Source of the DNA: Branchiostoma floridae
Lineage: Eukaryota > Chordata > Leptocardii > Amphioxiformes > Branchiostomatidae
DNA length: 64,000 nt
Assembly (NCBI RefSeq): GCF_000003815.2
Contig: NC_049990.1
Span: 5,102,626-5,166,625 of the forward strand
Reading direction: 5' to 3'
Shown: one piece after another, positions 1-64,000 of the stretch
Layout of the letters: each line of letters begins with the position of its first letter
Position numbering within the stretch: the stretch's first letter is position 1
The notes under the pieces: model-generated
What the model was told of the DNA's origin: nothing
The model's input: the letters and a program-made list of their open reading frames with translations, nothing else
Database searches by the model: none
Made by a program: the position numbers and the translations under genes

Positions 1-1323
1 TTCTATCTTGTTTGGATCACAGTTGGATGATGTGTACATTTTGTTATAATATTCAGCTTGTAATAACAAAATTTGTTTTGCGTTTGTAACAACTGTGTCG
101 TCTTCTTTTATAATTTCAGTAATGTTTTTTTGTTCGTAATTTCTCCTTTCTAAATTTAGAAAATATCTTGTGTTCCTCTCCCCTTCTTCACACCATTTAC
201 TTTTACTTCTAATCATTGCCCCTTTTGTTCTTTGAGTGTGAATCTCACTTAATTTTTGTTTTACTTTTGTAAGGTTTGACAAAGCTATTTTTGTCGGGTT
301 TAAGTCACAGTCTTTCTGTAGTTCGTTAAGTTGGAGTTCTAGTTCTCTTTCCAAATCTCTATTTTCCTTGGCTTTTTGTTTTGCATATTTTATGGTAAAC
401 CCTCTAATTTCCAGTTTTATCATATCCCATTTTAAAGACAGGTCGTTTATATATGAATAATATCGGCTACATACAACAATTTTATTTTTCAACTGGACTG
501 TAAATGTTTCATCAGACAATAAAGAGTTATTAAACTTCCAAAACCCAGGACCTCTTGGTTTATAACAGGAAGACGTAAGGGTTAATGATACAGCCCTGTG
601 GTCTGGAACAGGTGCATTTATTATGTCGGTTTTAGCAATCTTATCTTCATTTACCTCTATCAACCAATAATCTAACCTGCATTTAATGGAATAATCTGCG
701 TTATTCCAAGTATATCGTCTTGTATTCAAGTTTTGTTCTCTCCATATATCCTTTAGGGAAAAGCAATCCATTAATGACTCTATCTCTTTGATAACATGTT
801 TTTTTTCTATTACAGGCTTGCCTCCCTCCTTATCGTGCACCTGTAGAGCTATGTTTAGATCTCCTCCAAGCAAAATATCTCCTTCACAGAAGTGGGTAAT
901 GTTATGTTTTAAATTTTGAAAGAAGGCAATCTGTAGAGTTTCATTATTAGGCGCGTAAACATTGATCAAACTAAATTTCTTATTTTGTACTTGTATATTA
1001 GCAAAAATGAACCTGCCTTCACTGTCTATTTTACATGCAACTGTATGGAGAGACATCCTTGGATTAAACATAATCATAACACCTTTGCTATGGACTGTAC
1101 CATGTGCCATAATGGTCTTGCCACCCCATTCCTGTGACCAATATTTTTCACATTTGGCTGACGAAAAGGTTTCTTGAAGAAAGATTACATCATACTTTTT
1201 CGCATGTAACCATCTAAATAAGTTTCTCCTTTTAAGTACATCGTTAAGGCCTCTGACATTGATCGAGACGCATTCTAACTTATATGAACTAATCATGTAA
1301 CCCTTGATCTTAAGGTTACTCAT
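1..1323 (-). mobile_element. LINE (L1/Tx1-like) ORF2, endonuclease and start of RT, partial
   Basis: An uninterrupted minus-strand frame runs from ATG at 1323 (or 1296) off the left edge. The translation begins with an APE-type endonuclease: VRGLND near the start, IFLQET carrying the catalytic Glu, INVYAPN, LLGGDLN with Asp and Asn, CRLDYWL, and VPDHRAV with the catalytic Asp-His pair. It then enters the linker typical of L1/Tx1 elements (KSKWCEEGERNTRYF), just ahead of the reverse transcriptase, which lies outside the window. No stop or frameshift was met in about 440 codons, so the copy is young or recently active. Which ATG is used is unclear. The clade is judged from motif style; L1/Tx1 is favoured over CR1. 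Confidence 0.88.
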
Positions 1324-3642
1324 AAGCCTTGTGACCCCGCGCTGGGAGGGTCAGGGGTTTAGTCTCTTCTAAACGCTCTAGCGTTTGCAGTTTTGAACCT
1401 AAGCCCATGAAATTCACACACAATACATAAAAACATGTTAGAATTTCTACTATGTTGATATCTTGGGCAGGTTATGGATAATTTATTAAGAAAATGGCAT
1501 CAAAAATGAACTTCCGGGATAGAAAGCCGCTATACGATTGGGACAAATATAGTGCCTGAAAACATGCAAAACTTGCCAAAAACTTGGTCACAAACAATAA
1601 CCTATGTACCAACACATGTACTCATTGTATTATTGTAGTTATATTTTACCAAATATAAAAGAAAATCAAGGAAAAATGCTTGATTTTCTTCCAAAACTTC
1701 GCGCGGTGTGGCAAGCTCTTGCTTTCACAGAGTCCTCATTCAAATCTGCAGGCACTCGGCTTACATGTTACTTCACCACTTGGTCTTTCCATATAAGGCA
1801 TGGCCCCAAGGAATACCGAGAATTAATGTCCCAAAAAGAAAGGTTTCTGTTGGCTTACGGCTCTCCGAATCCTCCCCGAATCCTCCCGAAGGTTAATGAG
1901 GTGTCAATCACATACACTAGGAGAACCCCTGGGACAAGCAAGCCTCTTCCGCCCGGCATGCTATCCACACACATGTTGTGGATTACGTACTAAGAGCTAC
2001 CACTGAAAACTGTGGAAAACACTGTAAAGAAAAGACAATACTAGGTATTTTATATGACTAAAAAGGTCCAAGAAGTTTTAGACTCTGTAGCATGTAATAG
2101 TAATTGTGTTTGTATGAGAACTATAGCCTTTCAGAAGCTCTGTGGCAGTCTGTTGACTGATTGGCTGTAGTTTTCTCCTTACTGTGGGCTATACCAAATG
2201 TATCCAAAGATGGAAAGAAAATAAGTACAGATTTATTGAATCGTGGTGTTTTGTGTATTTACTTTCATGTAATAGGTGTGTAGATGTTTTTACTAATACA
2301 TGCTTAAAAATTCAATCATATTTTATAAGTTTTAATACAGATATAAAAGCATGCCTATCTCCTCTATGTTGGAGTTTCCCTGCATATTTGATCAAGTGTG
2401 CATGTCCTGGACCTGTAGTATTGTCACTCACTCATTCATGGCCCACATCATACAGGTCGAGAAATATTCCAATGGAAAGGTAGATACACGCTAATTTGTG
2501 CCACAACCTCTCTGATTTTATAGTAATTTGGTACATAAAGTGGTATTATGCTTTCCAAGTTGCATTTCAACCAAAGAAACCAAGCATGATATACGACCCG
2601 ACCGACCCTACCTCTGCACCACAGGTGGTACAGCTTGTCACCGCCCAGGCCAGCAGGGCAAGATCTGATAAGGCCTGGCCTGGCCACTTCGGGGGAACTC
2701 GGAAATCGGTTCCACATGAGTGATTCTCTCCCTTATGAGTAACCTTAATGAAACAATATTGGGGCTTGCCACAGAGATAGAGCAGTTACAGGACATGAAA
2801 ATAAAGGACCTATTGTCCGGATAACAATTGCAGTTTTTAAGCACAATATCTGCTATGAGACGGATAATAGAAAAGTAACAGAAAAACAAACCAACAAAGG
2901 TAAGTTCCAGGTATCGGCGTGTGTTCTTCTTTTCTTTGTAATAATGATGCAGTTCTAGGAGCCTACTATAATCCTCCTGGGAAAGTTTGAAAGTGTGTGT
3001 TGTCGCAAGTCAAGGTCCTCTCATCACCCGTTTACGCGGACGACTGCATCTCCGAAATTCCTTAGTCAGCTGTTCGCATAAATCAATTTACATAACAAAT
3101 CCTAGTCACATGTATCTGCAGCTGTTCGGAATAAGTGCTCTTATTCAAGAGAAAAACAGAATCATAACAAACTTGTTTGTCGCCCAGTAGTCGAATATTT
3201 TGTGTCCGATTTTCCTTGACTACCTTCCATCGTTAATTCAAGGCGTATTTTCCAGGAGATGACAGAAATATAGCACGTTTTCTTCCAGTTTATGACGCTG
3301 AGGTAGTTTTTGTACCTTGAACATTCCATTCATATTCAAATGAGTCCGCTGAACTGAGATGCGTGTTCGTACACGTTGAAGAAATTCCAGGTTACACATA
3401 TCCTATTTTGATCGCAGTGAGAGCGCAGCTTACTCTAGTGAAAAGGAGACCTTAGGTAGCAGGGCCTGTCAGAGTGGATGTACTTAGACTGACAGCTGAG
3501 AGGCAGACAAATGAGCGGGAGTCGCCGGAGTAAATTCCGACTGTTCTCTCCCACGAGCCCACCCCACAGGGCCGCGCTGACCCTGATCTAATGCGGCGAA
3601 TTGTTGTGGTGCACTCTTGCACAGCTACCGCGCTCTGAAGTC
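1324..3642. other. Intergenic, no gene recognised
   Basis: Short ORFs on both strands have no recognisable domain, no splice-consistent partner and no codon pattern like the real exons. Nothing else is supported here. Confidence 0.5.
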
Positions 3643-3643
3643 T

Positions 3644-4026
3644 AAAGGTGGTATCTCACTGCACTTGGGGCACTGGTGCGGCACTGCGGGGTTCGAAAGA
3701 TTACTCTAGCAAATTTCAGATATTTTCCATACGCTTTGTGTATTTTGCTGTCTTCTAAGTCATACTTTTACGTATTACTCAATATCTGAATTATAAAAAA
3801 AAATCGACAACAGTACCGCAATGAACGAACCCCGCAGTGCCGCACCGGTGCCCAAAGTGCAGTGAGATACTAATCTCCAAGCAGATCCTACGGTGCCATA
3901 AGATAGTATCAAAGCTGGCCAGGGACTATAGCCGGCTAAGGGAGTCAAACGGGCACCTATGGGGAGTTTGATACTATACATAACGCACCGTGGATCTGGT
4001 TCGAGATTAGTGAGATACCACATTTT
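3644..4026. mobile_element. MITE family A, copy 1, interrupted by a second MITE
   Basis: The left arm starts AAGGTGGTATCTCACTGCAC and continues to GCGGGGTTCG. The right arm is its inverse (CGAACCCCGCAGTGCCGCAC, then GTGCAGTGAGATAC). The AT-rich middle shares long stretches with copies at 6297-6539 and 12868-13072, such as TTTGTGTATTTTGCTGTC. The last bases of the right arm are separated from the rest by an insertion at 3871-4009. There is no coding capacity, so this is a non-autonomous DNA transposon. Confidence 0.85.
3871..4009. mobile_element. Nested 139-bp MITE with 9-bp target duplication
   Basis: The element begins TAATCTCCAAGCAGATCC and ends with the near inverse (GGATCTGGTTCGAGATTA). 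The inverted similarity extends about 50 bp inwards. It is flanked by GTGAGATAC at 3862-3870 and again at 4010-4018. The host sequence is the right arm of MITE family A, so the insertion and its 9-bp duplication can be read directly. A 9-bp duplication is typical of Mutator-like elements; the superfamily assignment is inference. Confidence 0.82.
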
Positions 4027-6296
4027 GGAGATACCGCCTTGAATGGTAAATAGTGACTAAATACGTTCCAAGCAGATATCTGTGGCTCCTGTCTGTTTGT
4101 TCGCATTTTCTGTGACGTTGTTCATGTATTGTCGGCACTGCCGTAGTCAGAGATAGCTGGGGAAAGCGGGAAATGCTAGAACGACTCCCAAAACAACAAA
4201 ATCAGACCCCTAACATCTGCTTGAAGATTGATGAGCTTGACAAGACCTTCCCGTTCAATAATACACCAGCTGCCAAGGTGTCAGGGGTGAGGAGTGAAGT
4301 GAGCAGTCTGCACCTAACACTGCCGAAAAGTTACAAATCTCATTGTCATCACATTTAAAATGATGTTAAAACAACGTGCCAAAGTAGCATTCTCGTGTCA
4401 GAAATAGAATACACGATACACAATTACTCATGTTCTGAATGTTTTGAACATGACCAATGATTGATTTTATAGAGAGAAAATCATATCGTTGTATATAAAT
4501 TGTGGATCCTGGCGAGTTTGCAGACTTGAGGTCACACCCAAAGGAGTTTGCTTTCAAATTACAAAAGGGAAAGGAATTCAATGCCGTGACATAACCTACA
4601 CGTTTGTATTCTGTATATTGATTTTACCAAGCTTATTTTGGCATCAGGTTTCTACCACGTTGACATTGAGCGATTTCGGTGACGAAACCCCAACCAAATC
4701 ACATGTATGGGTAGCCCACACAGGGTCGTAGGGGTAACAGGCTGACAAAAACAATGTGACAGCTTTTTGAATCCGCCATATATTCATCAAAGCAAGTCGT
4801 ATTTTTGCCAAGAGAGCACGAAATTAAAGACACTGGGTGTTTCATAGTTAATCTTACTCCTCCTCAATTGTGATGGAGTATGGCGTTTCTTTTTAAGTTG
4901 CCAGTAATACTGGCACGTGGTCTGCTTTACTGTGTTTTCAGCCATGCACACCTAGCCATCGCTACTCTTCTCCATTTGTGTACTGGGTTCTTTTATGTGT
5001 GGAGATCGACGGCTGAAGCTCTCCGATACATGGAGCCATCAGCTTTACGTCCCCATCCGAACGAACTTATGCGATCCTTACAAACGTGCCCGAGCGGGTG
5101 TGTTATTCGAATAGTTTGTAAACCTAAACCTCAAGCTCCCTTCTTTCGCTTGACAATTCATCTTCTCTTCCTGTCTTTTTTTTGGGGGGGGGGGGGGATT
5201 GGATACTATTCATAGTTGCGTTGGTAAATTAAACTAACAGTTAACGGATTAAAACACCGATGGATTTTGAAGGCTACCCCAATGCAAACGTTCCTTTACA
5301 CGGGCCTCGAACAACATCAAACTTCGTGCAAACTTATACTTAACCCTAATCCTGAGCCCCGGTTTCACATGAGAGACTTCCGACAACATTCCTTCCAGAG
5401 GTACGTATACTGAACACGGCCCGTTAGTGTGATGACTGGGGTTAAAACCTTAGGCAAGGTCACCAAGTAGAGACAGAAAACACAGCCACGCATCCTTGCT
5501 GTCGGACAATAGGGCACTTTTGGAAGAGTTCAGAAACTTGACCTTTATGGCTCCGGATGTCTTACTAAGGTATGACTGCGGTGCGATAGATGTCGAAAAC
5601 GGTCTTCACCACAGGTGTAACATCATAAACACGCGTTTGCGTCAACATTTTTTAAAACATTTCTAATGTTAACGGACATTGGTGTTTAGAGGTTCAAATG
5701 TATACGTAGGACTGTAAAATGTTGATTGTGTGGCTCAATATCAGTACAGCTACCCTGTTCAAGACCTCTCTGACTGCAGCCTTTAAACAAAACAAATAAA
5801 GCCATTGATATTATTGGAACACCTAAACGCTCATTGAAATACACAACGTGGCTCTAATTTTTACTTGTGCTGAGGACCTTGAACGAAGGTATAGCAGTCA
5901 CAAAGAGGACATATGCATTATATCACACTGATAGTACTACAGGCAAGGGCAATGCCCTCGCCATGCTTGTGGTCACGCTCTGTGGGTGAAATCAATAAGG
6001 CATGTCTCCTGATTCCTTTTAGACACAAGGACAAGATGAAGGCTAACACTTAGCTGCATGTTGATCAGTTTATAGTGGTAGCGTTTTGGTATATCAAATA
6101 ACTCCTGCGGTGGGGATACTTTATTTCATTCAATGACTATCTCGGGATAAGGTCACAGAAGAAAGGTAGCGACAATCGGTCATTCTCAATGAGTCGCCAA
6201 GGTTCGCGTTTTCAGCCAGACATTAGCACATCTGGTCCCATCTACAATTCTTGGTACGTGTGATGGGTTCTTTTTCGTACTGAGATTTGTTGCCTA
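4027..6296. other. Intergenic, low-complexity and possible SINE tail
   Basis: No gene is recognised. A G-run lies near 5184-5198. The stretch 5264-5350 (GGGCCTCGAACAACATCAAA and onwards) resembles the 3' part of the tRNA-derived SINE seen at 8208-8425, but this match is from memory of the family and is weak. The 111-codon ORF at 4880-5215 shows no domain. Confidence 0.4.
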
Positions 6297-6539
6297 AAGG
6301 TGGTATCTCACTATAATTGCGGCACCGGTGCGGCACTACGTATACGGGGTCCGAAAGATTACTCAACGAATTTCAGAGATAAAGAATTTTTCTTACGTTT
6401 TGTGTATTTTGCTGTCTTCTAAGTCATATTCTTACGTATTACGCAATATTTAAATTTTAAAAATTGGCGAACATAATACAACAATGCCGCAGTAAACGAA
6501 CCCCACAGTGCCGCATCGAGTGCAGTGAGATTCCACCTT
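6297..6539. mobile_element. MITE family A, copy 2
   Basis: The ends are AAGGTGGTATCTCACT and the inverse AGTGAGATTCCACCTT. TA dinucleotides sit immediately outside both ends (6295-6296 and 6540-6541), which suggests a TA target duplication as in Tc1/mariner elements. The internal sequence matches copies 1 and 3. This is the most complete copy in the window. Confidence 0.85.
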
Positions 6540-8207
6540 TATTCATCGAAGTGATCGAACTTTGCCAAAATCTCTGATGACGTCTCAAACGTCCATCTGG
6601 CTAAAGTCGGAGTGACTCAACAAAGCATGTTGTGACTACGATTACAAGATAGTGACAAAATGGATTGTCATGGTCATTACTCATCTTGTCCGTTATATCC
6701 GAGGGCGCTCTAGTTTAGACAAACAAGATGATAACCTGTCAGGTAGGCGACTCTGTGCTTTTATCTCTCAATGACAATAATGTTTACATAAAACAGAAAG
6801 TCGTTAAAGTAAGTACGCGGGAGTATCCTGATAACGTAGCAAAGTCAAGGTTTGTCGAACTTTTCAAAACATCAAAGTCTAGATTAGCTAATGATTCACT
6901 CGCGTTTGGCACATACGATGATACTCAAACCTAACATGGTAAAGAATCACAGATTTCGTCATACACGTACTGTACTTCTTTTCTTACAGCATTTTTACTT
7001 GGGTAAAAAAACGACCACAGCGACCCCCTCTTCATTCTCACACCCACACTGGGTAAGGTTTCATTGACTGATAATCCAGACCGAAATTATGACGACGATG
7101 ATGTATGATAAATTTGATATTATAAAGATAACCAAGTCGATATGGATTACATGTATCTTTTTGTAGAGGATTAGTAACGTTACATACAAAATGTACAAGT
7201 CCCCTGTGGCAGGGCTGGCGGCAAAAGTTGGTCCGGGAAAATAGTTGAAATAGTTGTCAAAGCAATAAACATTACAGTCCTTTAAATCGTTTTCATACAT
7301 GTAACAGAACGTTGAAATTTTATGAAGGCTCAAAAACACAAAGCCTACCGATCTCTCTCTCTCTCTGTACAGATAGACAGACACTAGATCATGTGACTAC
7401 TCTTTATATAGGTAATATATGGATTAATGGATAGACATACATGTAGAAAAGGATGGGTAGGCAGATAGATAGATAGATAAAGGTTTTTGTACGGCATTTT
7501 TCTTATCGAGCCTTCTCACTTGTTCAGTTAAATTTTAAATCAAGTAATATTTTATGCTCTCAACGATTGGTGTACTATATGCTACTGTAAAAGAATAATT
7601 ACGCTAAACAAAGTTTAATATAGACAATATCTTAAGAAGCATAGTTGATTTTAAATAACAGCAAGTGGATAAAAGATATAATGTTGTAATGTAGTAAGGC
7701 TGTCAATGACAGTCAATTGCAACCTGATTGTATTTTCCAGTGCAATTCAGTGCATGTGTTTGCGTGCACTGCGAAACTGTAAAACTTTGTGTGTGAAATA
7801 ATAAACCAAATCATCATCTCATTGATCAAGTTGAGCACTCTAACCACGTGCCTGTATTTTTCAACAAAAACGATTCTGCCCTTCGCCTCAAACACCGTCC
7901 CCTTGACCCCACGGTAAGGAAGCCGCAATGTTTTACCACACAGAACGGACTGGAAACGTTCCATTAGCCACGGTGTGTTTTCAAAGTCATCGAAGCGTGG
8001 CAAGTCTTAATCCAGCTCAAACCCCAGGACTATTCATTACCGCAGTGTTGTCAGGCCAGCAGTCGCCAGAAGTAAGTCAGGGATCAGGGCTCTCATCCAG
8101 CCCGGCTCCGAGGCGAGCTCAGGGTCGGACTTACCCGCCTGTAACCAAGATAAATACTTGGCGAAGGCTACCGGTGAACTTCGATACACGTTCAGTCGTT
8201 TTGTGTT
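6540..8207. other. Intergenic, simple repeats only
   Basis: Contains short CT-rich (7350-7370) and (AGAT)n (7460-7485) tracts. The 68-codon ORF at 6728-6934 has no recognisable domain. No splice-linked exons were found. Confidence 0.45.
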
Positions 8208-8425
8208 GATGTGATGGTTAGGGTGTTTGGCTCAGAACCGAGTGGTCCTGAGTTCGACACCCTTGACATGCCACCGACGTTATGCCTTGTGAAAGGCGCT
8301 TAATAGCACAACTTTCCTTACTCCACTCAAGTGTAAAAATTGGCACCTGGCTTCGGTTGGAGAGGTAAATTGCGGTGGAAAAAGAGGGATGGCCCCGGCC
8401 TTTAAGTTTCAAGTAACAAGCTCTA
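8208..8425 (+). mobile_element. tRNA-derived SINE
   Basis: The 5' part has pol III box-like motifs: GTGATGGTTAGGGTGTTTGG (A-box region) and, about 30 bp on, GAGTTCGACACCC (B-box region, close to GGTTCGANNCC). A non-tRNA body follows that reads like known lancelet SINE body sequence (GCACCTGGCTTCGGTTGG, GGTAAATTGCGGTGG). The family assignment is from memory. Confidence 0.7.
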
Positions 8426-8788
8426 TCTAACTTTTCCCTCTCTGATGGGCATGCTGTATTGGAAACATACTTTCCGAGCAAGCCGTCGTGAATTAATTTT
8501 TGTTCATTGTCTCTTATTACATTGAATGAACTACTTCGTCTGACATCCAATACGGTTCAATAAAACTCAAGTCTGTGGCGGCAGGGGTGAACAGTGTCGG
8601 TTCCCCAAATAGATAAACGAGTTCACAGACAGTGCCTTCAAGGCAAAGATGTCATCCTCAATTAAGGTAGAGAGTGGTGCTTGTAGCTGGAAGTAGGACA
8701 AGCGCGACTTCGCTATGGTTTTTGCTTTCAAGTAAGCACACCGGCCATCCCTGCTTTTCTTGACATGTGTGACGTGCAGAAGTTTGAC

Positions 8789-8929
8789 TAGCCTGGATGC
8801 CAGACTGTTTCTAGGGCCTATATACAGCACACCTCTTCGGCTGTAGGACCAACATGCCCCCAATGAAATTCTACAGCATCCCCCTGATAGATATTATTGA
8901 GATCGGGCCGTAGACTGGTATCCAGTCTA
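8789..8929. repeat. Small inverted-repeat element
   Basis: TAGCCTGGATGCCAGACTG at 8789 is matched in inverse by TAGACTGGTATCCAGTCTA at 8911-8929. The 3' arm is itself nearly palindromic. The spacing and lack of coding content fit a MITE or foldback fragment; no target duplication is clear. Confidence 0.45.
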
Positions 8930-9787
8930 AAGTTTGACGCCCTTGAAGCTTCCCATACAGTCGGCTGCTGTCAGTCCACTTCCGAAGTTACTAATGCGAC
9001 CCTCGCATCTTGTCGGATCGGGGTTGAACAAGGTGGTCTTTTAACTTTTCTATGCAGTCATACATGTACTAAATGGTATCACATTCATCAAAGCATACTT
9101 AGATTGCGTGCAAACTGAAAGCTAAATGCTTACATATACATCGATCTACAGTTTCAAATGTACCCAAAATACCCACACCCCCGTAGGTGTTCTGTTAAAA
9201 CAACAGACCACGAATACCTCAGAGTTCAAAGTTTATCTTTCCTTGTAAGTGCCACTCCCAATTGACCTTGCATTTTAGAGTTCAGTAACTTAGAGTAAGC
9301 CAGCTGGTTTATGTCCACATATCGTTCTAAAAGCCGGTCAGGGTTAGGATCAGAATGTTTCACCCCCAGGTGTTTTCTTGGAGTTTGGACAGTTTTAGAA
9401 AAACGGTCTTTCGTTAGATGCCAACTGGAGTAAAATACGGCCTCAAAAAATTGATGTTGTGTTTCCGATCACGTGAACAAGTAAGGGATATTCTTAGATT
9501 TCTTCGGAATTGGTCTAAGAAATACAATTTAAGTAAAACTGAAAAGCATAAGAACATTCAGTCTGATACTTCAACATTGTTCTTTTGATTGTACAGAAAT
9601 GATATATACCTTATGCAAGCACAAGTATTGCCAGACAACGATTCTAAAACGTTGTGGACCTCTTAGACAACAGATCAGAAAGCTTTGCTTGGGGTCGAAC
9701 CTCCGGGGTCGGTCAGCCATGTAAACGGAAGCACAAAATTTTTTTCTCAAGACCTAATCCTGATCAATGCTATCTTCCCCTTTGCAG
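8930..9787. other. Upstream region of the LamG gene
   Basis: No recognisable coding exon. The first exon of the LamG gene, expected to carry the start codon and most of the signal peptide, may lie here or further upstream, but it could not be identified. Confidence 0.35.
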
Positions 9788-11092
9788 CTGTTACCATGGT
9801 TACCGTGGCTCGTGCCCAGGACAACACGATCTCGTACACAGGGCTCTGTGGTCCCACGGCCTGCTGCCAATCACAGGAGAACGAATACGTCAGACTGCAG
9901 GACATGATGGTTCTTCTGGTCCGGCAGGTGGCGCTTCTGCAACACGCTCTTGGTGAGGGTTATCCATTGTAGCTGAGATAGTCCATGTTAAACAGCATAA
10001 CTTCAAAACGTATTAATAGATCGTCACGAGATTCATTATGTAATTAGGTCCAGATCTACCAAATAAATGATGAAATTTCGGGCACCCTTGGCGGCTTTCC
10101 TTGGTACCAGGCAGAACTTCTTCTTTTTTGTCATCTCATCATTGGATTGGCAAAGTACATGTACATTGTATGGCCACTATTTTGGGCTTGTAGACAGATT
10201 TGTCTGCTCGGGAATTCGAAGACGCTATATTCCTTTTGAAGCGCCGGGAAGCTGTTGGCAACTTTGGAAGAAAATACTAATAGTAAGTGAAGAAGGAGTT
10301 GATTCTTTGTCTTCTGTTTCAGGAGCGGACCCTGACTTCTACTGGGATCTGTCGGGTGGGTGTTCCATCACGGACCGCCAGCGTGCACCATGCACGGACA
10401 TGTGCAGCTCCAACACCATCTACGCCAACGTCGGGCTTCGCCCTGGACGTGCCAGTGGCGTGCTGCAAACCATCCCCGGTCCTGACGGCCGACACTGTGC
10501 GGTCTCTCTCACCGCCAGCCTGAAACAGTCCATCGATCTAGGAAACTTCCGCGCCACGTGCATCTCTCACCACGGTCTGTGCGGACAGACGGGTTTTACC
10601 GTGTCCGTCTGGCTCAAGATACCGAAGGAAGCGAACAACGGACGTGTATACCTGCTCTCGTCCGGAGGACAAACTGGGAGCGCCCGAGGTTTCTCTGTCT
10701 ACGCCACGGGGAACCAGTATAGCTACACCCCGAGCAACAAGTTTGTCCTAACGGTGTACCTGAAGCATAAGGACCTGGCCTGGAGGGTTGACACGTCAGA
10801 GGTGCCGGACAACACCTGGTTTCATCTGGCCTTCACTTGGACACGCGCCCTGGGAACGAGGGTCTACGTCAACGGCAACCTGGTTGGTCAGGGGTTCGGG
10901 CGACCCACGGGGTTCTCCCAAAACCATGGCAACACGAACCTCGTCTTGGGACGGTCCAATCAGAAGGAGCAGTTTCACGCCACGGCAGCCTTCAGTAACC
11001 TGAAGATTTTTACGCGGGAACTTACGGCTTCCCATATTGCATTGCTTCATGAAGAGATCAACGCCATTGGTGTTGGGTCACGTGACTTCTAA
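9788..11092 (+). CDS. Secreted LamG/concanavalin-like jelly-roll protein (5' end missing)
   Basis: Two exons are supported: 9788-9952, preceded by a CCCCTTTGCAG acceptor and followed by GTGAGG, and 10323-11092, preceded by TTCTGTTTCAG. They join in phase 1. Exon 1 encodes the end of a hydrophobic leader (AVTMVTVARAQ), a Cys-rich patch (GLCGPTACC) and a short heptad segment (VRLQDMMVLLVRQVALLQ) that may oligomerise. Exon 2 encodes a LamG-like (Laminin_G_3/concanavalin A-like) fold: FTVSVWLKIP, WFHLAFTWTRALGTRVYVNG and the hallmark C-terminal FSNLKIFTREL. Six or more cysteines precede the jelly roll. The protein is probably extracellular and may bind glycans; the ligand is not predictable. Frame 9685-9956 is also open through the acceptor, so a start at 9685 without an upstream exon is an alternative. 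Confidence 0.78.
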
Positions 11093-12720
11093 ACAGTATT
11101 GTAGTGCGCTAAACTGTGATACCATTCCCAGAAACCTGACGATAATACTGACTGTATGCTTGAAATAGCTTTAAATCATATCAAATGTGATTCAAACTTC
11201 TTGAAATCTTTAACTAGCCGGAAAAAAATCATATGGGAAAGAAAATGCTTGTCTGGTACAGGTAATCTTGAGTGTTACTAGTACATGTATGCAAACATGT
11301 TTTTCAGTCCAAGCTGGAACTACTTCTCTTCTTCTCTACTTCTGATTTTTGCTTATATTAAGTGAAGATAGTTAACGTGATGATAAACTGCAAAGTACAT
11401 TTAGCTACTTACTGTCATTCTCTTATTGTAAGTATTGATCGTTATATCCTTTGTTTGTTATAATCTGATTCACTTAATCGCTAACTTTGCTGTAAATATG
11501 ATAGTCAAACACAAGGCATGGTGTGTTGTCCCATTGACAATGTTTCCATATCCAGGTTTATTCCGCAAATTTCTACAGCAGCAACAATCCGTATTGAGCC
11601 ATCCAATTTGTAATACACAAACATTTTGTAAACAAAAAAAAAAGCACAGAATATACTTCACTTTGCTATCTTATTATGTCAAAGCTAATATAGGGCTGCT
11701 TTCTATTACAAATATCTTGGAAGGTTTCATGGTACATTCAATTTGTATTCAACTATATCTTGTATTCTTCAACGGCAATAGACGATACACTTTCTCATAG
11801 CAATTTGCTACTGTTCCAAATGCATTTTCATTAGTAATGCATACACTGTAAAAGCTGACAATGTTTTTCATAGATCACATTGCATGCTGGTAGGTGCAAA
11901 GCAATATGGGTAGAAAAAGGAGACATAGAACATTATAATGACAACAGAGACCGGTGCAGTACACATGAACCACATACATGTACGTGTTGTCATGATAGAC
12001 GATGTTGCTTAGTCTTTGCGCTACCCATAATGCTCCACAGCTCCCAGCATGCAATGGGATCTGTGATTCTGACTAGGTTGTAAGATTACAAGAATGAGCA
12101 GAGAAGCACACAAGCCTGTACAACCAACCTGTTTTTCTGGGTATAAATACTATTGAAAGGGCAAAACACATATCCAGTTGCTTCAGTAATTGCTATTAAT
12201 GGCGTATCTTACTACCTGGATGTCTAACCTTCATCGACACAAAACAAAAGGTTTCGTACAAATAAATTGTGACCTTCTCTTACATGTACAATTGTGGAAA
12301 ACATGATAGCAAGTAAAATAGTTTTCTTCTAAACCTTAGTGTTGAAAATTCCTCCTTCTTGTGTTTTTACATGCTACATTGCTCCCATATCGTGTATATA
12401 ATCATAAACCTATTGGTAGACATTTACATGCCAAGACTTGCCAATAATCACAAAATCTTGACTCTTATAGACTTTAGCAAAGCTGTATGTAATAAGTATG
12501 TGGTACATTGTATACTGTGACACATTGCTTCACTCGGACAGAAAGGCTCTATATATTTGTTCACTTAGTGTGCATATCATTTGACAGCAAATCCCAACAT
12601 AAAAATTCGTAAAACCCCCCAAAAGTCAAATATTCTCTACTTGGTACTTCCCAAATCGGACACATACATACAACATTCTGGAACAGTCCAACAGACTGGA
12701 GGGGTGGGTAGGAAGAGTGC
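11093..12720. other. Intergenic between convergent LamG gene and SUCLA2
   Basis: Presumably holds the 3' UTRs of both genes. At 12168-12242 there is a fragment of a dispersed repeat (CATATCCAGTTGCTTCAGTA, then ACCTGGATGTCTAACCTTC) also found near 28440-28510 and 28697-28820. No other gene was seen. Confidence 0.5.
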
Positions 12721-15700
12721 TCAGAATGTTGGTAGCTCAAACTTCACATCGACTTTTGTCTGCTTAGCAAGTTGCACAATGGTAGACAATCGTACAGCCT
12801 GAATTGAGGAGAAGGGAAAAAAAGATCATTGATACTAAGTACTTCTGCAAAGAATTTTGGTACAAATTTATCTCACTGCACCAGTGCGGCACTGCGGGGT
12901 TTGAAAGATTACTCAACAAATTTCAGAGATAAAGAATGAATTTTCTTACGTTTTGTGTATCTAACTCATACTTTTACGTGTTATAAAAAATTTGGCAAAA
13001 ATAACACAACCATGCCGCAGTGAACGAACCCAGCAGTGCCACACTGGTGCCACAAATGCAGTGAAATACCAGATTAAATCATTGTAAGTCCACAGTAATT
13101 TGCAGTAGGCGGGGAAAGGTGGCACTAAGTGTTTTGCCATTCAAACAATGTCAAAGATAATATAGAGTATACACATACAGTAGAAAGACAGAGCACACAC
13201 TCCAATTATGGGAAAATTCCTAAAGAATATTGGAGGGATCCTAAAGAATTCCAAGATGGACCAAAAAAAATCTGAAGAAGATAAACTTACCATCTTAGCT
13301 GCATCATCTAGGTTGTCGCAGGCTAGGATTCTCAGGCCACTGGCAGCAATCAAAGCCTTGGCGTCGTCTACTTGTGTTCCTACAGAAAAGAGAAATCAGT
13401 ATTACTGTGTTGCCCCTCCCATCTTTCAGGACTTCAAATACCATCTGCAGATGCATCTAGGTTAGTGCAGGCAAAACTGGAGCTGTGTACTACTAGGTAT
13501 TTTCTAATATACCTGTACCTACAATGCGCCATGTATTGGGTAGGCAGAATTGGAGCTGTGCAGGTATTTCTGATGTCTACCTGTACCTAACCTGCACTGG
13601 TCCATGACAAAACAGCCCATGACACTAGTTCATTGTGCATGCACATGTACAACCAGTAATGGTCCAAAATTGAGCTGCACTCTTCATAGAAGCATCACTG
13701 AATACAGCATAACAATACAAAATGGAATGCTATTACATACAAGGATCACTTTTCAAAACACGTTTTTTTGGTGCTAAGCTTTGTGTTCAAAGCCCTTCTT
13801 TCAACTGAATGGCCTTTCCAGCTGTTGTGCTACTGTTAACCACTACACGAAAGCCAAGTTTTTGAGTTGCAAACTCCTGCTCATGCACCCAGTAACTCTA
13901 CATTTCCGGACATTCATGGCACGTGTTGAACTTGACACACTGCCTGTCTGGGCCAATGGCACACTGCAAGCAAATACACGTAAGTACATACATGTAGTAC
14001 TTCAAAATAAGAAGGCCATTATTTAAGACAATGTGTTCATGTTTACCTTGCAACCTCACTACGATGGGAACTTTGAGATCCAGCTCTGTGGCGGCTTCTA
14101 TGATCCCCTGAGCGATGACATCACAGCGCATGATGCCTCCGAAGATGTTCACCATAATGGCCTGAACCTGTAGATGGGCAGATACATGTGAAATTCTAGT
14201 ACTGCTGATGGTACTTGATAATACATGTTAGGGTTCTATACTACTATTACTAGCCGGGATTTATTTTAGCGTAATGGTAATGGCAAGGTAGCAAACAGCC
14301 AATACGTATTGGGGAGATGGTGTGGAAGGGGGGGGGGGGGGGGCGGTCTTGGCCCTTCCAAGCTGAGATTTTAAAAATGTAGTCTAAGAGTAAAAAGTTG
14401 GCATGATAAGGGTACCCATGAGGGGACTTACTGTAACTCTGTTAATATCACAATGTAATTTGAAGGGCTTGAAACACCATTTGTATGTATGTATGTATGT
14501 ATGTATGTATGTATGAAACACAACCTACACTTAACAGTGTCCTAAAAAAAATTGCAGGTAGGAAACTAATTGCAGGTAGTTTGACTTTGACTTATGTAGG
14601 GCTTGTCATACACAATAATTGGACACACAGATACTGAAAACACAGCCTCCACTCCACAGAGGTAAAAAATACAACTAATGAGCAAAAAAATCGTAGGGCC
14701 CTTAGACTTACATTGGGGTCAGAAGTGATGAGTTTGAAGGCCTCCGTGACCTGAGCTGCTGTGGCCCCACCGCCCACATCCAGGAAGTTGGCTGGAGATC
14801 CTCCATGGAGCTTGATGATGTCCATGGTTGCCATGGCAAGCCCCGCCCCATTCACTGTACAGATGGATCAAAACAGGTAACATGTAAAAGTGTATCTCAT
14901 ACTCTCTAGATGTGGCAGTGGAACAAGTTATGTTATCTCAGATATTACCACAAATGTTAGTTTTAAAAATGTAAAATAAACATCCACAAAGACAGTCATA
15001 CACGTATCAACATTCCCTAAAATATGTTGTATGATGATGTGTTCTTGGGTGCATTATACATGTACTTTGAAGAGTTCTTTTTTCCTTACCGAGGCAGCCG
15101 ATGTTCCCATCCAGGCCGATGTAGTTGAGATCAGCCTTGGCGGCCTGGATGTCACGTTCATCCTCTTGCGACCAGTCCCGCAGGGCGAAGATGTCCTTCT
15201 GGCGATACTCCGCGTTGTCGTCAAAACGCACCTTGGCATCCATGCAGTAAACTGTGAATAGAAGGATGGAAAACACTGAATCAATCATTCGAATCAAAAT
15301 ATCAAATTTGCACTGTGCAGCAGTGCCACCTGTCATGTCCCACTAGTACTGCAGGACAGGAGCACAAGTTACACCTCAATGTTCTTGTAATAACCAATCT
15401 CAGCACCTGCTTTTGAATCTTTCTGGGTCACAAATGAGCTAAGGACTAACTATCAAGATATCAATCTGTATCTTTCCTAATCCCCATAGAGGCCACAAGG
15501 GACCTATCAGTTTCTGAATGAGTCTATTTCCTGTCCTGCAAATGTAAGTGAAGTCCAAGGACTCGACTGACTGACATAAAAATCTCAAAGCACAAAATAG
15601 AAACTCTGCAAAAATCATCGCATCAGGACATGCACACTTGCAATACCATCAATTTTGTGGAAAAACAAGTCCAAAGTGTCCACATCATAGTACTGTACAT

Positions 15701-18700
15701 GCATTTAAGTTCGCGGGGATTTAATTTCGCGGTAGCTGGAAAAATGACTTTTCGCGGTGGATTTAAGTTCGCGGTAACACCGTAGACTGCAGTCTAATAC
15801 CATTATAGAAAAATGTTCGCGGTGGATTTAAGTTTGCGGTGAAGTGGTCACCGCGAAAACCGCGAACATTAATCCACCGCGAACATTTCTGCATTTACAG
15901 TATGTAGGGGCACCCCTGGTGCTAGCATGGAGCTATGTGTAGGTTCCCACCTTTTCCATTGGAGTCTTCTGACATGGGGTTGATCTCCACCATGGTGGCG
16001 TCTGTCCTGCTGAACATCTCATAGATCTTCACCATCATCTCTGCTGCCTGCAGAAAATAAACATCAAATAGTAGTGAAATACAAAAAAAAAAAAAACATC
16101 TTGTTCAAGAAAAAACAGTACCTTAGTTTGATACTTCATGCTGTGCCAGGCTCTGCCTTCATACATTTTCAAACAATACATTGTACTTATAACCTGTTCA
16201 AGTCTTTTTCAATAGATCGGTTCACACTTTTGTGCATCACAGAATCTGCTTCCATCACAGGGGAAAAATATGTCATTTTCACCAACGTGGTAGGTAATTT
16301 TTTTTATGCATTTGAATGTGTGAAAGGATTTTTGTTAGAATGCAATTGATGAATGTTGGTTGAAAGGACATGACCCCAAATAATTTTTGTCAGAACTCAA
16401 GTTCTTTTGACCAATGCACATACTGTATTAGGAAGATCAGTACATTTCCAAATGAATAAGCCGCAGTGTAAGTATTACATGCCTTATACAAGTAGTGTGT
16501 TGTTTGCAGAATATGTTTTCTTGAACATGTAATACAAAGCCATGACTGGCAGACTTTCAGCACAATACAATGTACACTGAAAAGGGAAGGCGCACACTGA
16601 CAACCAACAAAAGCGAATGAAAAACGATGACTGCTTGCCTCAGTACACACTGACGTGCATCAAACATAAGGATGATGATAAAACTGACAAAGACTAAATG
16701 ACTTATGTGTATATCAGACTGCAAGTTGAAGGCATATATATATATGTCAACATAGCATAACAAAAAACGTCACACACAAAACTTCTGACACTGCCTTGAA
16801 AATCACCACATCCAAGCACAATCACAAGCATATCTGGGTTAGGACATCAACCAGATTGATAAAACAACAACAACAACAACATGCAAACAGCTACTAGTAT
16901 TGTCTAGCCCACACCTCCTCCTGAAGTTCTTTCTGGAAATTCATCTTGGCAGCCACACCTCTGGCTTGGTCTATACTCAGCCCTAAACACACACAGATGT
17001 ACAACAGAGGAAGGAGTTACAGATGTAGGACCACAATGGAAAAGGGTGGGGTTGTTTTTTGTTGGTATAGTGGCTGGAGTAGCTATCTGTTATAACTTAT
17101 ATCGGTAGTCTTTTTTGTTCAGATGTCACCTTTGAGTTCCTTTTTGGTATCCATCATATTCTATCTCCAGTTTGCTTGTCTGATCACTGCTCCAGTACAC
17201 CATACCAACAAAGAACCACCCCTCCCATGAATGGGACAATAAGTACCATACCTCTCTTTGTAGTTTGGGATTAAACTTCATTCTCTCTGCTACTCTCAGG
17301 GCTTGATCGATTGACAACCCTGAGAAACAGGTTAGTGTGAAGAAACATGTTATATGTGCATCTACATACGTTCAAGGCTTTTTCCTTCGGTTAACTTGAG
17401 AGATTTTCATGGTCAGTCAGAGACCCAATTCATGGAAACAGCTGGCACCTTGGTTAAAACAACATCCAGTTAGTATAACTGGATATACATTTCAATGTTT
17501 TAAGTTTTTTAATTGTTTTGTGTAGAATAATTGATTCAATTACAGTTTGTACAACCGCATACAAAATATTGAATTCTGACGACAATAAAGTAAATAAAGT
17601 AAAGCTTCTAGTACAGTTTCTATACTATTAAACTGTAATTCTGCTGTAAAGAGCTTACAAGTGATTTTTCATTATCAATAATTCAATTGATCTTTCTTTA
17701 TTCTGAGCATATAACAGGAGTGAATCTTGTTGCAATATCTACAAAAATAAAGCTAAATTTTCTTAATTTTCTTCTAGTTTACTTTATTTGGCTTTATCAG
17801 CAAGTGAAGGGGAGGGCAAAACAGGTGCATGAACACATTTTCACCTCACTATATGTGTGTTTAAAATCTACAAACCTTCCACGATGTCGATGCCTTCCTT
17901 GATGATGGCATCTGGATACTCCTCTGCTATCTCCTCAATGTTGACTCCTCCCTGGGAGCTGGCTACAATGGCTGGGCCCTAAAAAAAAACATTCCTATGT
18001 ATTATTGGTTCTTGAGTAACAATTTTGCCTTCAGTATCATTATGAAGAAGATAGAGGCTTACGTAATCAGTTTGCTGTGGGTGATTTGGCAAGAATAAAA
18101 TCTTATTAAGTCATTTAGCATAATGATTCTGATAGTATTTTACCCAATTTCAGCCAACTGACTCCCCTTGCAAACCATTCACCCAACAAATATTTTGGCT
18201 CATCTTTTATAGTTTTAAAGTAACTAATGGAGTCAGCAGCTAAGCGAGAAACTATAGCTACAAAGTTTGCTTTGCTAATCTTATGTCTACCCTATAGTGT
18301 AGAGCAGCGGCTACAATAGGTGCACAATGTTATGCATAAACAGTGTAGAAAGATCTTAAAGAGAGTTGCATAGCCTTGTACAGGCTGTAGAGGCAGTGGG
18401 TTTTTAATCCATTGTATCTTGAAAACCATACTAGGATGTGTTATGTGGGGATGAGGGGGAAAGTCATAGGCCATAACATCTGTTCAGGAATTCCCGGGAA
18501 TAAATCTTTGTTTGCTTCTAATGCTTCTGATGCCACTTATAACTGTATGTAAATTAAAAACAGTTCAGGCTATACTGACCCCATATGCCCTCTCCATGAC
18601 GATGGCGAAGTAGAACTCTCTCCGTGGATACAGCCTCTCCACCAGCAGCACCTCGTTACATATCCTCCCCGCCTCCCCCGTCTGCTTGGTGAAGATCTTG

Positions 18701-21700
18701 TGCCCCAGCATCTTGGTGGCGATATCCTTACATTCCTCGGGGCTACAAGTGGAACAAAAAAGGACAAAGTCATTCTGACATTCTGCTGCTAGGGCTGTGT
18801 ACAAGTACTAGTAACTCTAAAGTTGGTGGCAATGTCCTTGCATTTGTCAGGGCTACAAGCAGAACAAGAGAAGACAAAATCAACATAACTTTCTGTTGCT
18901 TAGGCTGTGTACTAGTACCTGAAAAGCACATTTGGGTCTAGACTTTAGTGTCAAACATTAGGGTACCTAATGCCTAGGTTACACATAGCCGACTTTGGCT
19001 CCCGAACACCAGCCGACTCTTAGCCGACCCAAGTCGGCAGAAGTTCGGGAGTAGTCTGACCAGTTTAGGCCACGCCTATTTTTTTAGCGCCGAACATGTC
19101 CCGAACATCTCCCGACCAGTAAATGACTTACTCTCAACTGTGTCCTGAATGCTGTCCAACCTATTCCCTACCATGCCGACCTCTAGCCGCAGACTACCGA
19201 ATCACTCATGACTGATTCCCACCCGATTGCCGACCCTCTCTCGACTTGAAATAGACATAATCAGCGATTTTCAAAAGAGTGCTCATTTTCGTTTTTAATC
19301 AAGATTATCCTTTCCTCTATTTTATAAACATCACCAAGAGATCAAATTTGGATCACAGATAGCTCCAATACGGTATTAATAGTTCTTTTGGTTTTTGCCC
19401 TGGATGTCGTTGCGTGTTGAAGTCTCCGGGAAGTGAATTGCGTCTACGGTCCTGGCAATAATATTTTTTGGCTTGGAAATGAGTTAGCAGAGATTTTTCT
19501 ACGGTCTTGGGGTGAATCATTGGTTAGTTGGAAACAAGCTGGGAGTAAGTCAGCAGTGTTTATGGCGTGTTTAAGATTTAATTTGACTGCTGACTTACTC
19601 CCGAACAGTAGCCGACCGTGCCGAACACTAGCCGAACACCAACCGACCCATTCCAGACCTGCCGGTCAGAGCCGAATGTTTTGAACATTTCAAAACATTC
19701 GGATGGAGCAGCCGAACACCAGCCGACTCAGCCGAACGCCAGCCGACTCAGCCGAACGCCAGCCGACTACAGCCGACTAGCTCCCGAATCACTCCTAAAC
19801 CATAGTCGGGAGAGAGTCGGGAGCCAAATTCGGCTATGTGTAACCTAGGCATAAAGTAGTAATCCTATACTCAGATAAACCTCATATTTTTAGGCACACA
19901 GTCTTAGTTGGTTGCTATAGATATAGGGATAGTATGCTTTTTACTTTTGCAAAATGGCTCAGACATACATATCTTAACATTCTCCCTGCTTCATATTATA
20001 ACCCATGCATATTGCATCCTGCCAAATGGCTATCTTAGCAGGCTATAGATTTAACTTTAAGATCCAGAGTACACAGACTTACGAGAAAACGATCTTGACT
20101 CCGCCTTTGAGACCGCTGTCGAAGGATCCCTTGCCACGCCCACCTGCTAGCACCTGTGCCTTAATCACCACATCCTCTCCACCTGTACAGGTGTACAACA
20201 GGTGTGCAATAGGCGTACAACAGGTGCATGATAGGTATGTGTTATTCGTCCGTCGGCATCGATGATGACCAACATCACGTTGTCTTGTCAGGACCAGTGA
20301 GTCATTCATTATAAGTATAAGTACATGTATACATTTTTGGTATTTTTTCAAAGTTCATCTGATTCAGTGAACTGTGAACATCTCTGATAACTAAATTTAC
20401 ATGAAGTTTTCATCTGTGCTTCTATGTAAACATCTTTTGCATTGTTTTTAAAAGAATATTTGAACTGATATAAGAGTCTCTTCTTCTTTTTCTTCCGTTA
20501 GTGCCCACGATCATCATGTTGATCTTTATGGCACGCACACAAGGTACTCCGATTGAAAGTATGATCCACTCGCACTGGGAAGGGTCCCTGCCTCAAGCAG
20601 CTATATACTAATCTAAAATTTCCTTCAACCACAAGACCCAATGTCCTAATGTCTTACCCAGTTTCTTGGCGAGCTCGAAGGCCTCCTCAGGTGTCCTGGC
20701 GACCTCCCCACGAGGCGTGACCACCCCTGCATCCCTGAGCAGCTGCAGACTGTGGTACTCATGCAGGGACAGGTTCCGCCTCTGCTGGGTCACGTGGACA
20801 TTGGGGCACACTCCTAGTGCCTGAAGGACAGATTGTTGAAATATTGTATATAACCAAATTGCGCAAATTTCAACATCATATTTAACAGCAATGATGATGA
20901 TAGCTCAACAACACTTACAATCATTCAATCAACAAAAATACCCTCTTCTCCAGTTGTTGAATATTGAGCCATCAGAAAATGATTTTTCAGATGCAAGGTT
21001 TTTGTTGCAAAGCTATTGATATGACTGCCAACAGCATCACAGAGAAAATGTCAACCATAGCAACCAGTATATAAGAACCTAGTGGCATCACATAGCGCAT
21101 GTGCATCGCTATGGTGTTTGGCTCAAAGCCCACAAGTCTTGGGTTTGATTCTCGTTCAATGTTGAATTCAAAATAGGCCCTTTTAGTGGTTTCTTTTTAA
21201 CGTTTTCGTGTTCATATCATAATTTCATCATATTTCAAACAAGCAGTCAAGCACAAAGATCTCCTTTTTAGTGGAACCAACAGATACATGCTACTCGAAT
21301 GAAACAAAAACCAAAGCTATACTACAGGTTCATATCATGAAAAAGTTAAGATGTTTTCCTTGTCATATCAATTATCATCACTTGTGCCTTCACTTTCCTT
21401 GTGTGTTCCTGATAAGTGGATGATGCATATGGGATATAAATATCTGCCAGATCAAATTACCTACTGGGCAAATATTAAATTTTCTCGTGCTACGATTTTT
21501 ACGATCATACTGTCCACTTTCCTGTGTACTCATTGTTGACATCTTGATTTGAATCAGTTACCTTCAACAAGCTATGATGTACTAAAACACGGCTGACCGA
21601 CATTCTTCACATACTGAACACAGGTCATTTTTGTTGTCGGGGGGAGGGGTCATCCATACACCATCATAACACAAGCCATATCACATCAGGAACTTGCACC

Positions 21701-21844
21701 ATGGCTCTAAGATTAACAGCAATAAAAGTTTAATATATGTTCCACATTTGGTAGGATTTTGAATGGAACCGAACTCACCCTTTGTCCGTTTTGCACCACT
21801 GTCCTTCCAGCGGTCGAAACTGCCCGATACAGAAGGGACGCCAT
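12721..21844 (-). CDS. SUCLA2: Succinate-CoA ligase [ADP-forming] subunit beta, mitochondrial
   Basis: Mitochondrial matrix enzyme of the TCA cycle (succinyl-CoA + ADP + Pi to succinate + CoA + ATP), working with an alpha subunit. Exons: complement(12721-12798, 13291-13379, 14047-14161, 14712-14854, 15090-15251, 15951-16047, 16915-16982 or 17252-17319, 17876-17978, 18580-18742, 20083-20182, 20658-20820, 21779-21844). All junctions are GT/AG and phases agree, giving 448 aa against about 463 in human. The start exon [20 protein letters not shown] is Arg-containing and acid-free, a fitting presequence. ATP-grasp glycine loop AGGRGKG lies at 89-95; [37 protein letters not shown] and [11 protein letters not shown] follow. 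These match the ADP-forming isoform rather than SUCLG2. The introns hold several mobile elements. Confidence 0.96.
12868..13072. mobile_element. MITE family A, copy 3 (SUCLA2 intron)
   Basis: Runs from TATCTCACTGCACCAGTGCG to the inverse (GTGCCACAAATGCAGTGAAA). The body matches copies 1 and 2 but lacks their outermost AAGGTGG bases and part of the middle. It lies in the last SUCLA2 intron. Confidence 0.8.
14483..14514. repeat. (GTAT)n microsatellite
   Basis: About eight tandem GTAT units within a SUCLA2 intron. A G-run of about 16 bases lies nearby at 14328-14343. Confidence 0.9.
15693..15900. mobile_element. TA-flanked MITE with CGCGGT-rich body (SUCLA2 intron)
   Basis: Ends CTGTACATGCATTTAAGTTC and the inverse GAACATTTCTGCATTTACAG, with TA outside both. 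The interior repeats TTCGCGGT on both strands and can fold extensively. TA target duplication and size fit a Tc1/mariner-derived MITE; similar TTCGCGG elements are known to me from marine invertebrates. Confidence 0.8.
16915..16982 (-). other. SUCLA2: SUCLA2 alternative exon 6b
   Basis: 68-nt exon flanked by an acceptor (GTGTTTAG) and a donor (GTGTGG). It encodes [18 protein letters not shown] followed by LQEE, in phase 1 to 0. It replaces exon 6a position for position. Because 68 is not a multiple of three, including both would shift the frame. It is less like the vertebrate sequence than 6a. Confidence 0.85.
17252..17319 (-). other. SUCLA2: SUCLA2 alternative exon 6a
   Basis: 68-nt exon with acceptor TTTCTCAG and donor GTATGG, phase 1 to 0. 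It encodes [18 protein letters not shown] followed by LQRE. This version keeps the QALxxAxxM pattern of vertebrate SUCLA2 better than 6b and is likely the default. Confidence 0.88.
18822..18919 (-). pseudogene. Vestigial duplicate of the SUCLA2 exon 4 acceptor region
   Basis: This stretch repeats 18712-18810, the first ~31 bp of exon 4 plus its upstream intron, at an offset of 110 bp. It includes an AG acceptor. The copied exon start reads [11 protein letters not shown] against [12 protein letters not shown] in the real exon, then departs from it. No donor or usable remainder was found, so it is a broken tandem copy. Confidence 0.75.
18971..19851. mobile_element. 881-bp DNA transposon-like element, 35-bp TIRs, TAA duplication
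   Basis: The left end TGCCTAGGTTACACATAGCC continues through GACTTTGGCTCCCGA. The right end is its inverse with a single mismatch over 35 bp. TAA flanks both sides (18968-18970 and 19852-19854). The subterminal regions are built from degenerate AGCCGAACACCAGCCGACTC units. There is no transposase frame. A 3-bp TAA target fits PIF/Harbinger; that assignment is inference. It lies in the intron between SUCLA2 exons 3 and 4. Confidence 0.85.
20183..20238. repeat. 11-bp tandem repeat next to the SUCLA2 exon 3 acceptor
   Basis: Four imperfect units of GTGTACAACAG (GTGTGCAATAG, GCGTACAACAG, GTGCATGATAG) lie directly against the acceptor. On the transcribed strand each unit gives CACCTGTTGTA, which contains an E-box-like CACCTG. 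Confidence 0.6.
21106..21152 (+). mobile_element. tRNA-like head of a degenerate SINE
   Basis: GCTATGGTGTTTGGCTCAAA and, about 10 bp on, GGGTTTGATTCTCG resemble the A- and B-box parts of the SINE at 8208-8425. No acceptor-stem pairing was seen, so it is not called as a functional tRNA. Confidence 0.4.
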
Positions 21845-21925
21845 TTTGGATCTCTTCTGTTCTACCGCATGCACACGTCAAAAACCAAAACAGAACTCGG
21901 TATAAAGTGAAAATTCCGTCAAAAA
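21845..21925. promoter_or_regulatory. Divergent promoter region SUCLA2 / TRDMT1 (partly in gap)
   Basis: The SUCLA2 start codon is at 21844 (-), and the next gene, TRDMT1, is transcribed the other way from within the gap. Only 81 bp of the shared interval is readable. No TATA box or other element can be assigned with confidence. Confidence 0.4.
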
Positions 21926-22696
21926 NNNNNNNNNNNNNNNNNNNNNNNNNNNNNNNNNNNNNNNNNNNNNNNNNNNNNNNNNNNNNNNNNNNNNNNNNNN
22001 NNNNNNNNNNNNNNNNNNNNNNNNNNNNNNNNNNNNNNNNNNNNNNNNNNNNNNNNNNNNNNNNNNNNNNNNNNNNNNNNNNNNNNNNNNNNNNNNNNNN
22101 NNNNNNNNNNNNNNNNNNNNNNNNNNNNNNNNNNNNNNNNNNNNNNNNNNNNNNNNNNNNNNNNNNNNNNNNNNNNNNNNNNNNNNNNNNNNNNNNNNNN
22201 NNNNNNNNNNNNNNNNNNNNNNNNNNNNNNNNNNNNNNNNNNNNNNNNNNNNNNNNNNNNNNNNNNNNNNNNNNNNNNNNNNNNNNNNNNNNNNNNNNNN
22301 NNNNNNNNNNNNNNNNNNNNNNNNNNNNNNNNNNNNNNNNNNNNNNNNNNNNNNNNNNNNNNNNNNNNNNNNNNNNNNNNNNNNNNNNNNNNNNNNNNNN
22401 NNNNNNNNNNNNNNNNNNNNNNNNNNNNNNNNNNNNNNNNNNNNNNNNNNNNNNNNNNNNNNNNNNNNNNNNNNNNNNNNNNNNNNNNNNNNNNNNNNNN
22501 NNNNNNNNNNNNNNNNNNNNNNNNNNNNNNNNNNNNNNNNNNNNNNNNNNNNNNNNNNNNNNNNNNNNNNNNNNNNNNNNNNNNNNNNNNNNNNNNNNNN
22601 NNNNNNNNNNNNNNNNNNNNNNNNNNNNNNNNNNNNNNNNNNNNNNNNNNNNNNNNNNNNNNNNNNNNNNNNNNNNNNNNNNNNNNNNNNNNNNNN
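21926..22696. other. Assembly gap, 771 N
   Basis: The gap hides the 5' two fifths of TRDMT1 and the likely shared promoter. Its true length is unknown. Confidence 0.99.
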
Positions 22697-22697
22697 T

Positions 22698-23369
22698 TCA
22701 AGACTGAGGTACTTTCTGTTGGCAAAGAGGAAACCACTAACATTTACATTTGAGCATCAGACTGAGATAATGAAAGAGATGCCTGCAGTGAACTCTCTGA
22801 TTGGCTCAGCGACATCAGCCAATCAGGACGCTTCCTCATCTGAAGTAGCCAATCAAAACGCATCTCAAAACAAGCAGGATATCCCTTGCCCGTACAGTAT
22901 ATTTGATCCAGAAGACAGGGACACAACGAACTGTCGGGAGATCTCTGAATTCTTGGAGCCACACTCTAAGGAGGAAGAGGAAAGTCTACTTCTTCAAGAC
23001 AAGCTGCTTGACCGCTACTGGAAGGTTCTAGACATTGTAACGCCCAGTTCAAGACGTTCTTGCTGCTTCACTAAGGCCTACGGACACTATGTTGAGGGTA
23101 CAGGCTCTGTTTTATTCTCTCAAACAGATGTAGATGCAAAAGAAGTATTCACTAAAGTATCCAAGTCAGAGGACCAGTCTGAAAGGTTGGATCTTCTGCA
23201 TCAACTGAAGATGAGGTTCTTCTCTCCCAGGGAAGTAGCCAGCTTACACTGCCTCCCACGGGAGTTCACTTTCCCTCAGGTGACAACTACAAAGCAGCGG
23301 TACAGGGTACTGGGAAACAGCTTGAATGCTCACGTGGTGGCAGAGCTCTTCAAGCTTCTAGTTAAATAA
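22698..23369 (+). CDS. TRDMT1: tRNA (cytosine-38-C5)-methyltransferase DNMT2, C-terminal 223 aa
   Basis: The enzyme methylates C38 of tRNA-Asp and related tRNAs. The readable frame starts at the gap edge with SRLRYFLLAKRK, which corresponds to the post-TRD catalytic-core strand, passes through a poorly conserved acidic insert, and then shows the DNMT2 family signature LDIVTPSSRRSCCFTKAYG with the CFT tripeptide and YVEGTGSVL. It ends with motif X, RYRVLGNSLNAHVVAEL. Stop at 23367-23369. All of this is one exon, although vertebrate genes split the region. About 165-170 N-terminal residues, including the PCQ catalytic loop, must lie in the gap. An ATTAAA at about 23432 could serve polyadenylation. 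Confidence 0.93.
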   Translation, partial: SRLRYFLLAKRKPLTFTFEHQTEIMKEMPAVNSLIGSATSANQDASSSEVANQNASQNKQDIPCPYSIFDPEDRDTTNCREISEFLEPHSKEEEESLLLQDKLLDRYWKVLDIVTPSSRRSCCFTKAYGHYVEGTGSVLFSQTDVDAKEVFTKVSKSEDQSERLDLLHQLKMRFFSPREVASLHCLPREFTFPQVTTTKQRYRVLGNSLNAHVVAELFKLLVK

Positions 23370-24056
23370 CCTACTAGTAGTAAGTTAATATTGCAATGAT
23401 AAGTTAGTATTGTAAGTAAATATAATACGTATTAAATGCCAGACAACGTGAGCTAATGTTTGCATATCTTCCACTGTGTTATTGAGGGTTGAACTTATTT
23501 GTGAGTGAGCCTTGATTTTACTTGGTATTACATAATACATGCCACTATTATTCAGGTTATACATTTGCAGATCCATTTTTTTTTGCATATGAGATGAACT
23601 TAAGTCTGTAGATAGCTAAGAAATCATCAGTGTTATCAATTACAAGTGACTTTTATCAGTCTTTAGAATGTCCATGTAAGTTGTATATACTAGTTAACAT
23701 ACAACTAGTAAACGCTATGCTCTTTGTTGGCGTCACTTGGCTCAAAGTATTTTTTTTCTGCATACCAGCACTTGCAATATAGTAGATACACATTGCACAC
23801 ACATACATGTACATGCACCAACACATGCATATACACTCACAGTCTCACACAAACTCACACTCATTAACACATGCACATACATGTAAGCACAAATGATTCA
23901 ATTAATCTAAACAATATAAACAGCAATAATATCAGAATTTTTAAACAAAACATTTCTTGCAAATCAAAAGACTTAAACTACTATGAGATTAAAAAAAAAT
24001 TCATATGCAAGAGCTAGCCACTCACTTTCTTTTTCACTTTACAGCAGCATCACTTT
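23370..24056. other. Intergenic between convergent TRDMT1 and sulfotransferase
   Basis: AT-rich, with a CA-rich low-complexity stretch at 23780-23880. No coding exon seen. Confidence 0.55.
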
Positions 24057-27000
24057 CTATTCAAATTGAATTAACCCTTCATACTTAAGATGCATTAGGT
24101 AGTCCTGTGGCCTACAGTACTTCTTCACCCGCCCACACCATACACAGTAATTTCTAAACAAAGGCCACATATTTTCTACATTTTCACTTTCTTTCTGGGA
24201 CAGTTTCGTTGGCGTCAAAGACGGCCTTTCGGCAAGTTTACGATCCAATGCATTACGTTCTGCATAAAGCGCGTAGTAGCAGTTGAAATTCATCGTGGCA
24301 AGGAGACAGAACTCGTCGTCTATTTGAAACTCCTGATTCCACTTGCTTGCTGGGACTGTGAGAGGTGGTTTGCCAAGTCCACGGTCACACTGGTCATGCA
24401 TCTGCTTGTTCAGGTCTTTAAGGTGGCGGACTTCGTCCCAGAAATCCGGCGTCTGTTGTCCGACACGTTGCCAAAATGTGCGGTTGAAGTGATCGTACAG
24501 CCCGTAGTCGACCGGGGTCCATTTGCGGTGAGACGCCACCAACTCAGGCGCGATGTGCTCATGCTTGTACGAGTAGGACTGGGAGTTTTCCTTGTAGTAC
24601 AGGATGTCGGAAAGGTCCCAGCACATCAGGCGCCTGAACAGCACCATCGACTCGTCAAAGTGCTCCATGATCATGACCAAGTGGAAGTCCTTCTCAATCT
24701 GAGACACGTAGGCATTAACCAAAGATTTGATTTGTTCTGGTGGGTTGGTATCTTTTGGCATTACCTGTGTCAAAAATAAAACAAATGTGTACATTACTGT
24801 ACAATCAGAAATTTTTGGCAACAGCTCAGGGGTGGAGGCATATTAAATCTTATAGTTTGATGATTCCTACTTGAAGGATAATTGCACTTCATAATACATG
24901 AAAAATTCAACAAAGAGCAAGAGAATGAAGCATATACTATATATAGACATGACTTGTGCATCTATTATCTACCGGCTGTCATGCATATTACATGTCTTTC
25001 AAAACTTAGCCCAATAAGACCACTTTGGACCTATGTGGACAGGTGGTCACTATAGACTAGTAGATGATTCATAATGCTTGTGCATGTCAATGGAGAAAAT
25101 TATCTAACAAACCACCAAAAAGTGGTCACCTGGTCACTTTAGGTGGTCACTAATGTACAGGTTTCATACTCAATGCAGATAGATACACCATACCTTTTTG
25201 AGATACTTGAGAGGAAAGCCCAGGTCAATAGCCATGGAGTTCCTGCTGAAGGCTACTGGATACTTCCTGTAGTAGTTCAGTTTCGGATCATACCTGTATA
25301 GGAAGGGAAATGTGTATTCGTCTGAACTTTGAATTTGATAGGTTTAAGTTGAGATGTCATTCAGAATGTTAGATTGGTTGTTACAGGGCAGAAATTTCTT
25401 CACTTTGGAACAGAGAGAAGGAATGCCATAAACTTTCTGCATCTCTTGATCTACTGCTCATTGAATTGAATGTTCTATCCATTGATGTTATAAAGAACCT
25501 AACATTTGGATTGCACATAACTTGACAATATAATTTATCTTGTGTCTGAACACAATAGTTGAATCCTGTTACAAGAAGGCCTTTTTACATTCATTTGGAA
25601 CTTTTAAATTTGTTCTTTTCTTTTCCTTTTCTTATTCATCCTTTGTATCAATGTGACTACACTGCTAATGACGTTAATACATCTTTATGCAATTAGTCGT
25701 TTGTGTATTTCATGATACATGTATATACATGTTTGTATCATATGTGCGTGTGATCAACCTACTTGCCAGGATCGGCTAGGAAGGTGGAGACCGGTGTGTC
25801 CCCGGTTATTCCCCACTTCTCGGGCAAGCCGTAAAAGTTCATGGTTGACTTCAGATGGCTCAGCGGCTCTCGGAAAATGGTGAGGTACACTGGATATGAA
25901 CAGGAAGACAGCGTCATTCAAATCTTAAGATTCACTGCACGTAATGTGTAATTTACCAATGGAAATAGGCAATCTTGTTCATTTTGTGCACTCTAAGTGA
26001 AGCAATGACAAAGCTTTGAAAGGTAATTAATAAGAAGCTTGTCAATCTGTTGGCAAGACTTGTACACTAAGCAGTCCAAAGAATCAGAATTGCTTGTCAG
26101 AGATTTAATATACTGTCAGTCATATATTTCTGAACCGTTTCCCACCGAGTATTAAGGCCATTTGTATTGTCTCTAAACCTTTGTAATAACCACAGGCTAG
26201 TTAGGCAGCTCTAGCCTGCTGTGCGTGCTGAACAGCCAAACCAATAAATAAATTACCTGTGTCTTCTGGCATGACTTGGTGGAAAGTGGCGCTGTCGTAC
26301 ACGGTGTGGTACGTCAGGATGTCATAAGCTCCTCCTTGCGGTGGCAGGTAGGCCTCAGGCTTCAGGTTCCACGGGTAGAGTCCACTGTTGTTGAAGGGGA
26401 GGGGCAGGAGGAAGGACAGCCGGCGCTTGAAGCCGAAGTGGTGCAGCACTTCCTTGATGGTGTTGCCGCCCACCTTGTGGAGCTTGGGGAAGGCGACGCG
26501 ATGCTTTTCTACGCACACCGTGCCGTCTGGAGCATTCCTCTGTACCTCTATCGCCCTGTTCCAAAAAGTAGATGCAATTTCAGTTCAGTTTTCCATATGT
26601 TTTTCATAGAAACCATTTCAGATCTATGTAAGCTTTTCTCCAGGCAGATTTTTGTTAGGAGCTATAGTAGTGGCTGTGATTTCTTTCGTTTGCCTCCCTC
26701 TACCTTTGCCACAAAAATGTTTGGTAAAGGCGACGCAATGTTTGTCTACACACACCGTGCCGTCTGGAGCGTTCCTCAGTACCTCTATCGCCCTGTGCCA
26801 AAATGTAGATGCAATTTCAGTTTAAAGTTATATTGTTTTTCATAGAAACCATTTCAGATCTATGCAAGCTTTTCTACAGGCAGATTTTTGTTAGGAGCTA
26901 TAGAAGTGGCTGTGATTTCTTTTGTTTGCCTCCCTCTAACGTTACCTTTGCCACAAAAATGTTTGGGGAAGGCGACGCAATGCTTTTCTACACACACCGT

Positions 27001-29530
27001 GCCGTCTGGAGCATTTCTCTCTACATCTATTGCCCTGTTCCAAAACATAGATGCAATTTCCGTTTCAGTTATGAAATTAGTATATCTTTCATAGAAACAA
27101 TTTCAGATCTTTGCAAGCTTTTCTCCAGGCAGATTTTTGTTAGGAGCTATAGTAGTGGCTGTGATTTCTTTCATTTGCCTCCCTCTACCTTTGCCACAAA
27201 AAAATGTTTGGGGAAGGCGACGCAATGCTTATCTATACACACACTGTGCCGTCTGGAGCATTTCTCTCTACCTCTATCACCCTGTTCCAAAAAAGGAGAT
27301 GCAATTTCAGTTTCAGTTATGAAATTAGTATGTTTTTCATCAAAACCATTTCAGATCTATGCAAGCTTTTCTCCAGGCAGATTTTTGTTAGGAGCTATAG
27401 TAGTGGCTGTGATTTCTTTCGTTTGCCTTCCTCTACCTTTGCCACAAAAATGTTTGGTAAAGGCGATGCAATGTCTTTCGACACACACCGTGTCGTCTGG
27501 AGCGTTCCTCAGTACCTCTATTGCCCTGTGCCAAAATGTAGACGTCATTTCAGTTTCTATATTAGTTATGAAATTCATATGTTTTCCTAATGCGCAGAAA
27601 ACCGTTTTAGATCTCTGAAAGCTATTCTCCAAGGAGTTCTGGTCAGGGGCTAATAGTGGCTGCAATTTCTATTTTTTGCCTCACTACACCTCTGCCACAA
27701 AAGAAAATTTCAAAAGAAGGAGGGAGGCAAACAAGAAATTGGAGCCACTAAGAGCACCCCCCCCTCCAAACACACACACACAACCTGACCTTGGAGAGTA
27801 AGTATAACTATCGTCCAGACAAAATTTGTCGCTAATTAGTGTCATTACCTGTTGTCACTAATTTGTGGCATTACCTTGTTGCTAATTAGTGACATTACCA
27901 AATTTTCAATGCAAATGAACAATTCCATAGCAACCCAAACAAAGCCAGCGGCAGCACCATAAAAGGAAGTGCTTGCAACCATTACGACCAAGCAGAAGTG
28001 TATATAGCTATAGTGTATGTGTCCTGTCTCTGTTGTATCCCAAATGCGCTTCTATCCCAGATGCGCTTCTAAGTGCATCTGCATGATTGGAACATGGCTG
28101 GGATGGAGCACATTTGGGATGCACACTACATATAGCATCGACAAGCAGCACCCCAGTCAGAAGCTCTTATGAAGATGCTTGATTATCATAAGGCATCAAA
28201 ACGTAAGCTGGCGAGAGACATTGCTGATTGTGTAAAAGACAACGCCAACTTGATGAGATCATTTTAGGCACCATACTTACTATTGTGATGTAAGTGTTAT
28301 AAGAGCAGTTACTCATGGAACTGGATATGCTTTTGGAAAGATGTTTCAGTGTTTCTTTCATCAGTGAGATAGTGGATGCTATCTGAAATGTCTGACCGTT
28401 TCTAAAATCATATCCAGTTGAAATGTCTGACTGTTTCCAAAACCATATCCAGTTTCTTGGTTAACTGCTTTTTGGCATATCTTATTACCTGGATGTCTAA
28501 CTGTCATCGACATACTTACTGTTCTTTACTTGCTGAGACCTCTGGCACAGCCAAGGGTTTCATCCCAACTTCTCTCCTGTCCACCTCTTGCTCTTCTTGT
28601 GTTTTATGACCAGGGTGTATCCTGTAGTTGGTGGACATGTACAGCCTAGGAGGAGGAGGAAAAAAGATATTTTTTTTTAGTTTGAGTTTAAATTGTCAAA
28701 AAGCAATTACTCAGGCAACTGGATATGATTTTGGAAACATAATTTCTAAAATCATATCCAGTTGGCTGAGTAACTGCTTTTTGGCATGTCTTATTACCTG
28801 GATGTCTAACCTTCATCGACGTATCTTGAGTTTAAATTATTTGATTAAATTTTAAATCCACAATTAGCTTCATAAGACTCTGTTTTTCCTGTGGTCTACA
28901 TATTCATATTTACACATTACAATTAAAAACATACAGAGACATAAAAAGTGACAGTAGAAAGCAAATATAACATAAATGCAATAATTACTGTCCAATATTT
29001 TGCTGATGATTATGAATTGAATTGGACCCTCTTTCTGTGTCCCCTTCCATTCCACACTACACACTTAAGCTTAGTTTGGAAATGAAAACAAGATGGATCG
29101 ATTTTGACGTCACAAACCAACATGGCGGGGCCCATTGACCCAAGGGTAAAGCTGTACAGGCTTTTGCTTGCAAACTTGTGATGGTGTATTTATTGGTGGT
29201 GCTAACATATATTTTTCATAACTTAGGTGTATCATCACCATGTCTGTGATTGTCTCTGAAATTAAATTTAAAAAGTTGATATCAATAGATAAACTCTTTT
29301 TATCTATTTATTGGTTTGGCTGTTCAGCACACACAGCCAGGGCTGCCCAACTAGCCTGTGGCTGGGTTAGCCATGCTGACAAAAAAGAGAGACAATACAA
29401 ATGGATTTGACCATAGATAAACTTACCTGCTGTATTGTCTCCCGAAGATGAAGAGGGTTACCAGGGAAATGACCATGGTCATTATCAGCAGGCGAAACAT
29501 GGTGCGATGGTTCAGTCGGCCCAGCCTCAT
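24057..29530 (-). CDS. Galactose 3-O-sulfotransferase (GAL3ST family)
   Basis: Golgi type II enzyme moving sulfate from PAPS to the 3-OH of galactose on glycolipids or glycans. Exons: complement(24057-24764, 25194-25293, 25763-25889, 26257-26555, 28520-28645, 29427-29530), all GT/AG and phase-consistent, 487 aa. Exon 1 holds the start MRLGRLNHR, a short basic cytosolic tail and one membrane helix (LLIMTMVISLVTLFIFG). The 5'-phosphosulfate loop is FPKLHKVGGNT (99-109); the 3'-phosphate region is LTIFREPLSHLKS (179-191). DFHLVMIMEHFDESMVLFRR and MCWDLSDILYYK are family landmarks. Possible N-glycosylation sites are NNS in exon 4 and NRT in exon 6. Which GAL3ST paralogue group it belongs to cannot be decided by eye. 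The intron before exon 4 carries the array at 26488-27665. Confidence 0.94.
26159..26250. repeat. Dispersed repeat, left copy of an inverted pair
   Basis: About 92 bp matched in inverse by 29302-29404, sharing CCATTTGTATTGTCTCT and GCTGAACAGCCAAACCAATA. It lies just inside the intron next to the exon 4 donor of the sulfotransferase. Confidence 0.8.
26488..27665 (-). repeat. Five-unit tandem array copying the intron-exon 4 junction of the sulfotransferase
   Basis: Units start at the shared GGCGACGC (or GGCGATGC) near 26492, 26729, 26971, 27216 and 27462, a period of about 237-246 bp. Unit 1 overlaps the true start of exon 4. Units 2-5 each keep the acceptor and about 24 codons (for example AIDVERNAPDGTVCVEKH in unit 3), then diverge at FPKH. 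Unit 3 also has a possible donor (GGCAAAG then GTAACG). Inclusion of such an exon (89 nt) would break the frame, so the copies look non-productive. Confidence 0.88.
28697..28783. repeat. Perfectly placed hairpin MITE-like repeat
   Basis: Arms of about 41 bp (28697-28737 and 28743-28783) are inverse to each other with few mismatches and only a 5-bp loop. They share AACTGGATATGATTTT. Related sequence occurs at 28303-28510 and 12168-12242. The tail of the 28440-28510 copy ends within a few bases of the exon 2 donor at 28520. Confidence 0.82.
29302..29404. repeat. Dispersed repeat, right copy of an inverted pair
   Basis: Inverse of 26159-26250. It lies within about 25 bp of the exon 1 donor of the sulfotransferase. 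Together the two copies flank exons 2, 3-side intron and 4 of the gene as transcribed. Confidence 0.8.
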
Positions 29531-32500
29531 TGAGATTGGTTGAAGAGTGCTCTGGTCGACAAAAAAAAAATGTTTTTTTAATCATTTTCAACAAGACGAC
29601 GAAATTTTATCACAGGCCACTTGACGTATAGGTGAGACCTGTACTCATCAAACAAGTATCTCAAAAATCACTAAGTTTGTTACAGTAAGACCGTACATAC
29701 TTGACCCATCCGATATGCCAGATCCTCAAATGGATGCTACGCCTTTATAGGAAGATGTCGCGAAAGATACAGGTAGTTTTCTAACGAAAGTTGGGAGGCA
29801 GCCGAGCGTGAGTCCGACGACTTATAGATATTATGTAAAACGCCGAGATTATGTAAGCAAACTGAGCAATATGATTGGTTGTTAGGGCGTCTCGCAGAAC
29901 AAGGTCACATTTTAGTCATTTAATCATGGTACCTGAAAGTTTTGGGGGTCAAAATTGGGAAGTTTTCAATATCAAGAACATCGAGCCTTTCCTTGTAAAC
30001 ACATGTAATATTTGGTTTGTATCATTGGCGTATGCTAGGCTATGTTATTTGTGTCCATTTGTGTCGGTAAAGTGACACTATGAATGAAGACTGAGCCTAA
30101 CAAGACCAACACTTCGAAGAATCTGGACTGACCCATGGCGAAGTTCCCGGAATTGACCCTGTCTTAGTCTTACAGTTGAAACGTGTAAATGTCATTTAAC
30201 ATTCCGTCTAGATCTGCTGTGCTTACTGGAGGCCGTTTTTCAAGTCTCTCGGGATTCTCGTCGCCACTTTCGAGATAATTTGCCTTATATTCTGTAATTA
30301 CCTGTCCCTTCTTCTAGATACAGACAAAAGACTAGAGATCGACAGACCGAAGCAGTGCCCTTCGCCATAGTTCTCAGAATCAGTCTATAGACCTTGAGGC
30401 CCTACGGCGATAACTGCAAGGCCAGGGATTACACGTGTGACTTATGTTGTAGCACTTTTCAGTCAAAATCTTTGCCTAATAAAAAAACAATTTATTGGTT
30501 ATCATACACGCAAAGAACGATGTTTATAATGTGTCGCTTTGTTTTGTTTCTTTTAATTATTGTTCTTGTCCAGAATTAAAAAAAAGAATCCACGCAAATG
30601 TCAGTTGACAGTGGTGCTTAGGAGAATGAAATAAAAGCTGTATTTGTGTCTTTATTTACTATTAGTGTCAAAGTATATACTTTTAGTGTCACGGTATCCA
30701 TTTTTAAGTGGCACATTCTCTGGATATCGGACCTGGTCATTACAAATTTCACCAGAGCCTTGTACCAAGCGTCCGCCACGTCGACCTAGTACCTTTTCGA
30801 CCTCTCTTTGTGGTGGCCATTGTCCGTAAACCAACAAAACACGTTTAGAATTGTGTGTCTAATCTTTCAGAAGAGCAGCGACAATGCACAGAAGCTGAAT
30901 GTCTCTTTATATAGACTCCATATCGAGGTACACGAAATTTGCACACAATAACACGAGTATAATCTGTAGTCAATGTATACAATTTCTCGTGGGATTATGT
31001 CGCACATGTATACAGTACCACCACCTTCTTAAGTTTGCATCTACGTACATTACAACAGTGCCCTGACATGACAATCTGTCCGTTCACAAATATGTAAGAT
31101 ATTCCAAATGGGGTGTAAGTGCCTGGCGATCGATCATATAATTCATGTCAACTTTGTCTACCTGTAGAATGTCATCAGAATGTCACTTACCTAGCTAAAG
31201 CCACAAGGTGATCACAGATATCTCCAAAAACCACATGTTTCAGTCCGACGGTGAAGACTTGAGATCGCCATTTTACTTTAATGACTGGAAATGTTAACGA
31301 TCTACGTTTGGTGTACCCCCTCCAAGTTAAAGACAAAGGGAGTGACGTATGAACCGGATGGGCCAGTCCCGAATCACAAGGCTATCATTTGTCACAAACT
31401 TCTCAAGCGTCGTTGCTGCGTTTTGAGCCATGGTGTCACAGTTGAAAAAAAAGGGGGGAAGATTGTCTTTGCTCGTGTATTAGCCATGTTGGTACGCTTT
31501 TGTTAACAGGGTCCAGAATAGACAGGGAAGACCCTTTACCCATCCATTAAGTAACCTACGCACAAAGATGAATGGGACGTCATCATTGCACCTTTGACCT
31601 GTGCATTGTTGCACGTCCAAGCAGACACACACACACCCATGCCTTCGGGCTACTCATGCTCGAGCCTTTGTCTATTCATGAGAAAAGTTTAGTCGGCCTT
31701 CTGGACGCTTTTCATTGAGACCATGAAGGAAGAAGTACATGTAAGGGTCATGTGTATATGCCCCCCTTCGGTCAAACAGAGTACAGCAACGATACAGATT
31801 ACATGACAGGTGTCCTAATGCATCCAGAAATACATACACGTACAAAAAGACCAAAAATACAACGTAATGATGTTGATAAGAAATTACTGTTCTCTCGTTG
31901 CCGCACGTACTGCCGCACGCACTTATAAAGATCAGGGGAAAGTGAACATCAAATATACAAGCAACGATTCTGTGCTAAATATAGACTTTTACCGCCAATA
32001 TCATCGAATTAGCACTTGTCTGTATACATTTCTTGTGAGCAAGACTAAAAGATGACCGTCACTTCGTATTTGAAACATGCGTATTCTTTCTGCAGAGGCA
32101 GAAAGCTTGGCGACCACTTTCCACCCCTGCAATTTCACATGGAATCGCCCTAGATGACTGGGGTCAGATTTTTCGTCAGCCGACATCATAATCTTACCAG
32201 TCGAACCGCCTTTGACGTCATGAGACACTGGTCATTATAGACAGTAGAATTTGTATGGCATGTGGTCCACCTGAGGGTTAGACTGCTCGGTCACGCCTCC
32301 TTGCGAGGTTACGTAGCACTGCCAGTTAGGGCGCAGTCACATATATCGTGCGTTCGTCGTAAGATTTCGATGCCATTGGATTTTCAAGCAGGCTATGACA
32401 GAATCAACCACCGGCAAGGATCTAAGACTTTTGTGTAGCGAGCGGCTGAACTTTGCAGGACAGATGCATGACTGATGCATGACTGTCTCAAAAATTGCCC

Positions 32501-32741
32501 TTGACGTTTTTGACCGAGCCCTTATAAGCTTAGCAATCTAATGTACTATCCATTTGTATTGTTTATCTTTCACAAAATAGATGTCCACTAGCCTCTACAC
32601 AAAGTACATTTGCTGTTGTCTCTATGATATAATTTCAATATAAAGGCAAGGAAAATGATCAAAATTATTGAAAGTCTGCGTAAACCTCACCTGCCGCACT
32701 GATGTTGCAGTACTAGTGATGATTCAGTATGGTCAAAGCGG
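29531..32741. other. Intergenic upstream of the sulfotransferase
   Basis: Non-coding 5' exon(s) and the promoter of the sulfotransferase probably lie here: a possible acceptor (GTCGACCAG) sits about 25 bp before the start codon. No other gene, domain or clear repeat family was recognised. Confidence 0.4.
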
Positions 32742-33036
32742 CCTCAGCACTGGAAGCCAGGTGCTGCGCTGACGAACATTCAGCACACTGGAAACCCAGT
32801 GCTGAAGCTATATTTAACACTGAGCCGAGTGCTGGGAAAGGAGGGCCAAAAGTATTTGAGTATGTAGTTCAATGACCTCAAAATTAGTCTATTTTCCTTA
32901 TGGTCATTGGGGATGGGGACAAATGTTCACCAACACTTGGCTTCCAGTGCTAAAGCTATCTTTAAAATGGCGCTGGAACAAGAAGTGCTCAAGAAGAACG
33001 GTGATATTTTTTGTAACTTTGCAAAAGTATTTGAGT
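32742..33036. repeat. Two copies of a dispersed ~110-bp repeat
   Basis: GGTCAAAGCGGCCTCAGCAC and CCCAGTGCTGAAGCTAT in the first copy (32742-32860) recur in part at 32925-33036 (CCAGTGCTAAAGCTATCTTT), both followed by AAAAGTATTTGAG. A third copy is at 39503-39612 in LIM gene A. Short internal inversions of CAGTGCTG suggest a foldback element. Confidence 0.65.
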
Positions 33037-33070
33037 AATGGGGAGACGAGTATGTATATAGAACGAGTTC

Positions 33071-33231
33071 NNNNNNNNNNNNNNNNNNNNNNNNNNNNNN
33101 NNNNNNNNNNNNNNNNNNNNNNNNNNNNNNNNNNNNNNNNNNNNNNNNNNNNNNNNNNNNNNNNNNNNNNNNNNNNNNNNNNNNNNNNNNNNNNNNNNNN
33201 NNNNNNNNNNNNNNNNNNNNNNNNNNNNNNN
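33071..33231. other. Assembly gap, 161 N
   Basis: Gap in unannotated sequence beside the dispersed repeat pair; the repeat may have caused it. Confidence 0.99.
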
Positions 33232-34169
33232 CCATTCTTTGATGCTATCTCGCTACATATTTAGGTCTTCCTCTGTCGCCTCCGTCCCGCCCTCCTTCTA
33301 GACGGCTCTGCAGGATTGTCTTACACAGATTATCTTGGCGTGTCATGACCCTGCCCAAACCACTGGGGTTTGCGTCTCTTGCATAAATAATGGTTGCTAG
33401 CAGTAGATCCTTAGGGCCGACCATGCTACGTATTTTGACCTGCATATATCAATTAGTTTTATGATCTTGCAGCTAGCGATGTGATCCGTAGTCATATTTC
33501 CACATACAGTTCATTTCGAGTGCATTGACCTTTTGCTCTATCACTACTAGTCACACAGCAGTATCATGTACAATCAGAGAAATGTATATTAAAGAACTTC
33601 TAACTCCGAGTGGGTCAGAAATTGTGTAATGCGATGTGGACTCGCAGTTACAGGTGCAATTCCTAGAGGGACGGTGCCCCACCCACCCACCTCCGACAAG
33701 AACGAAGACGTTCACGCTATTGGTGCTCTAAATCGTGATGTTTTTCTGTTTGTAAATCAAAATGTTGCGAACACAATGCAAGTTATCAAACTATTACCAA
33801 GAAGTGAGAAGCCGCACTTAAGATCTGTGATACTTTGATGATTATATGCATGATTTGTCTTTCTTGTGACCTGTAATTAGCTCTGTTGGGCAAATATGTA
33901 CAATAAAGCAGGTCTTCATTTATTCATCAAACGAATTGCTTAGCCTGTACTTAACAGCAGAGCTGATGTTGTAATCTTTCCAAATCTTCGCAAACCGATG
34001 TTCCCATAGCGAATCTTCATTGCACTTCTTACGACACCCACCCTGATACGTGAATCAGTCCAACCCTTCCAACTGTTCTCCGTTCATAAAGACAGCTTGC
34101 GCTTCGTCCCTGCTGTTCACCTACACATTACCCTTCTCAGTACATGTACTACACCTTTTCATACAAGGC
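33232..34169. other. Intergenic with a LINE 3' tail fragment
   Basis: The stretch 33795-33925 (GAAGTGAGAAGCCGCACTTA, then AAGATCTGTGATACT and GTTGGGCAAATATGTACAAT) parallels LINE tails at 49790-49925 and 52630-52790. No gene was recognised. Confidence 0.55.
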
Positions 34170-34297
34170 NNNNNNNNNNNNNNNNNNNNNNNNNNNNNNN
34201 NNNNNNNNNNNNNNNNNNNNNNNNNNNNNNNNNNNNNNNNNNNNNNNNNNNNNNNNNNNNNNNNNNNNNNNNNNNNNNNNNNNNNNNNNNNNNNNNN
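34170..34297. other. Assembly gap, 128 N
   Basis: Gap in non-coding sequence. Confidence 0.99.
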
Positions 34298-35651
34298 TCC
34301 TTTTACTGTTTGACAATTCTCCTATATCACACGTACACACTATATGCTATAGTACATGCTATGATATGATAGCATATAGATAGTCTTAAACCATATTATC
34401 ACCTACATTGCATATCAGCCAGTTACATGCATTCTACTATTTTTAGAGCCCGTACTACGTAGTAGTATGCGTATATTAGGCAACTATGCTGCACATGTAA
34501 TACATATTTCAAGAAGATACAGAAACTATGGGGTACTAAACCAAGCAATATGCTAACACCACAAGTCTGCATTATAACCTGAGATACTTATACGAAAGTC
34601 AATAGAAAAGAATATCATAATTACACCTCTTCCCTACAACATATGCTGAATATTACATGCCTATTTGATATATATGATATATTAGAGTCACAATGTCGGT
34701 AGATATCATGATAGTGAGAACACACACTACGCACATGGTGCGCGCTAATTTTTCATCGAAGAATGACTTGCCAAAGTCGGAACGATGAATGTAATTATCC
34801 ATATCATGATAAACATTATCAAAGGCAAACTAAGGTTACCTCTACTACGACAGGTATTTTACTAGAATATCAATTTAGCCACAGCCTGAGTAGGAATTCA
34901 ACATACAACTTGGATATTGCGGTGCTCAATGCTACTATCAAAACACCAATGCCATCATACATGGGTAGATCACCAAACATACTTTCGATAAACATAGGAT
35001 GTGACTCCTTTCTTTTCTGATTGCAGATGTCACTGATAAGGTACAATGTCATGATATAATGAAATGGTCTCACTGATGAACATAATTATTCGGAAAATAT
35101 GATTTGACCGATTCATTGTCGCACACGGTAAGAAAGAGCTGAAGGTAGGTGGCAGTTTTCAATTGAGATTGTGTTACAACATAATTGTTACCCTTCTTTA
35201 TCCAGAGGTAAGATTATAACTTGATCTTGATGTAATGAAAATATAGTAAAAAAAATCATATGAAGATAAACGATTGAAATGAAAAAGGTTATAAATAATT
35301 TACACCTCATCCCAAAGAACTTATCTCTATGCATGTATAGCCTTACTAACTTACTCAAGATTTTGTCTCTACTTTTCTCTTTTTTTACATCGCTTTTTCA
35401 TCTTTTCTTAAATAATGCATACCATACATCCCTACGTTTCTTCCATACAGGATGATAATATCAGTCCATATACCATTCTACCATACATGTGCCTTTCTTT
35501 TTAAACACTTTCCATAAATACCATAAATAGCCTTAAATAATGACGATCATCTCTAACATTATCAATATGTTTTCGTTTCTTCCTAGACGTTTTTGGAGTC
35601 TGAATGCAAATTCCTGACACTAACTAGAATCTGAAATAAGGACGCCTTTGC
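34298..35651. other. Downstream region of LIM gene A
   Basis: AT-rich; presumably contains the 3' UTR of LIM gene A at its right end. No coding exon seen. Confidence 0.5.
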
Positions 35652-38600
35652 TTAAAGACTAAAGTCCTTGTTTCCGGAGCCTGCTGGAATCGGATTTTGC
35701 TGCCCTCTTGGCAAGGAACCCATTCTTCGGGGGCTCCCTGGAGACATTCCTCCGGGGCTTCTTGGACCCGTTCCTCCTGGACCGTTAGGAGACATCCTCC
35801 TTGTACCTTCAGGTGACATTCTTCCGGGACTACCAGGAGGCACTCTTCTTCCGGGACTTCCGGGAGCCGCTCTTCCAGGACTTCCAGGAGGTGCTCTTCC
35901 AGGACTCCCAGGAGGTGCTCGCCCTAGACTTCCAGGAACAGCTCTTCCGGGACTCCCAGGAGCCGCCCGTCCTGAACTTCCAGGAACGGCTCTTCCGGGA
36001 CTTCCAGGACTTCTTCTGGGACTGCCGGGGCTAGGTCGGTTTCGTTGGGGACTTCCGGGCGGACTTCGAGACCTCTGTTTGTTCGACTTCTTGGGACTCC
36101 CCGGAGGTGTCTTGGGACTGGTTGTATTGCTGGATCGCTTCTTCTTCTTCGTCTCTTTTTCGTCCTCGTCCTGAATACAGTTACCGAAGAGTGAGCTAGC
36201 AAAGGATGGCTTCTTGGGACGATTGGTCACCTCTCTTGGCAGGGAGAGGAAGCACTTTCGACAAACAGGGCGGGAGTCCAGCTTGAAGAACTTGCTCCTG
36301 GAAAATAAGGAAAACAATATGTAATTTTCATGGAAGGTTGAGGCTTGTGATGGTATGATGGTTTTTCAGAATACAGTTGCAGATGCAAAGTACTCGCGAT
36401 ACATACATGTAGAAAAACATATATAAGGTATGACCTATACCAACATTATTGAATGTGACTGAGTGTGCCTCGCTCTCATCTTAGCCAGATAGATGTTTTT
36501 ACGGCTATGTTTTATGAACCTTATATTTCTGTGACTTCAAGCCCGATGAAACTATCTAATGCAGTCAATTATGTTAGGACCCTACTCACTTGGGAGTGAA
36601 CTTGATGTAGCACATGTAGCATTCGAAGTGATCCTCACACACGTGATGGTCGAAGACTCTTATAGCGCCTATGTGAAATGAGCAGAGAACTATGATATAG
36701 CAACGTTATGAAAATAAAGAAAAGGGTAAACTCACTCCTTGTCGAATTTTCTTTTGCAGATCTGGCAACAAAAATGCTCCTCGCACACGTAGTTGTCGAA
36801 GACACGAATAGCACCTGGATTGGCAAGACACAATTCAATTCTGATGTCTTTTTTGTTTCTTCTACAACATGCTGTGGTAAGCCATAGCCACCAAAGACAT
36901 ATAGCCACTGAAAAATTTACAATTTTGATGGTTGAAATAAACCATACAGTTATACTTAGTACACTTAGATAGTGACTAATCAATAGATGATAACTGTCTA
37001 AGGCGTCAAAATAGCTAGAAACCGACGGACGTCCAAACGGGGACTGGTAGATATTATATACATGCAGATGCTCTAAGTAAGTGCATCCGCGCGTTATTGA
37101 CCAGGTTTAGATGACTTTTACAGATTCATGCCTATATAAAATGATATCAAAATTTAATTTTATTGAAGCAAAGTTCACAGTGTTTCTGCAATGCTTATGA
37201 CGTATTTATGTCGGAGTGGTGATTTAACATATACTAGTGGCTGATTGTTTGGAAGAAGCACTTACGTTTTCCCTCGATGACTTGATGGCATACATAGCAA
37301 GTGGTTGCTTCCGCCTGGATATAAAGAAATCACTTATTAGTGTTAAATTCAATAGATACGAATGCATTTTCTCGAAATATGTTTACGCGCTTATATATTT
37401 TCAATTAACACTGCAGCTCAAAAACCAGTGGTCACAGATGTAAGTTAGGAAAATTCAAAGTACAATGTTAGGATCATTATTACTTTGTGTATTGTGATTT
37501 CTCTCTCCCTCCCTCACAATATTTCTCCCTCTATCTACCTTTCCCAGTCTCTCTGTTTCTAACATCAGTTCAACGTACAATTTTGCGATCATTATGACTT
37601 TGCAATTGTGATCTTTCTCTCTCTCCGTCCATCTCCGTATCTCTGCTCCCTCTCTGTTTTTAATATTAGTTCAACGTACAATTTTGCGATCATTATGACT
37701 TTGTAATTGTGCTCTTTCTCTCTCTCCCTTTGTCTTCCTATCTCTGCTCCCTCTCAGCTTCTAATATTAGTTCAACGTACAATATTGCGATCATTATGAC
37801 TTTGTAATTGTGCTTTCTCTCTGTCTCCGTCCATCTCCATATCTCTGCTCCCTCTCTGTTTCTAACACCAGTTCAACGTACAATGTTGCGATCATTATGA
37901 CTTTGTAATTGTGCTTTCTCTCTGTCTCCGTCCATCTCCCTATCTCTTCTCCCTCTCTGTTTTTTACATCAGTTCAACGTACAATGTTGCGATCATTATG
38001 ACTTTGTCATTGTGCTCTTTCTCTCTCACCATCCGTCTCCCTATCCCTGCCTCCTCTCAGTTTCTAATATTAGTTCAACGTACAATATTGCGATCATTAT
38101 GACTTTGTAATTGTGCTCTTTCTCTCTCTCCGTCCATCTCCCTATCTCTGCTCCCTCCTGTTTCTATGATTTGATAAAAGAACTCTGTAAGTTCGTCTTC
38201 ACATGTTTTAAGAAGAGAGAAGAAACATGTAGAAGTATAGACGTAAGCAGAACATAGAATAGCTTACTCTTTGTATGCGTCTTACTGCATTTAGCCCAAA
38301 GAGGGCATGAATATGCAATAAACTTCATTGTCATTGTCATTGTCTAATATTAGTTCAACGTACAATGTTGCGATCATTATGACTTTGTCATTGTGCTCTT
38401 TCTCCCCCCCCTCTCTTTCCCTATCCCTGTCCCTCCACCTCTGTTTCTAACACCACTTACAGTGTGACTTACACTACTCCAGATGGAGGCAGCGTATGAC
38501 AGCGCTCCGGGGCTCTTCGCATCTGGAAACGGGGAGACGGGAGTGGTCGGCGGCAGGCTCATCGGCGATGTTGGGGGTGGACTGAACGGATCCCGGAACG

Positions 38601-41600
38601 ATGTTGGACCTGCAATGGTAAGTGTGTCATTCGATTGTTTCTTGTGTCCTAATCACTTTTGACTTTGATATCGTATTATAGAGTTTATTGAGTTAATTGA
38701 GATTCCCTTTAGCCACTAGTGGGGTTTGTCTTCCAGGGCTCACCAAAGGGACATATACAAATACATAAAGCAGATTTACACAGAAATATATTTCACAGAT
38801 TACATGCAAATACAAACCAGATCACATACAAATACAGACTTAAAATCTGAAATCAAGAATGGAACCATCAATCCTCACGAATACTGTACAGTACTGCGCA
38901 CTACAGTACCCGTATTGTTAAAGCGACTGCAATGATATTGACATGTTGTTTGTAATATGAATGGCATATACGTTGATGCATTTTCTGCTACAATGGGAGA
39001 GAAAGAAGACAGACTTACTGTTGACTGGTGACGAAGCCAGTGGCTTTCTTGTTATTGTCAGAACTGGCGGGACTTTCTTCGGTTTCTTGACCCTGCTGTA
39101 AAATGCAATTCAAAACTATTATATATTTCATTCCCCTTTATAACAACAATGAAAGATAAAGTTGTTGGGCTACCGATTGGTTTCGTCGGAGAGTGACATC
39201 AATACACAATTTCATATCGCCTTTTTCATGTACCATGGCCAAAAAATCTAGACAAAAATTGTTCCCTGGGGAATGCATTGGTGCAACTTTAGGAATATTT
39301 TCAGAGTGGTCAGAGACACTTAAACCTGCCATGATCCTTAATCGCTTCGCCAAAAGTATGGAGCGTGATAACCATATCGTAAATAGCAATGACGTATTAA
39401 AGTTTTACCTATACGTGTACAAGTCTACAATGTACTCTAAAAGGTGACATGTAGAGTGGGTGTATCGACTTACTCGTAACATTCTTGTGACAGTATAGGT
39501 AATGGTCAAAGCGGCGCCAGCACTGTTAGCCCAGTGCTGACTTATCACTGGAAATCCAGTACAGAAGCTATCTTTAGCACTACAACTGAGTACTGATAAA
39601 GGAAATTTAAAGTGAGTGTATGGAAGGCAGAGGAAACGATGGGAAGACAATATAAAAGAATGCACCGGGCCGAGCTTAGCAGAAGCCATAAGAGCGGCGG
39701 AGGATAGAGACAGGTGGAGGAGAATAGTGGATGATGTCATGGTGCCCCAACGACCCATACAGAGGTCAAGGGATAGGTGAGAGGTGAGGTGAGGTGAGAG
39801 TATGGACTTACTCGTAGCATGTCTTGTGACAGTATAGGCTGTTCACGCAGATCATATCATCGGGGGAATCGAACGGCTTTGAGCACACGAAACAGGTGTT
39901 TTCCGACGCCAGCCTCGACTTTCGTTCCTTCCTGTGATAGTTTATACAACAAAGAGCACAGTGACTTAATGCATAATGATATTTGCATGCTCTTACCCTT
40001 ATGGGCTAAATGTATAGATTCGACAGTATTACATGGAATACTAAAGACTAGATACTATTACAAGTAGTGTTACAAGCGGACAGTTATTATTAAACAAAAC
40101 ATCTGGAGCTATGCTATCTCTATAACTATAGTTTACATGCCTCTTCGAGATATCTTCTTAAAACAAGTGCATATATAACTGTTGTTTTCTATAATCATAC
40201 TCATTCGTCGTTTATAGGTCGTTAGATATTTCAAAAGACCACGACATGATACTTTTTCATACTCAACTTTAGCTCAATGCATAGATCAAATCTAATTATA
40301 TGCTGACATGTGATGTAATACACATATTGTAAATATAGAATTTTTGACGACGAACATAAAAATGATGTACATAAAAAAACTGCCAAAGTGATAACTCCAC
40401 CAAAGAAAGCAAGTGCCGCCACACACTGTGTATAAGTCTCCTATAGAGTAGCTTAGTTTGAGACATTTCTGTTTAATTGTATCCACAATATGCAATAAAA
40501 TACCATTATTATCTACGCGTACCCACCTTTCTTCGTCTGTGAGAGTTTTAGACGGTCGTGGAAGGGTGCTTTGGCTAAACTGTTGCTTTGGCAGTTGACT
40601 GACGTTTGGCGTAGACTGGGCATGTATCTGTGGCTCAGGTCTCCTCATGGACTTCGCTGGACCGTTCTGCACGTGGATAGTGTTGCTGATGGAAACGGAC
40701 TTCTTCGGTTTATCCTCGGACTTTATCCACACGGGTTCGTCTGCTTTCTTCTCCCTCTTCTTCATCCGAGGTAGAGTGGTCGGTTCTTCCCAGGTTTTGA
40801 TGTCGTCCACCATTTTGGGCTTCTTGGCGCGCGGTAGAGTGCTGGGTAATGCCAATAGATACACACTGTGGATGAGCAAGCAGATGTTATGGCAAGCGCA
40901 GCAGCAGCAGAGAAAAGCAAAGAGTATAGCACCACATCTTGCTAAGCCTTTGTTGACTTATTCGTGTTTGATTGGTTGGATTAATGATTGAGTATATAGG
41001 TTTTGCAAAGACACAGAAACATTCCAGCTTTAATCCATAGGTAAGAGCCAGCGATATTCCTTTAAATCTATCTCAAAGAATATTTCCTTACCAATGAAGC
41101 CAAGCAGCAAGAGTATTAAGAGGCTTATGATTAAATGTTTTTGCGCACAGATGGCAATTGCAACCATATGATATTATTATCCCAAACATAATACCACCAA
41201 ATGTATAGATACCGTATGATTGGTATCTGTACGTTGCCTCAATTGTTCAGATCATATGACCCAGAAATAATGGCCAAGGGGTTCACGTGGGAAAGGCTAC
41301 CCCCCCTCCCCTCCAAAAAACAACAACAAAGGAGACAGAAAATACATTATGATCAGGAGGGTTTAGTGAGGTAGGGAATGGTATGCACGGTTGCAAGACA
41401 AAGTAATTGATGTATTTTTTAAGAGAGACATTAGCAAAACAGCTTGTGCCATGCATATGATTGATTTGTCAAAGCTAAGAACATGGAATGTTAAACGTTG
41501 TAATGCCATAGCAGCATGGACTGTCATCAAAATCAGTACCAGAAGTTGTTGCTTATAACAGTGTCTGAGGAAGCCTACAGCCTGGCATTGTCTTCATATG

Positions 41601-44600
41601 TAGGTTATAGAACATGTTAGAGTGTTTGATTGAAACCCAGCGATGTGTGACATATGCGGCTGATTGAAATCAAGGTCGCTAGAAGGTGAGCTAAATCTGT
41701 GTGACACCCAGCAAATGCATTTAGATGTTTGGCAACGTTACAAAAGCAATAGCAATTAGTTAAACAAGAACAAAACTACTTAAAACTACTTAATTGTATA
41801 CTATGGCTAAGGATACATTTAGTTTCTAACAAATGTAGTAATTGTAAGCTAAATACAAGACACACTATTTTCCCAAGTATGCACTTATGTTGGGTATACG
41901 TTTGGTTCTCAGCTACTCAACCAGAAAGATGTTTATGCCGACCTTTGGATAACCTTTGGGTAATTCCCTTCCTCGGGGCTTCATGAACACTACACTACTA
42001 CACTACTACTCCTGATTTGGTACCACGTCGCAAGAAGTCCTGCACCTTATTAAAGTATTATACATTTGGAGAAGTGTCAATTTCGCTACTTCACAATGCG
42101 GCAAGGAGTAATAGATTTTATCAAGCAGTGAGCAACGTACCCAAATAGTTTCCGAAAACGTGGCAGAATTACTGCAATGTTTGTTAGCAATGAACCCAAT
42201 ATCGGTATACATATAGATCAACCAACCTTGTGTGCAATGTGTATGGAAGAAACGCATACACTGCGGCAACAGCACTGTCCCGTCGAACAGTGTTTAGACA
42301 CCCAATATGACAAATTTATTCGCCAACGCCCCTTCAAGTTTAACTGCTATTAAAAATAGCCTGAAGGTTGCAAACTAGATAGAAAGGTCACTTACTTGTT
42401 TCCAGCTGTGGCCAGGTGAATCTTCAGGGCGTCCATGTTGACTGTAGCTTTGTTGTCAGGAATAGGATCTTCAGACACGGACAGTTTGTGTTCAGTCTCC
42501 TCGAGTTTCTTTTTCAGTTGGTTCAGCTGTGTGTCCCTGGTATACGGCTTTTTTTCTGGCTTGTCTTCTTGTTGGATTGGTTGCACCGTTGCCATTTTGT
42601 TCTTCTTTTCCTTGTTGCGAGGCCATGTTGATGTTTCTGCCACGTTTTCCTTCTCGTTGTCGTCTGGCTCTTCTTGCTTCTTCATCATCCTCTTCTGTTC
42701 GCGCCTGTCAATCGTGGCATACTTGACTTCTTCTGGACCATCTTCTATGGATTTTTCTTCGATCTCCTCTGATTTCTTCCTTGCTCTGGTGTTGGCCTTC
42801 TTCAGCTCGTGTGGATCAAACGTAGCCGAGCCCATGTCCTTGCGTTCCATGGTAGGACCTGCAGGTTCGAAGCACTGCGTAGGTTTAGGGCGGACTTCTT
42901 TTTCAGGTGCAACCTCACGTGTGACCGCTGACTCTATGTCCTTAGGGACCACCGCTGGGTACTTGGGTTCGGATTTACTGGCTTCTTGTGGTGTTGGAGG
43001 TGTCACTGTCACCTTGGGTTCGGTTTTTGTAACTTTCGTTGGTCCTGTAGCCTTTTTCTCGGCCTGAGTCGCCTTGGGCTGCAAGAAAAGTGACCATGGA
43101 ATGGGCTGTCAATCATTGTAACAAGTTCTACAAGTCTATTTCCATTTCTGAACATATTATTTGCTGGACATACATTATCGACTGTATCCAAGTGGTCTCG
43201 CCATATTCTGTAATTATTTGACAGCTTCACTATGATTTGTTTCTCAATGATGTCGTATTCTCTCATATCGGTTTATGTCTAGATGTTCTTTGGTCATAGA
43301 ATTCTTTAGATATATTGTCTCAATGGATGCGAATCTAACAAGCAAATAACCCTGTTTTGCATGCACTGAATATTTGGTATTATATGTCATATGGTATGCA
43401 GTGAAAGTACGAGCTAGTATAGAATTTACTTCGTTGTTTCATGTGTTACTTTTCAGGCGTACCTCTGGAGTGAGAAGCTCCTCCCATTTTTTCCTGTCGG
43501 GTTCCCACTGAGTTTGCTGCTGCTCAACTGGCTTCTCTTTCTTTGCAGTGGGCTGCTTGGCCTTTGCCTTTTCCTGAGGTAGAAGTTACAATCCATCAGA
43601 AACTAACAGTCTGGCATACAATGTGCTGATTATTATTAATGATAACAGTCATTAGTGACATTAATAGCTTAACGAATTAATAACAGAGGTTGCTAAGTGG
43701 ATAGATTAAGAAAACGCATCAACAAAAGGATTTGGAGCTTACACATAAGCTGCCCCAGTTTTCTGTGGCTAATCCTATATAGCCATGGCAATATTCATAG
43801 GTAACATTATCGTATTGTAAGTAGCGTATGCATAGCGTATCATCTTATCTTCAACATTTCAAAACACGATTACAATGTCTTTACTATCTATATATTGTAG
43901 GTGCACCCGTAAATGCTTACTTGCGTTTGTGTGTGCAAAACCATGGTACTGCATGTACTAAGCCTGTTAGGCTAGAAATGTACAATGCTTTATGTGCTTA
44001 CTATACAAGTAATGGAGTGCAGAGTAACATAGGACGCTTTTATCACATACAAGTTGTTAGGAAAAAGATCATGACCTACCATCTGCTCTGAAGCGTGCTT
44101 TTCTTTCTGCTCTGTTGGCTGAGAAGTGTCAGGTTTAGCTGCCGCTTCAGCTTTGTCACGTTCTCTGTCCTGAAAACAACAACATGACGTAGCACAGCGT
44201 CACTTAGCGTCATCCTCATTTGCATAAATACATATTCAATATTTCCATCGGGCATGGATCATGGGCAAAGTCGGAAAGAAATCATTGTATTATGTACTGG
44301 ATCGCACTTTTTTTTCAACGGCCTGTTGCGTATAGGACTGCACTGAATAAACACTAGATTTATGGCAAAAATGACTAAAAGTGAACTGTACAGTAGAAAC
44401 TATTTAATTGCACAACGGATTATCGCACACGATTCTATTAATTGCACGAAATTAAAAAATCCCGAAACGGCGCGGTCCAGTTGGATGACTTATTATTGCA
44501 CCATCCGGATAGTTGCACGAAATAACCTGGAAAACGGGATGCGCAATTAAACGGCTTTTTACTGTATTGGTTTATACTGGTAAAATACCTGTATCTTTTG

Positions 44601-47600
44601 CATATCATCATTTACAAATTACATAAAGAGAGTAAACCCACCAGTATCCAATACGCCAGCTCAATACTCTTCGGTAGTATCCTCGTGTTCTCCTCTTCCA
44701 CAGGTGCCTTGGGTTTTTGTTGTTTTGTTTCCTGCTGCTTCGGTATTTCTTTCTTCACTGGTTCTTGGACTATCTCTTTTTGCTTTTCTTGTTTTGGCCT
44801 GGGTGTAAAAGCAATATCATCCAGGTTCGTCTCTTGTGGCATCTCTGGTTCTTGTTTAGGTCTTGTCTGTTGAGAAGGTATCTCTTTAGCTCTCTGTGGT
44901 TTGTTCGGGTTGTTGACCAGCTTGTTGGACGAAACTTCAGACTGTCTTGGAGTGATAACCTCGGGTTTGGTTTCTTGAGACTTTGGTTGAACAGGTGCAG
45001 GTTCTGCTCTGGTTTGCGATTTCTTCTCAATGGGTTTACCGAGAGAAGGCGTATCCTTCGCACTGGGTGTAACTTCTTTTTGGGGTTTGGTAGATGGCAT
45101 TTCTGTTGCTTTGGGTTGTTGTTTTTCCACTTTGGGTTTTTCTTGTGGTTGTGTCATTGGTCTAGTGGGGGCAATCTCTTCCTTCGGTTTTGCACGAGCA
45201 GGTTCTTTTGGCTTGGTTTCTCGAGGCTGTGGTTGTGCTGGAGCCGGTTCTTCCTTGCTTTTAGCTGGTACACGTTCTTCTTTAGGTTTTGTTGGAGTGG
45301 GTTCTATCTTGGGTTTCCTTTGCTGAGGTTCTTCCACTTTTGCGGGAGCAGGTTCTGTCACACGTTTGGAAGGGACAGGCTCATCTCTTGGTTTTGGGGA
45401 AACAATCTCCTCTTTTGGTTTTGAAGGAGCAGCTTTTTCTACAGGTTTAGGTTCCTCTTTTGGTTTTGAAGGAGCAGCTTTTTCTACAGGTTTAGTTTGC
45501 TGAGGCTCCTCCTTTGGTTTAGCAGGTGCAGGTTCCTTTTTCCGTTCCTGTTTGGGTTTCCTTTGCTGAGGTTCTTCCACTTTTGCGGGAGCAGGCTCTG
45601 TCACACGTTTGGAAGGAACAGGCTCATCTCTGGGTTTCGTGGGAACAATCTCCTCTTTTGGTTTTGAAGGAGCAGCTTTTTCTACAGGTTTAGGTTCCTC
45701 TTTTGGTGTAGCAGGTGCAGGTTCCTGTTTGGGTTTACTTTGCTGAGGCTTTTCCTGTTTGGCGGGTTCTTTCTTATGTTTGTAGGGAACAGATTGGGTC
45801 CGGGGCTCTATGGGAGGTGGTGCTTCGAAAGGAGCAATGAAGGCAGGTTGTTTTGCAGGGGATGGTTGCCTCTTGGGTTTTGCAGGAGCAGCTTCTTCTG
45901 GTGGTTTTACAGAAGCTGGTTCTTTGTTTGGTTTTGTTGGCGCAGGTTCATCCTTGGGTTTTGTAGGTTCCCCAGTTGGTTTTGAAGGTGCATATTCTTC
46001 TTTTGGCTTTGTAGGTATTGGTTTTTCTTTTGGCTTTGTAGGTGTCGGTTCTGCTGGCTTTGTAGGTGCGAGTTCTGCTGGCTTTGTCGGTACAGGTTCT
46101 GTTGGCTTTGTAGTTGCGATTTCTGCTGGCTTTGTAGGTGCTGGTTCTTCTTTTGGCCTTGTAGGTGTTGGTTCTTCTTTTGGCCTTGTAGATGCTGGTT
46201 CAATTTCTGCTGGCTTTGTAGGTGTGAGTTCTGCTGGCTTTGTGGGTGCTGGTTCCTCCGTTGGCTTCCTAGGTGCAGGCGGTTCTGCTGGCCTTGTAGG
46301 GACAGGTTCTGCTAGTTTTGTAGGTGCTTGTTCTGCTGGCTTTGATGGTGCAGGTTTTTCTACTGGCTTTGTAGGTGCGAGATCTGCTGGCTTTGTAGGT
46401 GCGAGATCTGCTGGCTTTGAAGGTGCGGCTTCTGCTGGCTTTGTAGGCGCTGGTTCTGATGGCTTTGAAGGTGTAGGTTCCTCTTTTGGTTTTGCAGGTG
46501 CCGGTTCTGCTGGCCTTGTAGGTACAGGTTCTGATGGCTTTGTGGGCGCTACTTCTGCTGGTTTTGTAGGCGCCGGTTCTGCTGGCTTTGTAGGTACAGG
46601 TTCTGCTGGCTTTGTAGGTACAGCTTCTGCTGGTTTTGTAGGTGCGGGTTCCGTTGGCGTTTTGGGCACAGGTTCCTCTTTTGGCCTTGTAGGTGCAGGT
46701 TCTTCTACTGGCTTCGTGGATTCTGGTTCCTCTGTTGGCTTTGAAGGTACAGGTTTTGGTTCTGGTTCTGTTGGCTTTGTAATTTCAGGTTTTGCTGGCT
46801 CTGTAGGTGCTGATTCTGCTGGTTTTGTAGGTGCATGTTCTCCGGGCTTCGTAGGCGCTGTTTCTGCTGGCTTTGAAGAAACGGGCTCCTCTATTGGCTT
46901 TGCAGGTACAGGTTCTACTGGCTTTTTCGGTTGAATTTCTGTTGGCTTTGTAGGTGCAGGTGCCTCTGTTGGCTTTGTAGGCGCAGGTGCCTCTGTTGGC
47001 TTTATAGGCGCAGGTTCTGCTGGGTTTGTGGGTGCTGGTTGAATTTCTGTTGGCTTTGTAGGTGCTGGTTCCGTTGGCTTTGTAGGTGCAGGTTCCTCTG
47101 TTGGCTCTGTAGGCGTCGGTTGTACTGGCTTTGTAGGTGCTGGTTGAAGTTCTGCTGGCTTTGTAGGTGCTGGGTCCTGCATTGGTTTTGTAGGTACTGC
47201 TTCTGCTGGTTTCGTAGGCGCTGGTTCATCCATTGATTTTGTAGGTGCAGGTTCTGCTGGCTTCGTAGGTAAGAGTTCTGCTGGCGTTGTAGGTACAGGT
47301 TCTGCTGGTTTTGTAGGTGCAGGTTCTGCTGGCTTTGTAGGTGCAGGATCTGCTGGCGTTGTAGGCACGACGTCTGCTGGTTTTGTCGGTGCAGGTTCCG
47401 CTGGCTTTGTAGGTGCAGGATCTGCTGGCGTTGTAGGTACGACGTCTGCTGGTTTTGTCGGTGCAGGTTCTGCTGGCTTCGTAGGTGTCAGGTCTGCTGG
47501 CTTCGTAGGTGTCAGGTCTGCTGGCTTTGTAGGTGCAGGATCTGCTGGCTTTGTAGGTACGACGTCTGCTGGTTTTGTCGGTGCAGGTTCCGCTGGCGTT

Positions 47601-49240
47601 GTAGGTGCAGGATCTGCTGGTTTTGTCGGTGCAGGTTCCGCTGGCGTTGTCGGTGCAGGTTCTGCTGGCGTTGTAGGTGCAGGATCTGCTGGCTTTGTAG
47701 GTGCTGGTTCCTCCGTTGGCTTCATAGGTGCAGGCTTGTCTGCTGGCTTTGTAGGTATAGGTTTTGTTGGCTCCGTAGCTGTAGGCTTTTCTGCGGGGGT
47801 TGTCGGTGCAGGACTTTCTGCGGGTTCAGTTGGTGCAGGATTGTCTGTAGGTTCAGTTGGTGCAGGCTTGTCTGTTGGTGCAGTTGGTGCAGGCTTGTCT
47901 GCGGGTGCAGTTGGTTCAGTTGGTGCAGGCTTGTCTGTTGGTGCAGGCTTGTCTGTTGGCGCAGTTGGTTCAGTTGGTGCAGGTTTGTCTGTGGGTGCAG
48001 TTGGTGCAGGCTTGTCTGTGGGTGAAGTTGGTTCAGTTGGTGCAGGCCTGTCTGTTGGTGCAGACTTGTCTGTTGGCGCAGTTGGTTCAGTTGGTGCAGG
48101 TTTGTCTGTGGGTGCAGTTGGTGCAGGCTTGTCTGTGGGTGAAGTTGGTTCAGTTGGTGCAGGCCTGTCTGTTGGTGCAGGCTTGTCTGTTGGCGCAGGC
48201 TTATCTGTTGGCGCAATTGGTTCAGTTGGTTCAGTTGGTGCAGGCTTGTCTGTTGGCGAAATTGGTTCAGTTGGTGCAGACTTGTCTGTTGGTGCAGTTG
48301 GTGCAGGCTTGTCTGTTGGTGCAGTTGATGCAGGCCTGTCTGTGGGTGCAGCTGGCGCAGGTTTGTCTGTTGGCGCAGTTGGTGCAGGCTTGTCTGCGGG
48401 TGCAGTTGGCGCAGGCTTGTCTGTTGGTGCAGTTGGTGCAGGCTTGTCTGTTGGTGCAGTTGGTGCAGGCTTGTCCGCAGGTGCAGTTGGTGCAGGCTTG
48501 TCTGCGGGTTCAGCTGGTGCAGGCTTGTCTGCGGGTTCAGCTGGTGCAGGCTTGTCTGTTGGTGCAGTTGGTGCAGGCTTGTCCGCAGGTGCAGTTGGTG
48601 CAGGCTTGTCTGCGGGTGCAGTCGGGGCAGGCTTGTCTGTTGGTGCAGTTGGTACAGGCTTGTCTGTGGGTGCAGTTGGTGCAGGCTTGTCTGCGGGTGA
48701 CGTTGGTGTAGGCTTGTCTGTTGGTGCAGTGGGCGCAGGTTCCTCTGTTGGCTTCGTGGGTGCAGGTTCTTCTCCTGGTTTGGCTGGCGTAGGCTCATTG
48801 TCTCCCGTAGGTTCTGAGGGAGTCGGTGCTTTTTCTGGAGAAGATTGAGTAGGGTCGTCAGAAGGTTTAGATGTCGGGGCAGGCTCCCCATTTGGCTTGC
48901 TTTCAGGACCATTCAAGGCGGGTTCTGTATCAGGTTTCGGGACTGACTGGAGAAGGGTCTTGCCGATATCGCTGATTTTATCCAGATCCATTGCTTCCGC
49001 CTTCTTCAGAGAATTTTCTAGTTCTTTAAGTCTCTTCTTCAGGTACTCTGTTTGGCTCTCAAGAGCTTTCTTGGTTTCTACGAGCTTCTCTAGCTTTGTG
49101 TTGACGTCAGAGTCCCCAGGTACCTCGTCCTCAAGCTTGGTGTGGAGTTCGTTATAGGCAAACAGAAGATCGTCGTGATCCTCTTCCAACTCTTTGAGCC
49201 GATCTACTTGTTCGTTTAGCCGGTCGAGCAGATTCGGCAT
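35652..49240 (-). CDS. LIM gene A: giant PEVK-like repeat protein with PINCH-like LIM domain
   Basis: Exons: complement(35652-36297, 36590-36668 or 36736-36814, 37266-37314, 38473-38609, 39019-39095, 39812-39931, 40527-40841, 42396-43078, 43463-43573, 44080-44169, 44642-49240). Phases agree throughout; 2301 aa. The start ATG at 49240 has an in-frame TGA four codons upstream. Residues 1-100 are a Leu-heptad coiled coil (LNEQVDRLKELEEDHDDLLF). About 170-1450 are Pro/Thr/Ala/Lys/Glu repeats. Exon 6 has an isolated half-LIM (CFVC...CHKTC). Residues 2050-2102 form a full LIM with ligands C2050, C2053, C2071, H2074, C2077, C2080, C2099, C2102. The tail is PGSPGR repeats, basic. The LIM most resembles LIM5 of PINCH (CYVCHQVIEGK, PVCRKC). 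A cytoskeletal or adhesion role is inferred. Not an identified orthologue of any vertebrate gene. Confidence 0.88.
36590..36668 (-). other. LIM gene A alternative exon 10b
   Basis: 79-nt exon encoding AIRVFDHHVCEDHFECYMC then YIKFTP. Acceptor CACATAG, donor GTGAGT. It supplies LIM ligands C3, H4, C5 and C6 at the same spacing as 10a. Using both exons would shift the frame. Confidence 0.88.
36736..36814 (-). other. LIM gene A alternative exon 10a
   Basis: 79-nt exon encoding AIRVFDNYVCEEHFCCQIC then KRKFDK. Acceptor AATCCAG, donor GTGAGT. Same phase at both ends as 10b. It has one extra cysteine next to ligand C5 and a more basic zinc-finger tip. The intron separating it from 10b is 67 nt. 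Confidence 0.88.
37450..38450. repeat. ~100-bp minisatellite in LIM gene A intron, with LINE-tail interruption
   Basis: Eight units of about 101 bp share TTCAACGTACAATGTTGCGA, TCATTATGACTTTGTAATTG and a CT-rich half. Units begin near 37456, 37568, 37671, 37773, 37872, 37972, 38077 and 38352. The gap before the last unit holds a foreign segment ending AATAAACTTCATTGTCATTG, a LINE-like 3' tail. The array runs up to the exon 8 donor. Confidence 0.85.
39458..39499 (-). pseudogene. Partial copy of the LIM gene A exon 6 donor end
   Basis: 42 bp matching 39801-39842, the 3' end of exon 6 with its donor, at about five differences. It lies on the far side of an insert made of a dispersed repeat and a LINE tail. 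It may be a long, old target duplication or a small exon duplication. It cannot act as an exon because it has no acceptor. Confidence 0.7.
39503..39795 (+). mobile_element. Dispersed repeat plus LINE 3' coding tail
   Basis: 39503-39612 is a third copy of the repeat at 32742-33036. It is followed by a plus-strand reading frame (RQRKRWEDNIKECTGPSLAE, then AEDRDRWRRIVDDV) ending in TGA at about 39778. This is the C-terminal end of a LINE reverse transcriptase. A short GTGAG-rich tail follows. It is a 5'-truncated insertion in an intron of LIM gene A. Confidence 0.75.
44391..44564. mobile_element. Tigger/pogo-like MITE in LIM gene A intron
   Basis: Starts CAGTAGAAACTATTTAATTG and ends with the inverse (GCGCAATTAAACGGCTTTTT, then ACTG). 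TA lies outside both ends (44389-44390 and 44565-44566). The internal part repeats TTGCACGAAAT on both strands. The CAGT start and TA target are typical of Tigger/pogo elements. Confidence 0.83.
44900..48730 (-). repeat. Coding minisatellite of LIM gene A exon 1
   Basis: Three repeat dialects follow each other in the protein. Residues about 170-465 (DNA 47850-48730) use a 9-residue, 27-nt unit DKPAPTAPT. Residues about 490-1095 (45960-47760) use 7-8-residue units such as APTKPAE and VPTKPAD. Residues about 1095-1450 use Lys/Glu-rich units such as KPKEEPAPA. The opposite strand is also open over long stretches, purely as a result of the codon pattern. Confidence 0.9.
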
Positions 49241-49472
49241 CGGTACTATTCAGAGGCTGACAAACGCTGGAGGGCTGAAAACACGGACAGGAATTTAATC
49301 GAAGAAGAATCGAAAACACCCAGTCATTGAATGAAATATTACACGTTATACGTTTATCATCTGGGTCAGCCAACATGCATGCAAGTGTTGTGATGATCGT
49401 TTTTCACATTTAAGTATAATGTAGTAATAGAACATAAGAAGGAAATGATAGAATGGTTACTGCTTATACAAG
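49241..49472. other. 5' leader of LIM gene A
   Basis: An acceptor (CCGTGTTTTCAG) about 35 bp before the start codon implies an upstream non-coding exon. A possible donor for it is GAC|GTAAGT near 50645. No other element was seen. Confidence 0.45.
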
Positions 49473-49930
49473 GTGGTGTCAGATGACCTAGTTTCACATA
49501 GAAGCCGAACTGAGTGGGCGTACGTGCAGAATAGTCTACGGGTGCGTCCTCTAGAACAAAGAGTTTGTCAATTTTATTTGTGCGCCTTAAACTTGGTGGA
49601 AGATGAAGCACACTTCGTCGCTGACTGGACTAAGTATGTTAACGATAGCAACACTCTATTCAGTTATATAGAAGGTACATTTCCTCAATTTAGACATATG
49701 AGTAGCACTGACAAATTCATATTCCTCATGCGTCTTGATAAACCGACTATTACTAAATCAATATACAGTCCTACAATTTCACCATCACCAAGAAACGAGG
49801 AGAAGCCGAACTTCTGTTAGACAAGATCTGTGACATCTTAATATACATGTTTTTTCTTTGTTGTGAGCTGTACGCAGCTCGGTTGGGCAAAAATGTGCAA
49901 TAAAGGCCTTCATTAGTTCATTCAGTTGTC
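49473..49930 (+). mobile_element. LINE 3' end fragment
   Basis: Reads as the C-terminal part of a LINE RT: a decayed zinc-knuckle region (CQFYLCALNLVEDEAHFVAD) and HMSSTDKFIFLMRLDKPTI, then a 3' tail GTTGGGCAAAAATGTGCAAT AAAGGCCTTCATT ending in ATTC-type repeats. 5' truncated and degenerate. Confidence 0.75.
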
Positions 49931-52619
49931 ATTACGCGCTCAGCCACAGGACTGACGTTTGTTGTTATTCTTCTGACAGTCCCTCGGCCTTGAAACAGTA
50001 CATCGTAAATGGCAACATAAATAACTTGCACTGCGATCAGGCCTTAGGCGTATCAGAAATTGAACTAGAAAAAGACACTTGTTTGTTTTATACTATGAAC
50101 TCACGAAACACTTTGCAGAGCAAACGCGGCTAAGGATTGCAAAGACGCGTGAAATCCTTTATACAATACTGTAGATGATCCTTTATCGAATCCCTGTCTT
50201 ATTGGGATCCTATGTAAGTACTACTTGGCACTGGTTTAGAAATGCAAACAAATAATGGTCTTCTTCTAATGTATTAAAAAAAAAGATACGATCGTTTGGA
50301 CATACTGTAGATGATTATCGAAATAGCCTTGACATAACAAGACGTTTTATATACGGTGTAAGATTCAACAACAGCAACAATGATTTGCCTAACGCAACTG
50401 TGTTCACAGCCGTTTAGTCGTCCATTTATGGTGTACGAAAACATTAAATAATGCAAGCAACGTCACGCACATGGCTATATGTTTACCCTAATTCTCTGCC
50501 TTACTAACCCAATATTAGATTCTACTAGAGTTAGATTCTGTATTCACCGAGCCTGGCGAAACCAAACTTTGGAATAGAATAGGGTTGCTTTCTTCTGAGA
50601 TAAAGTCATACTTGAAATTGGATAACAATGAATAGAAGTTCGTACTTACGTCTCACCCCAAACATTGTCAGCCCAATATTAACGCGAAATGCCGTACAAC
50701 GCAATGGGGTGAAAGTTCGGGGGTTACAAAATGGAGGAAAGACCGGTTAGCCTACCATTTAACCTGGGTGTTTTAAATCATCCCCGTCAGATTCCCCCAG
50801 GGTCACTTAGATAATGTTTTATTTTCAACATGTATACACAGTCCTCTTGGGGTAGAATATAGCGTATCGCTTTTGACAATCGCAGTGTTATTGTATATGG
50901 TGATATTTGGGCATCCCACAAAGCTCAGAATGCAGTTGTTGTTTTTATTTTCAACACTACTATGTCATATGGTCCACGCTTGACAGCTTCAATGCAAATT
51001 GGTCAGCCCAGTAGCCAGAGCGGCGCTGGTTTGCGTTCCGCCTCGCTTCTAGTTCTTCAGGCGATTTACAGTACGCTTTGTTGCGCCTTTTAAAAGGTTT
51101 TAATTTGTCGTAGGCGTTCCTTTGATGATACTTTTGTTTACAGAGACATCGTAGGGCCATCTGTCGTTAAAAGAACGGCTTGGTTTGCGGTATTGTCCTG
51201 CTATGTTAAATTCTGCTTCTCCTAGATGTATATTTGTACAACAGCAGTCGGTGAAAGTGATTCTCAACAAGATCCCAAGTTTCGTAACCTTCAAAGCGCA
51301 GTGAAGAAAGAATATCTATCAGATGCGATCATTAAGTGTGTTTACCGCACGGATTGATTGACAAGATGACAGAAGGATTGCGGCATAGCATATTTTGCAT
51401 TCCACGTTTTGACAGTTGCAATTTCTTGGAAGAACATTAGGAGTAGCATATCTGAAAAAACTGAAAAAAGGTTGCGATACATACCAACTTTTGTAGAGCT
51501 TGTAGTGCAGCATTCGCAGCGACCCAGAGTTATGGGCGTAGACTGAGGAGAGACTTGTAAGGTTTCCAAGTGTTCAAGTCAGCGACTTCGTATAAAAGAA
51601 CTCACCAACAGTCACGTATCGTTCGTCGCATTCGTTGCACCTCACGCCTCTCACTATTGTATATCGCCATTCACTTTCTCTTTTTTACCTTACACTGATC
51701 ATGGACTATTGTATGCCTCCATTCACAGGTACTCTGTATACGTAATTATAACCTGCGGGCACTTAAGACTTTCCCGCCTTTTTTAGTCCCCAGTGGCCAC
51801 ATCTATCTGGCAAAGATCTGAGTCACATGGAGAAACGTGTGACACCATTGTTCGTTAAGGAGGGTGTTAAATCTCAAGGGACAACAAAGTGAAGACATTA
51901 TTGCTGATTATTGCGCTGCCTTTTAACTCATCAACGTGTGTCAACGAGTGTTATTTTCCAATGTCTTACTAGAATCTAGTTTACACACAAAAGAACGTAT
52001 CGAAAATGTGAAAGTTGTCTATCTTTTGTTTTGACAGGTTCATTAATCTCAATTTCGTAGTGTAACGATGATATCAATACCTTGAAACAAAGAAATGGTC
52101 CTAATTTGATAATCTTTTACAATATACATAAAAGTATACCTGAGGTACACTCAGGTATAATGTATGGAACCCCTGCAACGCTGATGCGCTATATAAGGCA
52201 TTTCCTAACACAAAATAACGTACCAAAAATGTGAAATTGTCTATGTTGTGTTTTGACAGGGCCATCAATCTTAATTTCGTTGTTTAATAAGGGCATCAAT
52301 AGTAGAGAACACATAAAACGTTATGGTAAATGTATAATGTTTGAAATGTACAATATTTGAAATCCCCGAATACGCATCGTGCCTCTTGAAAAATAGTTTA
52401 GGAACACGAGCGTAAAATTTTGCCTTTAATGGGTTATTTGATACTAACCTGCAGTACTTAAGAGTAAGAGCCTAGAGGGATGGAATATTTGACATATGGG
52501 GGACGCGGGAAGAAGACAACCCTCTGTCCTTCCCTGTCAATCACAAAATATACGGCCGCCATTATGTAAAACTCCCGCCATTTTCGCGAGGCGACCTTGT
52601 ACTAATGAGTGATGCGGTC
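49931..52619. other. Intergenic between LIM genes A and B
   Basis: No domain recognised. The 66-codon ORF at 50960-51160 (-) is Arg/Lys-rich and could be part of an exon, but no splice partner was found. Confidence 0.4.
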
Positions 52620-52790
52620 TTTATATATAACAAGAAGCGAGAAGAGGCCGAACTCCTGTGTTAGACTTAAGATCTGTGATACTTTTTTTGTCTTTATCTT
52701 TGTGGTGACATGTACTTAACCTGGCTGGGCAAAAATGTACAATTAAGGTCTTCATTCATTCATTTATTCATTCATTCATTTATAACTGCC
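52620..52790 (+). mobile_element. LINE 3' tail with (ATTC)n
   Basis: AAGAAGCGAGAAGAGGCCGA, ATCTGTGATACT and CTGGGCAAAAATGTACAATT AAGGTCTTCATTC lead into tandem ATTC/ATTT units. Same family as 49473-49930 and 33795-33925. Confidence 0.75.
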
Positions 52791-54500
52791 ACCATTATGG
52801 AGTGGCGACCTTGTCCGAATGAGTGATGCCAACTGACCGTGCGGTAACAACCAATCATTCATGCTAAAAGTTGTCGGGCTGTTTTACGGAAACAGCTGCA
52901 TCTTTGTAATTGCATGCTTTGACCATGGGAAACACAATCTTACGGCATAAGCTCTGGTTTGATTGTTGTCTGACACATGTAGCTGTCATGTAGTTATTTG
53001 TCCTTTGTTCTCGACAATAAAGTATAAAGTTTGCATGTGGTGATTTTTTGTATCTTTCTTTTGCATGGCGTTCTTAGATTCCTTTGCGTAGTGTTAACCA
53101 AATGGTGTTTAAGAGATACTACAATTGTAAACTTTGCATTTTTGCATCAAATATGAGTTGCTATTCACTCTATGCACTTCGTCCTCGCCAATAAAATATA
53201 AGGCTAGCCTACTGGTCATTTGTTGGATTTTCCTTTTCTATAGGTTTTATAAATCTATATAATATTGTGTAGTGATCGACTGCATGTTACTGCTACAGTG
53301 CCGCTACATTGTAAAGTTGAACATACTTCTATTACAATTGGGTGAGGCTATATTTAAATCAATTTTGAACTGCCATTCACATTATCTATCACCAACAAAA
53401 CTGACATAAAGAATATACTGTTTGATGGCCATCTTTTGATATTCATTCATTCATTCATTCAGTAAAAGTGATTCGAACGACACGGAGTCGGCAAGATTGA
53501 CATTTCCAAATATTATTTTCGTTTAATATCCAAATTGTTGCAACAATAACAAAGGAAGTGTGTATTTTACAATACATTGTTGCCTCGTGCTATGACATCA
53601 TTTATCATGCTCCTATATAGCGTCAGCTGCCTAGGGACATTGTCTTTTAGAATTGCATGAGAAAGGTGCTTGACAACTGGCCAACATTGATTGATTTTTG
53701 TGTTTATCAATTTTCCAATACTTATCCTGTTACGCATACATACTTCTAACAGTTTCATAAACATAACACAGCGTACGATGTTAGTATTCCAAATATGTTC
53801 AAATAATCAAATGTTCAATAATAACATGTTAAAATAATGTTGGAAATAAATAATTATACACTTATAAACTTATATCACGATAGTCATGTCCTATTTACAA
53901 AAACACTAGCTTTAGAACTTAAAATCCATCCTTTTTGTTAGTATTGCGGTTTACTTGATTAGCATAAGCATTAATGTACTGGAAGCATCAATTAAGTCTT
54001 AAATACAATTGTTATGGCAATCTGTGCAAATACAAATGTGTTAGGCTGGAATATACGTTTCAATGTTTGTTAGAAATCCAAAATAAGGTATAACATGGAA
54101 GCTTATCTGTGTTGGTAGTAAATTATAGTACCATATGCATGCTGAACTTTCTTCCAACACTAAGGATCAAACTTTCAACGACCACTGCTCCCCATGCTTT
54201 CGGGATCAATAATGACCAATCACTTCAGAACGTAAACGCGATAGAGTTACAGACACGTGATCTTATCAACACATGATCTTACACATACGTGACGTCAGCG
54301 ATTGGTCAAACGTTACAACGGAATATTTTTGTTGTCATTTACAATTGTGTCAACATGGTTAACTTTTTTCATCAAACGCAAAATACGAAGTACAAACTGT
54401 ACATACACAGTGTCGCCGTGTTCAAGCTAAGAGATTAATAATGATATGCTGTTGTTAACTTGTTGTTAGCCATAGTCTGGAAGATGCACATATTATGATT
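52791..54500. other. Downstream region of LIM gene B
   Basis: AT-rich; a short (ATTC)n tract at 53443-53461. Presumably contains the gene B 3' UTR at its right end. No exon seen. Confidence 0.5.
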
Positions 54501-57500
54501 TTATACTGTTATCTTGTCAGTGTTAGGTGACCGCGGACTCCGTACCATGTCCCTTATGGCATCGACGATGGTTCTCTTCTTCCTGGTTTGGAGCAGGGAT
54601 GCCGGGACCTTGTCTTTACAGTGTTTACAGACGGGACGGCCGTCACAAGCGTAGAACTTGTCACTGAAGTAACAGGTAAAAAGAAATACACAATCGTATT
54701 GATAAAAAAGAATAGGACTTATTGTTCATACAACTTTGATATCTTTATTGAGACACGACAAAAGTACAGCGACTTTCGTAAGGTTTTGTATAACAGCTAC
54801 ATACAGTACAATTTAACATACATATATAGATATCTAAAGGTATGAATGAATCAACATATATTTGGCCCAATGTACATATATTTTCCCGATTATTTGTTGA
54901 CCATATAGGTATATTTTGGTTGAGAATAGGTACAGAAATCAAGCATGTGGATTCGACCTTTTTCTCCCAATTTGATATGATCAGATGTAACATCATATAT
55001 GTTTCGTTATGGGGTGCTTATCTAAATTCACATGGATTTGTCAGTATTGCTGAAATGTATCAATTGATATACATGTTCTCTTTGAAAAAAAAATCTTTGA
55101 CTCTTTGAAAACAACCATACAGCACATATTCATATATTATATCGGACATCCTCTAGCCAAGGCTTGCTTAATCTCAATGGCATAGGTGTTGACTTATTCT
55201 GCCACGCATACACGATTCGTAAAGCTAAAGGGGTAGTTGTAACACTAAAGCAAATTGGAAAGTTGTTCTGGGAAGAACACGTAATATGTACTTACTCCAG
55301 TTTGATGTTCTGGCTGCACATCGCACAGCTGAAATGCTGTCTGCACCATGTTTTGTTCATCGCGCAGATTACTGGAATGAAAACACGTAGAAAATCGTTG
55401 AACTCATGTCATACAGGGCATTGGACTTGATACATCTGAGTCGATTTGATTATCATTTCTGAATATTGAAGAGATATTATAGGTTATAATTTTTGCTTAC
55501 TTTCATCCGTTATGGGCTGGTCACAGGCGTAGCAGAAGTCACTGAATAACTGCAAAATCAATTCATAACAAAAGTCAATCATGGACCATGTATAGATATG
55601 TTCGTAAGTTGCTTTGTGTGTATTGCACATACTGTAAACCACCTCATTGAGTATCGCGCTAAACCTGTACAAGCTGTATATCCATACAGATCTATCAAGC
55701 TGCTCTGACAACTTAATTGACATCGGGTAGTCGGATCAATTCACAAGTCTTATTTGGAAGTCGCGGATACCAACATTAAGTACTGACTAAAGGAATGAAC
55801 AGACAGACAAACCTCATGGAAGTGCTGTTCACAGTAGGCTTTCCCGCCGTGCTCGTAGTGTGGAAGTCCAACTGCTTTGAAGGGTATGCCGCATCTTGCA
55901 CATCGGAAGTGCTAAAACAAATGTGTCATTGCAACTTATTCAGCTCGACAGAGCAAATTATATATAAACATTAACTCTAAGGATTTAGGTACGGATCGTA
56001 TGAAAGAAATTTACTATATTATTACAAAGCTAATGTCCATATGGCAAACAGGGCAACGTCTCAGTTTAGCCCCTGACCCCTGACCACACAGTGACCACAC
56101 AGTTATACACAACTCCAGTCAAGCACTGCTGTCGAAAGTTTTATTTTTATTTATTTTGACCAATACTCAATGTCGAGGATTTGATTCAGACTGTAAACCA
56201 AGCCCCTTTGACCGCTCTGCCATCCTGACATCGTTTAACACTATCATTGATAGAGCATTACGTCACATGTATTGGCATATGGGGTATCTTATCCTAATGT
56301 CATCTAAAGCAAGTGATCTCTGTTATCCAGTACATCCAACAATGGATGCTGTCCGGTACCTACCTCTGCATGCCAGTAACGCCCCAGCGCAACAATCATC
56401 ATTCCAGTGATCTCCTCCCTTAGAAAAAAATGTTCAAGGATGGAGATGTTAAAAAGGTACCTGAAATAAGCTTTCATCTATCTCGTGGAGAAATAACAAA
56501 ATAGAGTTTCAGGGAAGGAAGCAAACAATCCGTGTATTGACTACTGACATTGGTGTGGTTACTGTAAACTCGAAGTGCAACGCTACACGTACGTTTATCA
56601 AATGTCAAATGTAAGCTACACTGCTGAAGGTCTTACCCGCAGACCCAGCATGTGTTCAAGATCTGATCATCCTCTTTTGGAGGCTTCCTAGAGGTTTCAT
56701 CAGGTTTGTCTTCAATGTCGGGCTTTGGAGACCTACAAAGGAGTAAAAGCCATATAATGCACATGTATATAGTTTCATTGCGTTGTCAAGTCAATATAAA
56801 CATCATAATAAGAGCATCAGTGATCTAAAATGTTCATTTAGACCTACCTATCTTCGTCTGGTGCCTGTATGGGTTCTTCTGTAATAAAGTAAAACAATTT
56901 TAATGTCAGATAAAAAAAAAACATCTTAAGAAAATCGGTCGATTGGTAAAGCAGATTCTAACAGTAAAGAAATGGAGACCGAAATCAAATTGGAACAGCA
57001 ATATAAGTTTGCACAGTTTACTCACCCTTATTGTTCTCTTTGTCTTTTCTGAGAGGGAAACAGAAAGTTTCATGTATTCTTGTTGTATCAGAATAACATG
57101 TAAGGCACTACTGATCATGACATGCTGTATATTTAAGCACACAAGTGTCTCAAGCGATTTAGAAAGCAATGTATGTAAACGTACAAGCAAAAAAAATTAT
57201 TTGATTAAACATTGGTAACTGTTTAAAAGTAAATATTTGAGAGACATAATTGAAGAGACTAATTATATACACTTGTCACTTCACAAAAGAAATCAGTGAG
57301 CACTTACGACATGCACGCCTGGTGCAAGATGAGTCCGTTGAAGTTCACAACGACATCAGAATCCTTTAGAACTTTACGACACTTCACACATGTTTCCTCC
57401 AAGGGCTTTATTTTCTCCCATATCGGTACATCATCATTGTCCTCTTTATCGGACGGTTCCTCCAGGTCTCTAGGTAGGGGGCAAAGTAAGGAAAGAAACA

Positions 57501-60500
57501 CTGCTTTCATTTTTATTGTCACAGTTGTATAGCCATCCTTGTTACATTACTTTGATTCCACGATGTAAAGCTTTTATGGTGTAAGATAAATCTGTCGTTA
57601 AACAATTTGTATGCAAAATTGTATTAGTCAACAAGAGTCCTAATTGACCTACTTTTGTTTCGGTGGCAGCTTCGGGGGAACCTCCAGAGAATCATCTTGA
57701 TCCTCAATCAATGGAGTCGGTGCGTCTTCTTTGGGTTTCTTTTCCAGAACCGGTGAGCTGTGTACATCACTTGGGGCTTCGGTCTTCGGGGTATCCTTGA
57801 ACCACGGAGACCATGCTTCTTCAGGATCATTATCCTCTTCCTCAGTTGGTTCGTCTAATGGTTTTGAGACTGGTTCATCTTCTTCCTGCCCTGGGTCTTC
57901 CTGTGCGGCAAAGTTCTCAATCACGGTGGAAAAACTCTCATTCGGAGAAGTGGATTCGGGGAATTTCAGGGCTGAAGGAGAGTCAGGAGACCGATCTGTA
58001 TCTTTTGGTGGATCCTCAAGAGATGGAGCGTTCTCCTTATTTTCATCGTCTTGGTCAGGTATTGCGTCTCCTTCGAGATCTGACTTGGGGCCATCGTCAC
58101 TTTTCGACTTGGCTTTCCTCTTAAATGAATTCCGAAGTTTGGACAGCTTCCGCGGGAGGTTGATCTTCTTCTTCTCTGGTTTAGTTGGTGCTTCGTCTTG
58201 AGTGTCAACAATTTCATCCGGCTGATGACTCGGACCCGGTGTCGCCATGTCTTCCTGATCAGCTGCCTTGGAGGTGACAGGCTCGTCTGATTCCACATCG
58301 CTTGGTTTCTTCTGGACATGAGGCGTAAGTTCCTTTTCGCTGTCAGATAACAGCCCGTCTTTAAGTTTAGAAAGGAGTGACCTGCTTGGTTTCTTAGGCT
58401 TTTGAGACTCTGGTTCTTGAGGCGAAGATGGCGTGTCGACACTGTTGTCGGGGTCATCTGTTATTTCTGGTACTGGCTCTTCTGGATCATCTGTCATTTC
58501 AGGTTTTCCCTCATCCGGTGTTTTATCTGATTTGCGTCTCTTAGCCTTCTCCTTCAGTGATTTTCGTAATGCCTTCAGGCGGTCCAGAGATCCTGGCGTT
58601 TGAGAATCGGGCTCTTGAGGTGAAGACGGTGTGTCAAGTTCTTCGACAATATTGTCTGGGTCATCTTTTGTTTCGGGTTCATCATCATCTGGTGATTTGT
58701 CTGATTTGCGTCTTTTGGTTTTATCCTTCAGTGATTTGCCCAATGCCTTCAGACGATCCAGGGATGCTGTCTTTTGTGAATCTGGTTCTTGAGGCGAAGA
58801 TGGTGTACCAACTTCCTCGACAGGATTTTCTGGTTCATCTACCATCTCAGGTTTATCTTCATCCGGTGATTTTTCTGATTTGCGTCTCTTGGCCTTATCC
58901 TTTAATGATTTGCCCAGTGCTTTAAGACGATCCCGAGCTCCTGGCGTTTGAGAATCTGGCTCTTGAGGTGAAGACGGTGTGTCAACTTCTTCGACAATAT
59001 TGTCTGGATCATCTTTTGTTTCGGGTTCTTCCTCATCCGGTGATTTCTCTGATTTACGTCTCTTGGTTTTGTCCTTTAACGATTTGCCCAATGCCTTCAG
59101 ACGATCCAATGATGCTCGCTTCTGTGAATCTTCTTCTTGGGGTGAAGATGGCGTGTCAACTTCTTCGACAATATTGTCTGGATCATCTTTTGGTTCAGGT
59201 TTATCTTCATCTGGTGACTTGTCTGATTTGCGTCTTGTAGCTTTATTCTTCAGTGATTTTCCTAATGCCTTCAGACGATCCCGACCTGCTTTGAATGATT
59301 CTGATCTCTTTTTCGTTTTGACGGGCGCAAGTTCATCTGGGACGATTCCCTGTTCTTCTTCTTTTGGAACGTCGTCGTCACTTCCCTTACAAGGAGCATT
59401 CAGGACGTCATCGGGGCTATGGAATATGTCGTCTAAGTTTGTCTGAAGTGGTGGCGCATCAGAGAAACTTATCTCTGGATATTTGTTTTCATCCACCGGA
59501 GAGGGCAGCTGTTCTTCCGATCGTTGACTCTTCCTCTTAACAGGTAGGGGAGGTGGTTCAATTCTGTCTGGTTTGTTGTCATTTTCCTCTTCAGTCTGTT
59601 CTTCGGGCACGATCAGTTGTTCAGCATCCGTCGGAGCATCTTCCTTCTTGCCCTTTGACCGCCTAGGGGGTAGCGGTGGCGCACTTTCTGTTGGTACACT
59701 TTCTGTCGGCTCTGATATATGTTGGTCTTCAAGCGTTGGTTCGTCTTTAGTCTCATCTTCAGGAGGTTTTTCCTCGACTGTAGCTGGCACGTCTTCTTTG
59801 TCTTCTTCTTTAGGTTTTTCTGGTTCAGTTTCTACAGGTCTCTCTTCAGTCACTGGCTCTGTAGTATCTGGTTCCTTCTCTTCCTCCACAGTCGCCTCCT
59901 TCTGTGGCACAGGTTCTTCAATCGTCTCAGGCTTGATGTCCTCTTCCTTATCCGGAATAGAGGGTTCCTCCTTTTCCTCCGGTATTACTGGTTCTATTTT
60001 CTCTTGCGGCTGTGGCGGCATAGACGTCACAGGCTCTGGTTCGACTTGTTCTGGCGCCTTCTTTACCTCTTCTGGTTGTGGTGCAGCTGGTTCCACTGTC
60101 ACTGGGGTCACATCCTCCTTCTCCTCTTGTTTCGGGGCTTCAGCATCCTCTTGCGGTTGTGGTACCGGTGGTGCGGCCTTCACAGGTTCTTCTTGTTGTG
60201 GGGCAGCTGCTTCAACCGCCACTGGAGTTACATCCTCTTTCTTCTCTGGTTTCGAGGGTTTCTCTTCCTCTTGTGGTTGTGGTGGTGCGGCCTTCACAGG
60301 TTCCTGTTCAACTTGCTCCTGTATTGGGACTGGTTCTTTCTCCTCTTCCTTCTCTGGTGGTGGTGATTCAGCTTTGACAGGCTCCTCGTTGTCTTTTGTC
60401 TCGGGAACATCTTTCTTGTGCCGCGGAGGGGGCGTTGGCATCTCTGTTGGTATCTCCACGGGTTTTTCAGGGGTTGTATCTGGTGTCTTTTCCTGTCTCT

Positions 60501-63500
60501 TTTGTGGCGGTGGTGACATGGATTTGTCGTCTCTTTTCCGCCTTGGTGGTGGCTCTACCTTTTCTGGTTCCTCCTCTTCCCTTTTTTGCGGTGTGTCTGG
60601 TACCTTCGGCAATTCCTTCCTCTTGGTTTCCGGTGATTCTACTTCATTGTCCGATGATATGTCGTGCGTAAGGCCGTCTTTGAGTTTCTTCAGTTTGGAA
60701 AGAAGTGTTTTGCTTGGTTTCCTAGACCGAGGACTAGTGGGGAGATTCTCCTTTGCTTGTGGAGGCGCAGCAAAGACAGGTTCGTCCTCTATCTTTTGCG
60801 GAATCTGTGGTGCTGGTGGCGCAGCCTTTACAGGCTCGACGTTTTGGAGCGTTGCGGGTGGTTCTTGCGCCTTCGGTGGATCAGCATTCACAGGCTTCTC
60901 TTCAGACTTCTTACGTGATTTTGTCTTATCCTTTGCTGGCTTTTTCTCCTTGGTCTTCTTCTTTGTAGGTTCTTCTGTGGGCTCTTTATTCTTGGAAGAT
61001 TTTCTTACCTTTGGTGATGGTGTCTTTGGAGTTTTCTTCTCTTTAGTTGACTTGGGTCTTGGAGAAGGTGGAGCTGCCTTGTCTTCAGATGGCTTTTCTA
61101 TGATAGGGCGGGTTTCTGCTGCCTTCTGGTCAGGAGCATCAGGCTTGCTCGTTGTAGGCTCATTTTTTGGTCGCTCTGTCTCTTTGACAGGCTTCGTTGT
61201 TGCTGGATCATCCTTAGGTTGCTCGGTCACCTTGGTAGGTTTTGGCTCTTCCTTAGACTTCTCTGCCTCCTTAGACGGTTTTGTCTCTTCCTTAGGCTTC
61301 TCTGTCTCCTTAGACGGCTTAGGCTCATCCTTGGGCTTTTCTGTCTCTTTAGGCACCTGTGGCTCATCTTTTGGCTGTTGGGACTCCTTGGCAGGTTTTG
61401 ATTTTGCAGGCTCATCTTTGGGTGTTTCTGTGGCCTTGTTGTCAACTTCTGAGCTTCGCTCCAGGAGCCCCTGCAAAGACTTGACTGCAGGTGAAGGTTC
61501 TTCCTTTTTGGTTGGAATGGTGTCACTAGGACTTTTGTCTTTGGGCTTGGTTGCATCTTCGGGTTTGGGTACAATTTTAGGCCTCGCCACTGGCGTTTTC
61601 CTATCTTTTGGACGACCGAAAACGTAGTCTAGGAACGAACCCAACGTATCCGATTCTTCTTCTTGTGGGCCCAACACACTACCATTGGTCTGAAATGAAA
61701 AGAGAAAATGATATAGTTGAAAAACTGACGCAATTGAGTGCTTTTAGAAGGGTCTGATTGCTTTCTGACAAGACTCTGAGCATTTGACACAAACACAAAA
61801 GACGCAGGAAGATAGTGTGACTGGCATCTGAAATAATTGTCTATTTTTGGGCGCACTGTCATCTATCCATCTTCACCCAAAGGGCATAGAAACAATGTGT
61901 CCTACATATTAGTGCTCCTATTGTATAGACCCATTTTCTAAAACAATGGACATTTTGGAACATACTCCCGCGAGAAAACAGTGTTGCGAGAAATTGCGTG
62001 AGGACGGGAATGGATCAGATTGGCAGATGCCGCAATAAGAAAGATAAATCTTATCTGAGACAAAAATGCTATAGGGAATATTACTATAAGCTGAGACTAA
62101 GACGTCAAATTAAAGATTATTCCAAGCTTAAACCAAGATGCTAAAGAAATGATTATTCTCAGCTAATACTAAGTAAATAAGTATCTATCCATGAACTACG
62201 TTCTACCATTTTCAGCTTAACACAAAGATTGGTGATGGGGTATTTTAGTGCAGATTATGCACAGACACGATTCTGTCCTACCACCATATATCTTTTATAT
62301 TGTGCCAAAACAACCTCGAAGCTAAAGCCTGTCGATTTGTTACACCTTTTTGTGAATCATTTGAAAAACGTGAATCATTTATCTGGTGAGCCTTTGCAAT
62401 ACCGCTTGAAACACAAAATTGATTGTTTCTTTAGATATGCATCTTGATTGGTATGAAGAACTTTTTTGGCTGTGCCTTGTGACTTACGACGTGCATTTAT
62501 TTACCTTATCATCTGGCGTCTTCTGTTCACCGTCTTTTTGTTCTTTTGGCGTTTTTGTGGGTTTCGCAGGCTTTTGTTTCTTCCTTGGGCATGGTGGTGT
62601 CAACGGTACATCCTCAAACTCCATTGGGACTATTCCAAACACGAGCATTGGGTTAAGGGGTGCTTTATTGCCCTTTGCTGGTTTAGATGAGCCATTCGGT
62701 TTGCTGCTGGTATTTTTCTCTTCCGGTTTCTTGCTTGGCCTCTTTTCTGCTGCATCCTTTTGTTTGTTATCTTTCTCTGTTGGTGTGCCTACCGGGAGGG
62801 TTGTTGGTCGTTTGCGCAGACTCTTTGTCCTCGGCGGTGGTATTGGAGCTGGTTCGTCTGTTTTTGCGTCGTCACCTGGCAGGGCAGTCTTCGGCTTTTG
62901 TCCTTGTGACGGTTCATCTGTAGATTTGTCAGTAGACTGATCCTCAGGCGGAGGCGGAATTGTCTCTTCGTCTAGATGTAGCGTCTTTAACAGGCGATCA
63001 AGGACACCTTCAGATGGCTTCTTCTTCGCTGCGTCTTCTGGCTTATCGGGTTGTCTATCTGAGGAATCTGTCTTGTCTGGATCGGTATTGTTTTCGTTTT
63101 CTGTTGGCTTACTGCCCCGTTTGCTTGGGTCATCTTCTCTATCTTTCGGTTTTAGTTTGCTTAACAAGTTGTCCAGCAGACCTAGTTTGTCATCCTTGTC
63201 AGTTGTAGGTTCGGGTGAACCACCAGAATCAGGATGCCTGGAAGTGCTCACTGGCTTCTTTTGATTTGCACGTGAATCTTTTTCGACAGACTGTCTACCG
63301 TCGCTGTATTCGTTGCTCGGGGTATCTTCCGAGTCTTTTGGCTTTGGTTTTATCTTCTTTAACAAGTTGTCAAACAATCCTGGTTTGTCATCCTCATCTT
63401 CTTCAGTTTTAGGATCCTTAGCGGTGGTTTCTGGCTTTGTTTGATTTGCTGTTGGTTGTGACCCGTCACTGCCGTCTTTGCTCGGGGTATCTTCTGAATC

Positions 63501-64000
63501 CTTTGCCTTGGGTTTCATTTTCTTTAATAAGTTGTCAAACAGTCCCGGTTTGTCATTCTCGTCTTCTTCAGTCTTAGGATAGTTAGTGTTGGTTTCTGGC
63601 TTTCTTTGATCTCTTGGAGACTCGTCGTCGACAGGATGTTTCCTCTTACTATCATCTTTGTTTACGTTATCTTCCGGACCGGTTGCCTTTGGTTTTAGTT
63701 TGTTTAACAAGTTATCAAGCAGACCTGGTTTCTCATCGTTGTCTGTCTCATCTTTAGTTGAAGGCTCAGTACTTGATGGTTCCTGTTTGTCTGGAACATT
63801 CCGACCTTTCTTCTTCTTCAATAAATTACCAAAGAAGCCATCATCCTCTGGTACTGATGTCGAGTCACCTTTGGGTGTTGTGTCGCTCTTTTTGTTGGGT
63901 TCTTTTATTCTTTTCGATCCATTGGAGGGTTGGCTTGGCGTTGTCTTTGTTGGTGGTGATGTATCATCCCTTTGCACTGGCTTAGGTGTTGTGGCTACAC
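54501..64000 (-). CDS. LIM gene B: giant Lys/Glu/Pro-rich protein with PINCH-like LIM domains (5' end outside)
   Basis: Exons: complement(54501-54663, 55296-55371, 55501-55549, 55813-55911, 56364-56418, 56637-56732, 56848-56878, 57026-57048, 57308-57469, 57653-61689, 62505-64000 and beyond). All GT/AG, phases agree; about 2095 codons visible. Exon at the edge carries repeats of GLFDNLLKKIKPKPKDSED. The 4-kb exon has five copies of a 54-residue module (DRLKALGKSLKDKAKRRKSD...) and SH3-ligand-like motifs (PPLPPRR, PPPLPVKR, PIPPPRTK). The C-terminus has a half-LIM (CVKC...HQAC), a full LIM resembling PINCH LIM4 (WHAEHFRCARC, KAYCEQH) and a full LIM resembling PINCH LIM5 (CYACDQPITDE, PVCKHC), and a basic tail. 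Same orientation as, and paralogous to, gene A. In PINCH, LIM4 binds Nck2 and LIM5 binds RSU1; whether that holds here is unknown. Confidence 0.88.
57026..57048 (-). other. 23-nt micro-exon of LIM gene B
   Basis: Encodes KDKENNK between acceptor CCCTCTCAG and donor GTGAGT. The next exon, 56848-56878, is only 31 nt. Phases of both fit their neighbours, so both are probably real. Together (54 nt) they could be skipped without a frame change. Confidence 0.75.
58480..59300 (-). repeat. Five tandem 54-residue modules in LIM gene B
   Basis: Each module of about 162 nt encodes a basic amphipathic stretch (DRLKALGKSLKDKAKRRKS), then KSPDEDKPE, an acidic part (DDPDNIVEEVDTPSSPQE) and a spacer. Variation between copies is mainly at K/R, E/D and S/T. 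The SP and TP sites suggest proline-directed phosphorylation. Confidence 0.88.
61690..62504 (-). other. Intron of LIM gene B
   Basis: 815-nt intron between the edge exon and the 4-kb exon, bounded by GTAAAT and TTTCAG. No embedded gene or repeat was recognised. Confidence 0.7.

Follow-up and report, generated by a model that had tools for sequence, protein, structure and literature searches.

What kind of protein results when zinc fingers resembling the last LIM domains of PINCH, an adaptor described as compact, with five LIM domains and held in place by ILK, are placed at the end of a very long disordered chain is the question raised by a stretch of 64,000 nucleotides of Branchiostoma floridae (assembly GCF_000003815.2, contig NC_049990.1, positions 5,102,626 to 5,166,625; hereafter, the window). 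Two neighbouring genes, both on the minus strand and named here gene A (54501-63998) and gene B (35652-49240), are predicted to have this organisation. Most likely they encode disordered adhesion scaffolds with multiple binding sites, resembling paxillin in one part and PINCH at the C-terminal end. No known protein with this combination was found in the literature searched, and to that extent the suggestion of the first-pass annotation that it is undescribed is borne out.

Gene models and the joining of their parts

With the exception of its N-terminus, which lies beyond the window end, gene A (at least 2076 amino acids) can be followed from a disordered exon carrying five LD-type motifs (62505-63998, running on past the window end) into a 4-kb exon (57653-61689), which encodes a disordered chain rich in Pro, Glu, Lys and Asp with five 58-residue repeats (LDRLKALGKSLKDK...). 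An intron of just 183 nt separates the latter from a half-LIM finger exon (57308-57469; CVKCRKVLKDSDVVVNFNGLILHQAC), followed by a linker exon whose 3' end supplies the first LIM4 ligands, CWVCG (56637-56732), a LIM4 exon (56364-56418; EEITGMMIVALGRYWHAE), the second LIM4 finger, HFRCARC..YCEQHFHE (55813-55911), and the three exons of LIM5 (55501-55549, 49 nt, LFSDFCYACDQPITDE; 55296-55371, 76 nt; 54501-54663). The last of these also encodes a C-terminal tail with a candidate amphipathic helix and closes the reading frame with a stop codon ending at 54501. All eight junctions within the window keep the frame and use GT/AG sites.

Gene B is modelled as ten exons encoding 2266 amino acids; its ATG lies at 49240, and the last base of its stop codon is 35652. 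Its first coding exon (44642-49240) encodes a predicted helical N-terminus (residues 4-99) and then about 1400 residues of PAPTKP/PTDK-type repeats; exons 2 (44080-44169), 3 (43463-43573), 4 (42396-43078) and 5 (40527-40841, with TLPR motifs) lead to a half-LIM exon (39812-39931; CFVCSKPFDSPDDMICVNSLYCHKTC), an uncertain linker exon (38473-38581), the first LIM5 exon (37266-37314, 49 nt, AEATTCYVCHQVIEGK), two 79-nt versions of the second LIM5 exon with the same phases (36736-36814 and 36590-36668) and a last exon holding the end of LIM5 and a PGSPGR-repeat tail (35652-36297). Both the linker exon, which has a weak acceptor, and the donor of the first exon were selected for keeping the frame; five single-exon linker candidates passed the scan, 39474-39585 being the best-scoring rival, and the frame is broken if the linker is left out. 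The order of the parts is identical in the two genes, as are the phases of the LIM5 exons (0 to 1, 1 to 2) and the 49-nt length of the first of them. A single gene comprising both A and B was considered and ruled out, gene A having its own stop and gene B its own ATG with an in-frame stop just upstream.

Read from the genomic sequence, multi-kb disordered exons splice in frame to a half-LIM finger and to PINCH-like LIM exons, LIM4-5 in gene A and, through one uncertain linker exon, LIM5 in gene B; the claim that two neighbouring same-strand genes each join a disordered region to LIM fingers stands.

The LIM fingers

The LIM pair of gene A matches PINCH1 LIM4-5 at 120.6 bits (E 6.6e-34), with paxillin next at 73.2 bits, and the gene B LIM matches PINCH1 LIM5 at 44.3 bits (E 2e-10), paxillin again being next (23.5 bits). 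In a tree of 36 domains, including 32 manually entered references, both versions of gene B LIM5, gene A LIM5 and PINCH1 LIM5 form one clade (100/96, the bootstrap not having settled), while gene A LIM4 takes no resolved position; the assignment of the latter therefore follows from pairwise scores (149 against PINCH1 LIM4, 123 against paxillin LIM2) and from the PINCH1 LIM4-5 match. By eye, the zinc ligands are retained in gene A LIM4 and LIM5 and in both versions of gene B LIM5, and the third ligand of LIM5 is a cysteine, found at that place in PINCH1 LIM5 alone among the 32 reference domains. Further likenesses to PINCH (LIMS1/LIMS2) are the charged C-terminal tail and, in gene A, the LIM4-LIM5 linker LF[SG]D. 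The earlier identification of the fingers as the last two of PINCH thus holds for LIM4 and LIM5 of gene A and for LIM5 of gene B, and fails for LIM4 of gene B, which is absent. Whereas PINCH consists of five tandem LIM domains and a short tail, neither gene has LIM2-3, LIM1 is represented by a half at most, and in the sequence available for A and B the half finger comes only after some 1850-1950 residues. A leucine-rich 12-residue motif lies directly after the last LIM of PINCH, according to PMC3305314; in the stretch assumed to correspond to it, the likeness is partial only (PINCH1 FPLELKKRLKKL, gene A VPASLLQTRKKR, gene B LPREVTNRPKKP).

The extra half-LIM finger is present in both genes, so that the statement that only LIM4/5-like domains were kept has to be amended, the finger of gene A being a candidate with some resemblance to LIM1. 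Against the PDB its top match is FHL1 (E 0.011, summed over weak matches), and four of its five matches are PINCH LIM1, albeit weak (E 0.11-0.69); the finger of gene B shows no PINCH preference, and a LIM1 origin is therefore not claimed for it. In FHL proteins, too, a half-LIM zinc finger is found, but N-terminal to four LIM domains, and in the tree the LIM5 domains of both genes fall apart from those of FHL2. The introns scanned after the half-LIM exons contain no LIM-like second finger that would complete a LIM1 in either gene, nor was any exon candidate with a LIM second-finger pattern found; CxxC pairs at 57107 (A) and 38461 (B) were rejected, the later LIM ligands being missing, and the 18-residue spacing between ligands 2 and 3 was dropped as a LIM1 marker, being common to FHL2 and zyxin domains. 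LIM1 is the ILK-binding domain of PINCH (PMC3561323), and from the domain content an adhesion link bypassing ILK appears plausible.

As to LIM5 partners, PINCH binds RSU1 through LIM5 and the C-terminal tail, with D295 a critical residue and K297 a further contact (PMC8141872 and PMC7909951). Both genes retain D295, although this is weak evidence since an aspartate there is common in LIM domains, e.g., in paxillin; K297 is an arginine in both, whereas two other residues of the RSU1 interface, F307 and T280, are altered in both, and R314 is altered in A. The actin site of PINCH, WH2-like according to PMC6203859 (F307---LKK), is kept in neither. Judged by these residues, RSU1 binding by the LIM5 of A or B would be possible.

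LD-type motifs and repeats in the disordered chains

Five LD-type motifs are found at roughly even spacing in gene A, three of them exact matches to LDxLLxxL (LDNLLNKL, 63696-63719; LDNLLSKL, 63153-63176; LDRLLKTL, 62979-63002) and two near ones (FDNLLKKM, 63516-63539; FDNLLKKI, 63351-63374), all on the minus strand; there is no LD motif in gene B. Over 360 residues of gene A, AlphaFold places helices precisely at these five sites (residues 93-100, 273-281 and 332-339 for the exact motifs; 153-160 and 208-216 for the near ones) and nowhere else, at low confidence, with pLDDT values of about 50-60. No helix is predicted at FFGNLLKKK, a sixth site of related sequence. Real LD motifs are described as short helices within disordered regions (PMC7703752). 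In shuffled sequences exact motifs occur at a mean of 0.001, and three or more in 0 of 2000, a figure which overstates the case, since the shuffles carry no model of tandem repeats; indeed, the motifs lie partly inside a tandem repeat of 55-60 residues and are thus not five independent events. Like the members of the paxillin family (PXN, Hic-5, leupaxin), gene A combines a disordered N-terminal part, several LDxLLxxL helices, here of low confidence, and C-terminal LIM domains; unlike them, it has two PINCH-type LIMs instead of four paxillin-type ones and basic flanks 3' of its motifs, and its chain is several times longer than paxillin.

The gene A chain is a polyampholyte, with about 42% charged residues; it includes the basic amphipathic 58-residue repeats and has numerous amphipathic segments instead of being homogeneous. 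In nine comparisons within repeat arrays, two of which are one array at two periods, codon position 3 is the most variable in all nine (p<0.05 in seven), as expected of coding sequence, although in five of them codons differ more often with a change of amino acid than silently.

Competing readings and a proposed scaffold

The composition had been likened to titin PEVK and the chain to an entropic spring storing mainly elastic force between the LIM anchor and a second one. The great length and low order of the chains agree with this, order-promoting residues making up 7-19% of all segments except the first 110 residues of gene B, as do the Pro/Ala/Lys/Glu/Thr-rich repeats of gene B, set between a predicted helical module and a LIM end; titin PEVK is likewise a long, repetitive, disordered chain rich in Pro, Lys and Glu. 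PEVK content, however, is 40.6% and 50.7% in the two big exons of gene A and 55.8% in the repeat region of gene B, with valine at 2.6-5% in the main segments, and the label is a loose one. With alanine counted the values become about 44%, 56% and 70%, so that two of the three segments exceed the finder cut-off of 0.54 and none reaches the titin PEVK exon means of 0.79-0.84 (PMC6469411). Moreover, the exons are huge where those of titin PEVK are many and short, the Pfam matches of the exons scanned include no Ig, Fn or other sarcomeric or titin domain, and the gene A chain is inhomogeneous. The analogy is weak, part of that chain being studded with LD-type helices that suggest a role in binding partners no less than one in elasticity, and a titin-like spring is considered unlikely.

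The gene A chain also resembles neurofilament side arms or MAP proteins, and its charge and basic amphipathic repeats would suit a cytoskeletal spacer or brush in which the LIM fingers have an unrelated localisation role; clear PINCH LIM4-5 sequence and the LD array point instead to adhesion partners, and this alternative seems rather improbable. Still less probable is a drifted or nuclear-shuttling relative of PINCH, its LIM5 devoid of actin and RSU1 function and its leucine-rich helices acting as export signals: the loss of the WH2-like residues, the altered RSU1 contacts and LDRLLKTLHL in gene A, which overlaps an LD motif and presumably fits nuclear-export-like spacing, speak for it, while the retained zinc ligands and the position-3 bias of the repeat arrays speak against. 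LD and export motifs do overlap (PMC7703752). An artefact of the gene models, with the repeat exons in one transcript and the LIM exons in another, we regard as very improbable: parts of the gene B model were picked for frame, acceptor 38609 scores better (1.9 vs -0.3) and its use would end the protein soon after the half-LIM, and no polyadenylation hexamer is closer to the stop codon than about 1 kb downstream in A and 1.7 kb in B, but the frame-keeping gene A junctions, the short intron after its 4-kb exon and the common order of parts all argue for single transcripts.

The reading we favour, with a confidence close to evenly balanced, is that A and B are tandem duplicates from a PINCH-type gene and encode large, flexible, multivalent adhesion scaffolds. 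C-terminal LIM exons of such a gene would have been joined to long disordered exons; an RSU1-like partner, or some other ligand of LIM5, would dock the LIM5 end at integrin adhesions, the LD motifs of gene A might capture LD-binding adhesion proteins such as FAK/PYK2, vinculin, talin, parvin or GIT, and the disordered chain may serve as spacer or tether between the ends. Somewhat more tentatively, the pair may represent an undescribed family of giant adhesion tethers, in which some 1800 or more disordered residues separate a PINCH-derived LIM5 at one end from a module toward the other, a paxillin-like LD array in A and a helical self-association module in B, the binding face of LIM5 in B being switched by mutually exclusive exons. 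If so, components of integrin adhesions can be reassembled as flexible linkers of long range, with the last LIMs of PINCH on very long disordered chains and, once, with paxillin-type LD motifs.

In gene B, N-terminal helices are predicted at residues 4-37, 44-83 and 89-99 (block pLDDT 73-90 for residues 1-80), and this module might self-associate or anchor the far end. The alternative LIM5 exons may switch the partner-facing surface, and their apparent swap by alternative splicing would provide a natural experiment on the LIM5 surfaces that govern partner choice. By frame, the two 79-nt exons duplicating the LIM5 core are predicted to be mutually exclusive: joining both, or skipping both, leads to an early stop.

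Gene models and repeat regions

Three very long minus-strand open frames, read from stop to stop (63998-62487, 61743-57652 and 49249-44615), are of low complexity, abundant in Pro, Lys, Glu, Thr, Asp or Ala, and contain tandem arrays; LIM-type zinc-finger patterns lie downstream of the long exons in both genes. Built up one exon at a time, gene A (minus strand, 54501-63998) comprises nine exons within the window, with the frame kept at 8/8 junctions (2076 aa), its stop ending at 54501 and its 5' part extending past 64000; gene B (minus strand, 35652-49240) comprises ten and encodes 2266 aa: its ATG is at 49240, with an in-frame stop beginning 12 bases upstream, and its stop codon runs to 35652. 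These in-frame models bear out the first-pass annotation, which had proposed two same-strand genes joining long disordered regions to LIM domains.

By a simple score ranked against all GT or AG sites in 35000-64000, donors fall at the 93rd-99.6th percentile in gene A and the 96th-99.8th in gene B, acceptors at the 77th-99.9th and 88th-100th, respectively. The weak points are the gene B linker exon (38473-38581) and first-exon donor, picked to preserve the frame; of five single-exon candidates for the linker that preserve it, 39474-39585 scores highest. An acceptor at 38609 (38473-38609, minus strand) outscores the linker's own and would lead to a stop shortly after the half finger (the lone zinc finger ahead of the LIM domains), giving a possible short gene B isoform without LIM5. 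A gene B intron also holds a 101-bp tandem repeat (about six copies, 37549-38166).

Between neighbouring repeat units, codon position 3 is the commonest site of difference in 9/9 comparisons (two of them being one array at two periods), its excess reaching p<0.05 in seven of the nine, and by this bias the repeats look coding; constraint on them is moderate, because amino-acid-changing codon differences exceed silent ones in 5/9. Gene A includes a 58-aa repeat in five copies (58481-59281, minus strand) with the basic amphipathic segment LDRLKALGKSLKDK. PEVK totals are 40.6% and 50.7% in the two big exons of gene A and 55.8% in the gene B repeat region, with valine at about 2.6% (by subtraction), 5.0% and 3.3%; with Ala, the fractions (~0.44, ~0.56 and ~0.70) all lie below the titin PEVK exon means of 0.79-0.84, Ala included (PMC6469411). 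The titin-like composition proposed earlier thus holds for richness in Pro, Lys and Glu, but not for the overall fraction or valine.

PINCH-type LIM domains and the half finger

Among 177635 distinct PDB sequences, the terminal LIM pair of gene A matches PINCH1 LIM4-5 with 120.6 bits (E 6.6e-34), the next family among the 52 matches listed being paxillin (73.2 bits); version 1 of the single gene B domain (core exon 36736-36814) matches PINCH1 LIM5 with 44.3 bits (E 2e-10), the top four rows all being PINCH1 and paxillin following at 23.5 bits among the 34 matches listed. Pfam assigns LIM to the gene A pair and to both gene B versions. A tree of 36 domains (32 references and four from the window) groups the second LIM of gene A and both gene B versions with PINCH1 LIM5 at 100/96 support, on 53 columns, with 23 of 33 inner branches open and the bootstrap yet to settle; the first LIM of gene A has no firm placement there, its best alignment being PINCH1 LIM4. 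LIM5 thus does not fall in another LIM family, the outcome that the first-pass annotation had named as refuting its reading. The earlier LIM4/5 assignment stands as LIM4-5 in gene A and LIM5 in gene B, which ends in one LIM only. LIM5 intron positions and phases are common to both genes, as is a first LIM5 exon of 49 nt, supporting their tandem duplication.

That only LIM4/5 are kept is not quite right, because both genes carry the half finger, a lone CxxC..HxxC finger on a phase 2-to-2 exon (57308-57469 in gene A, 39812-39931 in gene B). For gene A, four of five PDB matches are PINCH LIM1 (E 0.11-0.69), the best being FHL1 (E 0.011, via summed weak matches); the gene B finger has no PINCH LIM1 preference in the PDB, and a LIM-like second finger, looked for after the half finger in the introns scanned of both genes, was not found. 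Derivation from LIM1 is only a suggestion.

The LIM5 core of gene B is encoded by two adjoining 79-nt exons (36814-36736 and 36668-36590, minus strand), identical at 50/79 bases and 16/27 residues, with equal phases and good splice-site scores. Either alone gives the open 2266-aa frame, both or neither an early stop; from the reading frame, they are predicted to be mutually exclusive. Their choice would swap the stretch carrying zinc ligands three to six and the T280 position, an RSU1 contact in PINCH1.

Of the RSU1-critical PINCH1 residues examined (D295, K297, T280, F307, R314; PMC8141872, PMC7909951), both genes conserve D295, replace the Lys at 297 by Arg and differ at T280 and F307, and R314 is conserved in gene B and lost in gene A. 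LIM5 may thus dock to an RSU1-like protein. Residue comparison with PINCH1 finds the WH2-like actin site F307...LKK (PMC6203859) conserved in neither gene; the gene A C-tail holds that protein's strongest amphipathic Pro-free 14-mer.

LD motifs and proposed role

The first exon of gene A in the window carries paxillin-type LD motifs (62979-63719, minus strand), unmentioned in the first-pass annotation: LDNLLNKL, FDNLLKKM, FDNLLKKI, LDNLLSKL and LDRLLKTL. Exact LDxLLxxL occurs three times against 0.001 expected, a number reached in 0/2000 shuffles; part of the sites lie within a tandem repeat, and the flanks are basic. A single-sequence AlphaFold model of this segment (360 residues; mean pLDDT 48.5, unconfident overall) contains exactly five helices (93-100, 153-160, 208-216, 273-281 and 332-339), each on one LD-type site; none covers FFGNLLKKK at 56, the sixth sequence of this type. 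Genuine LD motifs are described as short helices within disordered regions, and a degenerate form is widespread in proteomes (PMC7703752). The gene B protein, searched likewise, has no LD motif; its N-terminus is predicted to form long helices (4-37, 44-83) and a short one (89-99) in a single-sequence model (mean pLDDT 74.8).

With architecture, LIM class and LD pattern read directly from the sequence, the products are best regarded as putative flexible multivalent adhesion scaffolds or tethers, of which the PINCH-type end would be the docking end, while the LD array would engage partners of the FAK, vinculin, talin, parvin or GIT types, which PMC7703752 includes among LD-motif partners; we infer partners, location and mechanical role alike. 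PINCH itself has five LIMs and a short leucine-rich motif, with 1-3 genes per listed animal (PMC3305314). Searches of open-licence literature on PINCH/LIMS in amphioxus, on PINCH combined with PEVK or with LD motifs and disorder, and on PINCH-like proteins showed no such protein, in keeping with the earlier view that the combination is undescribed; an annotated, unpublished relative may well exist.

Other features of the window

Galactose-3-O-sulfotransferase exons (24060-26584, minus strand) adjoin a 248-bp tandem array (26484-27557) of about four repeats of one exon's start. A C-5 cytosine methylase, presumably DNMT2/TRDMT1-like, is represented by its C-terminal part at 22698-23366 (plus strand; Pfam DNA_methylase 5.8e-10), which directly follows a gap of Ns. 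Exons at 13144-20904 (minus strand; Ligase_CoA, ATP-grasp_2) belong to a succinyl-CoA ligase beta subunit, and a non-LTR retrotransposon-type endonuclease frame occupies 1-1350 (minus strand; Pfam Exo_endo_phos 6e-07).
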